A DNA stretch of 64,000 nt from Nonlabens tegetincola (GTDB taxonomy: Bacteria; Bacteroidota; Bacteroidia; Flavobacteriales; Flavobacteriaceae): the NCBI RefSeq assembly GCF_002954355.1, contig NZ_MQVV01000014.1:248001-312000 (forward strand), read 5' to 3'. The translations under genes and the position numbers were made by a program. Every line of letters starts with the position of its first letter. Position 1 is the stretch's first letter. Positions 1-64,000 of the stretch are shown here, in pieces. Below the pieces are notes generated by a model that did not search any database, had not been told where the DNA came from, and saw nothing but the letters and a program-made list of their open reading frames with translations.

Positions 1-729
1 GCTGGGTCATTAGGATTTATAGTGGTGACTGATTTAGTATTATACCTAAAAGACAAGACTCACAAACTGAGCTTTACTACCAAAATCATTTTTATAGGTT
101 TTGCTTTCCTATTAAGTACAGGATTTATGTTTATGTACTTTTTAGAACCTAGTGTTACTGCTTTAATGGGATCTGAACGTATTTATGCGGCTTTCTTTCA
201 AACCATGTCTGCCATGACTACAGTAGGATTCAACACAGTTGACTACGGTATATTTTCTCTTCCTATTGTTTTGGTTACTATTTTCTTGATGTATGTAGGA
301 GCATCTCCATCAGGAACTGCTGGTGGAATGAAAATTACCACACTTACAGCTGTTTTTGCTATTATGAAAAGCAGGTTACAAGGAGCGAGAGAAATAACCT
401 TTTTGGGACGTAAAATACCTTTTGAACGATTGTATATCGCTACCTCTTCCTTTATATTTTATACATCACTCATCTTTCTATTTACTTTATTGCTTTCTTT
501 TACAGAAGATTTCTCTTTTGAAAAAATACTGTTTGAGGTAAGCTCTGCATTGGGAACTGTCGGACTTAGTATGGGAATTACTGGTGATTTAACAGCTTGG
601 GGAAAAGCCATTCTTATTGTATTAATGTTTATCGGAAGACTAGGAGTACTCACTTTTGGATTGGCTATTTGGTCCAAACAAAAGCATCAAAAACAGGTCG
701 CAGTTTTAGAGGATGATTTGGCAGTGTAA
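1..729 (+). CDS. ktrB: KtrB/TrkH-family potassium transporter subunit, 5' truncated by the window
   Basis: The frame is open from base 1, so the gene starts outside the window and only about the last 242 residues are present, against 450-500 usual for the family. It is an inner-membrane K+ (or Na+-coupled K+) translocating subunit. Seen: strongly hydrophobic helices, and two selectivity-filter-like segments, 'TTVGFNT' and 'GTVGLS', each placed before a transmembrane stretch as in the TrkH/KtrB pore repeats. A glycine-rich turn, 'GASPSGTAGGMK', between helices is also typical. The final helix ends in a short basic tail. KtrB works with a cytosolic RCK-domain KtrA/TrkA partner, which is not in this window. 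Subfamily (KtrB versus TrkH) is inferred from the short C-terminus. Confidence 0.85.
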   Translation, partial: AGSLGFIVVTDLVLYLKDKTHKLSFTTKIIFIGFAFLLSTGFMFMYFLEPSVTALMGSERIYAAFFQTMSAMTTVGFNTVDYGIFSLPIVLVTIFLMYVGASPSGTAGGMKITTLTAVFAIMKSRLQGAREITFLGRKIPFERLYIATSSFIFYTSLIFLFTLLLSFTEDFSFEKILFEVSSALGTVGLSMGITGDLTAWGKAILIVLMFIGRLGVLTFGLAIWSKQKHQKQVAVLEDDLAV

Positions 730-842
730 GTAGTTACTTTCAAATCTGTTCGACAACTGGTTAATAATTCTCTATAAACTGTAAATCAGTGTATTAGGTA
801 TTGATTTTTAACAATGTTTTAAGACTCCTTCTGTGGCGGTAT

Positions 843-869
843 AGGCTGCGATAATTATTCTTGCAGCCT
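843..869 (+). terminator. Possible terminator hairpin after ktrB
   Basis: A perfect 7-bp stem (AGGCTGC / GCAGCCT) around a 13-nt loop lies about 115 nt after the ktrB stop and is followed by a short T-rich stretch. The stem is short and the U-tract weak, so this is tentative. It overlaps a TTG at 861 that could otherwise be read as a start for the next gene, which favours the ATG at 897. Confidence 0.35.
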
Positions 870-896
870 TATTTCATTCTACTATCTCATTCTATT

Positions 897-1592
897 ATGT
901 ACCGTTTACTTTTAATCACTTATTTATTTATAAGTTCCATTTCTTTAGCTCAGGTAGGAATTAACACCAATGCTCCCAGTCCTTCAACTTACCTAGATAT
1001 TCAAGGAACTGATGCCGGTGTGCTATTACCTAGAGTAGCCTTAACTGGTAGCGGTGATACAACCACCATTTCGCACGGAAATGTTGAAGGATTAATAGTC
1101 TACAATACCGCTACGGTAAGTGATGTAACACCAGGTTTTTATTACTGGAATGGTACTGCTTGGTTAAGGTTCCAAACTTCGGCACCAGTACAAACTGGAG
1201 TGATGATGCGTAATTTTACCGCAACGGGAATAGGCGGCACAGGTACCGTTTTCAATTTTCCTAACCAGCTCTTTAATACTATTACAGGTGCCAGCTTTAA
1301 TGGAAATCAAATAACCTTACCTACCGGATTGTACATTATAGAATCTGATTTGCGATTAAACTCCAACAATACTATTGATTGGAATGTACGATTAAACGGC
1401 ACACAGGTTACTACAGGAGCATCTGGATCTGCAAATCCAGCTGGATTCAATACCAATGCCAGTACGATCAAACAAATAAGCATTGTTCATATTACCGCAG
1501 CGACTGGTGAAATTGATTTTATAGTAACTAATGGTTCGGGTGCTACGATCTTAAACGGTCAAACTCACGTTCTCATTAAAAAGATAGGCTAG
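897..1592 (+). CDS. Secreted surface protein, QVGINTN type with C1q/TNF-like C-terminal region
   Basis: ATG 897 gives a clean Sec signal peptide (basic MYR, hydrophobic core, ending SLAQ) of about 19 residues; an upstream in-frame TTG at 861 would only add a polar extension. The mature protein begins 'QVGINTNAPSP', a start widely seen in flavobacterial surface proteins, followed by 'STYLDIQG' and 'GFYYWNGTAW', as in tail-fibre-like or adhesin proteins. The last 130 residues alternate short hydrophobic strands and end 'GQTHVLIKKIG', which resembles a C1q/TNF-type jelly roll; this is an inference from pattern. No T9SS domain is seen. A larger relative is encoded at 37639-38874. Role unknown, probably an extracellular structural or adhesion protein. 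Confidence 0.7.
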   Translation: MYRLLLITYLFISSISLAQVGINTNAPSPSTYLDIQGTDAGVLLPRVALTGSGDTTTISHGNVEGLIVYNTATVSDVTPGFYYWNGTAWLRFQTSAPVQTGVMMRNFTATGIGGTGTVFNFPNQLFNTITGASFNGNQITLPTGLYIIESDLRLNSNNTIDWNVRLNGTQVTTGASGSANPAGFNTNASTIKQISIVHITAATGEIDFIVTNGSGATILNGQTHVLIKKIG

Positions 1593-1602
1593 TAGCCTAG
1601 TA

Positions 1603-2883
1603 TCAATTTACATTCTCATATTTGGCACGAGCAGCTAGTAAGGTGCTAAAATAACGCACGCCATATTCAATAACCGATTCGTCAACTTGAAAAATGGTTG
1701 TATGTGGCATGGCAATAATGTTTTGTTCAAAATTAGAAGCACCCATAAAAAAATAGGTTCCTGGAATTTCTTCTTGAAACAAAGCAAAATCATCGCTACG
1801 TCCACCAGGAAAACTTCCAGAAAGCTCTGTGAGTGCATCCTCATAATGATTAGACAGGAATTGCATAGCCTCTTTAGTGGTTTCGGGATGGTTTTTAATC
1901 ACGTAAGAAACGGGTTCGATGTGGTGGTACTTATATACATCTTGCAAAGCCCCATGCTTAAACAAAGAATCCATCTTTTGACGACCTTGTTTCAGCTCTT
2001 CAGCGTTACTAAAGCTTATATAAGCGCTCAAAGTGGTGCTACCTTGGAGCTTTTGCACTTTCACCGGACTTTCTAAATAGGTATAATTCTTATAGATACT
2101 AGAACTACCTACGATACCAATAGTAGCATCTTCAAAAGAACTATCAGTACCAAAACGTTCATCAGTCACGTTTTGTAATTGCTTAAAGTAGGAAGTAGCC
2201 GCATTAATTTTGGTAGTATCCTGGGTACGTAAACCCAAAACGACTTTCTTGTAATGGGCGTAAATCTCATTGGGTTTAACAGCCACCGTACCTACAGGAA
2301 ACGGAGTCATATGCAAGGCATAGAACTCATCAGGTTGAATTATTTCTAGCAAACCATCATCTAGCATGGCCTTTGCCCCAGTAATCGTTTCTTCGGAAGG
2401 TTGAAAAACGAAATAATACGTTCCAACTAATTGCTCTTTGTGCAAACTCAAATTTTTAGCAATTCCCAAAGCAATGGTAGTATGCACATCGTGGCCACAA
2501 ATATGTCTTAAACCTGGATTTTTAGACGCAAAAGCTACTGGATCATCTTCAAACTCAGTTGCAAGTGCGTCAATGTCGGCACGCCAGGCTATTTTCTTAC
2601 CAGGCTTGCCCGTATCTAAAATACCAACCACGCCATAACCACCTATATTCTCATGAACTTCTAGTTGTAACTCCTTGAGGTAATCAGCAACAAGAGCTGC
2701 GGTTCGTTTTTCATTACCAGCTAGTTCAGGATATTGATGTAAATCTCTACGTATTTCTACCAGTTCACTGTACATTTCTTGTGAAGCAGTAGCTATATCC
2801 TCAAGCAACAATTCAGTATCGTTTTCAGTAGGTTTGCAAGACAACAGTACGCTTATTGTCAATAAGGTTAGTACGTATTTCAT
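1603..2883 (-). CDS. M20D-family amidohydrolase lipoprotein (N-acyl-amino-acid/hippurate hydrolase type)
   Basis: Predicted metal-dependent hydrolase of N-acyl or peptide bonds, exported and lipid-anchored. ATG at 2883 is chosen because it gives a lipoprotein signal with lipobox 'VLLSC'; an ORF extension upstream to 3000 has no signal-like sequence. Seen: 'RRDLHQYPELAGNE' near the mature N-terminus, a classic M20D opening; the metal site 'CGHDVHTT' and 'PSEET' with the general-base glutamate; and a conserved 'MPHTT' near the end. Length (about 426 aa) fits the family. It lies downstream of, and on the same strand as, the WYL regulator with a 61-nt gap, so the two may be co-transcribed. The exact substrate cannot be told from sequence. 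Confidence 0.85.
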   Translation of the reverse strand: MKYVLTLLTISVLLSCKPTENDTELLLEDIATASQEMYSELVEIRRDLHQYPELAGNEKRTAALVADYLKELQLEVHENIGGYGVVGILDTGKPGKKIAWRADIDALATEFEDDPVAFASKNPGLRHICGHDVHTTIALGIAKNLSLHKEQLVGTYYFVFQPSEETITGAKAMLDDGLLEIIQPDEFYALHMTPFPVGTVAVKPNEIYAHYKKVVLGLRTQDTTKINAATSYFKQLQNVTDERFGTDSSFEDATIGIVGSSSIYKNYTYLESPVKVQKLQGSTTLSAYISFSNAEELKQGRQKMDSLFKHGALQDVYKYHHIEPVSYVIKNHPETTKEAMQFLSNHYEDALTELSGSFPGGRSDDFALFQEEIPGTYFFMGASNFEQNIIAMPHTTIFQVDESVIEYGVRYFSTLLAARAKYENVN

Positions 2884-2944
2884 GGTCTGGTATTTCAGGT
2901 AGTTACTCAAAGATAGTAAAATAGCTGGGACCTTAAGAATATTG

Positions 2945-3970
2945 CTAATTGGATAATATGTCGTTATACCTACTAGCTGCATTTTGAACTTTGAATGCAA
3001 TTCTACGTCTCAACCTTTTAGGAGAAAGAACCTCGAGACTATCACCAAAACCTAATAACAATCTATCCAGCTCAAAATTTGTATGAACCTTGATGCTATA
3101 GGTAGACCAACCATTCTTATCCTTTTCTATAAAACGTTGCGAACTGTGAAAGGGTTTCGTTTCTACATAAGGAGCATTTCTTGAATCTACTTTAAAAATA
3201 ATGGTTTTTAAATTGCGATTATCCAGTACAGTAACTCCTATCGTGTCTTTGTAATACTCCTCAATATTTATATCACTAGGTGAGTATTCAATACTAAAAT
3301 CATAATCAATTCCCAGTATTCTATCCAGCGCTAGCGTGATCAATTTATTGCTTTTATTGGACTTCACAATAAGAAACCAGCGGTTGTTATATTCTTTTAA
3401 GAAATAAGGATGACAAGTTATTATGGATGGTGCGATTGCTGTAAAACTTTGATAAAACACTTCGATCACCACTTGTTTTTGAATAGCATGGTACAGTTCG
3501 TCCAGTAATTCCAGACCTTTTAATTTGGTATTCTGTTCTAGATGAATAATGGCATTTTTATGATGCCGCTCGGTATGGATACGATCTTCAAGCTTATTGA
3601 ACAAACCGCTAAGTTCTTGAAATAAACTAAAATCTTTAAACTGTCGCAGCATATCCATGGTTTCAGATAAAATACCCATATCATTTTGTGACAGCGGTAT
3701 TTTTGTAATAGAATAATTAGGATCGGTATACCGGTAATACTTGCGATCATACACCTCGATGGGAGCTTGGTATCCCAGTTTTTCGCTACGCATCATTTGT
3801 ATATCCAATTGTATGGTACGTTTGCTCACATTAATATCCCTACCTTCAAATTCATACAACGCATCGCTACAGGCAGCTATCAAATCTTGTAAAGTCCAGT
3901 TGCGCATGCTATTCTGCAAGCACTTATCTATTGTTTTGTAGCGAATTAACGCATTTTTATTAACAGCCAT
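2945..3970 (-). CDS. WYL-domain transcriptional regulator, divergent from rtcB
   Basis: A 341-aa DNA-binding regulator of the YafY/WYL class. The N-terminal 100 residues form a winged-helix region ('NVSKRTIQLDIQMMRSE', the recognition-helix zone). The central part holds the WYL domain (here 'EVFYQSF' and later 'YFLKEYNNRWFLIV'), followed by a C-terminal WCX-like part ending in 'LLLGFGDSLEVLSP'. WYL domains are known ligand or nucleic-acid sensors in defence and stress regulators. The gene diverges from rtcB across a 229-nt intergenic region containing three inverted repeats, so control of rtcB, itself, or both is a reasonable inference. Confidence 0.85.
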   Translation of the reverse strand: MAVNKNALIRYKTIDKCLQNSMRNWTLQDLIAACSDALYEFEGRDINVSKRTIQLDIQMMRSEKLGYQAPIEVYDRKYYRYTDPNYSITKIPLSQNDMGILSETMDMLRQFKDFSLFQELSGLFNKLEDRIHTERHHKNAIIHLEQNTKLKGLELLDELYHAIQKQVVIEVFYQSFTAIAPSIITCHPYFLKEYNNRWFLIVKSNKSNKLITLALDRILGIDYDFSIEYSPSDINIEEYYKDTIGVTVLDNRNLKTIIFKVDSRNAPYVETKPFHSSQRFIEKDKNGWSTYSIKVHTNFELDRLLLGFGDSLEVLSPKRLRRRIAFKVQNAASRYNDILSN

Positions 3971-4003
3971 TTTCCCTAGTTTATTTTGAAATAGTAGGTT
4001 TTA

Positions 4004-4027
4004 ATTCCGCTTTCGCGAAAGCGGAAT
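4004..4027. repeat. Dispersed CGCTTTCGCGAAAGCG palindrome (24-nt copy)
   Basis: A perfect 24-nt palindrome centred on TTTCGCGAAA, directly upstream of the WYL regulator start. It is one of ten intact copies (plus one degenerate) in the window. In this copy the symmetry extends through flanking ATTCC/GGAAT. Confidence 0.9.
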
Positions 4028-4056
4028 CACCATAAATTCATACATAAATACAATAT

Positions 4057-4093
4057 AATTCTTACTACGCAAAAACATTGCGCAGTAAGAATT
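4057..4093. promoter_or_regulatory. 16-bp inverted repeat between WYL regulator and rtcB
   Basis: Arms 4057-4072 and 4078-4093 pair at 15 of 16 positions around a 5-nt spacer (AAACA); the half-site core is CTTACTACGCAA. Dyad symmetry in the divergent intergenic region suggests an operator for the WYL protein. It could equally act as an RNA hairpin in the rtcB leader. Confidence 0.55.
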
Positions 4094-4149
4094 AAATATT
4101 TGTAATGTCAAAAGGGAAAGGGTATTGTGGTTAGATCCTTTCTTGTGGT

Positions 4150-5588
<1,439 letters not shown>

Positions 5589-5689
5589 TTCCTAGTATGT
5601 CATTAAAGATTAAAGAACGTTTAAAGTTTTTTACTCTTTTTTTATCCAACATCACATCATAGGTTAACCAACATCCACATTAAATTAAC

Positions 5690-5801
5690 TAAAAACCAAA
5701 TAATACACATTAGTTAAAAAACTAGTTTTTTTCTATCTTCACAGTCCCCTAAATCGCTGCATTTTCTTACTCAAAAGAAAATGAGTGGTTTAGGGTGTTT
5801 T
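5690..5801 (+). repeat. 112-bp direct repeat, copy 1
   Basis: Matches 6434-6545 with four substitutions and no gaps. It contains an A/T-rich dyad (TAGTT-AAAA-AACTA), then a -7-like TATCTTC, then a hairpin of about 21 bp running from CCCTAAA through CATTTTCTT, loop ACTCAA, back through AAGAAAATG to TTTAGGG and a GTGTTTTT tail. It could be a promoter with leader hairpin, a terminator, or a small non-autonomous mobile element. It lies in the 411-base stretch 5589-5999, in which I see no convincing gene. Confidence 0.85.
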
Positions 5802-5810
5802 TATGTTTGA

Positions 5811-5847
5811 TCATAACGAGATTACAAAGAGTAATCACTCGTTGTGA
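5811..5847 (+). other. Imperfect hairpin in leader of PH-domain gene
   Basis: Arms CATAACGAG-ATTAC and GTAAT-CA-CTCGTTGTG pair with a 2-nt bulge and one mismatch around AAAGA. It occurs only after repeat copy 1. The following 150 nt to the ATG at 6000 are A-rich with no other structure seen; a short ORF from 5869 has no recognisable protein character. Confidence 0.4.
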
Positions 5848-5999
5848 CCTAAATAAAACCCTATTATCGTGTTGATAAACTCTTTTTTAAGTACAACAAT
5901 TGGTTGTTTTAAAGAAATAAAAACAAGCGGTAGAACACAGGTTTATTGGAAAAGAACAGAATTAAAAAGAAAAATAATTAAACCAACAAATAAAAAGTT

Positions 6000-6377
6000 A
6001 TGGGATTGTTTAATAAGATTTTGGGTAACGCTAGTCAAGTTTCCTCAGAACAGCTAAGTGAAAAATACGGTAGACTACTTACTGATAATGAGCAAATCGA
6101 ATTGGGCTTTAAATTATTTAGAGACGTGTTTATGTTTACTAATAAACGACTAGTACTTATTGATGTGCAAGGTCTTACAGGAAGTAAAGTAGAGTACAAA
6201 TCCTTGCCCTATAAAAGTATTTCTAGATTCTCACTAGAAACAGCAGGTACTTTTGATCTGGATGCCGAGTTAAAAATTTGGATTTCTAGTGAAAACATAC
6301 CTTCGGTAAGTAAAAAATTCAATAAAAGTATTAATGTGTACGAGGTTCAAAAATACCTCGCCAGCAAGGTTATGTAA
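6000..6377 (+). CDS. Small bacterial PH-domain protein (YvbH/bPH type)
   Basis: A soluble protein of 125 aa with one bacterial pleckstrin-homology-like fold. Seen: 'MGLFNKILG' start, 'FKLFRDVFMFTNKRLVLID' with the core strands, 'VEYKSLPYKSISRFSLETAG' and 'DLDAELKIWIS', which together match the pattern I know for this family. Function in bacteria is unclear; some relatives are stress-related. The gene is flanked on both sides by 112-bp direct repeats, which suggests either that it moved as a unit or that the repeat serves as promoter for both this gene and the next operon. Confidence 0.8.
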   Translation: MGLFNKILGNASQVSSEQLSEKYGRLLTDNEQIELGFKLFRDVFMFTNKRLVLIDVQGLTGSKVEYKSLPYKSISRFSLETAGTFDLDAELKIWISSENIPSVSKKFNKSINVYEVQKYLASKVM

Positions 6378-6433
6378 AGCTTTCTTGTGAGTAAGCAAGC
6401 TGTGAATCTATAACATCTATTAGATAAGTTCAT

Positions 6434-6545
6434 TAAAAACTAAATACTACACATTAGTTAAAAAACTAGTTTTTTTCTATCTTCACAGTCCCCTAAATCG
6501 CTGCATTTTTTTACTCGAAAGAAAATGAGTGGTTTAGGGTGTTTT
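6434..6545 (+). repeat. 112-bp direct repeat, copy 2, leading into the defence operon
   Basis: Second copy of the 5690-5801 element with four substitutions. The hairpin is preserved: the loop-proximal change ACTCAA to ACTCGA leaves the stem intact. It ends 40 nt before hsdM1 and contains the only promoter-like box (TATCTTC) seen ahead of the operon, so it probably sets the transcription start or a leader structure for the 13-gene run. Confidence 0.85.
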
Positions 6546-6552
6546 ATTAATA

Positions 6553-6570
6553 ACGCTTTCGCGAAAGCGT
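6553..6570. repeat. Dispersed CGCTTTCGCGAAAGCG palindrome
   Basis: Perfect 18-nt palindrome between repeat copy 2 and hsdM1, within the presumed 5' leader of the operon. Confidence 0.9.
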
Positions 6571-6585
6571 AACTGCTATTAGCCA

Positions 6586-8067
6586 ATGAATGAAGAAAAA
6601 TTAACCTTATCACAACTAGAACAATACTTATCTAAAGCTGCGTGGATTTTAAAAGGTCCTGTAGATGCCTCAGATTATAAAGTTTATATTTTTCCTTTGT
6701 TGTTTTTTAAACGTTTGTCTGATGTTTATGATGAGGAATACCATCAAGCCCTAGAGGAATCTGATGGAGATAAGGAATATGCATCTTTACCAGAATTTCA
6801 CCGATTTGAAATTCCAGATAATTGTCATTGGAAAGATGTGAGAGAAACAACAAGTAATGTAGGTCTAGCCATTGAAAAAGCGCTACGTGGTATTGAACAG
6901 GCTAATCAAGAATCGCTGTATGGAATTTTTGGTGATGCACAATGGAGTAATAAGAACAAGCTTTCAGATCGATTGCTTATTGATTTGATTGAACATTTTT
7001 CTCAATATAATTTATCCAACTCATTAGTCGATCCCGATATTCTAGGAAATGCCTATGAGTATTTGATCAAACACTTTGCAGATTTAACTAATAAAAAAGC
7101 AGGAGAGTTTTATACACCACGTTCCGTAGTTCATTTATTAGGTTTGATTTTAGATCCTCATGAAGGAGAGACCATCTATGACCCAGCTTGTGGTACTGGC
7201 GGAATGTTATTAGAATGTGTTGATCATTTGAAGGATAATAATGAAGATTACCGTACGCTTAAATTATACGGTCAAGAGAAAAACTTAACTTCTAGTTCCA
7301 TTGCAAGAATGAACATGTTCTTGCATGGTATTGAAGATTTTCAAATTGCAAGAGGAGATACTTTACGACAACCTGCATTTTTTGCAGCAGATGGTTTAAA
7401 AACCTTTGACTGTGTGATTGCAAATCCACCGTTCTCTTTAAAACAATGGGGTGCAGAAAATTGGACCAATGATCCTTATGGTCGGAATATTGCTGGAGTG
7501 CCGCCTAAGGGCAACGGAGACATGGCTTGGGTGCAACATATGATTAAATCCATGAACAGTACGGGACGTATGGCAGTGGTTTTACCTCATGGAGCCTTGT
7601 TTAGAAAAGGTGCAGAAGGCAAAATTAGAAAAGCTCTTCTAGAACAAGATTTACTAGAAGCGGTTATTGGTCTTGGACCTAATATTTTCTATGGTACGCA
7701 GTTAGCAGCTTGTGTCATGATATTTAAACAAAACAAGCAAGCAGATAAAAAAGATAAGGTTTTATTTATTGACGCCTCAGACCAAGTAAGAGTAGGTAGA
7801 GCGCAAAACTTTTTAGAACCTGACCATGTCAATCAAATCTTTAAATGGTACACTGCTTATCAAGATGTTGAGAATTACGTAAAAGTAGCTGACATCAATG
7901 ATCTTGAAGAAAATGATTTCAATCTTAATATTCCGTTATACGTTGAGAAGATTATTGAAGATAATTTACCTAGTGTAGAAGAAGCACTTTCTGATTTAAA
8001 AGAGGCTTGGGAAGCGAGCCAAAAAGCTGAAGAAAAGTTTAAAAAAATATTGAAAGATTTTATATAG
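6586..8067 (+). CDS. hsdM: Type I restriction-modification methyltransferase subunit HsdM (copy 1)
   Basis: Adenine-N6 methyltransferase subunit; with HsdS it protects host DNA, and with HsdR it forms the restriction complex. Seen: N-terminal HsdM_N helical region to about residue 150, then the N6_Mtase domain with SAM motif I 'DPACGTGGM' (near residue 199) and catalytic motif IV 'NPPF' (near 280). Its 493 aa is normal. It is colinear and clearly homologous along its length with the second HsdM at 10599-12059. No HsdS directly follows it; the next gene abuts its stop and encodes a DUF262/HNH protein. Whether both HsdM copies share the single HsdS or this copy serves something else is open. 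Confidence 0.93.
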   Translation: MNEEKLTLSQLEQYLSKAAWILKGPVDASDYKVYIFPLLFFKRLSDVYDEEYHQALEESDGDKEYASLPEFHRFEIPDNCHWKDVRETTSNVGLAIEKALRGIEQANQESLYGIFGDAQWSNKNKLSDRLLIDLIEHFSQYNLSNSLVDPDILGNAYEYLIKHFADLTNKKAGEFYTPRSVVHLLGLILDPHEGETIYDPACGTGGMLLECVDHLKDNNEDYRTLKLYGQEKNLTSSSIARMNMFLHGIEDFQIARGDTLRQPAFFAADGLKTFDCVIANPPFSLKQWGAENWTNDPYGRNIAGVPPKGNGDMAWVQHMIKSMNSTGRMAVVLPHGALFRKGAEGKIRKALLEQDLLEAVIGLGPNIFYGTQLAACVMIFKQNKQADKKDKVLFIDASDQVRVGRAQNFLEPDHVNQIFKWYTAYQDVENYVKVADINDLEENDFNLNIPLYVEKIIEDNLPSVEEALSDLKEAWEASQKAEEKFKKILKDFI

Positions 8068-9834
8068 ATGGCCTACGAAACTCCGATAACCATAAAAAAG
8101 GCAATTGATAATATAAAGCGTAAGAAGTATTTGCTACCGTCGATCCAAAGAGAATTTGTTTGGGATACATGGCAAATAGAACGTCTTTTTGATTCATTAA
8201 TGCGTGATTATCCAATTAGTACATTTCTATTTTGGAAATTATCAAAAGAGAAAACTACAGATTTTCAATTCTATGAGTTTTTAAGAAATTATCATGAGAA
8301 AAATAATCGGCATAATACAAAGGCAGATCTTTTAGGTGATGAAGATATCATTGCTTTATTAGATGGTCAACAAAGAATGACCTCATTGTATATCGCGCTC
8401 GCTGGAAGTATTGCTGAAAAAGCACTTTACTACAGATGGGATAGTCCACATGCATTCCCTGAGAAGAAAATGTATCTTGATTTATTAGCTGAATCTGAAG
8501 ATGCAGATTTGAAATACGATTTTCGTTTTTTAACCGATAAAGAATTAAAAGAAGACCAAAACAAAGAAGACGTGTTCTGGTTTGAGGCGAGTAAAATTAT
8601 GTCTATGGTGGATAGTCCATCTGTTATGCAATATGCTATTCAACATGATTTGATGAATACAGCTAAATACACAAAAGAGCAGTCAAGTTTTGCCTTGGAC
8701 ACTTTGTCCAAATTTCAAAATGTTATTCATCAAAAAGGTACTATAAGTTTTTATTTAGAAGAAAGTGAAGAGTTAGATAAAGTGCTACAAATCTTTATTA
8801 GAATAAACAGTGGTGGAACCAAGCTTAGTTATTCTGATTTACTACTCTCTATAGCTACTGCCCAATGGGAAGAAAAAGATGCAAGAGAAGTAATTCATCA
8901 ATTTGTGGATGAGATTAATTCGATAGGAGATGGTTTTAAGTTCAACAAGGATTTCGTTCTAAAAAGCTGTTTAGTATTGGCAGATATAAAAGATATAAAA
9001 TTCAAAGTAGATAATTTCACAAAAGCCAATATGGCTATTATTGAAAACAAATGGAATGGTATTTCAGAGTCTATAAAAAGAGCTGTAGAACTTGTTAGTA
9101 AACTAGGTTATAGTAGAGATAATTTGCCAGCAACTAACACTGTTATTCCGATTGCTTATTTTATATATAAGAATGAGTTTGAAAATACAATTCTTCATTC
9201 TCAGTCGAGGCAACAGGATAGATTTCAAATAAAAGAATGGCTAGCTCGTGTTCTAATTAAGGGAACTTTTGGTGGTCAACCAGATTCAATTTATCCTGTA
9301 ATGAGAAAATTGATAAATGAGCATTTAGGCTCTTTCCCGTTAGAGGAAATTATCAATTATTATAAGGGTAGAAGAAAATCAATATCGTTTACAGAAGACG
9401 ATATTGAAAGTATTTTGGAATTAAATTATGGTAAGGCACAGACATTTTCAGCCTTGGTCCTCTTATATCCTTCTTTAAACTGGAATTTTAAATATCATCA
9501 AGACCACATTCATCCTAAATCTTTTTTCTCCACCCGAAAACTGAATAAACTTGGATTTACCGATACAGAAGAGATTCAGGAATTTCAATCACGTTTTAAT
9601 ACATTGCCGAATCTTCAGTTATTACAAGCTAATGAGAATACAGAGAAAAATAACAAACCATTTGAGTCATGGTTAAATGAGATTTATCCTAATGCCGAAG
9701 ATAAACGCACCTTTATTTTACAGCACCATATTCCTACAGATACTTCATTAAAACTTGAAGATTTTATGCGGTTTTTTGAAGCAAGAAGGACAGCGTTAAA
9801 AACTAAATTAATGCGTGAATTAAAAGTAAGCTAA
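8068..9834 (+). CDS. GmrSD-like protein: DUF262 + C-terminal HNH (DUF1524-like)
   Basis: Predicted nucleotide-dependent nuclease of the GmrSD/BrxU type, which in characterised members cut DNA carrying modified cytosines. Seen: N-terminal DUF262 opening 'YLLPSIQREFVWDTWQIERL', the ParB-like signature 'LLDGQQRMTSL' near residue 100, then a helical middle region, then 'DHIHPKSFF' near residue 478 followed by 'NTLPNLQLLQANEN', the HNH-type DUF1524 pattern. Length 588 aa fits single-chain GmrSD proteins. The start codon directly follows the hsdM1 stop, indicating translational coupling. A modification-dependent (type IV) nuclease inside a type I operon would catch phages that evade HsdR by modifying their DNA; that is inference. 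Confidence 0.85.
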   Translation: MAYETPITIKKAIDNIKRKKYLLPSIQREFVWDTWQIERLFDSLMRDYPISTFLFWKLSKEKTTDFQFYEFLRNYHEKNNRHNTKADLLGDEDIIALLDGQQRMTSLYIALAGSIAEKALYYRWDSPHAFPEKKMYLDLLAESEDADLKYDFRFLTDKELKEDQNKEDVFWFEASKIMSMVDSPSVMQYAIQHDLMNTAKYTKEQSSFALDTLSKFQNVIHQKGTISFYLEESEELDKVLQIFIRINSGGTKLSYSDLLLSIATAQWEEKDAREVIHQFVDEINSIGDGFKFNKDFVLKSCLVLADIKDIKFKVDNFTKANMAIIENKWNGISESIKRAVELVSKLGYSRDNLPATNTVIPIAYFIYKNEFENTILHSQSRQQDRFQIKEWLARVLIKGTFGGQPDSIYPVMRKLINEHLGSFPLEEIINYYKGRRKSISFTEDDIESILELNYGKAQTFSALVLLYPSLNWNFKYHQDHIHPKSFFSTRKLNKLGFTDTEEIQEFQSRFNTLPNLQLLQANENTEKNNKPFESWLNEIYPNAEDKRTFILQHHIPTDTSLKLEDFMRFFEARRTALKTKLMRELKVS

Positions 9835-10599
9835 ATGACCCAACAAGAGCTAGATACTTTGGCTTTGATTGATTTTAAATCAAGCGAAAGCAAAGCAGGA
9901 GGTTCGAAACAAGTTATTCTTGTTACTGAATCTAAAGCAGAAAAAGCTAAAGCATGGTATGAAACTAGTTTTTTAGTTTCCTTTGTATATCCTATGTTGA
10001 CCGCGATTGCTATTATTTTAGCTTCCCGATTTTTTGATCGTAGAAAAAATAAAAAGGCATTAAAAAAATCAGATAAAGAAATTGAAAAGCTAAAAGTAGA
10101 AACAGAAAACATAAAAAGATCGTTTCAGCCTATTGTAATCTCAACTTTACAAGCAACCCAAGATAAACTTCTAGCCAAAAAAATTGAAGCTCTGGAAAAA
10201 CTAACATATTTTTTCAATCAAATCGTTAAATATAAACCATCATTCAATGAAGGTGAATTAGTAATTCCAACTAAAAATGAAATTTTTCTATCAATATTTC
10301 TTGATTTTCAACCTCAGTACAAAATTGACTATATGAATTTTCATAATTCGTCTTCGTTTCTGTTTTCTGATATAGTTTTAAAGCAGTTGGATGTATTAAG
10401 TGATCAAATTTCTCGATTAACAGAAAAAAAGGTCGGTCATATTTTTAAAAATGAAATGATATCTTCTCTAGATAACAATACAATCAATCTAATAGATGAT
10501 ATAATAAGATCATTTAAAAATTGTCAGTCACTAATGCGCAAGGATTGTTTTTTAGATACAGAATTTATTCACCAATTCATTGAAGAAAACAAAAGATAA
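9835..10599 (+). CDS. Membrane-anchored coiled-coil protein of unknown function
   Basis: I do not recognise a family. The 254-aa protein has a short polar N-terminus, one transmembrane helix at about residues 45-62 ('VYPMLTAIAIILASRFF'), a highly charged coiled-coil-like segment at about 65-95, and a helical cytosolic C-terminal part. The first 20 nt of its coding sequence are nearly identical to the first 20 nt of the next gene, hsdM2 (both start MTQQEL), which looks like an insertion footprint. It directly follows the DUF262 gene and overlaps hsdM2 by one base (TAATG). A single-TM protein inside a defence operon could be an effector or a membrane tether, but nothing in the sequence proves either. 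Confidence 0.7.
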   Translation: MTQQELDTLALIDFKSSESKAGGSKQVILVTESKAEKAKAWYETSFLVSFVYPMLTAIAIILASRFFDRRKNKKALKKSDKEIEKLKVETENIKRSFQPIVISTLQATQDKLLAKKIEALEKLTYFFNQIVKYKPSFNEGELVIPTKNEIFLSIFLDFQPQYKIDYMNFHNSSSFLFSDIVLKQLDVLSDQISRLTEKKVGHIFKNEMISSLDNNTINLIDDIIRSFKNCQSLMRKDCFLDTEFIHQFIEENKR

Positions 10600-12059
10600 T
10601 GACCCAACAAGAACTAGAAAAATACCTTTGGGGAGCAGCAACCTCATTACGAGGGACTATAGATGCTGGTGATTATAAACAATACATCTTTCCCTTACTG
10701 TTTTATAAGCGCATTTGTGATGTTTATGATGAGGAGTTTGAAAAGGCACTAGAAGAAAGCGATGGTGATTTAGAATACGCAGCATTTGCAGAGCATCATC
10801 ATTTTATAGTACCCGAAACGGCACACTGGAACAGTGTACGAGAAACCACGGTAAACGTAGGTATCGCTATACAAAATGCCATGCGCGATATAGAAAAAGC
10901 GAATCCAGAAACGCTTTATGGAATTTTTGGTGACGCCTCATGGACAAATAAGAATCGGTTAAGTGATGCCACCTTGACCAACCTAATAGAACATTTCTCG
11001 CAGCACAAACTCAATTTAAAAAATGTACCTGACGACCAATTGGGTAATGCTTATGAGTATTTAATAAAAGAATTTGCAGACGATTCTGGCCATACCGCAG
11101 CAGAGTTTTACACCAATAGAACGGTGGTTAAACTCATGACTATGATTATGGATCCACAACCAGGAGAAAGTGTCTATGATCCTACTTGTGGTTCTGGAGG
11201 ATTGTTACTGAATTGTGCCTTGCATTTACGTGATGAAGACAAGGAATACCGTACTCTAAAATTATACGGTCAAGAAATCAACCTTATCACCAGCGCTATA
11301 GCCCGTATGAATATGTTTATGCACGGTATAGAAGAGTTTAGCATTGTACGTGGTGATACCTTAGCACGACCGGCCTTTTTGCATAACGATGAACTAAAAA
11401 CCTTTAATGTCATATTGGCTAATCCACCTTACAGCATCAAAGCTTGGGATCGCAAGAGTTTTGAAAATGATCCTTATGGACGTAACCTTTGGGGAACACC
11501 ACCACAAGGTTGTGCAGATTATGCCTTCCAGCAACACATACAGAAAAGTTTAGATGTTGAAAACGGACGTTCTATTTCCCTCTGGCCGCACGGTATTTTG
11601 TTTCGCGAAAGCGAAGCAGAAATGAGGAGTAAGATGATTGAAGAAGATTTGGTTGAATGTGTGATTGGTTTAGGCCCAAACTTATTTTATAATTCACCCA
11701 TGGAGGCCTGTTTGTTAATTACTAAAACGAATAAAACAAAAAATAAGCAGGGAAAGGTTTTAATTATAAATGCTTTAAAAGAGGTTAAACAAGAAAAGAA
11801 TATTGCTTTTCTAGACCAAAAGCATATTGACAAAATATATAATGCTTACAAAAATTTTGAAGACATAGATAACTTTGCACGAATAGTTTCTAATGATGAA
11901 CTGCTAGAAAACAAAGGAAGCTTAAATATTGCTCAGTATTTAAGTAATGTAGATACTAGTAATCCTGTACTATCAATAAATGAAGCACTCTCCAATTGGG
12001 AAGAACAATCCAAAACTTTAGATAAAAGTATGAATGAATTATTTGAAATCTTAAAGTAA
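10599..12059 (+). CDS. hsdM: Type I restriction-modification methyltransferase subunit HsdM (copy 2)
   Basis: Second adenine methyltransferase subunit, immediately followed by hsdS (TAATG overlap), hence probably the partner of that HsdS. Seen: HsdM_N opening 'LEKYLWGAATSLRGTIDAGD', SAM motif 'DPTCGSGG' near residue 197, and catalytic 'NPPY' near 275. 486 aa. The first 1.1 kb has codon use richer in G/C than the surrounding genes, while the last 0.36 kb from about 11700 is distinctly A/T-rich like the downstream cargo; this suggests a mosaic gene. A copy of the dispersed palindrome core (TTTCGCGAAA, 11601-11610) lies in its coding sequence and encodes part of 'LFRESEAE'. Confidence 0.93.
   Translation: MTQQELEKYLWGAATSLRGTIDAGDYKQYIFPLLFYKRICDVYDEEFEKALEESDGDLEYAAFAEHHHFIVPETAHWNSVRETTVNVGIAIQNAMRDIEKANPETLYGIFGDASWTNKNRLSDATLTNLIEHFSQHKLNLKNVPDDQLGNAYEYLIKEFADDSGHTAAEFYTNRTVVKLMTMIMDPQPGESVYDPTCGSGGLLLNCALHLRDEDKEYRTLKLYGQEINLITSAIARMNMFMHGIEEFSIVRGDTLARPAFLHNDELKTFNVILANPPYSIKAWDRKSFENDPYGRNLWGTPPQGCADYAFQQHIQKSLDVENGRSISLWPHGILFRESEAEMRSKMIEEDLVECVIGLGPNLFYNSPMEACLLITKTNKTKNKQGKVLIINALKEVKQEKNIAFLDQKHIDKIYNAYKNFEDIDNFARIVSNDELLENKGSLNIAQYLSNVDTSNPVLSINEALSNWEEQSKTLDKSMNELFEILK
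11601..11610. repeat. Palindrome core inside hsdM2
   Basis: TTTCGCGAAA followed by GCGAAGC: a copy intact on one side only, read in frame within hsdM2. Confidence 0.7.
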
Positions 12060-13240
12060 TGGAAACAATGACGCAGAATATAGATTTAAATTATCTAGAC
12101 AAGTCTACTTGGGAAACATTCAAGTTTGAAGAGATTGCTCATAAAGTATCTAAAACAGTAAAACCTGACGAAGCTCTAGTTGATATTTATATAGGTTTAG
12201 AGCATATAGATACAAACGATATTCACATAAGAAGAAAAGGAGTTCCTGCAGATGTTAAAGGTGGAAAATTAAGATGCTATCCTGGTGATATTATTTTTGG
12301 AAAACGACGTGCCTACCAACGTAAAGCAGCAATAGTAGATTTTCATGGTATTTGCTCTGCTCATGCATTTGTGTTTAGAGCAAATTCAGAAGTAATTGAT
12401 CCAAAATTATTTCCATTCTTTTTACATTCAGACCAATTTATGCATCGTATGGTGGATATTTCAGTAGGTGGATTATCGCCAACCATAAATTGGGGAGATT
12501 TAAAACAACAAGAATTCCTACTACCACCTAAAGACCACCAAGCCCAACTTGCTGAATTACTTTGGGCTATGGATGAGGTTGTTGAGAGGGAGAATGAGGT
12601 TTTAAAACATTTCAATATTTTAAAAAAATCAAAACAGAAAAAATTACTATTGCCTGAAATATCGGATAAATGGGAGTCAATTAAGCTCCATCAAGGTTTC
12701 GACAAAATCACTAAAAAAAATAAAGAAAATTTATCAGATAATGTTTTAACCATATCTGCTTCTCAAGGATTGATAAATCAGGAAGAATACTTTAAAAGAC
12801 AGGTAGCAAGTAAAAATCTTTCTAACTATTATGTCCTAGAAACAAACGATTTTGCCTACAACAAGAGTTATTCTAATGGTTATCCCGCTGGTGCAATAAA
12901 GGTTTTGAATAAGTATAAAATTGGACTTGTTTCACCACTTTATATTTGTTTTAGATCAAAATTAAATGAGCATTACAACAGTTATTATGAGTATTTATTT
13001 GATTATGGGTACTTAAATAAACAAATTTTAAGTATAGCAAAAGAGGGAGCAAGAAATCACGGATTACTTAACGTGGCTAGTAGTGATTTTTTTAATCTTA
13101 AAATCCCAAAACCAACTCAGGAATATCTTGACCGAATTGTACCAATTCTGAGAACATTAGATGCAATTCAAGGTAGTATTGAATCCAAAATTTCAAGTTC
13201 CAAAGCCTTACAAAAGAGTATAATTAATCAGGTGTTTTAG
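12059..13240 (+). CDS. hsdS: Type I restriction-modification specificity subunit HsdS
   Basis: DNA-sequence recognition subunit that bridges HsdM and HsdR. Two target-recognition domains are visible: TRD1 at about residues 15-155 ('WETFKFEEIA', 'GDIIFGKRRAYQRK', 'VGGLSPTINWGDLKQQEFLL') and TRD2 at about 195-355 ('KWESIKL', 'ETNDFAYNKSYSNGYPAG'), each followed by a helical spacer ('ELLWAMDEVVERENEVL' and the C-terminal 'ILRTLDAIQGSIESK'). Full length for the family (393 aa). A second ATG three codons in (MTQ) is an alternative start. It is the only hsdS in the locus although there are two hsdM genes. Its last codons, encoding 'IINQVF', reappear as a remnant after the next gene. Confidence 0.92.
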   Translation: METMTQNIDLNYLDKSTWETFKFEEIAHKVSKTVKPDEALVDIYIGLEHIDTNDIHIRRKGVPADVKGGKLRCYPGDIIFGKRRAYQRKAAIVDFHGICSAHAFVFRANSEVIDPKLFPFFLHSDQFMHRMVDISVGGLSPTINWGDLKQQEFLLPPKDHQAQLAELLWAMDEVVERENEVLKHFNILKKSKQKKLLLPEISDKWESIKLHQGFDKITKKNKENLSDNVLTISASQGLINQEEYFKRQVASKNLSNYYVLETNDFAYNKSYSNGYPAGAIKVLNKYKIGLVSPLYICFRSKLNEHYNSYYEYLFDYGYLNKQILSIAKEGARNHGLLNVASSDFFNLKIPKPTQEYLDRIVPILRTLDAIQGSIESKISSSKALQKSIINQVF

Positions 13241-13241
13241 T

Positions 13242-14180
13242 ATGCAGTGGTACGAGCCAGATACACGTTGGGATTTATATGCAAAATCTAGAGAAGAGTT
13301 TGTAGATAGGTTTGTTGTTGAAGGTAAGTTTCATAAAAATGTACCAGAAGATATTGTCACAGATTTTCAAACAGTAAGTTACTTAATGGCGCATAGCTAT
13401 TATCATTGGCCAATGTTTGATGAAGCTATGAGTAAACTACTGCTCATCATGGAAATGGCCATTAAATTAAAAGCTAAAGCACTTGGAATTCCAACCAAAA
13501 ATGGCAAAAGAGATAAACGGTTGGTAAACATTATAGATGATGTTTTTGAGAATGATTTTTTAAAGTTTTTAAAACCAGATTTTGATAGAGCCAGAAATTT
13601 TAGAAATATAAAAATGCATCCAGATAACCTTATGTTTATGGGAGCAATGGGCTTTACAGATGCAAACGCAAGACTATTTGCAAACACTATTAATTTATTG
13701 TTTTTAGAGAGTAATGAGTTAAATAAATTACACTCAACCATACATGAATTAGAATCAATATTAAAGCCATTTAAAACTGGTATTTATGTGTTGCAGTTTC
13801 AAGATAAAAAGATTTTGATTGATGGGTTTTATACTTTTAAATATCGTGAGTTTGAGAATAACAAATTACTGTTATTGTATATAAACCCATTGACTACAAA
13901 TGTTCACGAAAAGTTTGTAGAAAAAAAATATCCAGAACCATTAATAATAGCATTTAAAGATTTTAGCATAAAGGAAGATAGTATTGAAGATGAAGATTTA
14001 GATGGCAACCCAATCAGGATTTATATTAATGATAAAGAACAGAATTTAAAAGCCTATTTTAATTATCATAAAGCATTGAGTAAGATTCCAGAAAAAGATA
14101 TGCAGATGTTTTTTCAATTGAATAGTTCTAATGCATTATGGCAAATGGAAAAGATTTTTTATGAGAATTGTTGGAGTTAA
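13242..14180 (+). CDS. Uncharacterised protein with HEPN-like R-x4-H motif
   Basis: The 312-aa protein is not a family I can name. The N-terminal 175 residues are all-helical in character and contain 'RNFRNIKMHPDN' at about residues 118-129. Within it, R121-N-x3-H126 fits the R-x4-H catalytic motif of HEPN ribonucleases, and it is preceded by a helix with 'MLLIMEMAIKLKAKALG', as in HEPN proteins associated with abortive infection. The C-terminal half is mixed and ends with aromatic residues. It starts 1 nt after hsdS. A vestige of the hsdS 3' end follows its stop, so it looks inserted. An RNase toxin triggered when restriction fails is a plausible role, but the HEPN call rests on one motif and helical context. 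Confidence 0.6.
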   Translation: MQWYEPDTRWDLYAKSREEFVDRFVVEGKFHKNVPEDIVTDFQTVSYLMAHSYYHWPMFDEAMSKLLLIMEMAIKLKAKALGIPTKNGKRDKRLVNIIDDVFENDFLKFLKPDFDRARNFRNIKMHPDNLMFMGAMGFTDANARLFANTINLLFLESNELNKLHSTIHELESILKPFKTGIYVLQFQDKKILIDGFYTFKYREFENNKLLLLYINPLTTNVHEKFVEKKYPEPLIIAFKDFSIKEDSIEDEDLDGNPIRIYINDKEQNLKAYFNYHKALSKIPEKDMQMFFQLNSSNALWQMEKIFYENCWS

Positions 14181-14187
14181 AATAGTT

Positions 14188-14207
14188 TAATTAATCGCGT
14201 GTTTTAA
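14188..14207 (+). repeat. Remnant duplication of the hsdS 3' end
   Basis: These 20 nt match 13221-13240 (the last codons and stop of hsdS) at 17 of 20 positions. They read in one frame as INRVF-stop, against INQVF-stop at the true hsdS end. The true end precedes and this copy follows the HEPN-like gene, as expected for insertion of that gene by short-homology recombination or for loss of a second hsdS. Confidence 0.65.
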
Positions 14208-14209
14208 TT

Positions 14210-16639
14210 ATGTCATTAAAATTTATTGATGAAATAAAAAGAGAGGAAGAAAATCAATCGCTTTCTATTCCAGCCAAGAGGCTAAAAGAAAAACTAGAAC
14301 CTATAAATAGCAAGGTAGAAGAAATGACTAAAAGATGGTTTTGGGAACTTCTTCAAAACGCGAGTGATTATAATGATAATGTTAAAGTAAAATTGACATT
14401 AGATAACAATAAAATCACGTTTTCACACTCTGGAAAACCATTTAGAACCTTAGATGTTTTAAATCTAATTTCTCCCGACTCTGGGAAAGATGGAGATGAA
14501 ATAGACATGAAAGATAACATAGGTAAGTTTGGGTCAGGTTTGATTTCTACTCATGTACTTTCCAGTATAATTGAAGTTGAAGGTATTGTAAAAAAAAATG
14601 ATGAAGATAAACACTATAAATTTAATATTTCATTAGATCGAAGTAACCCAGGTAATAAAAGCTTTCTTCAAAATTCCATTAAAAAAACAAAATTAGAATT
14701 AAGAAATAATCACCACCTATCAGAGTATAAAAAAGGCACTTTTCAAACTCATTTTTCTTATTTATTAAACAAACCATTTAATCAAATAGATGGTAAAAAA
14801 GCAGCAATAGAAGGTATAAATTATTTAATTACCATATTACCTTATACTTTGTGCTTTATGAGAAAAGTATTATCAGTTGAGATTATAAATAATGCTGATG
14901 AGTTCAATAAATTTTCTTCTTTTAAGCTCATTTTTCAATCTCAAAATGACAATATTATAACATTTAAGAAAATTATGGATAACGAGATTGAACTCATAGA
15001 TATGTTTTATCTCAGTTATGATAAGGTAAGTACAGCTATTCAAATTAATAATAATAATGTTGTAGCGTTTCCAGATAACATGTCAAAATTGTTTTGCGGG
15101 CTACCATTAATAGGCACAGAAAAAGTTGGTTTACCAATTATTCTTAATAGTTTAAACTACCAGCCATCTACCGAAAGGCATAATATTGAATTATCTCCTA
15201 ACGATTCTCTCAATAGAAAAATATGTGAAGAAGGTGTTGAGTTATTTGATAAATTGATTAAAATTCTGCTTTCAAACAAAACTGGGAATCTTTACAACAT
15301 AGCATATGTAAGAAAAACATTTAATGGTACCGAACCGAGTAAAATATGGTTTAAAAATAAATTAGTTAAATCGTTTATTGCTAAGATGTTAAGTTCGGAT
15401 TTAGTAGTTAATGTAAAAGGAGATAATATTCCATTAAAAAATGCTAAAATTCCTTTTATTGATGATGAGCACATGGAAAGATTTTATGGTGTAGCGAATT
15501 GTTTTGCATCATTAAAATTACCTGAAAAATTTAGTTTCGAGGCATGGCATAAAGCTATAGATTTTAATCTCATACCTTCTGTCAAATATTCCTTCGAAAA
15601 TTTTCTATCTGAGGTTGTTTTAACCTCACAAATAGATACATTTTCATTACATAATTCTAGTAATACTATGGAATGGCTAAAAAATGTTTTTTCATTGATT
15701 TCCGATGTCGAACCAAATTTATTCAACAAATACAAAATTTTTCCTAATCAAAACAAAGTGTTGTGTGAAAGAGAATTTATATACTTTAATGATGATATGC
15801 CTGAAGAATTAATTGATATTAACAATTCAATTAATAAAGAAATTATGGAAAATACATTATTGCACTCTGATTTCAATGACTTTAAAGATTATCTTACTGT
15901 AGGAAGTAGTAGAGGGCTTAAATTTATTTGTAATAGAATAGACGAATCATTTAAAAATGCGTATGCCAAAAATGATGGTCGTCCAGATACATTTATAGAA
16001 CCGCTAAGAAAATTATTTAAATGGTATAATGACTCTGATTTAAAAGTAAAAGAATTAAAAGATCTATTCAAATGGTTCAGTACCAAAAGAGCGGTTTTAT
16101 TTCTTGAAACATTTAATGAAACAGAAAGAGATATGGCACTTAATATAGCCCAAAGTGGCAAAATGCGAGCGTTATCTAAATTAGCAGACTCAAGTATAAC
16201 AATTGAGCAGCTATCTGAATTATCGAATAAGGCTCATTTAATAGAATCCGTACTCCTAGGCTTGCAAGAAGAAATTGATGATAAAACATATGCCGATAAA
16301 GAGACTGGAAAAATAGGAGAAAAGCTTGTTTATGAGGATCTAAAAAATAAATTTCCTGAATATCAAGGGTATAAAGTTATTTGGTCGAGTAAAGAATTAA
16401 ATGAATGCCGTTTTGATTTCGAAATTCTTTATCAAGAAAGTACTAAGTATTACATTGATGCTAAGACTACAATTCGAGGTCTTTCTAACAGTGATTCAGT
16501 TCCTTTCTTCATGCGTAAGGCGCAATGGAGTTTTATTCAGTCCAATGAGGCACAGAAAAAATATTTGCTTGCCAGAGTATTTTTACAAAACAAGAGTCAT
16601 CAGGTAAATTATCTTTCAATTAATCTTAAAAATTTGTGA
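14210..16639 (+). CDS. GHKL (sacsin/HSP90-like) ATPase fused to DUF3883-type PD-(D/E)XK nuclease domain
   Basis: Large cytosolic protein (809 aa). N-terminal GHKL ATPase: N-box 'WFWELLQNASDY' (E46, N50), second box 'FSHSGKPF' (71-78, the usual Asp replaced, as in sacsin-like relatives) and G-box 'IGKFGSGLISTH' (104-115). The long middle part is unrecognised. The last 110 residues form a Mrr/DUF3883-like nuclease: 'GEKLVYEDL' (E704), 'RFDFEI' (D736) and 'YYIDAKTT' (D750-x-K752), the PD-(D/E)XK arrangement. Such ATPase-nuclease fusions occur in restriction-type defence loci. It follows the hsdS remnant by 2 nt. The predicted action is ATP-gated cleavage of foreign nucleic acid; the trigger is unknown. 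Confidence 0.8.
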   Translation: MSLKFIDEIKREEENQSLSIPAKRLKEKLEPINSKVEEMTKRWFWELLQNASDYNDNVKVKLTLDNNKITFSHSGKPFRTLDVLNLISPDSGKDGDEIDMKDNIGKFGSGLISTHVLSSIIEVEGIVKKNDEDKHYKFNISLDRSNPGNKSFLQNSIKKTKLELRNNHHLSEYKKGTFQTHFSYLLNKPFNQIDGKKAAIEGINYLITILPYTLCFMRKVLSVEIINNADEFNKFSSFKLIFQSQNDNIITFKKIMDNEIELIDMFYLSYDKVSTAIQINNNNVVAFPDNMSKLFCGLPLIGTEKVGLPIILNSLNYQPSTERHNIELSPNDSLNRKICEEGVELFDKLIKILLSNKTGNLYNIAYVRKTFNGTEPSKIWFKNKLVKSFIAKMLSSDLVVNVKGDNIPLKNAKIPFIDDEHMERFYGVANCFASLKLPEKFSFEAWHKAIDFNLIPSVKYSFENFLSEVVLTSQIDTFSLHNSSNTMEWLKNVFSLISDVEPNLFNKYKIFPNQNKVLCEREFIYFNDDMPEELIDINNSINKEIMENTLLHSDFNDFKDYLTVGSSRGLKFICNRIDESFKNAYAKNDGRPDTFIEPLRKLFKWYNDSDLKVKELKDLFKWFSTKRAVLFLETFNETERDMALNIAQSGKMRALSKLADSSITIEQLSELSNKAHLIESVLLGLQEEIDDKTYADKETGKIGEKLVYEDLKNKFPEYQGYKVIWSSKELNECRFDFEILYQESTKYYIDAKTTIRGLSNSDSVPFFMRKAQWSFIQSNEAQKKYLLARVFLQNKSHQVNYLSINLKNL

Positions 16640-16640
16640 T

Positions 16641-17267
16641 TTGGAGAAATTAGACGAAAAATTCGAAGTCATACACTACTATGATAATATTTATCTAGTA
16701 ATCGAGCATAAGAAAACCATTGAATACGATCTAAATTTCAAAGGAGCACATGAGCTGGCAAAAAAAGAAATGAATAAATGGATTACGTGTATTAAGTCTA
16801 AAAGTTTATATCACTACAGAAAGAAAGACGATACATTATTATATGCAGGAAGAGTTCGAATTGGATCTGTGGGTGGAAGGACTTGGAAAAAACTATTTGT
16901 CGACGGTATCAAAATTATAATTCTAGATGGTAGATCTGAACCAGATAGAATGGATTATCAATGGATTTGCAATTATTTAAATGCAATTGAAACTTATGGT
17001 GTAGATGCTTTTATGGATAATTATAAAAAATCTTTACAAGAATATAGTCAGCGAATAACCATGAATATAGAAGCAAATCAATCTTTACTTGAAAAAATTA
17101 GTAATAAATCTATGAAGGAAAAAATTCAATTTGAAATTATCCGGAATAGATCTATATTAAATAAAATCTTAAATATCATTCTTTTAATTAATGTACATAT
17201 GAATTTAGCAATTGAAAATGATATTGCTAAAATTACTTATGATAAAATAAGCAACTTATTTGCTTAA
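16641..17267 (+). CDS. Uncharacterised 208-aa defence-operon protein
   Basis: I do not recognise this protein. It most likely starts with TTG 1 nt after the TGA of the preceding gene, since no ATG occurs until about residue 44 and the open frame begins with well-formed coding sequence ('FEVIHYYDNIYLVIEHKK'). The first half is a mixed alpha/beta region with 'YAGRVRIGSVGGRTW'; the second half is helical with several basic stretches. No membrane segment or catalytic motif is evident. Tight spacing to the GHKL-nuclease gene suggests the two act together. The 86-nt gap after it is A/T-rich and might hold an internal promoter, but no clear box is seen. Confidence 0.6.
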   Translation: MEKLDEKFEVIHYYDNIYLVIEHKKTIEYDLNFKGAHELAKKEMNKWITCIKSKSLYHYRKKDDTLLYAGRVRIGSVGGRTWKKLFVDGIKIIILDGRSEPDRMDYQWICNYLNAIETYGVDAFMDNYKKSLQEYSQRITMNIEANQSLLEKISNKSMKEKIQFEIIRNRSILNKILNIILLINVHMNLAIENDIAKITYDKISNLFA

Positions 17268-17353
17268 TGGTATGTCATACAATTAACATTATAATGTATT
17301 AAATATTATTGCGAAGCAACTTACAATTTTATCCTAAATTCTAACAACGACCA

Positions 17354-18199
17354 ATGACCTTACATGCTGCTATAGAACAAGTCTTGTTAAAAGCTAAAAC
17401 AGCGTTAAGCACAGCTGAAATTGCCAGCGTTTTAAATAAAACCAGCTGGTACACCAAAAAAGACGGTTCTGCTATACAAAGCAGTCAGATAAGTGCTAGA
17501 GTTAGAAACTATCCTCATTTATTCGTAAAAAGTAATGGGAAGATTTCACTTAAAAACACCACTGGGATAGTTAAAACTCCAATAGTTTCTAAACACAAAA
17601 AGTTAGCAGTTAAATCCAGTATAGAAGACTCTACTTTACAGAAAAAGATTCTGATGAATAAGAAGAATTTCAATTCAGTTGCTGATAGTGAAGATAGTAT
17701 TCCGCATGAGCCAGGACTGTATTGCGTCAGAATTAAAAACAGTAATGCGCTTCCTTCTACTTTTCAAAATGTATTAAAAGAGAGAAAACACAATATTATC
17801 TACATAGGTTTAGCTTCTAAAAGTTTGAAGAAACGTTTTTTAAATCAAGAGCTAAAAGCCAAAGGGCATGGAACTTTCTTTAGAAGTCTAGGAGCACTTT
17901 TGGGATATGTACCAGAGTCTGGTTCTTTAAAAGGAAAAAGAAATCAAAACAATTATAAATTTTCAAACCTGGATGAAGTTAAAATCATTAACTGGATTAA
18001 TGAAAACTTATCAATTAATTGGGTTACGCATTCTGAAAATTTGAGTGGAATAGAGAAGGAGCTTATCGTAGAGTACTTACCTATATTAAATATTGCAGGT
18101 AATCCAGAGGCTTTGGATGCATTACGATTGTTGAGGAAAAGGTGTAAAATTGTGGCTCTAGATATGTATAACTTAGTAGGCGGTAGGGTGACATTTTGA
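17354..18199 (+). CDS. HARE-HTH domain fused to GIY-YIG nuclease
   Basis: Two domains are visible. Residues 1-70 match the HB1/ASXL restriction-associated HTH (HARE-HTH): 'MTLHAAIEQVLLKAKTALST', 'IASVLNKTSWYTKKDGSAIQ' and 'QISARVRNYPHLF', known in many restriction enzymes as a DNA or modified-base reader. Residues 120-250 form a GIY-YIG-type nuclease: 'GLY' at 121-123, 'YIG' at 150-152, a basic 'KKR' near 161, and a glutamate in 'GIEKELIVEYLP' followed by 'LNIAGNP'. An AT-rich charged linker joins them. 281 aa. Likely a targeted endonuclease acting in the island's nucleic-acid attack. Confidence 0.75.
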   Translation: MTLHAAIEQVLLKAKTALSTAEIASVLNKTSWYTKKDGSAIQSSQISARVRNYPHLFVKSNGKISLKNTTGIVKTPIVSKHKKLAVKSSIEDSTLQKKILMNKKNFNSVADSEDSIPHEPGLYCVRIKNSNALPSTFQNVLKERKHNIIYIGLASKSLKKRFLNQELKAKGHGTFFRSLGALLGYVPESGSLKGKRNQNNYKFSNLDEVKIINWINENLSINWVTHSENLSGIEKELIVEYLPILNIAGNPEALDALRLLRKRCKIVALDMYNLVGGRVTF

Positions 18200-18240
18200 T
18201 GGTTATCAGTTTGTTACTCTAAAATACGGAAATAAACTAA

Positions 18241-18630
18241 ATGGATTTTAAGTACATTGAAAACAAATACAACCTAGACTTTGATGCGCTTGCGACGCTA
18301 TTAAAGAAGTATGAGATTAAGTTAACTCGAGCACATCTTAGTTCTATACCGCAGGAATGGATTTCGCTAATTGAAGAAGCCTTAAATACTCATTGTGATA
18401 AGGGAAAAATAAAAGATCTCTCGGCGGGAAAAAAGGTAAAAGGCACATCTAATTCTAAAAGAAAACCTCCTATCAAATCAAGAACGTCAGCAAAGGACCA
18501 TTTTTTTGCGTTGATTAAATATGTTGCGCCAGACTATAGCCATGCTTATTTAAAGAAAATAGATGATTTACGGAATATATCATCGATTGATATTTATTCT
18601 AGGGATAATACTTATAAAATTAAAAAGTAG
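18241..18630 (+). CDS. Small basic protein of unknown function, possibly N-terminal part of the next ORF
   Basis: A 129-aa soluble, lysine-rich protein with no recognised family. The first 60 residues look like a helical fold ('YNLDFDALATLLKKYEIKLT'), then a basic linker, then a short C-terminal region. It stops at 18628 just after a run reading T-AAA-AAG-TAG. The -1 frame is open from 18624 straight into the giant exonuclease-helicase gene at 18720 with protein-like sequence but no ATG, so this ORF may be joined to it by frameshifting. As it stands it is either a free small protein or the N-terminal domain of that product. Confidence 0.55.
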   Translation: MDFKYIENKYNLDFDALATLLKKYEIKLTRAHLSSIPQEWISLIEEALNTHCDKGKIKDLSAGKKVKGTSNSKRKPPIKSRTSAKDHFFALIKYVAPDYSHAYLKKIDDLRNISSIDIYSRDNTYKIKK

Positions 18631-18719
18631 TTGATTCATTAGATGTAAACCAAATAGTACTCGTTGCTAAAACACGACACCGCGTCACAATAATAGAGGA
18701 TGTTTTCTATGGATTTGGC

Positions 18720-21700
18720 ATGAAAGAAATAGGAGCTTTTAGAATAAGCGGTGGTAAGCGAGATTCTTATACTATATCAAATGATTTGAAATTTAGATCT
18801 GGTTTTACAGATGACTTTTATACTTCAGTAAAAATCACCTTTAATCATGGATCGCTATGGTGCCTGCCACACGCAACAGTTATAGCTGAAGATGATGGTA
18901 TTTTAAGATTAAAAGAGCAAGTAGCAAGAATTTTAAAAAAGCGAGAGCTGAGTACCGTAGATCGGGAGCTTTATAGAAAATTTTCACAATCAGATTTGAC
19001 TGCTGAGTTTGAAGATCGAGAATGGGAGCAGTTTCAGAAAGAATTAGTTAACGTAATTAAATCAGACACAGAACATCATTTTGAGCCTTTTGTAAAAAAG
19101 TGGTTGTTGCTTAGTCCAGAATGGGTCAACATCAGCACATTCAGACATCTTGAAAAGTTGAATTTATACTTCCACTCATGGCTTGACTCTAAGTTACCTG
19201 TTGCCTTCTTTGAGGAACATATAATCGAGGCATGTATGCAGTACGAACTGCCCTTGCATAATAATCAAAATATTACTGAATTAACGTTTGCTGATTTATT
19301 GAACGTAGACCACAAAAATATAATTTCAAGTGCTATATGTGAACAAATGCAAGGAGAGTTAACACTAGAATCTCTTGAGATTTATAGGATATACAAATTA
19401 CTAATTAAAACAACTATAGTCGACCAACAACAGGTTTTTTTTCAAAAAATTAATAACAGTATTAAACCTGACTTTAGATTTGAGTTGTGGCTAAATAATG
19501 AAATAGAGGAATTTCCGAAGGAATATGCCATCATAGGTTTTTCTGATTTTAATGTCGAAGTTCAGACTAGGATATTAAAGAAATTAAATGTAGAAGAGAT
19601 ACAGCCATTAATAAAAAGTATTAAAGAGGTTAAAGGAAAAGAAATTCAAAAAAAAGTATCTCTCTCATTAATTAACCACGTATCCAGCTTATTTAATTAT
19701 GTCTGTTTTGATCTAGAAAGTAATGGTGAGCAAATCGGTGAGATAGGATGGGTAGGTAATAGTTCTAATCAAGAATATTTCAATAATCAAAATAATATTG
19801 AAGAGGGAATCAAATTATTTAGTGATTGCATTACAAATTCTGATATACTATTAGTAGGTCATAATATCGTTGAATGGGATATTCCTATTTTAAATAAGAA
19901 CAATGCTTCTGTTTTTAATGATCAAGTTTGGGACACGTTTCAAATTGAAATGTTTTTAAGCCCAGAATTTAAAACGTTTGCACTGAAAACTGAACATACT
20001 GCTCTTAGTGATGCAAAATTGACAAGGAATTTATTTTTAAATCAATTATGTCGAATTTTATTTTCTGATGAAAGGTTATGTTTTAATTTATTTAGTTTTT
20101 TACCTGATAGAATCATAGAGAAAATAAATGTGGTTAAAAATTCTTTATCTATTAATTGGAGCCCTTTAGAACTATTAAATGAGGATAAAAAAACATATTT
20201 CAGGTCTCAACCAAATAGTAATCAGTTATTAGCAGAGGTGATAGATGAAATAACTGATACCAGTGCTAAAAAAGTTCTAATAATCGGTGATGATAATTTT
20301 AAAAATGAAGTAATTAAGATTAACTCAATAGCATTTCATGCTGAAGAATCTATATCGAATGAGTTCTATAGATTAGATGATGAAAAAGTATCTGAAATCA
20401 GTGACGATTTAAAATTTGAAAAACTGGCGTTGTTAAACGTTATAGCATGGAATAAAAGACATAATAGAGAAACTTACTTTGGTCAAATACCAACTAGTTT
20501 AAGAATTACCGTTGAAAATAAACTTGAGAACTTTTTTGAATATTTCAAGCCATTGAAAACAATCGATTGGTTTTCAGATGATCTTATTTATTTGACTGTA
20601 AATGAATTAATATCACACAAGAAGGAGCTGGAAAAGCTTAAGAGCATTCATTTAATTACGGTAAAGAGAGATTTAATTTCAATTGAAAATAAACAATTAT
20701 TAAAAGAAATAGATCTAGATTTTATGATGAGAGAGCTGGACACAGAAGATTATTTCTGGTTAAAGTTTTCTGGAGGGCAAAGTTTTTCTAGTATAAGTGC
20801 AGAACAATGTAAACGATTAGAAGTTGAAGTTCCTCAAATTTTTGACAATATATGGGTTGAAAAAATATCGTTAAGTAATTATAGAGTTTGGGGTAATTAT
20901 AATTGGGAATCTTTATTGGAGGACTTAAATATAAACTCAACTAAGAATGTGACGGCAAAATTAAATACCGATAGTTTTGATACTGTAGTAGCACAAGTAA
21001 ATTCAATTGAAACATTAAATAATAAGGTTATAAGATACAATCCTGAGTCACTTTACAGGTCACGATATTGGGTATTTCAAAAGCAATTGGTAGAACAGAT
21101 AATTTTAGATAAAAAGTCATCCATATTGTTTGTCCAAAGGCGTGATGAAATAAAAAACCTAGAGAATTATTTTCAAAATCTAAAATATTACATTCCGAAT
21201 CGTAACATATCATTGGGTAGAAGATTAGAATTACTCCATCATTCTTCGTCTCAGTTTAAATTAATTATTGCTCACATCAGTGAATTTGATACGGTAGTAA
21301 GAGCTAATTATTTAGGAGATATTAATTTCATTATTGACAGTTTCAGGCTTGCTGAAAATAACTATTCCGCTTTTAATTCGACTTACTACAAAAAACTACT
21401 AAACAAAAAGCCAATACAACTTAATGAAAATGTAACAAGGAAAGATATCAATGTTTCTAACAATGATATAACTACCGATGGGAATAGACCGACTATTCGC
21501 GACTCTTTCTTTTTACTAGAGTTACTTAAGCCTACCATTGATTCTTTGAGATACAGCTTAAAAAATATTGCTTCGGATCATAGATTATGGTTATTAGACC
21601 CTAGATTAAATGATCATCCTGAAATTTTTAAAAAATGGAAATTAGGTAAAAAGGTATTTCGAGTATGGGATAATTTAGAAAAATATCAAGAATCAGTAAA

Positions 21701-22373
21701 AGAAGCTGATTTACATTTTGATAGTATTAAGCCCATCCTGGACATACCCTTAGATAATGAAAGGATTAAAGATATAATTAAACAAATCTTTTTAAAAGGT
21801 TATGATTGGCGTGAAAGTCAAAAGCCCTACCTAGAATTAATATTAAAACGCGAGCAGGACCAATTAATCACATTACCTACAGGAGAAGGTAAGTCAGTTT
21901 TATTTCAAGGCCCAGCATTGTATAGAGGAGCGTTTACAAATAGACTAACAGTTGTTATTACACCACTAAAGGCTTTAATGGAAGATCAAGTCGACGCATT
22001 ATGGAATAAAGGTTTTTATGGAAGTGTAGATTATATAAACTCAGATCGAAGTTCTGAGGTTTACTCTATTTATCGAGCCATTGCTGGTGGAGAATTATCA
22101 CTGTTGTTTGTAACTCCAGAGCGTTTTAGGAGTAGGTCTTTCAATAGTGCACTTCAAATGCGGATACAATCTGATGGAGGACTAGAATATGCAGTTTTTG
22201 ATGAAGCTCATTGTGTTTCTCAGTGGGGCCATGAATTTAGACCTGATTATTTCAATTGTGCAAAATACATCACTCAACTTAAATCAATTAATGGATGCGA
22301 CTTCCCATTATTGCTGTTCTCAGCAACAGTTTCTGAAAAGATTTATGACGATTTTAATACCATTTTTTCATGA
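18720..22373 (+). CDS. DEDDh exonuclease fused to the first RecA lobe of a RecQ-like helicase
   Basis: A 1217-aa protein. After an unrecognised N-terminal 320 residues there is a DnaQ-like 3'-5' exonuclease: 'CFDLES' near 330 (D, E), 'GHNIVEWDIPIL' near 385 (D) and 'HTALSDAKLT' near 428 (H, D). A long unassigned region follows. The last 190 residues are the first RecA-like lobe of a RecQ helicase: Walker A 'LPTGEGKS' (about 1052), 'DEAHCVSQWGHEFRPDY' (from 1161) and 'LLFSATV' (about 1201). It then stops, exactly where the second lobe should begin; that lobe opens the next gene, overlapping by ATGA. ATG 18720 is the first ATG, but protein-like codons continue upstream to 18624. Confidence 0.85.
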   Translation: MKEIGAFRISGGKRDSYTISNDLKFRSGFTDDFYTSVKITFNHGSLWCLPHATVIAEDDGILRLKEQVARILKKRELSTVDRELYRKFSQSDLTAEFEDREWEQFQKELVNVIKSDTEHHFEPFVKKWLLLSPEWVNISTFRHLEKLNLYFHSWLDSKLPVAFFEEHIIEACMQYELPLHNNQNITELTFADLLNVDHKNIISSAICEQMQGELTLESLEIYRIYKLLIKTTIVDQQQVFFQKINNSIKPDFRFELWLNNEIEEFPKEYAIIGFSDFNVEVQTRILKKLNVEEIQPLIKSIKEVKGKEIQKKVSLSLINHVSSLFNYVCFDLESNGEQIGEIGWVGNSSNQEYFNNQNNIEEGIKLFSDCITNSDILLVGHNIVEWDIPILNKNNASVFNDQVWDTFQIEMFLSPEFKTFALKTEHTALSDAKLTRNLFLNQLCRILFSDERLCFNLFSFLPDRIIEKINVVKNSLSINWSPLELLNEDKKTYFRSQPNSNQLLAEVIDEITDTSAKKVLIIGDDNFKNEVIKINSIAFHAEESISNEFYRLDDEKVSEISDDLKFEKLALLNVIAWNKRHNRETYFGQIPTSLRITVENKLENFFEYFKPLKTIDWFSDDLIYLTVNELISHKKELEKLKSIHLITVKRDLISIENKQLLKEIDLDFMMRELDTEDYFWLKFSGGQSFSSISAEQCKRLEVEVPQIFDNIWVEKISLSNYRVWGNYNWESLLEDLNINSTKNVTAKLNTDSFDTVVAQVNSIETLNNKVIRYNPESLYRSRYWVFQKQLVEQIILDKKSSILFVQRRDEIKNLENYFQNLKYYIPNRNISLGRRLELLHHSSSQFKLIIAHISEFDTVVRANYLGDINFIIDSFRLAENNYSAFNSTYYKKLLNKKPIQLNENVTRKDINVSNNDITTDGNRPTIRDSFFLLELLKPTIDSLRYSLKNIASDHRLWLLDPRLNDHPEIFKKWKLGKKVFRVWDNLEKYQESVKEADLHFDSIKPILDIPLDNERIKDIIKQIFLKGYDWRESQKPYLELILKREQDQLITLPTGEGKSVLFQGPALYRGAFTNRLTVVITPLKALMEDQVDALWNKGFYGSVDYINSDRSSEVYSIYRAIAGGELSLLFVTPERFRSRSFNSALQMRIQSDGGLEYAVFDEAHCVSQWGHEFRPDYFNCAKYITQLKSINGCDFPLLLFSATVSEKIYDDFNTIFS

Positions 22374-25300
22374 TTAATTGGAAAGATAGTAAGGTTCCAT
22401 ATAACCCAATTAGGGATCATATAAAACTAGGATTTAAGATTCTAGACGATCCGAAAGATGCTGTTGAAGCCATAGCTCAAGACCTAGTAGACAAGAATTT
22501 TGACAAGAGTAAGAGTCGTGTTCTAATTTTTGTAAGAACAAGAAATCAAGCAGAGGAACTTTCTAATAGCTTAAATATGATAGCTATAGATCGAAAGTTG
22601 GATGTTGTAGATGCCATCGATTTTTATCATGCTGGTTTGGATGGTATAACCAGAACAGAAAAGTATGAAAGTTTTAAAAAAGGAGATTTAACCATACTGA
22701 TAGCTACCAAAGCGTTTGGTATGGGAATGGACATTGAAAACATCCATTTTATTTATCATTTTGGACCATCATCTACTTTTGAAGACTATTTGCAAGAAGT
22801 AGGTCGCGCAGGGCGAAATCAAAAGTCTCTGGAAAAAGCAGGGTTTTCTAGTGAAAACCCTATCCATGCAAAATGTTTGATGACTCAGGATGATTTTAAT
22901 AAAATCAAGGATATACAACATAAAAATCAAATAACTTGGTCTAAAATTGAACAAGTTCGCTCATCAATTTTTGATTACGTTGGTAAGTTTAGAAAGATCG
23001 CTATAGAGAAAGAGAACGCATTTTCTTTGCCTTTGGATTTATTAGATCAAATAAAAGATTATGATGAAGTACAAAACAAAAACACTTTGTTTAGAATTAT
23101 ACTCTATTGGTTAGAAAAATTACAAAGAATAAAGTTAGGTGTTTACTCGCCATCTCAATTACCTATAAAAATTATTAACCAGGAAGATGAGTTACTAAAT
23201 TTTAAAAGTAAAAAAGAAAAAGGTCAGTTTGAACATCTACGAACCTTTCTGAAAAAAGAACAAAAGGAAAAGTTTGACGGCTCAGAAAGTATTATGGTTG
23301 GAATGCAGCGTTTAAAGGACTCCCTTGAAATAACGAAAAATAAAGAGCTATTTAAGGTTTTGTTTAGGGCTCAAAAAATGGGACTGATTATTCTTGAACG
23401 ATATATAAATTTAGAGATTACAAAAAACAGAACGGCAGAATTGAAAAAGTGGAGGCAAACGGTAAGATCTCCTAGAATAGAATCAACTTTTGCATTTGCT
23501 GAAAGAATCTTGTCTTCAACGATTTTAGGAACTCAAGTATCTTTAAATAATGAAGAGTTAGAAAAAGATGCTTTAAATGTTTCAATTGAAAATTTAGGAT
23601 TAGATAGCATTTTTTGGAAAGAAGAAAGTAAAAAAGGAACCTCTATTTCTGCAGAAAAAATATCTGAAGATCTTAAAAAGGATTTTAAAGAGGTAAGATC
23701 AAAATTTGCTTTTAAAATTTTAAATTATTTATCTAAAATAAAGCATAAGAGCCATATAGAGTATGAAGGTGAGAGATCCTTTGTTTCACAACTTATTTAT
23801 AATGGTAATTCTTCCAAAGTAACTTCAAAAAAAGAGTTGGATGTTTTCAAACGAGATCTTCAAAAACTTATAAGTTTCGTATCAAATTCGTTTCTTAAAT
23901 CAGATCAGCAAAAATTTAATATTGTTGATTTGATAAATAAATTAAATATTGAAGAAAAAGGTGAAGAATATTTACAACAATTAATATTTATTTCTAAAGG
24001 GCTTGGCTATCTCAAGGGAATGCAAAGTTCATTAATTCCGATGGGAATTGAATTGTTCATTTATGATACGTCCACACTAGATTTAAATAAAGAACTAGAT
24101 TTAGAATGTCACATTGAGTTTGAAGAAAGTAATAAAATGAAATCCTTAAGATTGCTTTCGCTTAAGTGTCTTTCAGATATTGACAGAGACGTTCATGATT
24201 CATTTATTAAAAGTTATTTTCAATGTGCAAGTATAAAAGATTTAATGACCCTGTTAAGTGAGTATTTAGATGTAAATCACCCTGATCTTAGAGCCTACAG
24301 AGAAGAAGCTTTGAAAGAGAAGGTGGATGATCTTAATGACGGTCAAAGAAAAGTTTATAAGTATGATATAAATAAAAACCTTCAAGTTGTTGCTGGACCA
24401 GGTACAGGAAAAACACACACGCTTACTTTACGAATTGCTAAATTAATTCAAGAAGACAAAATTGATCCAGAAAGGATATTGGTTTTAGCTTATAATCGGG
24501 CTGTAGTAATTGAATTAAAAGATCGACTACGTAGGTTGTTTAAAGATTTGGGTTATGCTAAGTTAATTTCTAGATTAAGGGTGTTTACTTTTCATGGTTT
24601 AGTCAAATACGCACTAGGATCTGAACTCAAAGATTTAGAATTTAAACATTGGGTCACTAAATTTTTGGATGTAGCTCGATCTTCACCTGGTACTATTCGT
24701 CAAAATATTGGTAAACCTAGATTTGTTTTTGTTGATGAATTTCAGGACATTACAAATGAAAGATTAGATCTACTAAAATTTGTCGCAAATCCAGATGAAG
24801 TTAAAATTTGTGTTATAGGTGATCCTAATCAAAGTATTTATGGTTACGAGCGAGTCAATGTAGGAGGACCTATGAGCCCGCAGTCTTATTATGAGACTTT
24901 TACAAAAATTTATAGTCCAGAAGAATTAGAATTGAATATTAATTACAGGTCATATATTGAGATTATAAAGGAATCAGAAAAACTACTAAGCTTTAATAAG
25001 TTTCGCTTCCGAGTTCCAGAATTATTGGCTCATAAACAAACGTTATCAGATTGCACACCTACAGAAATTATTGATTTCAAAGTAGAACCAGTGGATTGGA
25101 AATTAAAGTTACAAGAGCTTTTAAGATATAAAGATGATAAAGGCAACTATCGCCAAATTGCGATTATGTTTCGTTCGAATAATGAGGTGTATCGGGCATT
25201 TAATAAGCTCAAAGCGTTAGATTTAAATGTGAGATTAAGAATTCAGGGAGCAAATGGAGCTTTGATAAAAACTCGCGAATTTTATCACTTATTAGAAATC

Positions 25301-26254
25301 TTTAGGTCTAAGGCAGATCATATTTTACCTTCTAATTATTTGCAAGAGATATCAGACTTAAAATTAAGAATCTTAAAAAAATACTCCAACTGGGATATTT
25401 ACTTATTAGATGTATTTGATTGTTTAGTTCGGGAATTTGAAAAAGAAAAAGAGGTGAACTCAACTTATGAAGATTTATTGCAATTTGTCGAAGATATTGG
25501 TCGTAAAGATGATGGACAGTTTGGTAAAATTTATGAAAAGAACATATCAAAGATAGGAGGTGATAACTCCTTACAAGAAGTAGTTATTACCACAATGCAT
25601 AAAGTGAAAGGTTTAGAGTTTGATGCAGTATTAATACCTCCATCTTTTTCAAACTTACCTACTTCAAATAACTTTGATACGTCTCTTTTAAATGACTACA
25701 TAGAAGAGGAACGAAGATTGTATTATGTGGCTTATTCTAGAGCTAAAAAGAGATTAGTAGTAATTAAACATGATAGAGAGGAATCTTTAGAAAATGGAGT
25801 AACATATGAAGTACAACAAGAAGTTAGAGATAGACTTGGGGTGAGCATTGAAGAAGGAATTGATAAGTTTAAGCTGTATTGGAATGCAGAGGTTCATGGA
25901 GCTAACTCTTTCAACTTTATAAAAAACAATGTAAAGATTGGGGATTCATTATTGATTGAACCTAATCAGGTAGGTATTTATACATATTGGCATGCAATTG
26001 TTAACGGAAATAAGGTTGCTCAGTTGTCCTCATCTTTGGTAAAGAAGATTGGTCACAACATTCCTTTAAAGGGATTTTCCGTATCCTCTGTTTATGTCCA
26101 TACGTACGAAGAGACATTAAAGTCTGACCAAGAATGGATAGATAAAGGGAGACCTAATGAATGGGGTAGACCTTTTGCTGAAAAATGGATTGATTCGTCT
26201 AGAGAACGAGGCTTTGTTTATGTTATAGATTTTTCAGGCTACGGAAGATCTTGA
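22370..26254 (+). CDS. RecQ second lobe fused to a UvrD/Rep-type SF1 helicase
   Basis: A 1294-aa protein. Residues 1-190 are the missing second RecA lobe of RecQ: 'VLIFVRTRNQAEEL' (about 52), 'FYHAGLD', 'ATKAFGMGMDIENIHF' (about 113-128) and 'QEVGRAGR' with the arginine finger (about 143-150). After an unassigned 450-residue stretch comes a complete SF1 helicase: 'AGPGTGKTHTL' (about 674), 'TFHG', 'VDEFQD' (about 788), 'GDPNQSIYGY', 'NINYRS', 'TTMHKVKGLEFD' (about 1075) and 'YYVAYSRAKKRL' (about 1120). It overlaps the previous ORF by 4 nt, so the two chains are probably made at a coupled ratio and assemble one RecQ motor, or are joined by frameshifting at a T6 run. Confidence 0.87.
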   Translation: MINWKDSKVPYNPIRDHIKLGFKILDDPKDAVEAIAQDLVDKNFDKSKSRVLIFVRTRNQAEELSNSLNMIAIDRKLDVVDAIDFYHAGLDGITRTEKYESFKKGDLTILIATKAFGMGMDIENIHFIYHFGPSSTFEDYLQEVGRAGRNQKSLEKAGFSSENPIHAKCLMTQDDFNKIKDIQHKNQITWSKIEQVRSSIFDYVGKFRKIAIEKENAFSLPLDLLDQIKDYDEVQNKNTLFRIILYWLEKLQRIKLGVYSPSQLPIKIINQEDELLNFKSKKEKGQFEHLRTFLKKEQKEKFDGSESIMVGMQRLKDSLEITKNKELFKVLFRAQKMGLIILERYINLEITKNRTAELKKWRQTVRSPRIESTFAFAERILSSTILGTQVSLNNEELEKDALNVSIENLGLDSIFWKEESKKGTSISAEKISEDLKKDFKEVRSKFAFKILNYLSKIKHKSHIEYEGERSFVSQLIYNGNSSKVTSKKELDVFKRDLQKLISFVSNSFLKSDQQKFNIVDLINKLNIEEKGEEYLQQLIFISKGLGYLKGMQSSLIPMGIELFIYDTSTLDLNKELDLECHIEFEESNKMKSLRLLSLKCLSDIDRDVHDSFIKSYFQCASIKDLMTLLSEYLDVNHPDLRAYREEALKEKVDDLNDGQRKVYKYDINKNLQVVAGPGTGKTHTLTLRIAKLIQEDKIDPERILVLAYNRAVVIELKDRLRRLFKDLGYAKLISRLRVFTFHGLVKYALGSELKDLEFKHWVTKFLDVARSSPGTIRQNIGKPRFVFVDEFQDITNERLDLLKFVANPDEVKICVIGDPNQSIYGYERVNVGGPMSPQSYYETFTKIYSPEELELNINYRSYIEIIKESEKLLSFNKFRFRVPELLAHKQTLSDCTPTEIIDFKVEPVDWKLKLQELLRYKDDKGNYRQIAIMFRSNNEVYRAFNKLKALDLNVRLRIQGANGALIKTREFYHLLEIFRSKADHILPSNYLQEISDLKLRILKKYSNWDIYLLDVFDCLVREFEKEKEVNSTYEDLLQFVEDIGRKDDGQFGKIYEKNISKIGGDNSLQEVVITTMHKVKGLEFDAVLIPPSFSNLPTSNNFDTSLLNDYIEEERRLYYVAYSRAKKRLVVIKHDREESLENGVTYEVQQEVRDRLGVSIEEGIDKFKLYWNAEVHGANSFNFIKNNVKIGDSLLIEPNQVGIYTYWHAIVNGNKVAQLSSSLVKKIGHNIPLKGFSVSSVYVHTYEETLKSDQEWIDKGRPNEWGRPFAEKWIDSSRERGFVYVIDFSGYGRS

Positions 26255-26287
26255 ATTTAATCATAAATTAGCACTCAAGCAAAACAT

Positions 26288-29254
26288 ATGGGATTCAACG
26301 AACTAAACAGTGTAGAAAACTACATCATAAGACAACTAACAGGCGTTAATTTAAACACCGGTACTGTTTCTGAAGATTCAGAGGTGTTCAATGGCTATTG
26401 GCGATACCAATCTCCACAAGAATTGAATCGTTCGGTGAATGAAGTCTTGTTAGAATCTGAATTTAAAAATGCGTTGATTCGTTTAAATCCTGAGATAACT
26501 CAAAATCCAGATCTGGCTGATGAAGTTATCTATAAACTTCGAGCCATTTTAATATCTGTACATCAAGTAGGATTAGTGCGCGCAAATGAAGAGTTTTTTA
26601 AGTGGTTGCAAGGTGATAAAACCATGCCTTTTGGAGAGAATAACAGACATGTTCCTGTTCGATTAATAGATTATGAAGATTTAAAGAATAATAGCTTTAT
26701 AGTTACTACTCAGTTTCGCGTACATCATAGGGAAACAAAAATTCCAGATGTAGTTTTATTTATTAATGGTATTCCAGTCGTAATTGGTGAAGCAAAAACA
26801 CCTATAAGGCCTTCAGTAAGTTGGCTAGATGGTGCTCATGAAGTCCATGATGTGTATGAAAACGCAGTATCACAATTATTTGTTCCAAATATTCTATCCT
26901 TTGCTACAGAAGGGAAAGAGCTGTATTACGGAGCGATTAGAACCCCTTTAGAATTTTGGGCGCCATGGCGATTAGAGAATGATGAAGATGCTATAGCAAG
27001 GCGTTTAGGATTGGGTGAAGTAGGCAAGGAGCTGTCAGATCTATTACATCCTAAAAGATTGTTAGATATTCTACAAAACTTCTCGTTGTTTACAACAAAC
27101 AAAAAGAAACAACGGATTAAGGTTATACCGCGATTCCAACAATATGAAGGTGCCAATAAAATTGTAGAACGTGTAAAAGAAGGAAGGATTAAAAAAGGAT
27201 TGATCTGGCATTTTCAAGGATCAGGTAAATCCTTATTAATGGTTTTTGCTGCTCAAAAATTAAGAAGAGAAAAAGATCTCAAAAGCCCCACAGTTATTGT
27301 GCTAGTAGATAGAACCGATTTAGACACTCAAATAACAGGAACCTTCAACGCAGCTGATATTTCTAATGTAGAAACCACAGATAATATCAAACAGCTGCAA
27401 AAACTACTAGAAAACGATACCAGAAAGATCATTATATCTATGATTCATAAGTTCAGGGATGCAAAACCTAATATGAACGGTAGAGATAATATCATTGTCT
27501 TAGTGGACGAAGCCCATAGAACACAAGAAGGTGATTTAGGACGTCAAATGCGTGCTGCTTTACCTAACGCATTTCTATTCGGATTAACAGGAACACCAGT
27601 TAACAAGGCATATAAGAATACATTCTGGGCGTTTGGATCTGAAGAAGATGAAGGTGGTTATATGTCTCGTTATACTTTCCATGACTCGATTAGAGATAAT
27701 GCTACGCTACCACTACATTTTGAACCACGTTTAGTAGATGTTCACGTAGATAAAGAAACGATAGATAAAGCTTTTGCAGAGTTTAAAGAAAGCGCTGCAC
27801 TTACAGATGAAGAAGCTGATGCACTGAATAAGAAATCAGCAAAAATGTCAGCATTCCTCAAGTCTCCAGAGCGAGTTGCTAAAATAGTTAAGGATATTGC
27901 TACTCACTTTAAAGATAAAGTCGCGCCTCATGGGTTTAAAGCGATGATTGTTACACCAGATCGTTATGCATGTGTGCAGTACAAAGAGGAATTAGATAAA
28001 TACTTCCCAGAAGAAGCTAGTAAGGTGGTTATTTCAACATCAGCAAATGATGAGTTGGAGTTTAAACAGAGATGGGAAGTTGATAAAAGTCAGCAAGAAA
28101 AAATAGTAGAAGAGTTTAATGATGCACTATCTGATATTCAGTTTATAATCGTTACTGCAAAACTTCTAACTGGATTTGATGCACCTATTTTACAAACCAT
28201 GTATTTAGATAAGTCTATCAAGGATCATACATTGCTCCAGGCTATTTGTAGAACTAATAGACTCTATCCTCATAAATCATTTGGTCGTATTGTGGATTAC
28301 TTTGGTGTATTCGATGATGCTGCGAAAGCCTTACAGTTTGATGAAGAAAGTGTTAAAACGGTTATATCAAATTTATCCGAGCTACGTGATAAATTGCCCA
28401 AGGCTATGAAAGAGACCTTATCTCATTTTGAAGGCGTAGATAGAACTATACAAGGGTTTGAAGGTCTAGAAGCAGCTCAAAACGCTATTAATAATAATGA
28501 TAAGAAAGACGCTTTCGCGAAAGATTATAAGTACCTGTCCAAACTTTGGGAATCATTATCTCCAGACAGTATCCTGAATCTGTATCAGGAGGATTATAAG
28601 TGGTTATCACAAGTATTTGAGTCCGTAAGACCAGCTGCAGATAATATTGGAAAACTTCTTTGGTTTTCTTTAGGAGCAGAAACCACAAAATTGATGCATG
28701 AAAATACCCATGTAGGTGAAGTGCATCACTTAGAAGAATTTGTTTTAGATGCAGATGTAATTGAAAATATATTCAATAATCCAGATCCAAAGAATGCTAA
28801 GAAGTTAGAAAAGATACTAATTAAGCGGTTTAAAAAGCACGCAGGAGATCCAAAGTTTAAGTCTCTTAGTGAACGTTTAGAGGCTTTAAGGGACAAAGCT
28901 GAGTTAGGATTAATAACGTCTATAGAGTTTGTAAAAGAACTTTGCAAACTAGCAAAAGAAACTGTAGAAGCCGAAAAGGAAATACAAGAGTTTTTAGTCG
29001 AGAAAACTCCAAAAGCAGCACTTACAGAATTATTCATTGAGTTAAAAAACGATCAAACTCCAGCAGTTGTAGAACGTATTGTTGAAGATATCGATGCAAT
29101 TGTTCGCATAGTTCGCTTTCCAGGTTGGCAAAAAACCAGTTCAGGAGAGCGCGAGGTCCAAAAATCGCTACGTAAAGCGTTATTAAAATATAAGCTACAC
29201 AAAGATCAAACTTTGTTTGAACGTGCTTATGCTTATATCAAAGAATATTACTAA
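26288..29254 (+). CDS. hsdR: Type I restriction endonuclease subunit HsdR
   Basis: Translocase-nuclease subunit of the type I complex. Seen: N-terminal PD-(D/E)XK nuclease with 'IPDVVLF' and 'VIGEAKTP' (about residues 153-172), then the SF2 motor with Walker A 'FQGSGKS' (about 310), 'VDEAHRTQ' (about 406), 'GLTGTPV', and 'TAKLLTGFDAPILQTMYLDK' plus 'LLQAICRTNRLYP' in the second lobe. A long helical C-terminal region binds HsdM in the family. 988 aa is normal. It closes the run, 33 nt after the RecQ-UvrD gene and about 13 kb from hsdS, an unusual separation. One palindrome copy (28512-28523) lies in frame and encodes part of 'DAFAKDY'. Confidence 0.93.
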   Translation: MGFNELNSVENYIIRQLTGVNLNTGTVSEDSEVFNGYWRYQSPQELNRSVNEVLLESEFKNALIRLNPEITQNPDLADEVIYKLRAILISVHQVGLVRANEEFFKWLQGDKTMPFGENNRHVPVRLIDYEDLKNNSFIVTTQFRVHHRETKIPDVVLFINGIPVVIGEAKTPIRPSVSWLDGAHEVHDVYENAVSQLFVPNILSFATEGKELYYGAIRTPLEFWAPWRLENDEDAIARRLGLGEVGKELSDLLHPKRLLDILQNFSLFTTNKKKQRIKVIPRFQQYEGANKIVERVKEGRIKKGLIWHFQGSGKSLLMVFAAQKLRREKDLKSPTVIVLVDRTDLDTQITGTFNAADISNVETTDNIKQLQKLLENDTRKIIISMIHKFRDAKPNMNGRDNIIVLVDEAHRTQEGDLGRQMRAALPNAFLFGLTGTPVNKAYKNTFWAFGSEEDEGGYMSRYTFHDSIRDNATLPLHFEPRLVDVHVDKETIDKAFAEFKESAALTDEEADALNKKSAKMSAFLKSPERVAKIVKDIATHFKDKVAPHGFKAMIVTPDRYACVQYKEELDKYFPEEASKVVISTSANDELEFKQRWEVDKSQQEKIVEEFNDALSDIQFIIVTAKLLTGFDAPILQTMYLDKSIKDHTLLQAICRTNRLYPHKSFGRIVDYFGVFDDAAKALQFDEESVKTVISNLSELRDKLPKAMKETLSHFEGVDRTIQGFEGLEAAQNAINNNDKKDAFAKDYKYLSKLWESLSPDSILNLYQEDYKWLSQVFESVRPAADNIGKLLWFSLGAETTKLMHENTHVGEVHHLEEFVLDADVIENIFNNPDPKNAKKLEKILIKRFKKHAGDPKFKSLSERLEALRDKAELGLITSIEFVKELCKLAKETVEAEKEIQEFLVEKTPKAALTELFIELKNDQTPAVVERIVEDIDAIVRIVRFPGWQKTSSGEREVQKSLRKALLKYKLHKDQTLFERAYAYIKEYY
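28512..28523. repeat. Dispersed palindrome inside hsdR
   Basis: CTTTCGCGAAAG, a 12-nt perfect palindrome within the coding sequence. Confidence 0.75.
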
Positions 29255-29306
29255 GACCACCACCAACCTTAACAAAACTTAAAACCATTTTGAGTGGTGG
29301 CTCGTA

Positions 29307-29314
29307 TATATTTG
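29307..29314 (+). promoter_or_regulatory. Flavobacterial -7 box (TATATTTG) before the DUF4198 gene
   Basis: Exact match to TAnnTTTG, 20 nt upstream of ATG 29335. A TTG at 29290-29292 is closer than the usual -33 spacing, so only the -7 element is convincing. It marks the likely end of the defence transcription unit. Confidence 0.45.
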
Positions 29315-29334
29315 AAACCAAATTAAAAATTACC

Positions 29335-30483
29335 ATGCGCAAACCTTACTACTTAATTCTTGCGGTGCTGTTACTATGCAGTCACGACTTGTATCTTAAA
29401 ATGGAAACTTACTTTTTATCTACCGGTGATACAGCTACCTTGCAGCTGTACAACGGGACTTTTGATAAAAGCGAAAACACCATAACTCGCGACCGCATGC
29501 TCGATGCGTCCTATACCGTAAACGGTACGAGAACCAGCATTAAAGAAGATCAATGGACCGATATAGATACCACCATAACTCAGGTTTCATTTAAAGCAAC
29601 ACAACCTGGAACTTATGTAGCTGGAGTATCAACTAAGGCTCGCAATATAGAATTAAGTGCTGAAAAGTTTAACAGCTACCTAGAGCACGATGGTGTGCTA
29701 GACATGCTAGAAAAACGCAAAACAGAACAAAAACTAGATCAAGATGCTGTTGAAAGCTATCAAAAACACGTAAAAGCGATTTATCAAGTAGGTGATACAC
29801 GTACCAAAGACTGGCAAACCGTTTTAGGTTATCCTATCGAATTTGTTCCTATGCAAAATCCTTACGACACCTATTCTGGTGGTACTTTGGAAGTGCAATT
29901 ACTGTTAGACGGTAGACCGCTTACCAATCAATTAGTGTATGCTAATTATGTAGCATCGGGCCATTCTCACGACGAAGCTGCACAAGAGCATGAGCACACG
30001 CACGACGGCAGTACGCACAGTCATAAACATGAGAAAGAGCACAGCCACGATCATGACAAAGCTGCGCAAGATCACGAGCACGAGCACACGCACGATGGTA
30101 GTACGCACAGTCATAAACATGAAAAAGAACACAACCACGATCAAAAAGCCAAACAGGAATCACACACACATACCAGCGGTCAACAAATAAGAACCGATGA
30201 TATGGGAATGGTAACAGTAGACTTACCAAAAGACGGAATCTACTACCTGCGTACCATTCACATGAACGAAGTACAGGATAACGATTCACTTACTCATCAG
30301 TCTAAATGGGCGACACTTACGTTTGAAGTTACCCATGAACACGGTGCAGCCACGCACACACACGATCACGATCACGATCATCATGATGAGGACGGCATTC
30401 CTACCTGGATTTTTATTTTGGGTAGTATTCTAGTTATAGGACTTTTATTCTTCCTGTTCAAAAACAAGAATAACAATGCCTAA
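29335..30483 (+). CDS. DUF4198-like periplasmic metal-binding protein with His-rich insert and C-terminal TM
   Basis: ATG 29335 gives a signal peptide ('YYLILAVLLLCSHD'); the upstream frame to 29290 is not signal-like. The N-terminal 200 residues resemble the DUF4198 / nickel-cobalt uptake (NikK/CbtJ-like) beta-rich domain ('LYLKMETYFLSTGDTATLQLYNGTF', shortened here as the opening strand region). A tandemly duplicated His/Asp/Glu block follows (see repeat), then a second beta segment, another His-run and a C-terminal TM helix ('WIFILGSILVIGLLFFLF'). It overlaps the HupE gene by 8 nt. The pair likely brings a divalent metal (Ni, Co or Zn) to or across a membrane; the metal is not determinable here. 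Confidence 0.75.
   Translation: MRKPYYLILAVLLLCSHDLYLKMETYFLSTGDTATLQLYNGTFDKSENTITRDRMLDASYTVNGTRTSIKEDQWTDIDTTITQVSFKATQPGTYVAGVSTKARNIELSAEKFNSYLEHDGVLDMLEKRKTEQKLDQDAVESYQKHVKAIYQVGDTRTKDWQTVLGYPIEFVPMQNPYDTYSGGTLEVQLLLDGRPLTNQLVYANYVASGHSHDEAAQEHEHTHDGSTHSHKHEKEHSHDHDKAAQDHEHEHTHDGSTHSHKHEKEHNHDQKAKQESHTHTSGQQIRTDDMGMVTVDLPKDGIYYLRTIHMNEVQDNDSLTHQSKWATLTFEVTHEHGAATHTHDHDHDHHDEDGIPTWIFILGSILVIGLLFFLFKNKNNNA
29977..30147 (+). repeat. Tandem duplication coding His-rich metal-binding repeat
   Basis: Two units, 29977-30060 and 30061-30147, each encode 'HTHDGSTHSHKHEKEH' inside an A-A-Q...H-D frame. The second carries an extra His-Glu codon pair. Many third positions still match, implying a recent in-frame duplication. 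Confidence 0.8.
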
Positions 30484-31153
30484 ATCTATGAAGTACCTAC
30501 TTGTGGTAGGGCTGTGTTTGGTACCCTTTTTAGGTTTTGCCCACGACGTCACCAGCGCCGATCAGGAATTGCTGCGCGGTGGTGGATTATGGGCCTACAT
30601 TCAAGTAGGTGCTACACACATGTTAACTGGGTACGATCACCTGCTGTTTTTGGCAGGTGTGGTGTTTTACCTCAACAGTTTTAAGGACATTCTTAAATTC
30701 ATCACGGTATTTACCATCGGCCATTGTATTACTTTAATCGGTGCTACGTATGCCGGTATCACGGCCAATGAGCATCTTGTTGATGCCGTAATCGCACTCA
30801 GCGTACTGTATAAAGGATTTGAAAACTTAGGTGGATTCAAAAAAATCCGAGTCAAATCGCCTAATTTACTGCTCATGGTAGGACTTTTTGGCCTAATACA
30901 CGGTTTTGGTCTATCCACCAGATTACAATCCTTTGAAATGGGATCTGGTGATTTCCTTGCCAAAATTCTGTGCTTCAATCTAGGTGTTGAAATAGGACAG
31001 GTGCTCGCGTTGATTCCTATAGTTTTTGTGATTACGCTTTCGCGAAAGCGTACCCATTTTCAAGCCTTTTATAAAGCAACAAATTGGTACCTAGTACTCG
31101 CTGGGATAGGTTTGTTTGTGTATCAAATTTACGGGTATATATCGGGTCATTAA
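30476..31153 (+). CDS. hupE: HupE/UreJ-family membrane metal transporter
   Basis: A 225-aa inner-membrane protein. Signal-like first segment ending 'GFAHD', then 'GATHMLTGYDHLLFL' with the conserved His-x4-G-x-DH motif of HupE/UreJ, 'FTIGHCITL' and 'GLIHGFG' in later helices, six or so TM segments in all. The family is linked to nickel or cobalt import. An alternative ATG at 30488 (MKYLL) would remove four residues. It overlaps the His-rich DUF4198 gene by 8 nt, so translation is coupled. A dispersed palindrome (31033-31052) lies in frame and codes for 'LSRKRT' near the last cytoplasmic loop. Confidence 0.87.
   Translation: MPKSMKYLLVVGLCLVPFLGFAHDVTSADQELLRGGGLWAYIQVGATHMLTGYDHLLFLAGVVFYLNSFKDILKFITVFTIGHCITLIGATYAGITANEHLVDAVIALSVLYKGFENLGGFKKIRVKSPNLLLMVGLFGLIHGFGLSTRLQSFEMGSGDFLAKILCFNLGVEIGQVLALIPIVFVITLSRKRTHFQAFYKATNWYLVLAGIGLFVYQIYGYISGH
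31033..31052. repeat. Dispersed palindrome inside hupE (20-nt copy)
   Basis: Perfect 20-nt palindrome TACGCTTTCG/CGAAAGCGTA in the coding sequence. Confidence 0.88.
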
Positions 31154-31177
31154 TCCACAGAAATAGAGCCTGCCATC

Positions 31178-31765
31178 ATGAACAACCTGGAAATCGCCTA
31201 TACAGATGTGGAGAATTTTATTTACTGCCTAGAGGTAGTACCCGATGCCGATGTGGAGCAAAGTACTGAGGTGGTTTTAATCCTAGAGCATCTGGCTAAA
31301 CAACAGCATATCACGAGTATTTACAAGGCATGCGATACGATTGAAGGTCTAGAGGAAAGCCTGAATCATTTGTTATACGACGATCATAATTTTAAAAATT
31401 ATGAAATCATATACCTCGTACTACCTGGCGAGGCCAATTCTATTTTAATTAATGGTTATTACTACAGTATTGAAGAAATAGCCGAACTTTTTGAAGGAAA
31501 AATGGATGGAAAAGTGATTCATTTTGCCAATAAGAAACTACTGGATCTCACCGATGAAGAATCACAATATTTTCTAGACGTTACGGGTGCACGAGCTGTA
31601 TCGGGTTATGGAGTTTCTTCACCTAACACCACAAGTGCCTATACTATAGATAGGTTGTTTTTTAATTTGTTTTATGAGGACGATGATATTAAAGAGGTAG
31701 TTGAACACATGTTTAGAAAACAATATGCACTGTGTAAACTCCTAGATTTTAGGTTGTATTACTAG
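31178..31765 (+). CDS. Conserved hypothetical protein, DUF6642-like
   Basis: A 195-aa soluble acidic protein. From memory the sequence pattern ('LEHLAKQQHITSIYKACDTI', 'NHLLYDDHNFKNYEIIYLVL', 'SIEEIAELFEGKMDGKVIHF', 'YFLDVTGARAVSGYG', ending in 'LCKLLDF' and 'YY') matches DUF6642, a family from Bacteroidota and others with no known biochemistry; this recall was not checked. It follows hupE by 24 nt and could be co-transcribed, but the functional link to metal uptake is unsupported. No signal peptide, membrane segment or nucleotide-binding motif is seen. Confidence 0.7.
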   Translation: MNNLEIAYTDVENFIYCLEVVPDADVEQSTEVVLILEHLAKQQHITSIYKACDTIEGLEESLNHLLYDDHNFKNYEIIYLVLPGEANSILINGYYYSIEEIAELFEGKMDGKVIHFANKKLLDLTDEESQYFLDVTGARAVSGYGVSSPNTTSAYTIDRLFFNLFYEDDDIKEVVEHMFRKQYALCKLLDFRLYY

Positions 31766-31825
31766 GATCATTTGTCGTCATAAATAAAGTTTACAAGCTA
31801 GAACAAATCCAGTAGAATTCCTGAG

Positions 31826-32731
31826 TTAAACGAGGCCTGTTTGCAAGTCTCCAGGACTGATGTTGTAGAATTTTTTAAACTGACGGTTGAAATAAGAACG
31901 GTTGTTGAAACCGCAAGCCATAAAAATTTCCTTGAGTGATAAATTGGTTTGGTCAATCATGCGACGCGCTGCTTGAATACGTACTTTATTTATATACTGA
32001 GTAGGAGTAAGTCCTAATTCATTTTTAAAGGCTTTGTAAAAGTGTGATGTGCTCATACAAGCCTTATTGCTAAGGTTTTCAATACTTAGATCGCCATCCA
32101 AATGAGATTTGATGTATTCCATGACATAGGCAAAACGCTGTGAGCTGTTTTGTAAGGCAGTATGTGGTGACTCGTATTGTTTGAATGAGGCGTGTTGCAA
32201 CAGTCTTATTATAAGCTCCTGTAACATGTTGTTGATAAAGAAATCTTTGGAACTGTGATCCTCGGTAAACAAGAACATGAGTCGTTGTATGATATTAGTA
32301 ACTTCCTCATCATGGGCAAAATGAAGATTGGCTGTGAGTGAGCTCCAGTCGCCGTGATCTACTTTAGGTTGGTATTCATTTAGATATTGAACGACTTTGT
32401 GAATTTGAGCCGTTTCTAGCTCAAGCGCTAGGCAACGTGTAGGACGTTCTCGAGAAGCGATAGGAAAATCAATACACATCAATTCTTGCGGTGGCAATAC
32501 CACACTCTCGCCAGGTAAAAAATCAAACGAAGGCATACCTTTTAAATACATATGTTTTTTACCGGCAATCATAGTTGCTAGTACTGTATTATCAAAGGTG
32601 AGATGTACTTGCTCGGTTACTTTTTGTGTTTCAAAAATATGCATGCTAGATCTAGCCGTAGTAAATGAGGTTTGATTTTCAATTAAGGTTTCCACCTTGC
32701 GATTCTTAAAATAGGAAGACGATAAATGCAT
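31826..32731 (-). CDS. AraC-family transcriptional regulator of the aldehyde dehydrogenase module
   Basis: A 301-aa regulator. The N-terminal half is a cupin-like AraC_N sensor domain ('ATMIAGKKHMYLKGMPSFDF', 'GESVVLPPQELMCIDFP'). The C-terminal 100 residues hold two HTH motifs typical of AraC/XylS: 'LSIENLSNKACMSTSHFYKA' and 'SLKEIFMACGFNNRSYFNRQ'. It diverges from the aldehyde dehydrogenase-DUF779 pair across a 220-nt region with an inverted repeat. The same three-gene set (AraC, ALDH, DUF779) recurs in many bacteria, so the regulator probably senses an aldehyde or alcohol-derived signal and activates the dehydrogenase. Confidence 0.88.
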   Translation of the reverse strand: MHLSSSYFKNRKVETLIENQTSFTTARSSMHIFETQKVTEQVHLTFDNTVLATMIAGKKHMYLKGMPSFDFLPGESVVLPPQELMCIDFPIASRERPTRCLALELETAQIHKVVQYLNEYQPKVDHGDWSSLTANLHFAHDEEVTNIIQRLMFLFTEDHSSKDFFINNMLQELIIRLLQHASFKQYESPHTALQNSSQRFAYVMEYIKSHLDGDLSIENLSNKACMSTSHFYKAFKNELGLTPTQYINKVRIQAARRMIDQTNLSLKEIFMACGFNNRSYFNRQFKKFYNISPGDLQTGLV

Positions 32732-32855
32732 ACTGTTTTGGCTAATAGTCTACTAATTTACTAATAGTAGTTGTTATTTATTGTCAAGTAACGAAAAAAT
32801 AAGGATTAAAATTACCGATTTAACACAGGTTGATGGAATAGTTCACAAGCATGAT

Positions 32856-32871
32856 AGTATTGTTCAATACT
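32856..32871. promoter_or_regulatory. Inverted repeat (AGTATTG-TT-CAATACT), candidate AraC operator
   Basis: Perfect 7-bp dyad with a 2-nt spacer, 80 nt upstream of the dehydrogenase ATG, nested in a wider TTGATG...CATCAA inverted pair (32830-32835, 32873-32878). Position and symmetry suit a regulator site. Confidence 0.45.
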
Positions 32872-32951
32872 TCATCAATCTTACTTAATAGTTTTAGTCA
32901 ATGATTTTCTAGTCCGCTAGTAATCTTTCTATTAACTAAAAAACAACTATT

Positions 32952-34475
32952 ATGAGTACCGTACAAACTACAGCGGCAACGCAACTGCAAAAACCAACCT
33001 TTAAAAGTCAATATGATAATTATATAGGAGGAAAATGGGTAGCACCTGTTCAAGGAAAATATTTTGACAGCATTTCTCCTGTTGATGGTTCTAGTTTTAC
33101 CAAAGTAGCACGATCTACGCAAGAAGATGTGGATCTTGCGCTGGATGCAGCCTGGGAAGCTGCTCCATCCTGGAACAAATCATCGGCTACCGAGCGTAGT
33201 AACATGCTTCTTAAAATCGCCGATGTGATCGAGGAAAATCTAGAAGCACTAGCAAGAGCAGAAACTTGGGACAATGGTAAAGCCTTAAGAGAAACTCGTG
33301 CAGCAGATTTACCGCTTGCTGTAGATCACTTCAGATACTTTGCAGGAGTTATACGCGCAGAGGAAGGTTCAGTAAGTGAGCTAGATGCAACTACAATTTC
33401 CATGAATGTAAAGGAACCTCTAGGTGTAGTAGGACAAATTATTCCATGGAACTTCCCTTTACTTATGGCAACATGGAAACTTGCACCAGCACTAGCAGCA
33501 GGAAATTGTGTGGTGTTAAAACCAGCCGAACAAACACCTGTTGGGATCATGATTCTAATGGAATTAATCGATGGTATATTACCTAATGGTGTTTTAAACG
33601 TGGTTAACGGTTTTGGGATAGAGACAGGAAAACCTCTAGCTTCTAGTCCACGTATTAACAAAGTAGCATTTACGGGAGAAACATCTACAGGTCAGTTAAT
33701 CATGCAGTATGCCTCTAAAAATATAATACCTGTTACTCTTGAATTGGGAGGAAAATCGCCTAACATATTCTTTGCTAATGTTATGAATGAGGACGATGCT
33801 TTTTTTGATAAATGTTTAGAAGGAGCAGCTATGTTTGCTCTTAATCAAGGCGAAGTGTGTACTTGTCCATCTCGAATTTTGGTACAGGAAAGTATTTATG
33901 ACAAATTTATAGAACGACTGGTTGAACGTGTAAATGCTATAAAATTAGGTCATCCTTTAGATCCTAATACTATGATGGGCGCACAAGCAAGCGAGGAACA
34001 ATACAACAAAATTTTAAATTACATAGATATAGGTAGGGAAGAAGGTTGTAAGGTTCTCACAGGTGGTAAAGCTGCCTATAATGAAGGATTAGAAGGTGGT
34101 TATTACATACAGCCTACTTTATTAGAAGGGAATAACAAAATGCGTGTTTTTCAGGAAGAAATTTTTGGTCCTGTAGCTTGTATTACCAAATTTAAAGACG
34201 AGGCCGAAGCTATAGAAATTGCAAATGATACCTTGTACGGTTTAGGAGCTGGAGTATGGACTAGAGACACACACCAAGCCTATCAAATTTCTAGAGCTGT
34301 TCAAGCAGGTCGTGTTTGGGTAAATTGTTATCATTTATATCCAGCTCATGCGCCTTTTGGTGGCTATAAAAAGTCAGGTATAGGACGCGAGAATCACAAA
34401 ATGATGCTAGATCATTACAGACAAACAAAAAACATGCTTATAAGCCATGATAAAAATGCACTCGGATTTTTCTAG
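32952..34475 (+). CDS. NAD(P)+-dependent aldehyde dehydrogenase
   Basis: Oxidises an aldehyde to the carboxylate in the cytoplasm; a 507-aa member of the ALDH2/AldB/ExaC group. Seen: '[20 protein letters not shown]' (cofactor and oxyanion Asn region), 'VLKPAEQTP' (NAD ribose lysine), 'AFTGETSTG', general base in 'LELGGKSPN', catalytic cysteine in '[11 protein letters not shown]' (the first Cys of the CTC is the usual nucleophile), and 'EEIFGPV' and '[13 protein letters not shown]' near the end. Its last 29 nt overlap the DUF779 gene. Related enzymes act on acetaldehyde or long-chain aldehydes; the substrate cannot be set from sequence. Confidence 0.93.
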
Positions 34476-34794
34476 TAAAGAATCTCTTCAAGTAACCTTT
34501 ACTCCTGATGCTATAGAACTCCTAAATCGTTTGAAGGTTCAGGGTTCTTTAGTAGTCCACATAAGTGATGGTTGTTGTGATGGCACTGTTCCTAATTGCT
34601 ACTTACAGGATGAGTTTTATAGCGACAGTAATGATGTTGTTGTATACAATGAGCCACCTGTAAAGGTGCTTATTCCTAAAGCTACGATTGATAGATTCAA
34701 GAATAGTCTTGTAATCGATGTGCATGATAAAAATGTTGCTGGCTTTTCTCTTGAAGTGGCTCTAGACAAACGATTTTATATAAGGAGCGAATAG
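34447..34794 (+). CDS. DUF779-family protein, aldehyde dehydrogenase partner
   Basis: A 115-aa cytosolic protein of the DUF779 family, commonly encoded right after aldehyde dehydrogenases. Seen: conserved '[15 protein letters not shown]' with three cysteines and an aspartate, suggesting metal or substrate binding, then '[16 protein letters not shown]' at the end. ATG 34447 overlaps the dehydrogenase by 29 nt; an internal ATG at 34456 is an equally good start. Function is unproven; the conserved linkage suggests it supports or regulates the dehydrogenase. Confidence 0.85.
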
Positions 34795-34844
34795 GGTAGT
34801 GCCTTTGTTTTAAAACCGGATTTATAATGAATTGATTAGAATCA

Positions 34845-34884
34845 AAAAATGTCCTGAAACTTTTTGAAGTTTCAGGACATTTTT
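34845..34884. terminator. Bidirectional terminator between DUF779 and heptad-His lipoprotein genes
   Basis: A 17-nt arm pair (AAAAATGTCCTGAAACT and its complement) around TTTTGA, with A-tract and T-tract on the two sides. It serves the convergent genes ending at 34794 (+) and 34901 (-). Confidence 0.85.
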
Positions 34885-34900
34885 ATCTATGATGGTGCGA

Positions 34901-35395
34901 TTATGCCTCGTCCTCTTTTTGATGTTCTTCCATCATTTTGGAATCCTCGGCTTTTATTTGTTCGTGTTCTTTTTCTAACATTTCATGTTCTTTCTTCATC
35001 ATTTGATGCTCTTCCATCATGTTCTCATGGTCTTTTTTCATGTCTTCTAGAGTTACATTTCCTGATTTATGATCTTTTTCTAGAGTAGCATGACGTTCTA
35101 ACAAATTACTGTGTTTGGCTAGTAGTTCATCGTGTTTAGAAAGAAGCATGCTATGTTTTTGTTCTGTTATCATGTGCAAACTATCATTTTCAATTTGCTC
35201 GTGTTCAAGCATCATTTCAGAATGATCGTCAGACATGGCATTATGTGCTTCTTTCATCATCATGTGAGATTTTTCCATTTCTTCATGGGCCTCTACTAGG
35301 GCAAGGTGTTCGGCGCTTTCAGCTGGATTTTGTTTGCAAGATGATAAACTTATCATAACTACAAATAGAACAGCTAGGGATTGAATTAATTTCAT
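34901..35395 (-). CDS. Heptad-repeat His/Met/Glu-rich lipoprotein
   Basis: A 164-aa exported protein with lipobox 'ISLSSC' (Cys 20). The mature part is one long predicted helix in which histidine occurs at a fixed register every seven residues: 30, 37, 44, 51, 58, 65, then after a two-residue skip 74, 81, 88, 95, 102, 109, then 123, 130, 137, 144 and 158. Methionine is also very frequent in the outer portions ('MMMKEAH', 'HENMMEEHQMMKKEH'). This is a histidine ladder down one face of a helix or coiled coil; metal binding (copper, silver or zinc) or a pH-sensitive surface coat is inferred. No named family is recognised. Confidence 0.75.
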   Translation of the reverse strand: MKLIQSLAVLFVVMISLSSCKQNPAESAEHLALVEAHEEMEKSHMMMKEAHNAMSDDHSEMMLEHEQIENDSLHMITEQKHSMLLSKHDELLAKHSNLLERHATLEKDHKSGNVTLEDMKKDHENMMEEHQMMKKEHEMLEKEHEQIKAEDSKMMEEHQKEDEA

Positions 35396-35504
35396 GGTTC
35401 AGTTATTTATATAAATTTATCTAAGATACGATTTTGTTAGTTAGGTTTTTGTAGTAAGGTGAATTTTAGAATTTTGTATATTTCAATCAATCCTATCTTA
35501 TAGC

Positions 35505-37310
35505 ATGTTAAGACTACCAATTATTCTAACCTTATCCTTGTTCTGTAGCACATTTTTGTGTGCGCAACAACGTTTTTCTTTTGATTTTGGTAGTTCTAGT
35601 TTGTCTCGCGGAACTTATGGCGCCGTTAACAACGTTGCTAGATCATTTAATGCCGGTACTATTGATGAAGTCAGGTTATTAAACTCTGATGGTGTACAAA
35701 CTGATATCATTCTTAAGGTGACAGACGATTTTAGGAGTGTTAATACCTCAGGAACTTCAAATCCCGATAGTTCGTTGAGTTATCAAAGTAGTCAATCTAG
35801 CGATAGCTTTTTTGGAAATACACAACCCTTTTTAAACAGTACTAATCCTACAGCAGCTTTTGTACTTAAGGGATTATCACCGTCCAAGCATTATTCCTTT
35901 GAGATTTTTGCTTCTAGAATGGGTGTTACAGATAATCGTGAAACGAGTTACCTTATATCTGGACAATCTTCCCAAACCGTTTACTTAAATCCATCCAATA
36001 ACACTGATCAAACCATAGAATTATTAAACGTTCAACCAGACGCACAGGGCGAAATAAACATTCAATTAACTGCCGGACCTAATAATACAAGTTCAAGTGG
36101 ATTCTTTTATATCAATGCGATGGAACTCATTGAACACGATACTACTTTATCGTCAGTAATTATCACTAATCAATTGGAGTTACTTTATCCTAAACAATTA
36201 GCAACATGGGAATCTGGCAAAACAGTAGAATTTAAATGGCGTAGTTCAGGTATTGCTACTGTAGATATTGAAGCTACTCAGGATAATGGTGCCAGTTGGT
36301 TCACTGTATCTACGGTTCCAGCAGTAACAGGTAGGTTTACTTATACCGTGCCACCAAGCACAGGGATTTATCAATTTAGAATTTCTGGTAATGGATTAAG
36401 TGAGCAAAGCAATGACATAAGAATAATTCCTGATGATGGCGTATTCTACGATATATTCATTTTGGGTAGTAGCACGGCGGCAGGAACAGGTCCATCACAT
36501 GAAATCAACACTTGGGTGAATAAATACGAGAGGTATTTGTATGAATTAGATACAAGGTATCGAGTGGAAAATCTAGCTGTAGGTGGTCAGGTTACCTATA
36601 ACTTATTACCATCTGGAAGTACCATTCCTACAGGTGTGAATGAGACTATCAATAATAATGGTAATATTTCTGCTGCGATCAATTCCACCGCTGATGGTGT
36701 TATCATTAATTTACCCAGCAACGATGCGGCAAGATCATATTCAGTAAATGATCAACTTGCCAATTATGCCATTATCATGGCAGAGGCTAGTTCTTATTGG
36801 ATCCCAGTGTGGCAAACGACACCTCAACCTAGAGATTTCGGTAATAATGCTTCAAAACTATCCATACAGCAAGGTATGCTTGCAGCTACCTGGCAACAGT
36901 ATCCTAGCACTACTGTCGACTTTTGGTCAGGACTACCTGTACCTGGAGATAATGGTTTGCTCGACGAGTTTGATAGTGGTGATGGAGTTCATGTAAATAA
37001 CGCCGCACATCAACTATTTTTTGAGAGAATGGTACAGTCTGGAATACATACGGATATTAAAAATCGAGTTGACAATCTTCTTATTACCGACCATTCAGAA
37101 ATTACTGAATTGAGTATTCATCCTAATCCAGTATACCACACGCTACAAATAAATGGATTATCAGGACTAGAAACGTTTGAAATTATAGATTTACAAGGTA
37201 GAGTAGTGTCAACAGGAACGACCTCTGGATTCATTGATGTACAGTGGCTAAATACAGGTTGCTACATACTAGTTATTTCAGGGAAACAATACCGAGTAAT
37301 AAGAGGTTGA
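35505..37310 (+). CDS. Secreted SGNH/GDSL-type esterase with T9SS sorting domain
   Basis: A 601-aa extracellular protein. Signal peptide ends 'TFLCAQQ'. The N-terminal 200 residues form a beta-rich carbohydrate-binding-like module, followed by an Ig-like region ('LELLYPKQLATWESGKTVEF'). The SGNH hydrolase domain from about 305 shows block I 'FILGSSTAAGTGPS', block II 'NLAVGGQVTYNL', block III 'INLPSNDAA' and block V 'DGVHVNNAAHQLF' with the catalytic Asp-His. The last 70 residues, 'SIHPNPVYHTLQI' to 'GKQYRVIRG', are a type A T9SS C-terminal sorting domain. It probably deacetylates or de-esterifies a polysaccharide outside the cell. Confidence 0.85.
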   Translation: MLRLPIILTLSLFCSTFLCAQQRFSFDFGSSSLSRGTYGAVNNVARSFNAGTIDEVRLLNSDGVQTDIILKVTDDFRSVNTSGTSNPDSSLSYQSSQSSDSFFGNTQPFLNSTNPTAAFVLKGLSPSKHYSFEIFASRMGVTDNRETSYLISGQSSQTVYLNPSNNTDQTIELLNVQPDAQGEINIQLTAGPNNTSSSGFFYINAMELIEHDTTLSSVIITNQLELLYPKQLATWESGKTVEFKWRSSGIATVDIEATQDNGASWFTVSTVPAVTGRFTYTVPPSTGIYQFRISGNGLSEQSNDIRIIPDDGVFYDIFILGSSTAAGTGPSHEINTWVNKYERYLYELDTRYRVENLAVGGQVTYNLLPSGSTIPTGVNETINNNGNISAAINSTADGVIINLPSNDAARSYSVNDQLANYAIIMAEASSYWIPVWQTTPQPRDFGNNASKLSIQQGMLAATWQQYPSTTVDFWSGLPVPGDNGLLDEFDSGDGVHVNNAAHQLFFERMVQSGIHTDIKNRVDNLLITDHSEITELSIHPNPVYHTLQINGLSGLETFEIIDLQGRVVSTGTTSGFIDVQWLNTGCYILVISGKQYRVIRG

Positions 37311-37451
37311 TAATGAGTTTTTTAAATGTATTATTTACGTTCTGAACAGTCATGAAAATTTAACTAAAAACGTGTAAAAATTTAACTAAAAAAATAATGT
37401 GTGACGATGAAAACAGATGCACATTTACATCATAATTAAAGTCATAATACC

Positions 37452-37553
37452 ATGGCAAACAAACCTAAGAAAGAAGCTAAAAACTTTGGTAAACAAGCTC
37501 CTGCAGCTAGCAAACCACAAGCTAAAACTTCTCGCAAGGCAGGCAAGAAGTAA
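37452..37553 (+). CDS. Tiny basic Lys/Ala-rich protein (33 aa)
   Basis: An ATG at 37452 opens a 33-codon gene ending TAA at 37553. The product begins 'MANKPKKEAKNFGKQAP' and ends 'KTSRKAGKK', about one third Lys/Arg with no acidic run, like histone-tail-like or ribosome-associated small proteins. A strong terminator follows 57 nt later, supporting a real transcript, and its codon use is ordinary. An overlapping longer frame from 37417 has no protein-like character. Function unknown; nucleic-acid binding is the obvious guess. Confidence 0.65.
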   Translation: MANKPKKEAKNFGKQAPAASKPQAKTSRKAGKK

Positions 37554-37609
37554 TCTTGAGCCTTGTTACAAGAACTGGGTGTTCTTACAACAAATTAGTA
37601 ACAATAAGT

Positions 37610-37633
37610 AGCCACCGCATGGTGGCTTTTTTT
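37610..37633 (+). terminator. Rho-independent terminator
   Basis: Hairpin AGCCACC-GCAT-GGTGGCT followed by T6-7; ends the small basic-protein transcript. Confidence 0.88.
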
Positions 37634-37638
37634 ATGAT

Positions 37639-38874
37639 TTAATACTGATCAAAAGTTGCAAATCCTTTGACGTTTCCACTGATTATCGTTCCCTGAAAAA
37701 TTAAGCTGTTCTCTTCATTGCTAGAGTATCTAGTAGCTCTTATTTCTACATCATTTGATGTTCCGATTGCAATGGTTGTAGTACTTCCGGCACTGAGGTT
37801 TCCCGATCCAGTGTTGCTCATAAAATTGCTATGCCAAGCATAACGTAAAGTAAAGGTACTGGTGTTTCTAATGGTAAGTTCACCATTAGTACCGTTATTT
37901 TCTATTTCTATCCATTCAATGTCAACTAACTTGTCTGTTGTGGTTCCAGGCATATACGTATGAGTGTGTTTTGTGATGGCACGTCTATCCCAACTTGCAT
38001 TTCCTTGATTATCACCAGTAAGCACACTTTCAGGACCTTGTGTACCATCCGTGATTTTTACTGAACCATTAACATCTAGAGTAGTCTCAGGATCAGTTTT
38101 ATTAATCCCAATATTACCATTTTCCTTAATGGTCATACGTTCTAGTGTGCTTGTTGCACCAGTAGGTGTTGTGGCAAATTGAATCTTACCAGGACTACTT
38201 GTATTCGATGTATTTCCATCGCTTTCAAAATAGATTTCAGCAGCAGGTCTAAATTTATACGTAGTGGCGTTAATCAAGGATTGAGCTCTCACTCCACCCA
38301 ATCGTGTTTCGTCTATTACCACGTTTGGTGCAGCAACAGTACCACGAGATCTAAATAAATCGATATCTAAATCATCATTTAATTCTTCAATGAACCTAAC
38401 TAATATTACATCTCTTGAGTTTTCTGTGGTTATTTGTAATGCTCCTTGTGGATTAGTGGTTCCTATTCCTACCTGACCTAAGGTATAAATATCTTGAGTG
38501 TTTTGAGTCGCAGGATTAGTAGTGCTAGCTTCGTTCCACGGTTCAATATTAGTATTAATAGGTGTCCATAAACTAGTTGCTGTACTCCAAAAATAAAATC
38601 CAGCGGTGTAGTCGATATCATCGCTTGTAGAAGTAGTTCCTAAATCGTCAGTCCAGTCACTATCCAGAAAGATTAATTGCCCATTTTCAACACCATCTGT
38701 GGAAAGAGCTGTCACACGAGGAACTAAAACGCCGTCGGTTGCCGTATTTGCACCCATATGATTCGTTGCTCGTACGTCCAAAGTCGTTTGAGGCAAATTG
38801 GTATTTATCCCTACCTGTGCTGTAACTAGATAAGTTGACAACATTAATAAAATGACTGTAATTTTTTGCTTCAT
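37639..38874 (-). CDS. Secreted surface protein, QVGINTN type
   Basis: ATG 38874 gives a signal peptide ('ITVILLMLSTYLVTAQ'); the frame upstream would need TTG. The mature protein begins 'QVGINTNLPQTTLDVR', like the product at 897-1592, and has repeated tail-fibre-like motifs 'GQVGIGTTNPQGALQI' and 'GNIGINKTDPETTLDVNGSV', typical of flavobacterial surface adhesin or endosialidase-tail-like proteins. The C-terminal 120 residues are beta-rich and end 'FATFDQY'; no T9SS domain or chaperone domain is clear. 411 aa. Probably extracellular; role unknown. Confidence 0.75.
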   Translation of the reverse strand: MKQKITVILLMLSTYLVTAQVGINTNLPQTTLDVRATNHMGANTATDGVLVPRVTALSTDGVENGQLIFLDSDWTDDLGTTSTSDDIDYTAGFYFWSTATSLWTPINTNIEPWNEASTTNPATQNTQDIYTLGQVGIGTTNPQGALQITTENSRDVILVRFIEELNDDLDIDLFRSRGTVAAPNVVIDETRLGGVRAQSLINATTYKFRPAAEIYFESDGNTSNTSSPGKIQFATTPTGATSTLERMTIKENGNIGINKTDPETTLDVNGSVKITDGTQGPESVLTGDNQGNASWDRRAITKHTHTYMPGTTTDKLVDIEWIEIENNGTNGELTIRNTSTFTLRYAWHSNFMSNTGSGNLSAGSTTTIAIGTSNDVEIRATRYSSNEENSLIFQGTIISGNVKGFATFDQY

Positions 38875-39165
38875 AACAGGCAAAAGTATTCGTATAGAAT
38901 AATTTACCTTAAAAATCTTCCTTAATATTTTTCAGTTGTTTGTTTACCGTATTTTTTTGTTTTTTAATCGATACTGTACCGGGTTATTTTTAAGTTAATC
39001 GATTATTGATAACCAATTTACAGTCAGAATGTTTAAGTGTGTTACTACCTAAAAACTGATTTTAAAGCTATTTAGAAAAAAACTAACTGCGCACAGAAAA
39101 AAGCAATCAATTAATCAACCATAGATTGGGACTTTTGAATCCTAACAATCTTAAATCCAATTCTC

Positions 39166-40380
39166 ATGAAAAACATACTGTTCATTTCTTTAGCAGTTAT
39201 AAGTTCCTTTACTGCTCAAGCTCAATTTGGAAAAATTCTCAAGAAAAAAGCCAAAGCAGCGATTGAAAAAGAAATAGATCCTAAATCTACCAACAAAGAG
39301 AACAAACAGGACCAAGAAGCTACTGGACTGGTAAAAAGCAACTCGAATCAACAAGAATATTCTGATGAAGAGGTGAGGCAGGAATTAGCTAAAAAATATC
39401 CTAACGATAAAGCCAAACAAGATTTATATTACAAAAAATATCAAGTAAAGAAAAAAGAAGAAGCTAGCGCAGTTCAAGAAACCGGCTCTTCTGCAATAGG
39501 TGATGAGTTCCTATATTTATCCTACCCGTTTGCTTATTCTTCTGGGACTAGTGCTTATGGAGTAGATAGAGTTATGTTACGACGTCAAATGACTGATAAA
39601 GGTGATAACGTAGATATTTTACCCTATCAAGATCCAGAGTACGCCTGGTTACGATTTTTAACAACTCCCGATTTAGAAACTATGTCACCGGAAGGTACAG
39701 TAGGTTATGAGATGGTAAGTGGTATGTTCACTACTAAAGTAGGACCAGACCGCTCTCAGGTTATGGAGTTTGGTACGGGTAGACCTGTTCTAGTAAGAGG
39801 TATGCTGATTGATAAGGATTTATTTGTAGTCTATGCTGGATCTCATGTTGGTGGTCATGCTTTTAACGTACCTTCTTATATGAATCAAGAAGATATTACT
39901 GTATTAAATATCGTAGGAGCTGGCGACCCACAATTACATCAAGAATGGCTGGTGAAATCAAAAGATATCGTCAAAGAATTTGAAGCCTCTTTACAAGAAA
40001 ACTATAAAAAAGCTCAAATGGCAAAACAGGGTAGTATTAAAATGCCTAGTTCTGGAAGTATGAATTCAAATGCCGATCTACTAAGTTTTGCTACTAAAAA
40101 GGTTAAAGAAACCATTCAAAAAGACGGTGCTCAATTATTAAAAATCCATATTGAATCCAACGACTGGAATATCGTAAGGAATAAATATACAGGGCACATT
40201 ATGTATCGCTGGATTAAGGGAGCTTTTACTGAAAAAAATAAAAATAACGACTGCTACTTACAAGGTTTTCTAATCAAGCAACCTTATACAGGTTCTGGAT
40301 ATGGTAGTTCTCAATTTGGTGGTGTTATTCATGGACAAATGCCTTATGGACAAATTATGAATTGTGAAAATGCCCAATAA
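39166..40380 (+). CDS. Uncharacterised secreted protein
   Basis: A 404-aa exported protein with signal peptide 'FISLAVISSFTAQAQ'. A lysine-rich, low-complexity segment (about 25-105) precedes a globular domain from about residue 110. I recognise no family. Seen: 'FLYLSYPFAYSSGTSAYGVDR', shortened here as the start of that domain, and a later 'WNIVRNKYTGHIMYRWIKGA'. A cysteine pair near the C-terminus could form a disulfide. It is followed by a good terminator, so it is probably monocistronic. Confidence 0.65.
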   Translation: MKNILFISLAVISSFTAQAQFGKILKKKAKAAIEKEIDPKSTNKENKQDQEATGLVKSNSNQQEYSDEEVRQELAKKYPNDKAKQDLYYKKYQVKKKEEASAVQETGSSAIGDEFLYLSYPFAYSSGTSAYGVDRVMLRRQMTDKGDNVDILPYQDPEYAWLRFLTTPDLETMSPEGTVGYEMVSGMFTTKVGPDRSQVMEFGTGRPVLVRGMLIDKDLFVVYAGSHVGGHAFNVPSYMNQEDITVLNIVGAGDPQLHQEWLVKSKDIVKEFEASLQENYKKAQMAKQGSIKMPSSGSMNSNADLLSFATKKVKETIQKDGAQLLKIHIESNDWNIVRNKYTGHIMYRWIKGAFTEKNKNNDCYLQGFLIKQPYTGSGYGSSQFGGVIHGQMPYGQIMNCENAQ

Positions 40381-40402
40381 TTTTTCAATTCACACTTAAA
40401 TT

Positions 40403-40429
40403 AAAAGCCTGCATCGCAGGCTTTTTTTT
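40403..40429 (+). terminator. Rho-independent terminator
   Basis: AAAAGCCTGC-ATC-GCAGGCTTTT followed by further T's, 20 nt after the stop at 40380. Confidence 0.9.
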
Positions 40430-40445
40430 GTTTATGGTAAGTTAT

Positions 40446-40465
40446 TTCGCTTTCGCGAAAGCGAA
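40446..40465. repeat. Dispersed palindrome (20-nt intergenic copy)
   Basis: TTCGCTTTCG/CGAAAGCGAA, directly after the terminator. The rest of the gap to 40668 shows no gene or clear signal. Confidence 0.88.
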
Positions 40466-40668
40466 GTAAAACACATAATAATCAAGTTTATGAAACTGTT
40501 TATTACCATTACTACTAGGGTGATTTGATTCTGTCATTACTAGATCAGAATAAAATTTAGTCACTAGAAAAAAAGGTGTTTACAATTGAGTCGTTCATTA
40601 TTACAATTCGGTACTATTTCCTTGATCCTGTTTTGCTTGACTTTTACATTTACCATAAAACTACTGCC

Positions 40669-41169
40669 ATGCCACATGATTTTATAGGTTGGTTTCACAC
40701 AATCGCTGCTATTCTAGCCCTTGTTACTGGAGCAATTATTTTAATTAAAACAAAGGGAACTGTTTTACATAAACAAATTGGTCGCATTTATGGAGTTGCT
40801 ATGATTTTGGTATGCATTACTTCTTTTATGATTTATCGAGTTCATGGAAGCTTTGGGGTGCTACACTTTTTTGCAGTAGTAAGCACTGTAACATTACTGC
40901 TAGGAATGTTGCCTCTTTATTTTAAGTCCAGATTTAAACAGCCTATTATAATGCATCTATCATGGATGTATTGGTCGGTTATAGGATTGTACTGTGCTTT
41001 TACTGCCGAGGTTTTTACGAGACTACCAATGCTGTTAAGTATCAAAAATACTTATGGAATATTTTATGCTTTAGTAGGTATATCGGCAGGAGCTGTAGGC
41101 TATGCAGGTAGTAAAGTATTCAAAAAGAAATTGAATGAATGGATCGATGCTTTTTCTCAATCAAAATAA
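40669..41169 (+). CDS. DUF2306-like integral membrane protein
   Basis: A 166-aa protein with about five TM helices. ATG 40669 ('MPHDFIGWFHTIAAI') is preferred to GTG 40576, because relatives begin close to this motif; the upstream frame is also hydrophobic, so the longer form is possible. Seen: 'LHKQIGRIYG' between the first helices, 'LHFFAVVSTVTLLLGMLPLY', and a conserved 'MHLSWMYWSVIGLY'. The DUF2306 family has no established function. It stands alone between a palindrome and mnmE. Confidence 0.7.
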   Translation: MPHDFIGWFHTIAAILALVTGAIILIKTKGTVLHKQIGRIYGVAMILVCITSFMIYRVHGSFGVLHFFAVVSTVTLLLGMLPLYFKSRFKQPIIMHLSWMYWSVIGLYCAFTAEVFTRLPMLLSIKNTYGIFYALVGISAGAVGYAGSKVFKKKLNEWIDAFSQSK

Positions 41170-41266
41170 ATTCTGGGGCAACTTCCTGTCTAGTAAGCTT
41201 TGATGTCAAACAAACTATTTATGAATGGCTGTCAATTATGGGTCTAAAGAACCTCTAAGAAAAAAG

Positions 41267-42703
41267 TTATTTCCCGATACAAAACTGACTAAAAATATTA
41301 CCTAATAGTTCATCATTGGTAATCTCACCGGTAATGCTGCCTAAAGCCTCGGCAGTCGCTCGTATATCGATCGCTAGAAACTCACTGCTTACTTCTTGTA
41401 CCATACCTTGTTGCACTTCAAGTAATGAGGCATAGGCTCGTTGTAAAGCATAATAATGGCGTGCATTACTTACCACGGTACTGTCTTGGGACAACGCACC
41501 ACTATTAAAACTGTCCACCAGTGCTTTCTTAAGATCATCAACACCAGAACCTGATTGAGCGCTTAAACTAATTAAATGAACATCGGGTTGTTTTGATTTT
41601 ATTTGCTTGCTTATTTCAGCGTGTTCTAGACCAGTTATTTGATCTAGTTTATTCAAGATTACGATCAAGGGTTTGTCAGGAAACTTTTCACGCATGATGT
41701 GAATACGCATTAAACAATGTAATATGCGCGGTTGCGTATTTAATTGAGTAGCGTCTAGCAAGTACAATACAAGCTTTGATTGCTCTGCTTTTGAATAAGA
41801 ACGCTCAATTCCTATACTTTCAACTTTGTCCTTAGTTTCTCTAATTCCTGCAGTGTCGATTAGTCTAAATCTGATTCCGTCAATATTGATTTCATCTTCA
41901 ATAGCATCTCTGGTAGTACCTGCAATATCGCTTACAATGGCTTTTTCCTCATTAAGTAAAGCATTAAGTAGGGTAGACTTACCTACATTAGGTTCACCTA
42001 CAATTGCAATAGGAATTCCGGTTTTAATTACATTTCCTAAAGCAAAAGAATCTATGAGTTTACGTAATTTTAGTTGGCTTTCTTGTAAAAGAGATTTTAA
42101 CTCGTCTCTATTTGCAAAAGCTACGTCTTCTTCACTAAAATCCAATTCTAGTTCAATTAGGCTAGCAAAGTTCAGCAGTTTTTTACGCAAGACTTGTAGT
42201 TCATTGGAAAAACCACCTCTCATTTGCTGTATAGCAATTTGATGAGCAGTAGCACTTTCACTTGAGATTAAGTCTGCAACAGCTTCTGCTTGTGAAAGAT
42301 CCATTTTTCCATTAAGAAAAGCTTGTAGAGTGAATTCGCCAGCCTCTGCAATGCGTGCGCCATTTTTTAGACACACATTGATTATTTCTTGTTGGATATA
42401 TATAGATCCGTGACATGAAATTTCTACTACGTGTTCACCGGTATAAGATCTTGGTGCTACAAATTTCGATAGTAGTACTTCATCAATCATTCTATCGCCA
42501 TCGTAAATATGACCTAGAGTGATGGTGTTAGCCTTTATTTGATCGTATTGATCAGGATTTATTTTGGATTCCGCTTTCGCGAAAGCGGGCTTAAAAATAG
42601 AGCGTATTATTGAATGTGAATCTGGTCCAGAAAGACGTACCACTGCTATGGCACCAGTTCCAGATGGTGTGGCTAAAGCAACTATAGTATCATTTACATG
42701 CAT
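41267..42703 (-). CDS. mnmE: tRNA modification GTPase MnmE
   Basis: With MnmG it makes the cmnm5 modification at U34 of several tRNAs. 478 aa, full length. Seen: N-terminal formyl-THF-binding domain ('DTIVALATPSGTGAIAVVRL'), helical domain, then a G domain with G1 'GEPNVGKST' , G2 'GTTRD', G3 'DTAG', G4 'NKLD', and the terminal 'CIGK' that is diagnostic of the family. A perfect copy of the dispersed palindrome (42571-42588) lies in frame and codes 'PAFAKA', a place where other MnmE proteins vary in length. Divergent from the S9 peptidase gene. Confidence 0.96.
   Translation of the reverse strand: MHVNDTIVALATPSGTGAIAVVRLSGPDSHSIIRSIFKPAFAKAESKINPDQYDQIKANTITLGHIYDGDRMIDEVLLSKFVAPRSYTGEHVVEISCHGSIYIQQEIINVCLKNGARIAEAGEFTLQAFLNGKMDLSQAEAVADLISSESATAHQIAIQQMRGGFSNELQVLRKKLLNFASLIELELDFSEEDVAFANRDELKSLLQESQLKLRKLIDSFALGNVIKTGIPIAIVGEPNVGKSTLLNALLNEEKAIVSDIAGTTRDAIEDEINIDGIRFRLIDTAGIRETKDKVESIGIERSYSKAEQSKLVLYLLDATQLNTQPRILHCLMRIHIMREKFPDKPLIVILNKLDQITGLEHAEISKQIKSKQPDVHLISLSAQSGSGVDDLKKALVDSFNSGALSQDSTVVSNARHYYALQRAYASLLEVQQGMVQEVSSEFLAIDIRATAEALGSITGEITNDELLGNIFSQFCIGK
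42571..42588. repeat. Dispersed palindrome inside mnmE (18-nt copy)
   Basis: CCGCTTTCG/CGAAAGCGG in the coding sequence, in the linker after the first strand region. Confidence 0.88.
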
Positions 42704-42826
42704 GTTGCAAAGATATATAACAAATAGTAGCTGCCCTTTTCAAATACGTGAACGATGCGTTAAAAAGATACAATCCTTAAAAGTCACGTACTATCTTTAG
42801 GCCACTAACTTTAAAAAATACTTACG

Positions 42827-45256
42827 ATGAAACACATCTGGATAGGTGTGATTGCCCTATTAACCTTAATTAAAGGGTATTCACAAGAAAAATTAACTTA
42901 CCAGCAACCACCTGAGGAAATTATGAAATTGGTGGATTATGATCGTCCACCTACTGTACTTATGGACGATGAAGCAAAATACATGGTGCTTATTAATCGT
43001 GATACCTACAAATCCATTGAAGATTTATCTGAAAAGGAAATGCGCCTTGCAGGTTTACGTATCAACCCTAAAACCAATATAGGAAGTAGAACTACCTTTT
43101 ATAATAAAGTTATGGTTCAAAAAGTAGGTGGTAATGAACCAAAGACTGTTACTGGGTTGCCAGCAAAACCCAAACTTGCAAACATCGCCTGGTCGCCTGA
43201 TCAATCGATGATCGCAATGACAAATACTGTTGAAAATGGGACCGAAGTATGGGTACTGGATATTAAAAAAGCTGCTGCTCGTAAAATAACTGATGCTACA
43301 GTAAACGCGAATATGGGTAATCCTATAAGCTGGTTTAAAGATGGAAAATCCTTACTCGTAAAGATGTTAGGTAACAACCGTAAACCCTTAATTGATACCA
43401 GTGAAAAAGTTCCTACTGGTCCTACCATATCTACTAGTGATGGTTCCAAAGCTCAAAACCGTACTTATCAAGATCTTCTTAAAAACCCAAACGACGAACA
43501 CAATTTTGAACAATTGGCTTTGAGTAAAATTGTACAAGTGAATCTTGATGGAACTCAAAAAGATTTTTTACCAGATGCTATGTATCGTGGTATTTCATTC
43601 TCACCGGATGGATCACACGTTATGGTAACAAAACTTCAAAAACCATTTAGCTACATTGTTACTTATGGAAGGTTTCCACAAGTAAGTCACGTTTACACCA
43701 ATAATGGAAACATGGTTGCCAAGGTGAATGACGTTCCTCTAATAGAAGAAATGCCTAAAGGTTTTATGGCTACAAGAACAGGTAAACGTAGTTTGGGCTG
43801 GCGTGCAGATCGCCCGCATACTCTTCATTACGTGACGGCACTTGATGGTGGTGATCCAGCTGTTGAGGTTAGTCATAGAGATGTCCTTTACTCTTGGGAA
43901 GCGCCGTTTAAGGAAGGAACAGCTAGCGAGATGATGAGAAGCATTAATAGATTTGCAGGTGTTCAATACGGTGATAAGAACACTGCTATAGCCTATGACC
44001 GATGGTGGAACACGCGTAATCGTAAGGTGTATAAATTTAATCCGAGTGATAAAAATCAAGATGCTCAGGTATTATTTGACTTAAATTATCAAGACGTTTA
44101 TGCTGATCCTGGAAGGTTTGTAACTACTCGCAATCAATACAATCGCAGTGTGCTACTTTTAGATAAGAATCAAGCTTACCTTATGGGAGCTGGATACACT
44201 CCAGAAGGGCAGTTTCCTTTTATCGATAAGATTAATTTGAACAGTAGTAAAAAACAACGCCTTTACCAGTCAAAGTATACTGATAAAAAAGAAAGTCTTC
44301 TTGATGTAGTCGATATGAAAGCCGGTAAGGTGCTAGTACGTATTGAATCTGCGACTGATTTCCCTAATTACTATATGCGAGATATTACAAAAGGAAATGA
44401 TGTAACACAGCTTACTTACTTTGAAAACCCGTTTGAAGGTCTTCAAAATGTGGAAAAAGAAGTAATTACCTATAAACGCGATGATGGTCTGGAGCTTAGT
44501 GCAACCATGTACTTACCACCAGGCTATGATAAATCAAAGAAAGAAAAACTGCCTATGTTAGTTTGGGCTTATCCTAGAGAATACAAGGATAAAGCAAGTG
44601 CTAGCCGTAACACTCAAAACCCAAATGAATTTACCTATCCTTACTATGGAAGTTTTGTTTATTGGGTAATGAAAGGATATATCGTTTTGGACGATGCAGC
44701 ATTTCCTATTGTAGGAGAAGGTGATGAGGAACCTAATGATACCTTTATCAAGCAATTAGTAGCAAATGGTAAAGCTGCAATAGATGCTGTTGATAAGTTA
44801 GGATATGTCGATCGTAATAGAGTAGGAGTCGGTGGTCACAGTTATGGAGCCTTCATGACTGCAAACTTACTGGCGCATTCTGATTTATTTGCTGCAGGAA
44901 TTGCACGATCTGGTGCCTATAACAGAACCTTGACTCCATTTGGTTTTCAAAGTGAAGAACGCAGTTACTGGGAAGCACCGGAAATTTACAACACGATGTC
45001 ACCTTTCATGAATGCTGAAAAAGTTGATGAACCAATTCTTTTAATACATGGACAAGCTGATAATAATAGTGGAACTTATCCATTACAAAGCGAGCGTTAT
45101 TTCAATGCTCTTAAAGGATTAGGAGCTCAAGCTAGGCTAGTAATGTTGCCTAAAGAAAGTCACGGTTATGTTGCCAAGGAATCTATTCTACATGTATTAT
45201 GGGAACAAGATCAATGGTTAGAAAAGCATGTAAAAAATAAAAATACCGCGGAGTAG
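42827..45256 (+). CDS. S9-family prolyl oligopeptidase, glutamyl endopeptidase-like
   Basis: Exported serine peptidase of 809 aa (signal peptide 'IGVIALLTLIKGYSQ'). The N-terminal 530 residues form a beta-propeller ('NIAWSPDQSMIAMT', 'ISFSPDGSHVMVT'). The C-terminal alpha/beta-hydrolase domain has nucleophile Ser about 672 in 'GGHSYGAFM', Asp about 745 in 'HGQADNN' and His about 779 in 'ESHGY'. Overall pattern and length match the S9D glutamyl endopeptidase-like branch (the chloroplast GEP type) rather than classic DPP4. It is probably periplasmic and degrades peptides. A terminator hairpin follows. Confidence 0.88.
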   Translation: MKHIWIGVIALLTLIKGYSQEKLTYQQPPEEIMKLVDYDRPPTVLMDDEAKYMVLINRDTYKSIEDLSEKEMRLAGLRINPKTNIGSRTTFYNKVMVQKVGGNEPKTVTGLPAKPKLANIAWSPDQSMIAMTNTVENGTEVWVLDIKKAAARKITDATVNANMGNPISWFKDGKSLLVKMLGNNRKPLIDTSEKVPTGPTISTSDGSKAQNRTYQDLLKNPNDEHNFEQLALSKIVQVNLDGTQKDFLPDAMYRGISFSPDGSHVMVTKLQKPFSYIVTYGRFPQVSHVYTNNGNMVAKVNDVPLIEEMPKGFMATRTGKRSLGWRADRPHTLHYVTALDGGDPAVEVSHRDVLYSWEAPFKEGTASEMMRSINRFAGVQYGDKNTAIAYDRWWNTRNRKVYKFNPSDKNQDAQVLFDLNYQDVYADPGRFVTTRNQYNRSVLLLDKNQAYLMGAGYTPEGQFPFIDKINLNSSKKQRLYQSKYTDKKESLLDVVDMKAGKVLVRIESATDFPNYYMRDITKGNDVTQLTYFENPFEGLQNVEKEVITYKRDDGLELSATMYLPPGYDKSKKEKLPMLVWAYPREYKDKASASRNTQNPNEFTYPYYGSFVYWVMKGYIVLDDAAFPIVGEGDEEPNDTFIKQLVANGKAAIDAVDKLGYVDRNRVGVGGHSYGAFMTANLLAHSDLFAAGIARSGAYNRTLTPFGFQSEERSYWEAPEIYNTMSPFMNAEKVDEPILLIHGQADNNSGTYPLQSERYFNALKGLGAQARLVMLPKESHGYVAKESILHVLWEQDQWLEKHVKNKNTAE

Positions 45257-45283
45257 TAGGTATTTGAACTACTCACAAATCAT

Positions 45284-45329
45284 AAAGCTGTTTAATAAAA
45301 CTAGATGTTTATTAAGCAGCTTTTTTAAT
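45284..45329 (+). terminator. Rho-independent terminator of the S9 peptidase gene
   Basis: 16-nt arms AAAGCTGTTTAATAAA and TTTATTAAGCAGCTTT (one mismatch) around an 8-nt loop, with a T-tract to about 45327. Confidence 0.82.
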
Positions 45330-45349
45330 TAACTCAATACCTTTAAACG

Positions 45350-45357
45350 TACCTTTG
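45350..45357 (+). promoter_or_regulatory. -7 box (TACCTTTG) directly before the DUF4268 ATG
   Basis: Matches TAnnTTTG and ends 4 nt before the ATG at 45362, which puts the expected start of transcription at or next to that ATG. No good -33 TTG is seen in the preceding 25 nt. Confidence 0.5.
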
Positions 45358-45361
45358 CCAA

Positions 45362-45790
45362 ATGTATTCGCGAGAAGAGGCTAAACAAATACGACAACAA
45401 TTTTGGACCATGTTTGGTAAACGATACGATCGTAAATGGTTGTTGTACAATACAAAGATTAAGGACTTTGCTTTAAAATTTTCATTTGAGCATAAAAAAG
45501 CATTAGTCAGTATAGATATTACCCATGACGATGAACTGTTACGAGCATATTATTACGACAAGCTACTCAGTCTTAAAAGTATATTTAAAGATGAGGTAAG
45601 TCAAGACCTCATATTTGAGGAAAATTACTACCTAGAATCTGGAAAGGAGATATCAAGAGTTTATGTTCAATTGGATAAAGTAAAAATACAGAAACAAACA
45701 GATTGGCCAGCAGTCTATGAATTCTTCTATGAGAACATGGATAAGTTAGAGCGTTTCTTTTTAGACTATAAAGATTTTATTAAAGACTAG
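45362..45790 (+). CDS. DUF4268-family protein
   Basis: A 142-aa cytosolic protein matching the DUF4268 pattern ('FWTMFGKRYDRKWLLYNTKI', 'ALVSIDITHDDELLRAYYY'). In other bacteria DUF4268 can be the C-terminal part of restriction-related proteins or stands alone as here; its biochemical role is unknown. The promoter position suggests a leaderless mRNA. Its last 11 nt overlap the end of the convergent Hpt gene. Confidence 0.78.
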   Translation: MYSREEAKQIRQQFWTMFGKRYDRKWLLYNTKIKDFALKFSFEHKKALVSIDITHDDELLRAYYYDKLLSLKSIFKDEVSQDLIFEENYYLESGKEISRVYVQLDKVKIQKQTDWPAVYEFFYENMDKLERFFLDYKDFIKD

Positions 45791-46142
45791 CGTGATGATC
45801 TAGAGTAAGTTTGACCTGATTTAATCCTTCTTGATAATTCTGATTAAATTGATCAAACAGTTGGTGCACATCTTCTAGGTCTTCGTTGTTTTTAGCCTTA
45901 TTCTCAATTTCTTGTAGCAAGAATGTTTCCGTTTCCATATCCAATGTACGATAGCTACTTTTAACTTTATGAGCTAGTAGTCCAGCAGCTTCATAATTTT
46001 TATTTTCTACAGCTTGCTTTAAATTATCATAATCGGTAGGTACCTCTTGTAAAAACATATCTAATATGGATACGATAATTTCATTATCATCGCCAAAATT
46101 TTCTTTTAATCCTTGTAATTCTAGAATTGTGCTTTGCCCCAT
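45780..46142 (-). CDS. Histidine phosphotransfer (Hpt) domain protein
   Basis: A 120-aa single-domain phosphorelay protein. ATG 46142 ('MGQSTILELQGLKENFG') is chosen; a longer frame begins with TTG. Seen: four-helix bundle character and the phospho-acceptor motif 'LLAHKVKSSYRTLD', where the His of 'AHKVKSS' takes phosphate from a hybrid kinase. No kinase or response regulator is adjacent, so the partner must be elsewhere. It ends tail to tail with the DUF4268 gene with an 11-nt overlap. Confidence 0.87.
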   Translation of the reverse strand: MGQSTILELQGLKENFGDDNEIIVSILDMFLQEVPTDYDNLKQAVENKNYEAAGLLAHKVKSSYRTLDMETETFLLQEIENKAKNNEDLEDVHQLFDQFNQNYQEGLNQVKLTLDHHASL

Positions 46143-46205
46143 GCTTTCAAAACTAAACAATTATTCATTTATTCAAAATACTCTTACAGTAAAAATCAAA
46201 GGTTT

Positions 46206-47744
46206 TTAACCTAGCCATCCATCACGATCTAGGCTTCTGTACTGTATAGCTTCAGCAATATGGGTACCGTTGATAGATTTACTTCCTTCGAGATCGGCAA
46301 TAGTTCGAGAAACTTTAAGAATACGGTCATAAGCTCGAGCACTCAAGTTTAAACGTTCCATAGCATTTTTAAGTAGTTCCTTACTCGCCTCATCAAGAAC
46401 ACAATGTTGTCGTATGTCTTTAGTATTCATTTGAGCGTTGTAGTGGGTTTTTTCGCTTTCGCGAAAGCGTTCAGTTTGAATATCTCTTGCGGCTGTAACT
46501 CGTTTTCTTATCTCAGCTGACTTTTCTGCTTGCCTTTCTTCAGTAAGTTTTTCAAAAGGAACAGGAGTCACTTCAATATGAATGTCAATACGATCTAGTA
46601 GCGGACCAGAAATCTTACTTAAGTAGCGTTGCATCTCTGCCGGGCTTGATTGTACTGGAGCATTTGGATCGTTAAAGTAGCCACCTGGACTAGGATTCAT
46701 GCTTGCTACAAGCATAAAACTTGATGGGTAGGTAACGGTAAACTTTGCTCTTGAAATGGTAACTTCACGATCTTCAAGAGGTTGACGCATTACTTCTAGC
46801 ACTTCTCGTTTAAATTCTGGTAACTCATCTAGAAATAGTATCCCATTATGACTTAATGATATTTCACCAGGTTGTGGATAGCTACCACCACCTACCAACG
46901 CTACATTTGAAATAGTGTGGTGTGGACTCCTAAAAGGTCGTTGTGCCATGAGTCCATTTTGATTACTCGTTCTTCCAGCTACACTGTGAATTTTAGTCGT
47001 TTCAAGAGCTTCATGTAAAGTCATAGGTGGCAATATAGATGGTAGTCTTTTGGCGAGCATCGTTTTTCCTGCTCCTGGTGGACCGATGAGAATAATATTA
47101 TGGCCACCTGCTGCCGCAATTTCCATACAGCGTTTAATACTTTCTTGACCTTTTACATCGGCAAAATCAAATTCTGGATGTTCAAGAGCTTGATAAAAGG
47201 TTTCACGAGTATCTATAATCGTAGGCTCTAATTCTTTTTCTCCTTTGAAAAATTGAATAACATCCAATATGTTATCAACTCCGTATACATCTAGATTATC
47301 TACTATAGCAGCTTCGGCGGCATTTTGTTTGGGTAGAATAAAACCTTTAAACCCTTCTTGTCTTGCTTTTATGGCTATTGGTAAGGCTCCTTTAATGGGT
47401 TGTAGTTGACCATCGAGTGATACTTCACCCATAATGATATAATCTCCCAGTTGATCGCTATCTATTTGCTTACTAGAATTGAGAATACCTAGAGCAATGG
47501 GTAGGTCATAAGCACTACCTTCTTTACGTAAATCGGCTGGTGAAAGATTGATTATCATCTTCTTACCAGGCATTTTATAACCTACGTTTGATAAAGCAGC
47601 TGTAATTCTAAAACTACTTTCACTTATAGCCTTGTCAGGCAAACCTACTAGGTGATATCCTATTCCTGTTGCAGCATTTACTTCAACAGTTATAGTTTGT
47701 GCCTCGACTCCAAAGACGGCACTTCCATAAACTTTTGTGAGCAT
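46206..47744 (-). CDS. comM: ComM/YifB-family Mg-chelatase-like AAA+ ATPase
   Basis: A 512-aa AAA+ protein. N-terminal Lon-like (ChlI) domain ('[20 protein letters not shown]'), AAA+ core with Walker A '[15 protein letters not shown]', Walker B '[10 protein letters not shown]', and '[16 protein letters not shown]', plus a C-terminal Mg-chelatase lid ('[20 protein letters not shown]'). The family includes ComM, a hexameric helicase that promotes branch migration in natural transformation. A dispersed palindrome (46454-46469) is in frame and encodes 'RFRESEK'. No other competence gene is nearby. Confidence 0.92.
46454..46469. repeat. Dispersed palindrome inside comM
   Basis: CGCTTTCG/CGAAAGCG, 16 nt, in the coding sequence in a charged linker. 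Confidence 0.85.
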
Positions 47745-47873
47745 GTGGTTTGATTAGGCTTTAAATATAGTAAGAATATATATACGAACTCAATGATAAG
47801 GTTTACAGAATAAGTTACTTATAAATCATTATAATCTTTTAAGTTTAAGGCAAATACTTATTGATATATTTAG

Positions 47874-48713
47874 ATGAAGTACCTTTTTGCTGTTTTCTTA
47901 ATTTTCTCATTCACTTATCTAAAAGCGCAATCAGATTTTGAAATGTTGGCTTATAACGTGTTATTAGGTTCTTTTACTTCGGGAGTAGGTTCTACAATCA
48001 ATAAAACCCCTGAACAGAAATGGAATGAAGCCTTTTTTGACGGTGCGTGGAAAGGAGCTTTAGGAGGTTCTCTCACTTACAGCGGTAAAACATTACTTAT
48101 GGAAGTTGATGATGATAATGATTGGCAAATTTCTTGGGCCTCGAAAATCATTCACAACTTGGGAACTTCATTTATAGAAAATGGTAGTAATAACCGTCCA
48201 ATTTTTGAACAATATGTTTTTAATATTGGTTTCTATCGTGCTGAATTTATTTTTAAAAATGGATTTAAATTTAATTCTAGAATAAAACCAATTTCATTCA
48301 CATTAAATGCCTATTCTATGATAGGTAATCGTTTTGATTTAAATAAATCATTAGTTTACGGGACACCAATATATACTACGCAAGACCAAAATCTACCAAA
48401 CGCTAGTGCAATCACTCATGGAAACTCGATAGTTTTTAGAGAGAGCTTAATCGATAACTTTAGATTAGCTAACCACGAAATGGTGCATGTATTTCAGTAT
48501 GACGAATATGTGGGATTTAACTCAATCATTACTAAATTTAAACAAGAAAAAAAATGGTTAAATAAAATTGATTCTTCTATATTTTATTTAGACGCTCATG
48601 CAATTATGTTCTATTTGTTTTATTTCACAGACGAATTGATACAAGGAAGATCGTTTAATTTTTTGGAAAGAGAGGCTTACTACTTTTCAGGAGAAATTTC
48701 AAGAAACAATTAA
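47874..48713 (+). CDS. Uncharacterised exported protein with HExxH motif
   Basis: A 279-aa protein with a signal peptide ('YLFAVFLIFSFTYLKAQ'). The N-terminal part is glycine-rich and may cross or line a membrane ('FDGAWKGALGGSLTYSGK'); the middle has several beta-strand-like stretches. Near residue 204 is 'NHEMVHVFQYDEY', which fits the HExxH zinc-peptidase signature and resembles the HExxHxxQ found in some small zincin-like domains. Whether it is an active peptidase is unknown. It converges on miaE with a 4-nt overlap. Confidence 0.6.
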   Translation: MKYLFAVFLIFSFTYLKAQSDFEMLAYNVLLGSFTSGVGSTINKTPEQKWNEAFFDGAWKGALGGSLTYSGKTLLMEVDDDNDWQISWASKIIHNLGTSFIENGSNNRPIFEQYVFNIGFYRAEFIFKNGFKFNSRIKPISFTLNAYSMIGNRFDLNKSLVYGTPIYTTQDQNLPNASAITHGNSIVFRESLIDNFRLANHEMVHVFQYDEYVGFNSIITKFKQEKKWLNKIDSSIFYLDAHAIMFYLFYFTDELIQGRSFNFLEREAYYFSGEISRNN

Positions 48714-49315
48714 TGCATTCTATCACCTCTTACTTCTAGGTGAGGAATAAAACTAGCTTCATAATCTAACCAGTACTGCCATCTTTCTTTCACTATTTCT
48801 TCTTTAAAATACGTTCGTGCAAGTTTTAGGAAAAGCTTATAGTGCTGCGCTTCGGCAACCATAAAGGTGTAATAGAAATCTTGTAAATCGGCATCGTTTA
48901 AATTTTGCCACAATTGTTTAAAACGTTCACAGCTGCGTGCTTCTATCAATGCGCATATTAATAATTGATCTAAAAACAGTTGATCACGACCTTGTCCTTT
49001 GGGCTTGCCTTTCATAAGTTTTTTTACATACTCGTCAGGTCGCTGGATTCCTAATTTTAAACCACGTTCTTTTAATTTACTAAGAACCATCCTAAAATGT
49101 CCCCATTCCTCACTTACCACAGGTGATAAGGCTTCAACAATTTCTTCTTTATCACTGTGCATTTGTATGATAGAAATAATGGTGCTGGCAGCCTTTTGCT
49201 CACAAAAAGCGTGATCAGTAAGAATATCTTGTAAACTAAATTTAGCCAAGTTGGCCCATCTAGGATCAGTAGGTAACTGTAAACCTAAGGTTGTTTTATC
49301 TTTAGAAACATGCAT
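48710..49315 (-). CDS. miaE: tRNA 2-methylthio-N6-isopentenyladenosine hydroxylase MiaE
   Basis: A 201-aa di-iron monooxygenase that hydroxylates ms2i6A37 to ms2io6A37 in tRNAs reading UNN codons. Ferritin-like helical bundle with iron ligands in 'DHAFCEQKA', 'SEEWGHFRMVL' (E-x2-H), 'LIEARSCERF' and 'VAEAQHYKLFLKLA' (E-x2-H). The length fits MiaE-type proteins of Bacteroidota. It requires MiaA and MiaB, encoded elsewhere. Together with mnmE and the RsmB-type gene it makes three RNA-modification genes in this window, but they are not linked in one operon. Confidence 0.92.
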   Translation of the reverse strand: MHVSKDKTTLGLQLPTDPRWANLAKFSLQDILTDHAFCEQKAASTIISIIQMHSDKEEIVEALSPVVSEEWGHFRMVLSKLKERGLKLGIQRPDEYVKKLMKGKPKGQGRDQLFLDQLLICALIEARSCERFKQLWQNLNDADLQDFYYTFMVAEAQHYKLFLKLARTYFKEEIVKERWQYWLDYEASFIPHLEVRGDRMH

Positions 49316-49405
49316 AATACAAAGTTGCTAGTTTTACTCGATTTATTCAAGAAGATCTTACATATTTAGAATATAAGTTTTGCACGGATTGATTGTTGAT
49401 AGTAC

Positions 49406-49419
49406 GCTTTTGCGAAAGC
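49406..49419. repeat. Degenerate copy of the dispersed palindrome
   Basis: GCTTTTGCGAAAGC: one substitution (C to T) breaks the symmetry. The surrounding gap 49316-49532 (217 nt) holds nothing else I can name. Confidence 0.7.
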
Positions 49420-49532
49420 ATAATATCTTACTAAAAAATCATAATTAAATCATAACTATTTGATAACTAAGGATCATTGTTTTACCTATTGGTTTTAATT
49501 ATCTTTAAACCTAAACAAAAACCAATAACATT

Positions 49533-49895
49533 ATGACAACTAAACAAGTGGCTGATCAATTAGTCGAATGGTGCCGAAATGGTGAGGAAACAAAATGCTA
49601 TGAAAATTTGTATAGTCCTGAAATTACAAGCGTCGAAATGGCAGAACCTATGAAAGAAGTTCATGGTTTTGAAGGATTATCTAAGAAAGGAGAGTGGTGG
49701 CGTGAAAATTTTGAAGTCCATGGCAATAAGGTAAGTGATCCTATTGTTGCCGACAATCATTTTGCGGTTACCTTTTGGATGGATACTACACACAAGCCTA
49801 GCGGACAAAGATCTCAAATGACCGAGATTGGAGTTTATCAAGTGAAGGATGGAAAAATATGGCGTGAGCAGTTTTTTTACAACACAGAAGAGTAA
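49533..49895 (+). CDS. SnoaL/NTF2-like small protein
   Basis: A 120-aa cytosolic protein with the alpha+beta cone fold of the SnoaL-like NTF2 superfamily: an N-terminal helix ('QVADQLVEWCRNGEETKCYE'), then 'LYSPEITSVE', 'FAVTFWMDTTHK', and 'EIGVYQVKDGKIWREQFFY' as the closing strands. Members serve as small-molecule-binding or isomerase-like domains; the ligand cannot be inferred. It converges on the pyr operon, with 12 nt between stops. Confidence 0.8.
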   Translation: MTTKQVADQLVEWCRNGEETKCYENLYSPEITSVEMAEPMKEVHGFEGLSKKGEWWRENFEVHGNKVSDPIVADNHFAVTFWMDTTHKPSGQRSQMTEIGVYQVKDGKIWREQFFYNTEE

Positions 49896-49907
49896 TAAAA
49901 AAGAGAT

Positions 49908-50240
49908 CTAGAATCCTAGGTCTCTTTCTATTTCTTCCATTTCTATGATGTCTTGCGCTTCTTGAAGGGTAGGGACAACCATAAGTTCTTCAGGAATTTG
50001 ATCTGTAGAAAGTGCTTTGTTGATGATAACAAAAGACTGTTTTGTAGCACGGTGTTTATTACTTAATTCTAGAAAATGTAGAAGCTGGTTTAATGTAGCT
50101 TGATCATATTCGGATAAATCAACTATGACATTTTTATTTGAAAATTGTTGCCAGATTGTAGGTAAAAATTCTGCAAATTCAACAATATCATTATGTTCAT
50201 CCTTTAGAAGGATAAAGTTATCGTGCGATGAGCTTTTCAT
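49908..50240 (-). CDS. STAS-like small protein at the end of the pyr operon
   Basis: A 110-aa protein with the alternating beta-alpha pattern of STAS-like domains ('KNVIVDLSEYDQATLNQLLH', 'QSFVIINKALS', 'LMVVPTLQEAQDII'), similar to small regulatory STAS-fold proteins. It directly abuts pyrB, so it is co-transcribed with pyrR-pyrB. From memory, related genomes may encode ribonuclease Z next to this protein; no such gene follows here. Function unknown. Confidence 0.6.
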   Translation of the reverse strand: MKSSSHDNFILLKDEHNDIVEFAEFLPTIWQQFSNKNVIVDLSEYDQATLNQLLHFLELSNKHRATKQSFVIINKALSTDQIPEELMVVPTLQEAQDIIEMEEIERDLGF

Positions 50241-51083
50241 TTAATTTCTCTTTATTTTGCTTGCTACTAAGTATAAAACGGCCATTCTTACTGCAACACC
50301 ATTTTCTACTTGATTTAGAATAATAGCTTGGTCACTATCTGCTACTTCACTAGTAATTTCAACACCTCGATTAATCGGTCCAGGATGCATGATTGTTATT
50401 TCTTTATCTAACGATTGAAGCAATTCCATATTTACACCGTATTGTTGCGTGTATTCTCTCACGCTAGGGAAGTAGGAAATATCCATGCGCTCATTTTGAA
50501 CTCTCAACATGTTTGCTACATCACACCATTGAAGTGCTTTACGTAAATCTAGCTCTACCTGAACTCCTAGTTTTTCTATATGCTTGGGTATAAGCGTTGC
50601 AGGGCCACAAACCATGACCTCGGCACCTAATTTTTCTCTAATAGAATAACTATCTAACAATGCTTGCGTAGGATGCTCATGCGCACCATCTCCAGCATTT
50701 ACTATTCTGGCATTTATATGATTTGAAAGGAACACACCGGCGCCTGGATTCGGATGACGCATTACTACAACGTCCACCTTCATAGCGAGAATGTTGTTGA
50801 CGGTGTCTATTAATGTTTCCCCTTTTTTTACAGAACTTTGGGCAGCACTGAAGTTAATTACATCGGCACTTAATCGTTTTTCGGCAAGTTCAAAAGAAAG
50901 TTTTGTTCTGGTTGAATTTTCAAAGAAAAGATTGGCAACTGTAATATCTCTAAGTGATGGAACCTTTTTAATAGGTCTATTTATTACTTCTTTAAACTGA
51001 TCCGCAGTTTGATGAATTAATTGAATATCTTGTGGTGTAAGATATTTGATACCCAAAACGTGATCTACACTTAATTCACTCAT
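50241..51083 (-). CDS. pyrB: Aspartate carbamoyltransferase with an internal deletion
   Basis: Normally catalyses carbamoyl phosphate + L-aspartate to N-carbamoyl-aspartate, the first committed step of pyrimidine synthesis. Recognised from 'FFENSTRTKLSFELAEKRLS' (carbamoyl-phosphate loop), 'DGAHEHPTQALLD' and 'MHPGPINRGVEI' near the C-terminus. At 280 aa it is about 29 residues shorter than usual (roughly 308-310). The protein reads 'DSYSIREKLG' directly into 'AEVMVCGPATLIP', so the block that in other enzymes holds the strand and 'GDxxHSRVARSN' motif is absent (junction near 50621-50633). That motif carries an active-site arginine, so this copy is probably inactive. No frameshift is present. 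Confidence 0.88.
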   Translation of the reverse strand: MSELSVDHVLGIKYLTPQDIQLIHQTADQFKEVINRPIKKVPSLRDITVANLFFENSTRTKLSFELAEKRLSADVINFSAAQSSVKKGETLIDTVNNILAMKVDVVVMRHPNPGAGVFLSNHINARIVNAGDGAHEHPTQALLDSYSIREKLGAEVMVCGPATLIPKHIEKLGVQVELDLRKALQWCDVANMLRVQNERMDISYFPSVREYTQQYGVNMELLQSLDKEITIMHPGPINRGVEITSEVADSDQAIILNQVENGVAVRMAVLYLVASKIKRN

Positions 51084-51631
51084 TAATTTTCTTTGTTTTT
51101 AAGTAAGTAAACGGCGTCTTCACCAGCATTTTCCTTCCAGTGTACTTTTACTTTTTGATTGTCAATAGCATCAACTTGTCTGCCTTTATAGTCAGGTTGT
51201 ATAGGTAGATGCCTAGAGAACCTACGATCTATCAATGTTAATAATTCAATATGTTCGGGTCTTCCAAAGGATTGAAGAGCGGTAAGTGCTGATCGTATGC
51301 TGCGTCCTGTATAAAGCACGTCATCAATAAGCACCACCTTTTTATCTTCTATTAGAAAATTTATTTCGGTGGAGTTTGCTTTAAGTGGTTCATTACTTCT
51401 TCTAAAATCATCTCTATAGAATGTGATGTCTAATTTACCCGATAATAAATCGGATATTTCATAATGATCTTGAAGTAATTGTGTCAATCGATTTAATAAA
51501 AATGTTCCTCGAGGTTGAATGCCAATAAGAACAGTTTGTTTAAAATCTCCGTGATTTTCAATTAATTGACAGGCTAACCTATGTAAGGTGATGTTTAATG
51601 CCGTCGCGTCTAGAAGTAATTTTTGACTCAT
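51083..51631 (-). CDS. pyrR: Bifunctional pyr operon regulator / uracil phosphoribosyltransferase PyrR
   Basis: A 182-aa phosphoribosyltransferase-fold protein that, in characterised members, senses UMP/UTP and binds pyr mRNA, and also makes UMP from uracil. Seen: PRPP-binding loop 'VVLIDDVLYTGRSIRSALTA', preceded by 'IGIQPRG', and the closing 'LLTLIDR'. Start and stop overlap pyrB (TAATG), so expression is coupled. I see no PyrR-binding anti-antiterminator in the upstream sequence, though I looked only by eye. Confidence 0.9.
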   Translation of the reverse strand: MSQKLLLDATALNITLHRLACQLIENHGDFKQTVLIGIQPRGTFLLNRLTQLLQDHYEISDLLSGKLDITFYRDDFRRSNEPLKANSTEINFLIEDKKVVLIDDVLYTGRSIRSALTALQSFGRPEHIELLTLIDRRFSRHLPIQPDYKGRQVDAIDNQKVKVHWKENAGEDAVYLLKNKEN

Positions 51632-51763
51632 TGAGGTTACTTGCTAGTGACAAAGATAAGTATTTTAATAATGTAGAAACGTAAGAATGAAACTTAAAAG
51701 CGCTGGTTTAGTAGTAGAACGTATGATGTGATCACTAGTATAATGTGATTTTTAAATAAATAA

Positions 51764-51794
51764 AAAACCCTTACTTAATTTAAGTAAGGGTTTT
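51764..51794 (-). terminator. Rho-independent terminator of rpsA
   Basis: AAAACCCTTACTTA-ATT-TAAGTAAGGGTTTT (perfect arms). On the minus strand it follows the rpsA stop at 51820 by about 26 nt. Both flanks are A/T-rich, so it could also stop transcription toward the plus strand. Confidence 0.85.
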
Positions 51795-51819
51795 CTAAAC
51801 TATTTAGAATAGAGTAGGC

Positions 51820-53667
51820 TTAAGATTTACCTTCCATTCTGTCTTTAAGAGCTTGTAGTTTAGCATTTGCATCACCTAAAGTAGGTTTGTTTTCCTCTTG
51901 AGATTTAGCAGCAGCTTGCTTAACTATTTTAGCTTCTTCTTCTTTATGGATTACCATGTGAGATCCAACTACACGCTTGAATTCTTTGTTGAATTCTATG
52001 ATTTGGATATCAGCAGTTTCCCCTTTCTTAAGACGACTTCCATCTTCTTTTTCTAGGTGACGAGAAGGAATAAATACGCTGATGTCATCATTTACATTTA
52101 CAACAGCTCCTTTATCTAATACTTCGTCAATAGTTAATTCATGAGTAGTTCCTACTGCAAATTCAGTAGCATATTTATCCCATGGATTATCTTTAGTTTG
52201 CTTGTGTCCTAGTGAAAGTTTACGACCATCAACATCAAGTTCTAATACTACAACATCTAGTTTATCACCAACTGAACAGAATTCACTTGGGTGTTTGATT
52301 TTCTTAGTCCAAGAAAGGTCAGAGATGTAAATTAATCCATCAACACCTTCTTCAAGTTCTACAAATACACCAAAGTTTGTAAAGTTTCTTACAGTTCCAG
52401 TGTGACGTGAACCTACTGGGTATTTAGAAGTAATATCAGTCCATGGATCTTGAGAAAGTTGCTTCATTCCTAGAGACATCTTACGATCTTCTCTATCAAT
52501 TGTAAGAACTTCAGCTTCGATTTCATCACCTACTTTAACAAAGTCGTTAGCACTTCTTAAGTGAGTAGACCATGACATTTCTGATACGTGTACAAGACCT
52601 TCAACACCTTCTTCAATCTCTACAAAAGCACCGTAATCAGCGATTACTACAACTTTACCTTTTACTTTATCACCTGGCTTGATTTTCTCAGAAAGAGCAT
52701 CCCATGGATGAGCTTCAAGTTGCTTAAGACCTAATTGGATTCTTGACTTATCTTCATCAAAGTCTAAGATTACAACATTTAAAGTTTGATCTAATTCAAC
52801 AACCTCTTGTGGGTGATTAATTCTTGACCAAGAAAGATCAGTAATGTGAATTAATCCATCAACACCACCTAGATCAACAAATACACCGTAAGAAGTAATG
52901 TTTTTCACAACACCTTCTAATACTTGACCTTTTTCTAGGCGAGAAATGATTTCTTTCTTCTGCTCTTCGATATCAGCTTCGATAAGAGCTTTGTGAGAAA
53001 CTACTACGTTTTTGAATTCATGGTTGATTTTAACCACTTTGAATTCCATAGTTTTATCTACATACTGATCATAATCACGGATAGGTTTAACATCGATTTG
53101 AGATCCAGGAAGGAAAGCCTCAATACCGAATACGTCTACAATCATACCACCTTTAGTACGACACTTAACATAACCATTTACGATTTCACCAGTATCATGA
53201 GCTGCATTTACACGTTCCCATGCTTTGATTAATCTTGCTTTACGGTGAGATAATACTAACTGTCCAGTAGCATCTTCTCTTACGTCTACAAGTACTTCTA
53301 CTTTATCACCTTCTTTTAGGTGTGGATTATAACGGAATTCGTTTAGAGAGATAGCACCTTCAGACTTTGCATTGATATCGATGATAGCGTCACGATCAGT
53401 AATTTTGATTACAGTTCCTTCGATAACATCATTATCAATAGTATCCACAAAGTTTTCAGCTACAAGCTTTTCGAATTTTTTAAGTTGCTCTTCATCAACT
53501 TTTTCAATTCCTTCACTGTAACGTTCCCAGTCAAAGTTATCTAGGAAATCTTGTGGGTTTTCTTGTTGTGGAGAAGTAGTTACTTTTTCCACACGTTCTT
53601 GAACCTGTGTATCCGTTACACCGTCTTTTGCAGCTTCAAGCTCTTGTTTTGTTGTTTCTTCAGCCAT
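51820..53667 (-). CDS. rpsA: 30S ribosomal protein S1
   Basis: A 615-aa mRNA-binding ribosomal protein with six S1 repeats. Typical repeat hallmarks recur: 'GVVKNITSYGVFVDLGGVDG', 'GKVVVIADYGAFVEIEEGVE' and 'GTVRNFTNFGVFVELEEGVD', each followed by 'GLIHITDLSW' or a close variant. The acidic, glutamine-rich N-terminus and a charged C-terminal tail (ending in 'DRMEGKS') are usual in Bacteroidota. It recruits mRNA to the 30S subunit, where S1 is essential in many bacteria. A long leader precedes it, fitting the autoregulation known for S1 genes. Confidence 0.95.
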   Translation of the reverse strand: MAEETTKQELEAAKDGVTDTQVQERVEKVTTSPQQENPQDFLDNFDWERYSEGIEKVDEEQLKKFEKLVAENFVDTIDNDVIEGTVIKITDRDAIIDINAKSEGAISLNEFRYNPHLKEGDKVEVLVDVREDATGQLVLSHRKARLIKAWERVNAAHDTGEIVNGYVKCRTKGGMIVDVFGIEAFLPGSQIDVKPIRDYDQYVDKTMEFKVVKINHEFKNVVVSHKALIEADIEEQKKEIISRLEKGQVLEGVVKNITSYGVFVDLGGVDGLIHITDLSWSRINHPQEVVELDQTLNVVILDFDEDKSRIQLGLKQLEAHPWDALSEKIKPGDKVKGKVVVIADYGAFVEIEEGVEGLVHVSEMSWSTHLRSANDFVKVGDEIEAEVLTIDREDRKMSLGMKQLSQDPWTDITSKYPVGSRHTGTVRNFTNFGVFVELEEGVDGLIYISDLSWTKKIKHPSEFCSVGDKLDVVVLELDVDGRKLSLGHKQTKDNPWDKYATEFAVGTTHELTIDEVLDKGAVVNVNDDISVFIPSRHLEKEDGSRLKKGETADIQIIEFNKEFKRVVGSHMVIHKEEEAKIVKQAAAKSQEENKPTLGDANAKLQALKDRMEGKS

Positions 53668-53787
53668 ATTTGCTGATTAAAAATTTGTATTCTAGACTTG
53701 CTGGAAACTTTATAGAAACAATTTCTAGAAGGGTTGTTTTTAAATTATTGATTTCCAAGCGGTTTCCATATTCTCGCTTTGGGAGTG

Positions 53788-53795
53788 CAAAAATA
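53788..53795 (-). promoter_or_regulatory. rpsA promoter -7 box
   Basis: Reads TATTTTTG on the minus strand, 120 nt upstream of the rpsA ATG; leaves a long 5' leader. No matching -33 TTG at the usual spacing. Confidence 0.45.
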
Positions 53796-53868
53796 CTTCT
53801 TTTTTATTAATATACCTACTATTCAAGGAAATACAAAAATAAAATTAGTAGTTATATTTAACTAATGC

Positions 53869-53876
53869 TATATTTG
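53869..53876 (+). promoter_or_regulatory. -7 box (TATATTTG) for the 53896 gene
   Basis: Exact TAnnTTTG match 19 nt before ATG 53896. -33 element not clear. Confidence 0.5.
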
Positions 53877-53895
53877 ACTGCTAAACCAATTGAAA

Positions 53896-54435
53896 ATGAA
53901 ATTTATTGTATGCCTTGTGGCACTACTACTAGGGATGAATTCGGTAGTATCACAAGAAGAATGCAAAATCGATCGTCCCGTCGAATTGTTTACTAGTAAA
54001 CAATTTCTTGATTTCTTAGATATTAAGAATTACCATGTGTCAGAAATTCAGGCGCACATGTTTTGTTTGACTCAAACTGAAACCACTTTTAATTTTAATA
54101 ATTATCATCTAGAAGCAAATTCAGATAATTTTTATAAAACCGATGTTTTTATTATACAGCCACAGCGTTATTTAAACTACATAACTACTGATGATAATAA
54201 TTTTTCTAAATACGTTGAAAAATTTAGTCTTTTTGGAGGTGATAGATTAAAAAAGGTGGTCGATAGTACAGTAAGTTTTCCTAATACCAAAGAAAAAATT
54301 GTCGCCTTGCCATATTACTATACTTACAAATGTGATTTAGGGACCGCCGTTCTTAAATTTGGTAAAGTGTATGATAAAGGGAAAGTTGTACGCTACCTTA
54401 TTAATATAACCGCAATTGAGCCAGAGAAGTTTTAA
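53896..54435 (+). CDS. Uncharacterised exported protein
   Basis: ATG 53896 gives a signal peptide 'FIVCLVALLLGMNSVVSQ'; the TTG at 53890 would only add two residues. The mature part (about 160 aa) has three cysteines in spaced positions and a mixed beta pattern ('YLNYITTDDNNFSKYVEKFS', 'IVALPYYYTYKCDLGTAVLK'). I do not recognise the family. It stands alone between rpsA and a TPR-like gene, with its own promoter-like box. Confidence 0.65.
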   Translation: MKFIVCLVALLLGMNSVVSQEECKIDRPVELFTSKQFLDFLDIKNYHVSEIQAHMFCLTQTETTFNFNNYHLEANSDNFYKTDVFIIQPQRYLNYITTDDNNFSKYVEKFSLFGGDRLKKVVDSTVSFPNTKEKIVALPYYYTYKCDLGTAVLKFGKVYDKGKVVRYLINITAIEPEKF

Positions 54436-54448
54436 GTCCTTCTACAAG

Positions 54449-54480
54449 TTGTAAGTTACTTCAAATTACCAGTATCTTTG
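54449..54480 (+). promoter_or_regulatory. Flavobacterial promoter: TTG (-33) and TATCTTTG (-7)
   Basis: TTG at 54449-54451 and TATCTTTG at 54473-54480, 21 nt apart, within the 17-23-nt spacing known for this phylum; ATG of the next gene follows 20 nt later at 54500. This is the most complete promoter I see in the window. Confidence 0.75.
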
Positions 54481-54499
54481 CCCGTGTAAAAAAAGAAGT

Positions 54500-55015
54500 A
54501 TGTTCAATAAAAATATAAAGCTTGTTCTAGCTGCTGCTGTTGTAGCATGGGCGGTTTATCTCTTTACAAGAAATGAAATTCTTTCTGGTATTAGTCTTCT
54601 ATTACTTGCCGGAATGTTTGTTTTACTTTATTTCAAAAATGAAATAATTGTACTTGCTTTTCTTAGATTAAGAAAACAAGACTTTGAAGGGGCAAAAAAA
54701 TGGTTGGATAAAATTAAAAACCCAGAAGCAGCACTAGTCACTAAACAACAAGGTTATTATAACTATTTGAATGGATTAATGATTTCTCAAACCAACATGA
54801 CTAAGGCAGAGAAGTATTTCAAAAAAGCCATTAAACTAGGGTTGAGCATGGATCAAGATCTTGCCATGGCAAAACTTAACCTTGCTGGTATAGCAATGAG
54901 TAAGAGACGCAAAAGAGAAGCTCAAATGCTATTGACTGAAGCTAAAAAATTAGACAAACATAATATGTTGACTGATCAAATAAGAATGATGAAGCAACAA
55001 ATGAAACGTATCTAA
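54500..55015 (+). CDS. Membrane protein with TPR-like repeat region
   Basis: A 171-aa protein with two N-terminal TM helices ('LVLAAAVVAWAVYLF', 'ILSGISLLLLAGMFVLLYF') and a cytosolic part with TPR-like helix pairs ('QQGYYNYLNGLMISQTNMTK', 'AEKYFKKAIKLGLSMDQDLA' and 'AKLNLAGIAMSKRRKREAQM'). The lysine/arginine-rich C-terminus ends 'MKQQMKRI'. Function unknown; such small anchored TPR proteins often scaffold complexes. A terminator follows. Confidence 0.72.
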   Translation: MFNKNIKLVLAAAVVAWAVYLFTRNEILSGISLLLLAGMFVLLYFKNEIIVLAFLRLRKQDFEGAKKWLDKIKNPEAALVTKQQGYYNYLNGLMISQTNMTKAEKYFKKAIKLGLSMDQDLAMAKLNLAGIAMSKRRKREAQMLLTEAKKLDKHNMLTDQIRMMKQQMKRI

Positions 55016-55030
55016 ATTGATACTTAAATT

Positions 55031-55062
55031 AAAAAAGCCTGCTATTTATAGCAGGCTTTTTT
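55031..55062. terminator. Bidirectional terminator
   Basis: AAAAAAGCCTGCTAT-TT-ATAGCAGGCTTTTTT; serves the plus-strand TPR gene and the convergent endonuclease gene that ends at 55084. Confidence 0.92.
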
Positions 55063-55083
55063 ATGAATTACTTTTATGCGTTA

Positions 55084-57105
55084 TTATCGAACGATAATTT
55101 TCTTAGTTACAGATTTATCGTTTTGTTTAATCTGTATTAAATACAGTCCTTGATTTTCAATTGTGAAATTGTTTTCTGTTCCATTCAAAACGATGCGACC
55201 AGTCATGTCAAAAACAACATAGTTCATATCCGACTTAAAGTTATCAATATTAAATGTACCATTTGTTGAAGGATTAGGATATAGTATTACATCGCCTATT
55301 TCTGAAGCAATTATTGACAATGTTACTGCATCATGCATTCCTAAATCATTAGTATCATCTGTAGGAAAGACATCCCAATCACGATTTTTATTAAAAGGAA
55401 TCAAAGGTGCTTGAACATTAGATTTACGAACCAGAGTTTCATCTTTGGCAAAATCATTACTTCCAGATCCAAATGTTCCTACAATATCAATAAGATTGCC
55501 ATTTAAAAACAGTCCTACAGGATCGTTACCATTAAAGTCTAGAGCACTACCGCTACTAACCAGTTGATCTGCAGCATTGACAATCGTACTGGACGCATTT
55601 CCACGAGCAATTACCCAAACATCTTGATTAGCAACAGTTCCTGATAGAGTTACCGTACCAGACCAGTTACCACCGCCATTCGCATCACGAGCAAGTGTAT
55701 ACCCATTTAAATCAACAGGAGCACCAGTCCAATTAGATAATTCAATTGCCTTATTATTTCCGGACCCTTCTATGTATTCACTGATAAATAATGTATTAAA
55801 TACCACTCCTGTTGAAGTACATACTGTCGTTCTATTACGATCATCGGGTAAATTATCTCCATCAGTATCAATATTAGCAAAATTATTTGGGTCATCACTT
55901 AATTTGGATAATCCTCCATTTGTCCCAGTCGAATTGAAATCTGCAGTGGTTGTAAGATAATTTTCAAGTTCGCAATTGGGAGAAGAATTGATTAGATTGT
56001 TCGTTAAAACTACCACAAGTTTTCCAAACGGGTTAGTAATCGATTGCCCAGGATTCAAACTAGATACTGGCGTAACTGTGTTTTCAAAAGTCCCAACAAT
56101 AGGGGTAGAGCTTAGGTTATATAAAATCGATTGGCCTATATTGTTATAGGTGTAGTCATATTCTATGCGATCACCAGCATCGATTGTAGCGTTGTTATTC
56201 GTGTCTACATAAGTATCTTCAAGAGTAACAAATAACCTTCCAGATGGAGCATTGCTTGATGTCCAAATATCAGTTATCCACGATGGATTATCGATATAGG
56301 GATTTCGATTATTTTGATGTAAATAAACATCGTTATTACGATCTATTTCCTTTTGACTTACCGGATCGGCATTATGCCAGTCTAAAAGTAAATCTACAAA
56401 CCACTGTTCAAAATATTGATTTTGAGAACCATCTCTAGGGTCATTTGTGGCATTTGGACTATCCCAACTCGTATCGTTGTATTGAGCTTCATAACGAGTG
56501 GCAAAATAGAATAAAGAGCGAGCGATATCGCCTTTGAATTCATCAATTGGTTCAAACACTGTCCCAGTGAATCCTGATGTCGCACTAGGGCCTCTACGAG
56601 AACCATTTCTGTAGGTAGTAACGCCGCCACCAGAGCTGTCAACTTCTCCAAAGGGTAAGCTACCACGACCTCCATTTACAAAACCGTCAGTCGGTATTAC
56701 ATGGTGAGCGTCACTGCGCATGGGCTCTCTTTGGTTGAAAAATCCTTGAGGAAACAGGTGCTCGCGATTGTAACAGTCTCCTTCCTGACTATAATTACCA
56801 CATTGCTCATTTGTATTTCCATTAAAATTATATGGATCTGCACCGGTAGGGTTTTCAGAATACATATCTAATATGGTACCAGTTTGCGTCCCGTTATCGT
56901 AGTATTCATCATTGTCAGATGTAAGATATAAAGTATGTAATGCGCCATATCCTTGGTTATTATAACCATTGGAAATAATGTTGCTCAATTCGGTTTTTAA
57001 CGCATATCCTGTGAGCCCATTGGCACTGTTGTAGTAGTTTGCTGGTGGTTGCGCTTTCGCGAAAGCGAAACATCCAATAACTATATAGAATAAAATTGTT
57101 CTCAT
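55084..57105 (-). CDS. Secreted endonuclease I with lamin-tail domain and T9SS sorting domain
   Basis: ATG 57105 gives a signal peptide ('TILFYIVIGCFAFAKAQ'); upstream codons belong to the neighbouring RsmB-type gene region. Domains: endonuclease I (His-Me-type) in residues 20-290 with 'CYNREHLFPQGFF' and 'DAHHVIPTDGFVN'; a calcium-style repeat-like stretch; a lamin tail domain ('LFISEYIEGSGNNKAIELSN'); then a type A T9SS sorting domain ('VILYPNPSTNGTFNI' to the end 'KKIIVR'). It likely degrades extracellular DNA for nutrients or biofilm turnover. The start lies 2 nt past the RsmB-type stop. The palindrome copy (57052-57067) falls inside the signal peptide code. Confidence 0.9.
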   Translation of the reverse strand: MRTILFYIVIGCFAFAKAQPPANYYNSANGLTGYALKTELSNIISNGYNNQGYGALHTLYLTSDNDEYYDNGTQTGTILDMYSENPTGADPYNFNGNTNEQCGNYSQEGDCYNREHLFPQGFFNQREPMRSDAHHVIPTDGFVNGGRGSLPFGEVDSSGGGVTTYRNGSRRGPSATSGFTGTVFEPIDEFKGDIARSLFYFATRYEAQYNDTSWDSPNATNDPRDGSQNQYFEQWFVDLLLDWHNADPVSQKEIDRNNDVYLHQNNRNPYIDNPSWITDIWTSSNAPSGRLFVTLEDTYVDTNNNATIDAGDRIEYDYTYNNIGQSILYNLSSTPIVGTFENTVTPVSSLNPGQSITNPFGKLVVVLTNNLINSSPNCELENYLTTTADFNSTGTNGGLSKLSDDPNNFANIDTDGDNLPDDRNRTTVCTSTGVVFNTLFISEYIEGSGNNKAIELSNWTGAPVDLNGYTLARDANGGGNWSGTVTLSGTVANQDVWVIARGNASSTIVNAADQLVSSGSALDFNGNDPVGLFLNGNLIDIVGTFGSGSNDFAKDETLVRKSNVQAPLIPFNKNRDWDVFPTDDTNDLGMHDAVTLSIIASEIGDVILYPNPSTNGTFNIDNFKSDMNYVVFDMTGRIVLNGTENNFTIENQGLYLIQIKQNDKSVTKKIIVR
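57052..57067. repeat. Dispersed palindrome inside the endonuclease signal peptide
   Basis: CGCTTTCG/CGAAAGCG read in frame as part of 'FAFAKAQ', supplying the signal peptidase site (AKA-Q). Confidence 0.85.
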
Positions 57106-57106
57106 A

Positions 57107-58318
57107 TTATTTTTTACTAAGTCTTGCCATGTAAAATCCGTCAAAACCATCAAGGTGTGCGAATAGGCTTTTTTCTTCTTCAAGCTCAAATTCTTTACCA
57201 ATTTCTGATTCTAGAAATGTTTTTACTTGATCTTGATTTTCTGAAGGTAAAATGGAGCAAGTTGCGTAAACTAGCTTTCCACCTGATTTAAGTACTTTAG
57301 AGTAAGATTGTAAAATTTCTTGTTGAGTATTTTGAATCGTTTCTAAAAATTGAGGTTCAAGTTTCCATTTTGCATCCGGATTACGACGTAAAACACCTAA
57401 TCCACTACATGGAGCATCAATAAGTATACGATCCATTTTTCCATGAAGTTTTTTGATCACTTTAGTCGTATCGATTAATCGGGTCTCTATGTTATGTGCT
57501 CCAGCTCTACGTGCTCTGCGTTTCAATTCTTTTAACTTACTAGAATAAATATCAGTCGCAATTATTTGACCTTTATTTTGTGTGAGCGCAGCAAGATGTA
57601 ATGTTTTTCCACCAGCACCAGCGCAAGCATCTAGAATTCTCATTCCTGGTTCTACCTGTAAAAATGGTGCTATTTTTTGACTACCTGCATCTTGGACTTC
57701 AAATAGGCCATCTTGAAATTCTGGAAGACTAAAAACATTAGCTCTTTCCCTTAAAACTAAAGCATTAGGGAATTCTGGTGAAATATCAGTAGCGATGTCG
57801 TGAGCAACTAATTTTTCTTTTAAGGTGTTGATATCAGTTTTTAATTCATTGACTCTTAATACTACGTTTGCTTGTTCATTAAGCGCGTGCAGTTCTTTTT
57901 CCCAAAAGGACTCTTCTAATTGATTAAGAGCAAGCTCATCCATCCAGTTGGGAATAGATTCACGCATTACTCTTTTTTTTCTTAATTCGTCAAAACGACC
58001 TTTAATTCTTCTTACGGGTGTATTATAGTATTCTTCCCAAGCAGGTAAATCATGTCCCTTTAAAATAATCCAAACACTTGTAAGTCTCCACAAGTCTTGA
58101 GGCTTAAAAGGTTCTTGAACGTCAGCGATAGCGCTATATAATCGTTTGTATCGCACAATGTCATATGTAGTTTCTGCGATGAATGCACGATCCCTGGAAC
58201 CCCATCGAGTATCTTTTTTTAAAATCTTTTGTATGGCTTGATCTGCATACTTGCCATCATTAAAAATATTATGTAACGCTTGAGTAGTTGCAACTACTAG
58301 GTTGTGGTGAAATCTCAT
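57107..58318 (-). CDS. rsmB: RsmB/NOL1-family RNA m5C methyltransferase
   Basis: SAM-dependent cytosine-C5 methyltransferase of RNA (16S rRNA in RsmB). 403 aa with an N-terminal NusB-like helical region and a Rossmann MTase domain: 'ILDACAGAGGKTLHLAAL' (motif I), 'DRILIDAPCSGLGVLRRNPD' (motif IV, Cys nucleophile helper), and 'LVYATCSILPSENQDQV' (motif VI, catalytic Cys). The exact target cannot be fixed, as related enzymes modify rRNA or tRNA; the N-terminal region differs from E. coli RsmB. Precedes the endonuclease gene on the same strand with a 1-nt gap. Confidence 0.87.
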   Translation of the reverse strand: MRFHHNLVVATTQALHNIFNDGKYADQAIQKILKKDTRWGSRDRAFIAETTYDIVRYKRLYSAIADVQEPFKPQDLWRLTSVWIILKGHDLPAWEEYYNTPVRRIKGRFDELRKKRVMRESIPNWMDELALNQLEESFWEKELHALNEQANVVLRVNELKTDINTLKEKLVAHDIATDISPEFPNALVLRERANVFSLPEFQDGLFEVQDAGSQKIAPFLQVEPGMRILDACAGAGGKTLHLAALTQNKGQIIATDIYSSKLKELKRRARRAGAHNIETRLIDTTKVIKKLHGKMDRILIDAPCSGLGVLRRNPDAKWKLEPQFLETIQNTQQEILQSYSKVLKSGGKLVYATCSILPSENQDQVKTFLESEIGKEFELEEEKSLFAHLDGFDGFYMARLSKK

Positions 58319-58398
58319 TTTGCAAAATTACTATTATCCTTATTCAAATTAGCTTGTCTTAACTTATTTTTACTCACACAACCTATTATATCTATAAA

Positions 58399-59499
58399 AT
58401 GAAATATTTTTCAACCATCATCGCCTTAATTTTTATTGTGTCGCTGTTAGGCTGCAAACAGAATATGAATGATGAGAACTCTATTACAAGCGAGAATTCG
58501 ATTGGAGCTGTCACAGCAATCGAAATTAATAACTTGGTAACAGATTCTATTAGCATAAGGGCACTAGAATACGGTGATGGTAAGTACTGGTATGGTGGAA
58601 GTAAAGGTAACTACGGTTCCATCGACCCTAAAGACTTAAGCATCGATAAAGGTATTATCAAGGTCAATGATTCGTTAGATGTTCAATTCAGATCTATAGC
58701 TGTTACTAATCAATATACCTACATTTTAAGTGCTGGTAGTCCAGCGTTGTTATATAGAATAACACATGCAAATGATAATATTGAACTTCTTCTATCACAA
58801 TCTGGTGACGATGTTTTTTATGATAGTATGAAGTTTTGGGATGATGAAGAAGGTATAATAATGGGTGATCCTCAAGGTGAGGATGAGTTTGATCGTTGTA
58901 TAGCCATTCTTAAAACGGAAAATGGTGGTAAAGAGTTTGGACAGTTGGATTGCTTTAAATTACCAGATTATATAGATGGTGAGGCAGGTTTTGCAGCGAG
59001 TAACTCAAATATGAAAATTTTAAATGACCATGTTTGGATTGCTACTGGTGGCAAAGCAGCAAGAGTGTTGTACAGTTATGACAGAGGAGTTAATTGGGAA
59101 GAATATCAAACACCCATTATTGCCGGAAGTCAGATGACTGGAATATTTGCAATGGACTTTTATGATGAAAAAACCGGTGTGGTTATAGGTGGAGATTGGG
59201 AAAACCCTGAAGACAACAAATACAATAAGGCTATAACTAAAAATGGTGGTCGCAGCTGGAAACTTCTGTCTTCTGGTGATGGACCAGGATATTGTAGTGA
59301 CATACAGTTTGTTCCAAATACACAAGGAAATGAACTACTAGCCACGGGCTCACAAGGTATTTGGTGGAGTGGAGATCAAGGCACTACTTGGAGAAAACTT
59401 ACTGATGATGGTTATTACACGGCAAGCATGATTAATCAAAATGAAGGAATACTAGCTGGTAATGGGAAAATATCTAGTTTTAAGCTTAAAAGAAAATAG
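58399..59499 (+). CDS. YCF48/BNR-like beta-propeller lipoprotein
   Basis: A 366-aa exported lipoprotein with lipobox 'SLLGC' (Cys 19). The mature part is a beta-propeller: repeated blade patterns such as 'IRALEYGDGKYWYGGSKGNY', 'VWIATGGKAARVLYSYDRGV', 'WKLLSSGDGPGYCSDIQFVP' and 'LATGSQGIWWSGDQGTTWRK', reminiscent of BNR/YCF48 photosystem-assembly-like domains. Proteins like this are common in Bacteroidota and often annotated oxidoreductase without evidence. It probably binds a ligand or partner at the cell surface or periplasm. Confidence 0.75.
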   Translation: MKYFSTIIALIFIVSLLGCKQNMNDENSITSENSIGAVTAIEINNLVTDSISIRALEYGDGKYWYGGSKGNYGSIDPKDLSIDKGIIKVNDSLDVQFRSIAVTNQYTYILSAGSPALLYRITHANDNIELLLSQSGDDVFYDSMKFWDDEEGIIMGDPQGEDEFDRCIAILKTENGGKEFGQLDCFKLPDYIDGEAGFAASNSNMKILNDHVWIATGGKAARVLYSYDRGVNWEEYQTPIIAGSQMTGIFAMDFYDEKTGVVIGGDWENPEDNKYNKAITKNGGRSWKLLSSGDGPGYCSDIQFVPNTQGNELLATGSQGIWWSGDQGTTWRKLTDDGYYTASMINQNEGILAGNGKISSFKLKRK

Positions 59500-59504
59500 T
59501 TGGA

Positions 59505-60389
59505 TTAATCTTCCATCTCTTGTTCATACTTTGGAAGATCTTTGATAAGCTCTTCTAATTTCACTTCTTTATCAATAATTCCTACTGCTGTAAATTCTTC
59601 TAATATGGTATCTACGGTAGTATCCCATAGTTGATCGTCACTATATTCGGTACGTAGCATCCATTGTTGAACATCTCCTACTTGTAAATCGTAATGAGCA
59701 GCAATAGTACGATCTATACTCGGAATCAATTTAAAGTCGGCAGTGTATGTGTTTATCACATAAAGCATTTTGCTTAACGCTTCCTCTTTTTCTTTGATAC
59801 TTTCTTCTCTTGCTGCAATAACAAAACTAGGCCATGGAGTTGCTATGGTTTCCAATCTTTTAAAAACGCCTTTATCTACTAATGGTTGAGTCATATATCG
59901 CTCCCATAAAAATAATTGAGCTTTATTGTTAGATAGAGCTTCAACAGCGCCGTCCAAGGTATGAACAAGTTCAAAGTCTAACTCGGTAGTATCCCATCCG
60001 TGTTTTTTGGCCATGAGATAGCTCATAAGGTGTGAGCCACTGCCGTAACGACTTATCGCTATTTTACCATCCTCCAACTGTCTAGTGTTATTCGCTTCTA
60101 TGGTACCAGGAGCATGAACACCCCATAATAATGGAGTTTGGACATAAACTTGAAGAATTTTTGAAGGGTTTCCAGCGATTATGTCCTTTACAATACCATC
60201 GGTGAGTATACATGCCACGTCTAGTTCATCGTCTCGCAGCATTTTACTCATTCTTCCCGTTCCTTCAGGAATATCTTGCCATTGTAAATCCAAGCCTACT
60301 TTTTCAAAGGCTTTGTCCTCTATTGCTAAGTGCCAAGGTAAATTAAAATGTTCTGGTACTCCGCCTATTCGTATGGTAGTCTTCTTCAT
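59505..60389 (-). CDS. Orphan substrate-binding-like protein (type 2 periplasmic fold), no signal peptide
   Basis: A 294-aa protein with the fold pattern of NMT1/ThiY-like substrate-binding proteins: 'GGVPEHFNLPWHLAIEDKAF', 'GLDLQWQDIPEGTGRMSKML', 'DELDVACILTDGIVKDIIAG', 'KIAISRYGSGSHLMSYLMAK' and 'WPSFVIAAREES'. It has no signal peptide or lipobox, and no ABC permease or ATPase gene is nearby. So it may be cytosolic, for example a sensor or enzyme that shares the fold (as in MqnA-type proteins), rather than a transport component. Ligand unknown. Confidence 0.72.
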   Translation of the reverse strand: MKKTTIRIGGVPEHFNLPWHLAIEDKAFEKVGLDLQWQDIPEGTGRMSKMLRDDELDVACILTDGIVKDIIAGNPSKILQVYVQTPLLWGVHAPGTIEANNTRQLEDGKIAISRYGSGSHLMSYLMAKKHGWDTTELDFELVHTLDGAVEALSNNKAQLFLWERYMTQPLVDKGVFKRLETIATPWPSFVIAAREESIKEKEEALSKMLYVINTYTADFKLIPSIDRTIAAHYDLQVGDVQQWMLRTEYSDDQLWDTTVDTILEEFTAVGIIDKEVKLEELIKDLPKYEQEMED

Positions 60390-60416
60390 AGAAGAAACAA
60401 ATATACTTTAGAAAAA

Positions 60417-62453
60417 TTAGGAATGAAGTTTTTTTAAGTATTCTCTTATTTCTGTTTGAGAATTTACAACATCTTGTTTCTCAGACTTTCTGAAATTGTT
60501 AGATTCACTTTGATCGTGAATTCTAGCCTTATCTGTGTCATTTAATTGAAGGGTTAAAATTGTGTTTAATTCTTCATAAATTCTCTCGTCATAAATTGGA
60601 ACAAGAACTTCTATTCTACGATCTAAATTACGCGTCATCCAGTCGGCGCTACCAATAAATATTTTGGGATTTCCAGCATTATTAAATTTATAAATACGAC
60701 CGTGTTCCAAATAGGTATCTACAATGGAATAACAAGTAATATTTTCACTTAAGTTTTTGAGACCTGGGATTAAACAACTAAAACCTCTAACTAACAAAGT
60801 AATAATAACTCCTGCTTGACTTGCTTTATACAGTAATTCTATGATTCTAGGATCTTCTAATTGATTCATCTTTGCCCAAATAGCAGCTGGTTTACCTAAT
60901 TGCGCTTCATCAATTTCAGCTCTTATAAGATCTTCAAATGTTTGTCGAGTATTGTAAGGACTTACTAATAGGTGTTTAGGTTTGGGGATAATTAAATCAC
61001 CTTCCAATACTTTAAATACCTGATATAAATCTTTTGTTATAGGTTTATGAGAAGTAAAAAGTCCGTGATCGCAGTAAACCTTAGCTGTTTTAGAATTAAA
61101 ATTACCGGTTCCTATGTAAGCATATCTCTTCTTTTCACCATCAATGCGTTTTTGAATAAGTAAAGCTTTACTATGAACTTTAATATTAGGAAAACTCCAT
61201 ATGACACGAGCTCCTTTTTCTTCTAATATTTGGCCCCATTTAATATTGTTTTTTTCATCAAACCTAGCCTTTGCTTCAACAAAAACTACGACCTCTATTT
61301 CGTTCTCAACAGCTTCTAAAAGAGCTTGCACTAATTTTGAATCGTCGGCAACTCGATATAGAGATATTTTAATAAACTCTGTTGTATTATCATTTGCAGC
61401 TTGATTGACTAGGTTAGAGACATAATCAAAACTCATGAATGGAGTGTGAATGAGTTGGTCCTGTTTATCTATTAAAGCAAAATAGTCCTCGTTGCTTTCA
61501 AATTCTTTGTGTTCTATTTCCTTTTTAGGTTCGAGATAAAGATCTGGATTATCGAATGGTTTTGGGAAACTAAAGAAGTCATCAAAGTTATGATAAATAC
61601 CACCTTTAACTAGATCAATTTTACTCAAATCAAGACTTTTGCGCACATTCTTAATTACTTTGTCAGGAATGCTATCATCATAAAGTAGGCGAGTAGGTTC
61701 TCCAATATTACGTTGTTCTAGACTCTTGTAGATTTTTTCTGCTAGAGTTCCTTCGGCGAAATCTTCCACATAAAGCTCGGCATCACGACTTAATTTAATA
61801 CTGTAATAACCAGTTATTTCGTTTGAAAAAAAACGATCTAATTGAAGTTTAATAATATCGTCTATAAACGCAATGTGTGCATGATGATTATCTTTAACTA
61901 GGGTTATAAATCGACCAGAATCCTTAGGTATTTTTACAAGGCCATACTTATCTTTATCATTAAATGTAACTAATAAGTATAATCTTTGATTTTCTAGAAA
62001 AATGTTACTTTGTGTTCCTGCGTTGATGTAACTGATATCTAGATTATCCTCGTAATGTTCTTTAAACCATTTGTCTGCCAGTAACTTGTGATCGTTTTTT
62101 AAACTAATTTCATCGTGTAGATAAATACCATAATCCTCTAATTCTGGCTTAATACTTTCGTGGAATATAGTACCTAAAAAATGCTGTTGCTCTTGGACTT
62201 TGGCCAATATTTCTTTTACCAGTTTGGTTGGTTTGGTCTCTAATTTTTTTCGGTACTTTTTTCTTACCTTTTTAAGTTGTCGTAATTGAGAAATACGTAC
62301 TCTAAAGAACTCATCCAGATTTGATGAGAAAATGGCCATGAATTTAATACGCTCATAAACAGGTAAGTGATCATTGGCTGCTTCTTGGAGCACTCTGTGA
62401 TTAAAACTTAACCAATTAAGATCTCTATGTCGGTAAGGAAAATCGTATTTCAT
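60417..62453 (-). CDS. ppk1: Polyphosphate kinase 1
   Basis: Reversibly makes polyphosphate from ATP; membrane-associated in many bacteria. 678 aa, close to usual. Seen: N-terminal 'LNWLSFNHRVLQEA' and 'SNLDEFFRVR' (middle domain), then the catalytic C-terminal domains with 'VKVHSKALLI'-like 'IKVHSKALLIQKRIDGEKKR' (phospho-His), 'GTGNFNSKTAKVYCDHGLFT', 'GSADWMTRNLDRRIEVL' near the end. No exopolyphosphatase (ppx) gene lies next to it here, though such pairs are common. It is in a same-strand run with the phosphorylase and RidA genes. Confidence 0.94.
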   Translation of the reverse strand: MKYDFPYRHRDLNWLSFNHRVLQEAANDHLPVYERIKFMAIFSSNLDEFFRVRISQLRQLKKVRKKYRKKLETKPTKLVKEILAKVQEQQHFLGTIFHESIKPELEDYGIYLHDEISLKNDHKLLADKWFKEHYEDNLDISYINAGTQSNIFLENQRLYLLVTFNDKDKYGLVKIPKDSGRFITLVKDNHHAHIAFIDDIIKLQLDRFFSNEITGYYSIKLSRDAELYVEDFAEGTLAEKIYKSLEQRNIGEPTRLLYDDSIPDKVIKNVRKSLDLSKIDLVKGGIYHNFDDFFSFPKPFDNPDLYLEPKKEIEHKEFESNEDYFALIDKQDQLIHTPFMSFDYVSNLVNQAANDNTTEFIKISLYRVADDSKLVQALLEAVENEIEVVVFVEAKARFDEKNNIKWGQILEEKGARVIWSFPNIKVHSKALLIQKRIDGEKKRYAYIGTGNFNSKTAKVYCDHGLFTSHKPITKDLYQVFKVLEGDLIIPKPKHLLVSPYNTRQTFEDLIRAEIDEAQLGKPAAIWAKMNQLEDPRIIELLYKASQAGVIITLLVRGFSCLIPGLKNLSENITCYSIVDTYLEHGRIYKFNNAGNPKIFIGSADWMTRNLDRRIEVLVPIYDERIYEELNTILTLQLNDTDKARIHDQSESNNFRKSEKQDVVNSQTEIREYLKKLHS

Positions 62454-62508
62454 ACAGCTCGTAAATTTAAAAACGAGCTGTGTTTAATTCTGTTATTGTT
62501 AGGTTAAC

Positions 62509-63369
62509 TTAACTTAAACAATTAAGTGTAAAGCTAATAAGTTTTTCAACGGTCGCAGCTGGTTGTTCAGAAAAAGAACCTGTAGCTCGATTAGCAAGTA
62601 TAGCATTTAATGAAACTGCTCTATGACCTAGTAGATTTGCCATGGCATATATTCCAGCGGTCTCCATTTCTAGATTTGTAATGCGCTGGTTGTCATGGTT
62701 AAATCCTGCTAATTGCTCGTTGAGTTCCTCAAAAGCTGGTTTCAATCTTATAGTTCTACTTTGTGGACCATAAAATCCTACATTGGTTACCGTATTACCA
62801 TTGATCATTTCTACAGTTTGAAATTTTCTCGCTAGATCTGGATTACAATGTATTACATAAGGATTACTGTGATTGTCGTTGCGCGGTATTTGTTGAGAAA
62901 TCGCTTTCGCGAAAGCGGAATCACCACCATCATTTTGATACCAGTGATACAGACTGTCAAAACCGATTCCTCGTTGAGAAAGTACAAATGAGTCAACAGG
63001 AATATCAGGTTGTATGGCACCCGAAGTTCCCACACGAATAATGTCCAAGGAAGTAAGTTTCTTTTTTATTTTACGCGTTTTAAAATCAACATTCACTAAG
63101 GCATCCAATTCATTAAAAACGATGTCTATGTTATCCGTTCCAATTCCTGTACTTATAACGCTTATGCGTTTGTTGCGGTATAAACCTGTATGAGTATGAA
63201 ATTCTCGTTTTGCTACTCTAGTGTCTATTACATCAAAATGTTTGGAAACTTCACTTACACGTTCTGGATCACCAACAGTAATTATGGTAGAAGCTAGTTG
63301 TTCTGGCAATAAATTGAGGTGGTAAATACTACCATCATCATTTAGAATAAGTTCTGAGGATTCTAACAT
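62509..63369 (-). CDS. Nucleoside phosphorylase (uridine phosphorylase-like)
   Basis: A 286-aa enzyme of the PNP/UDP family, cleaving a nucleoside with phosphate to base and ribose-1-phosphate. Seen: 'IITVGDPERVSEVSKHF' (phosphate-binding Gly-Asp-Pro-x-Arg), 'GIGTDNIDIVFNEL', 'IIRVGTSGAIQPDIPVDSFV', and 'TNLEMETAGIYAMANLLGH' (ribose-binding Glu-Met-Glu). Likely salvages pyrimidines, which would matter if the nearby pyrB is inactive; the base is inferred only. A palindrome copy (62902-62917) is in frame and encodes 'SAFAKAI' in a surface loop. Confidence 0.88.
   Translation of the reverse strand: MLESSELILNDDGSIYHLNLLPEQLASTIITVGDPERVSEVSKHFDVIDTRVAKREFHTHTGLYRNKRISVISTGIGTDNIDIVFNELDALVNVDFKTRKIKKKLTSLDIIRVGTSGAIQPDIPVDSFVLSQRGIGFDSLYHWYQNDGGDSAFAKAISQQIPRNDNHSNPYVIHCNPDLARKFQTVEMINGNTVTNVGFYGPQSRTIRLKPAFEELNEQLAGFNHDNQRITNLEMETAGIYAMANLLGHRAVSLNAILANRATGSFSEQPAATVEKLISFTLNCLS
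62902..62917. repeat. Dispersed palindrome inside the nucleoside phosphorylase gene
   Basis: CGCTTTCG/CGAAAGCG, in frame, in a probable surface loop ('DSAFAKAIS'). Confidence 0.85.
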
Positions 63370-63373
63370 GGGA

Positions 63374-63772
63374 TTAAGGCATTTTCTTTGCGATAAATGA
63401 AATTTCTACGTTTACGTATTTAGGAAGGTTAGCTACTTCTACTGTTTCTCTGGCAGGAGCTGTTTTATCATCAAAATACGATCCGTACACTTCGTTTACA
63501 GTAGCAAAATTTTTCATATCACTCAAAAAAATAGTTGCTTTAATAACATCTTCAAAATTCATATCTGCCTGCTCTAATAAGCTTTCTAGATGTTTCATTA
63601 CAAGATGTGTTTCTTCTTTTAAATCATCTATTTTAAGTTCGCCGCTTTCTGGATCCATCGCAATTTGACCACTTGTATATAAAGTGTTTTCAAAAGCGTT
63701 TACATAGTGTATAGCTTGGTTGTATGGACCAATTGGTGCAGGGGCATTTTTAGTATAAATAATTCTTTTCAT
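63374..63772 (-). CDS. ridA: RidA-family (YjgF/YER057c) 2-iminobutanoate/2-iminopropanoate deaminase-like protein
   Basis: A 132-aa trimeric enzyme that hydrolyses reactive enamine/imine intermediates from pyridoxal phosphate enzymes. Seen: 'PAPIGPYNQAIHYVN', 'LYTSGQIAMDPESGEL', 'DVIKATIFLSDMKNFATVNE' and 'ARETVEVANLPKYVNVEISF' with the conserved Arg and Glu of the active site. Length is typical. It is 4 nt upstream of the phosphorylase gene on the same strand, so the two are probably co-transcribed. Confidence 0.93.
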   Translation of the reverse strand: MKRIIYTKNAPAPIGPYNQAIHYVNAFENTLYTSGQIAMDPESGELKIDDLKEETHLVMKHLESLLEQADMNFEDVIKATIFLSDMKNFATVNEVYGSYFDDKTAPARETVEVANLPKYVNVEISFIAKKMP

Positions 63773-63824
63773 AGCAGGTTATTAGAATTGACGTAAAGAT
63801 ACTATCAACAGTCTGATAATAAAA

Positions 63825-63852
63825 AAAACGACCGCTTTTAAGCAGTCGTTTT
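63825..63852. terminator. Bidirectional terminator
   Basis: AAAACGACCGCTT-TT-AAGCAGTCGTTTT (one mismatch) between the ridA promoter side and the end of the next minus-strand gene; ends transcription of the gene whose stop lies at 63876. Confidence 0.8.
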
Positions 63853-63875
63853 CATTTATTAATTCTAAGAGGATT

Positions 63876-64000
63876 CTATTGAACGGCTTGTAAGGCGTCA
63901 ATATTACCGTAACCATAACTAGAATTACGGTTAGGGTAGAAGTGAGCACTTTGTTTGAGTTTGTTAAGCACTTGAGTTTTTGTCCATGATGGGTTTTTAC
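63876..64000 (-). CDS. C-terminus of a subtilase-like (S8) serine peptidase, truncated by the window
   Basis: Only the last 41 codons are present on the minus strand, stop TAG at 63876-63878. The residues read '...WTKTQVLNKLKQSAHF' and end 'GYGNIDALQAVQ', the closing helix and 'G-x-G-x-I/V-(D/N)-A' pattern of S8 subtilases after the catalytic serine. Too short for a confident family call; the rest lies beyond 64000. Confidence 0.6.
   Translation of the reverse strand, partial: KNPSWTKTQVLNKLKQSAHFYPNRNSSYGYGNIDALQAVQ

Follow-up and report, generated by a model that had tools for sequence, protein, structure and literature searches.

Organisation of the operon

The window considered here is a stretch of 64,000 nucleotides from the genome of a marine Nonlabens. 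Between positions 6586 and 29254 it carries 13 ORFs, all on the + strand, whose 12 junctions range from a 4-nt overlap to an 89-nt gap (Table 1). The ORFs lie where the original prediction had placed them, and its description of a single strand with short gaps or overlaps holds throughout. Its family assignments (two HsdM, HsdS, HsdR, GmrSD_N, GHKL-NOV_C, HARE-GIY, the RecQ lobes and UvrD) are upheld by profile matches, which also bear out the idea of defence-type genes on a type I restriction–modification (R-M) scaffold. The count of 13 is right for ORFs and not for independent genes: the ORF at 18241–18630 aligns with the N-terminus of RecQ1 in relatives, from which it is separated by a frame change, so that it belongs to the first helicase half and the ancestral number of genes is, by alignment, 12.

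Table 1. Features of the operon and its surroundings, with positions in the window.
Feature	Location	Position	Strand	Matches and motifs
hsdM1, first of two HsdM paralogues	chassis	6586–8067	+	PF02384 E=4e-106, HsdM_N; motifs DPACGTG/NPPF
GmrSD/DUF262 protein, HEC-05, BrxU-like type IV	slot A	8068–9834	+	PF03235 E=5e-32; PADLOC HEC-05 E=1e-227
254-aa protein, hydrophobic stretch (by eye)	slot A	9835–10599	+	weak PADLOC PDC-M09A match, E=0.003
hsdM2, second HsdM paralogue	chassis	10599–12059	+	PF02384 E=2e-84; motifs DPTCGSG/NPPY
hsdS	chassis	12059–13240	+	PF01420; PADLOC Specificity_I E=1e-85
HEPN-like protein, 312 aa	slot B	13242–14180	+	R121-N122-x3-H126 motif
Short Tiamat-like GHKL ATPase with C-terminal NOV_C (DUF3883), 809 aa	slot B	14210–16639	+	TmtA PDLC03967; NF047352
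208-aa protein, TTG start	slot B	16641–17267	+	no family above cutoff
HARE-HTH + GIY-YIG nuclease	slot B	17354–18199	+	PF20815 (GIY_YIG_2) E=4e-39; HARE E=4e-4, below gathering score
Detached N-terminal domain of first helicase half	slot B	18241–18630	+	aligns with residues 1–152 of relatives' RecQ1
RecQ1: DEDDh exonuclease domain, middle region, RecA lobe 1 (DEAD)	slot B	18720–22373	+
RecQ2-UvrD: RecA lobe 2 and complete UvrD helicase	slot B	22370–26254	+	Helicase_C, UvrD (Pfam)
hsdR	chassis	26288–29254	+	HSDR_N, SWI2_SNF2, T1R_D3-like
Perfect 16-bp palindrome CGCTTTCGCGAAAGCG		4008, 6554, 31035, 40448, 42572, 46454, 57052, 62902

The operon is a type I R-M chassis with two cargo slots, hsdM1–(slot A)–hsdM2–hsdS–(slot B)–hsdR, and the slots appear to carry exchangeable, mostly antiviral-looking genes. 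The distance from hsdS to hsdR is 13,047 bp, in agreement with the roughly 13 kb of the original prediction, versus 2 bp in the empty chassis of another genome (G522), where hsdM1 and hsdM2 overlap by 4 nt. Scans for promoters and terminators yielded no usable signal, with no excess of promoter hits over shuffles; it is thus the spacing of the genes that points to a single transcript.

Flanks and a genus-specific palindrome

On the left, homology with two close Nonlabens genomes (G012 and G014) ends at 6572, 14 bp before hsdM1. Neither genome yielded a clean empty site or a relative of the DUF4198 gene (window 29290). In G014, a relative of the gene at 31178–31765 lies about 2.8 kb from the left-flank relative, on its other side, which shows that this neighbourhood has been rearranged. 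The GC content of the cargo is 0.27–0.34 and that of hsdS 0.32, compared with 0.35–0.37 for hsdM1, hsdM2 and hsdR.

The palindrome listed in Table 1 is genus-specific, highly iterated and evenly spaced. It occurs 464 times in the 3.03-Mb genome and 180–737 times in each of 23 Nonlabens genomes (own included); in 36 other genomes, 35 have no copy and one has four. On one contig, the copies listed have a coefficient of variation (CV) of 0.51 (84 positions) and no gap below 1.5 kb versus about 20 expected; on a G004 contig the CV is 0.67 (61 positions), with 2 such gaps versus 17 expected. The palindrome is absent from 6570 to 31034. The chance of such a free stretch under random placement is about 0.02, which is probably an overestimate because the copies are more even than random. 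The end of homology at 6572, the palindrome-free stretch and the GC difference are the features that bear on a possible foreign origin of the operon. No paper on this palindrome was among the matches listed in a search of open-licence PMC articles, which is a weak form of absence.

The chassis genes

HsdM, HsdS and HsdR subunits are all present with the expected domains (Pfam), and both HsdM have methyltransferase motifs. In a tree that excludes shorter or partial copies, hsdM1 and hsdM2 fall into a clade each (9 and 10 rows), and the motifs are kept in 19/19 rows. The predicted methylase is heterodimeric, built from two different HsdM; no heterodimeric-HsdM type I enzyme was evident among the literature matches listed. 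In HsdS, the recognition parts are variable, and the centre and C-terminal end are conserved, with nucleotide blocks near 12512–12590 and 13181–13240 in several loci.

A search with hsdR at E<=1e-200 found the chassis gene in 11 of 397 genomes of the family and 6 of 346 of the order (the own genome and G052 are in both counts). In Flavobacteriaceae chassis loci, identity to the window is 85–93% for hsdM1, 75–92% for hsdM2 and 78–91% for hsdR, with hsdS more variable. The exceptions are G213, which has a single hsdM (hsdM2-like, 60%) and an hsdR of 69%, and G487, where only hsdR is seen; over the chassis loci other than the window, hsdR identity spans 69–91%.

Contents of the two slots

The loci mapped were ten others of the family hsdR set, G522 of the order set, and two (L017 and L064) that came from the helicase scan, a route that favours loci with the helicase. 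Contig edges truncate G676 and G487, and the DNA of G570 and G640 starts too near hsdR for a slot to be seen. Counting the window, 13 loci show the whole of slot B; 11 hold cargo, and G522 and G213 hold none.

Slot B varies widely in content. In the window it holds the HEPN-like protein, the short Tiamat-like GHKL ATPase, the 208-aa protein, the HARE-GIY-YIG nuclease and the DEDDh-RecQ-UvrD machine. G252 has a full-length Tiamat, 192-aa and 120-aa ORFs and an HTH/AbiEii-like pair; G228 has Septu PtuA, a weakly HNH-like ORF, an HEPN-like protein and an AbiEii-like pair; G024 has relatives of the PtuA/HNH-like pair of G228, a 120-aa ORF and a TmtA-like protein. G421 and G411 share one pair, a weakly TIR-like protein (below cutoff) and an uncharacterised protein of 655–659 aa. 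HARE-GIY is found in G355 (with small ORFs, an AbiEii-like pair and the helicase pair), G052 (small ORFs and an AbiEii-like pair, the helicase being absent), G288 (helicase and small ORFs) and L064 (helicase and a HIRAN protein). In L017, the helicase and a 187-aa ORF are present and HARE-GIY is absent. The original prediction would count recurrence of the inner gene order in its favour. Part of that order does recur: HARE-GIY, RecQ lobe 1, RecQ lobe 2-UvrD and then hsdR follow one another between hsdS and hsdR in Pareuzebyella, Salegentibacter and Maribacter, where the other intervening ORFs vary, and a Flavobacteriales MAG has the helicase pair there without HARE-GIY.

Slot A contains GmrSD-like proteins or other ORFs, or is empty. 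GmrSD-like proteins occupy it in the window, G355 and L017, while BLAST clustering places more distant ones there in G252, G421 and G228, with a Pfam check on G421.

The edges of the cargo can be seen in comparison with G252, the nearest chassis by hsdR. Besides cross-matches between the hsdM genes, nucleotide homology in the operon comprises 6586–8070 (hsdM1), 10599–12603 (hsdM2 and the first half of hsdS), 13181–13240 (the end of hsdS) and 26287–29254 (hsdR from its first base), and the intervening DNA differs. Against this one relative, the homology stops at gene boundaries. In G252 itself, hsdM1 and hsdS are each in two ORFs and hsdM2 is short, and this copy of the chassis may be damaged. 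Compared across loci, the operon is a common carrier fitted with a mosaic of modules.

One further hsd locus with the helicase pair, that of Nonlabens antarcticus (L012, 3056–6702), has AAA/OLD-like and reverse-transcriptase-like ORFs upstream of hsdR, as read by eye.

Cargo proteins of the window

The HEC-05 model covers the whole GmrSD protein, which has an N-terminal DUF262 and a C-terminal DUF1524 domain, the combination of BrxU-like type IV enzymes; GmrSD_C itself scores E=1e-4 and 22.4 bits, just short of the cutoff of 23. In L017 and G355, slot A holds copies that are 65–67% identical. Its neighbour had been called a transmembrane protein: a hydrophobic stretch can be read by eye, and the 254-aa protein matches no Pfam or NCBIfam family above cutoff and has no homologue at 1e-5 among the loci compared.

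The HEPN-like protein is a candidate by its motif, R121-N122-x3-H126 (HEPN pattern R-x4-6-H in a helical domain), which is invariant in 3/3 homologues; Pfam gave no match. Homologues lie in slot B of G228 (43%) and G487 (35%). In the GHKL protein, residues 5–558 match TmtA (PDLC03967, E=8e-114), the sacsin ATPase model NF047352 also matches, and NOV_C is found at the C-terminus (E=2e-6). The TmtA match is not full-length, as it spans model positions 4–567 of 1063. At E<=1e-40, GHKL relatives occur in 5/395 genomes: the own genome, the chassis of G252, two next to relaxase-like or Tra-like ORFs (as read from the maps) and one alone, so that three of the four non-own matches lie outside hsd loci. 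The 208-aa protein has no homologue among the loci compared.

HARE-GIY at E<=1e-30 occurs in 4/395 genomes of the family (own included), in all four within slot B of the chassis. When the own genome is left out and the 10 chassis genomes of the near-identical 397-genome sample are used, the hypergeometric probability of the linkage is about 1.2e-5. HARE-GIY is likely to be a true accessory of the chassis. PDB sequence searches with this protein and with the GHKL protein gave no match at 0.01 or 0.1.

A RecQ motor divided between two genes

Besides a DEDDh exonuclease, the last module of slot B has two motors, RecQ and UvrD. The RecQ motor is complete in its helicase motifs, but its two lobes are on different polypeptides (18720–22373 and 22370–26254). 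DEDDh residues are invariant in 31/31 aligned sequences, and RecQ motif VI, the UvrD Walker A and DEFQD are present in 30/30. Lobe 2 matches residues 265–340 of E. coli RecQ (1oyw), and the UvrD part is recognised by Pfam and Foldseek (E=4e-22). A cold-shock (CSD) match is seen in RecQ1 of 2/31 aligned relatives. The best Foldseek match of RecQ1 is S. aureus DinG (E=3.5e-9, rmsd 16.7); the middle region has no Walker A common to the family, and the resemblance to DinG is a lead only. In VIA-align the rows are filled by lobe 1, with other parts barely covered. No PADLOC model fits the whole DEDDh-RecQ-UvrD family, and the one fused member scanned matched best to parts of the DpdF and GajB models.

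In a tree of 77 relatives, 22 are split, 54 fused and one undetermined, and the split character needs 4 changes. The split rows include L076 (in-frame stop, gap of 15) and L065 (a distant MAG), neither of which is used as support. The tree omits L054, L059, L068, L082 and L084 (fewer than 1000 query residues covered), L010 (an H. cellulosilyticus plasmid, several ORFs) and L009 (the same locus as L019). A split clade of 18 members from Flavobacteriia and Hymenobacter has an SH-aLRT of 99 in a 31-row subset tree. All 20 split loci of Bacteroidota have an overlap of 1–26 nt between the stop of the first ORF and the nearest ATG of the second.

A programmed frameshift at the helicase junction was considered and rejected, because the second ORF is in the -1 frame in 12 of these loci and in the +1 frame in 8.

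The persistence of the split across many relatives makes the arrangement probably important. With lobe 1 and lobe 2 on successive polypeptides, we infer that the halves form an obligate complex, in which the RecQ ATPase site would lie at a protein–protein interface. Distances of the two halves correlate with r=0.96 (17 split rows), which may be due to shared descent alone. In the window, a frame change near 18624–18627 parts the N-terminal domain from RecQ1 (compared with L016, homology resumes at 18624 in a different frame); possible consequences are an impaired copy or separate production of the domain. Given this and the divided or short chassis genes of G252, some chassis or helicase copies may be impaired.

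Distribution and neighbours of the helicase

The helicase is patchily distributed; at E<=1e-60 it was found in 2 of 197 relatives, own included. It lies on two Hymenobacter plasmids and, in several Flavobacteriia, away from hsd genes within the DNA around each locus compared. All 8 matches on viral contigs are partial. Within the split rows of the 31-row tree, location in this chassis needs 4 changes. Pareuzebyella, whose pair is in the chassis, is sister to Zobellia, whose pair adjoins a different HsdM-like gene (27%), which makes repeated entry into or loss from the chassis probable for the pair. Outside the chassis, 127 immediate neighbours were tallied by family. The 25 families listed first, of 129, include the NERD+UvrD model C3a187 (9), GajB (up to 6), DrmD (2), DrmA (2), pAgo (2) and REase_I (2); these uncontrolled counts are per family and do not give the share of defence genes.

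Several neighbourhoods have features of their own. In 12 loci, mostly of gut Bacteroidales (L041, L044, L046, L049, L050, L051, L052, L055, L056, L062, L075 and L087), a gene of about 590–700 aa (lengths listed up to 700) lies 3' of the fused helicase on the same strand, mostly after a gap of 7–14 nt (65 in L055, 177 in L051); the two are possibly a two-gene module of their own. In L018, a WYL-like gene (2657–3667) is directly upstream of the split helicase and resembles, by eye, the WYL-domain gene at window 2945–3970, which adjoins rtcB on the other strand about 2.6 kb upstream of the operon. Lost chassis genes may have left scars in L018, as a 25-residue hsdR match, and in L047, as a 75-aa hsdM2-like ORF; these short matches carry no weight here.

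Proposed mode of action and alternatives

The explanation favoured here, with a probability of about 0.7, is a carrier operon whose two cargo slots exchange modules at gene boundaries, the cargo adding layers of defence that would include a RecQ machine assembled in trans. Modules, several of them known defence systems, would be exchanged between hsdM1 and hsdM2 and between hsdS and hsdR while staying in a shared operon; comparison of the loci provides the differing contents and the edges, and from these and the gene spacing the exchange and the single transcript are deduced. The two HsdM with HsdS would methylate and HsdR restrict, and the GmrSD enzyme would act against modified phage DNA. 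HEPN and Tiamat-like modules would add further layers, with the GIY-YIG nuclease as a likely true accessory of the chassis. The helicase–nuclease machine, with its DEDDh exonuclease, UvrD motor and RecQ lobes on successive polypeptides, would most probably load on DNA ends or forks produced by HsdR, by the nucleases or by phage replication, and then unwind and degrade the DNA.

The original prediction saw instead one layered system of 13 genes, or a subsystem at 14210–26254 within an hsd operon. An integrated system of 12 or 13 co-operating parts inherited together would account for the common strand, the short gaps, the recurrence of HARE-GIY, RecQ1 and RecQ2-UvrD ahead of hsdR in Pareuzebyella, Salegentibacter and Maribacter, and the presence of all four HARE-GIY matches in the chassis. 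It is nevertheless improbable: cargo differs between chassis loci and is missing from 2 of 13 (G522 and G213), HARE-GIY occurs without the helicase in G052 and the helicase without HARE-GIY in L017, and most non-own GHKL relatives (3/4) lie outside hsd loci. The proposed subsystem is not supported either, with the helicase also found outside hsd loci and GHKL relatives in other settings. For the set as a whole, no system name turned up, as the prediction had held.

Two other alternatives concern the helicase. Its split could be an artefact or decay, through a frameshift, a sequencing error or a programmed frameshift that yields a fused protein; a six-T run precedes the window junction, 54 of the 77 relatives are fused, and there is the second frame change near 18624 in the same gene. 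Such an origin is very hard to reconcile with 20 Bacteroidota loci from different assemblies in two frames (12 at -1, 8 at +1), each with a start codon that overlaps the stop, and with catalytic motifs kept in both halves. The pair could also serve DNA repair or the upkeep of mobile elements and accompany defence loci as a passenger, for instance as a repair enzyme carried on mobile DNA. The plasmid copies, the loci away from hsd genes and the small counts per defence model among neighbours agree with this, and exonuclease plus RecQ recalls WRN; against it stand the patchy distribution and the proximity of the pair to DrmA/DrmD and pAgo genes elsewhere, and it is considered unlikely, if a serious candidate. 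A more specific form of the carrier-operon explanation, put forward tentatively and at less than even odds, is that the DEDDh-RecQ/RecQ-UvrD pair is an undescribed defence machine: a RecQ motor assembled in trans, degrading DNA in the manner of RecBCD and coupled to a type I enzyme with two HsdM, in a carrier where Flavobacteriia would assemble antiviral combinations by slot exchange.

A chassis that is loaded differently in nearly every mapped genome, is empty in two and has gene-exact edges amounts to a natural experiment on which defences work together, and its slot contents offer a way of finding new ones; the reports consulted deal with one or two sets of genes lodged in a type I operon. 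The split RecQ poses a sharp biochemical question, because two RecA lobes that close on one ATP are made as separate proteins, a separation kept while the reading frame at the junction changed.

Comparison with known systems

UvrD, AddA and RecB have a UvrD motor like that of the helicase (Foldseek). In contrast to RecQ helicases, the RecQ motor of the window is split over two genes, with UvrD joined to lobe 2. WRN unites an exonuclease and RecQ in one repair enzyme, the RecQ part being matched in this analysis. Tiamat is approached by the N-terminal GHKL part of the 809-aa protein, which is shorter and has NOV_C where TmtA has its own C-terminus; slot B of G252 holds full-length TmtA. For DISARM, no drm match was among those listed for the 10 ORFs scanned with PADLOC (all except hsdM1, hsdM2 and hsdR; for hsdS and RecQ2-UvrD up to 25 matches each), and DrmD/DrmA adjoin only some relatives of the helicase. 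The search of open-licence PMC articles, a weak indicator of absence, listed no paper on the helicase family, a lobe-split RecQ or the chassis.

The Campylobacter rlo genes are likewise ORFs of other function that lie between hsd genes. That a system can be embedded between hsdS and hsdR, and that GmrSD genes occur within type I loci, is already in print, as far as the available parts of two papers go (PMC12255303, PMC11411939); in those parts there is no chassis with two slots and two HsdM in which known systems are interchangeable, no HARE-GIY link and no lobe-split RecQ. PMC11411939 names RloF and describes TgvAB, GmrSD-family genes in the type I R-M cluster on VPI-2 of Vibrio cholerae that protect against phages with modified DNA. 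As described there, TgvAB shares with the window the position of GmrSD-family genes inside a type I operon, but consists of two proteins, whereas in the window one HEC-05/BrxU-like protein stands between the hsdM genes, accompanied by further modules. In the RptR island, according to the available part of PMC12255303, DarTG2 is embedded between hsdS and hsdR, so that a second defence system occupies the same interval as here. That island has one hsdM, whereas the operon of the window has two HsdM paralogues and two slots, with many types of cargo on one chassis and gene-exact edges.
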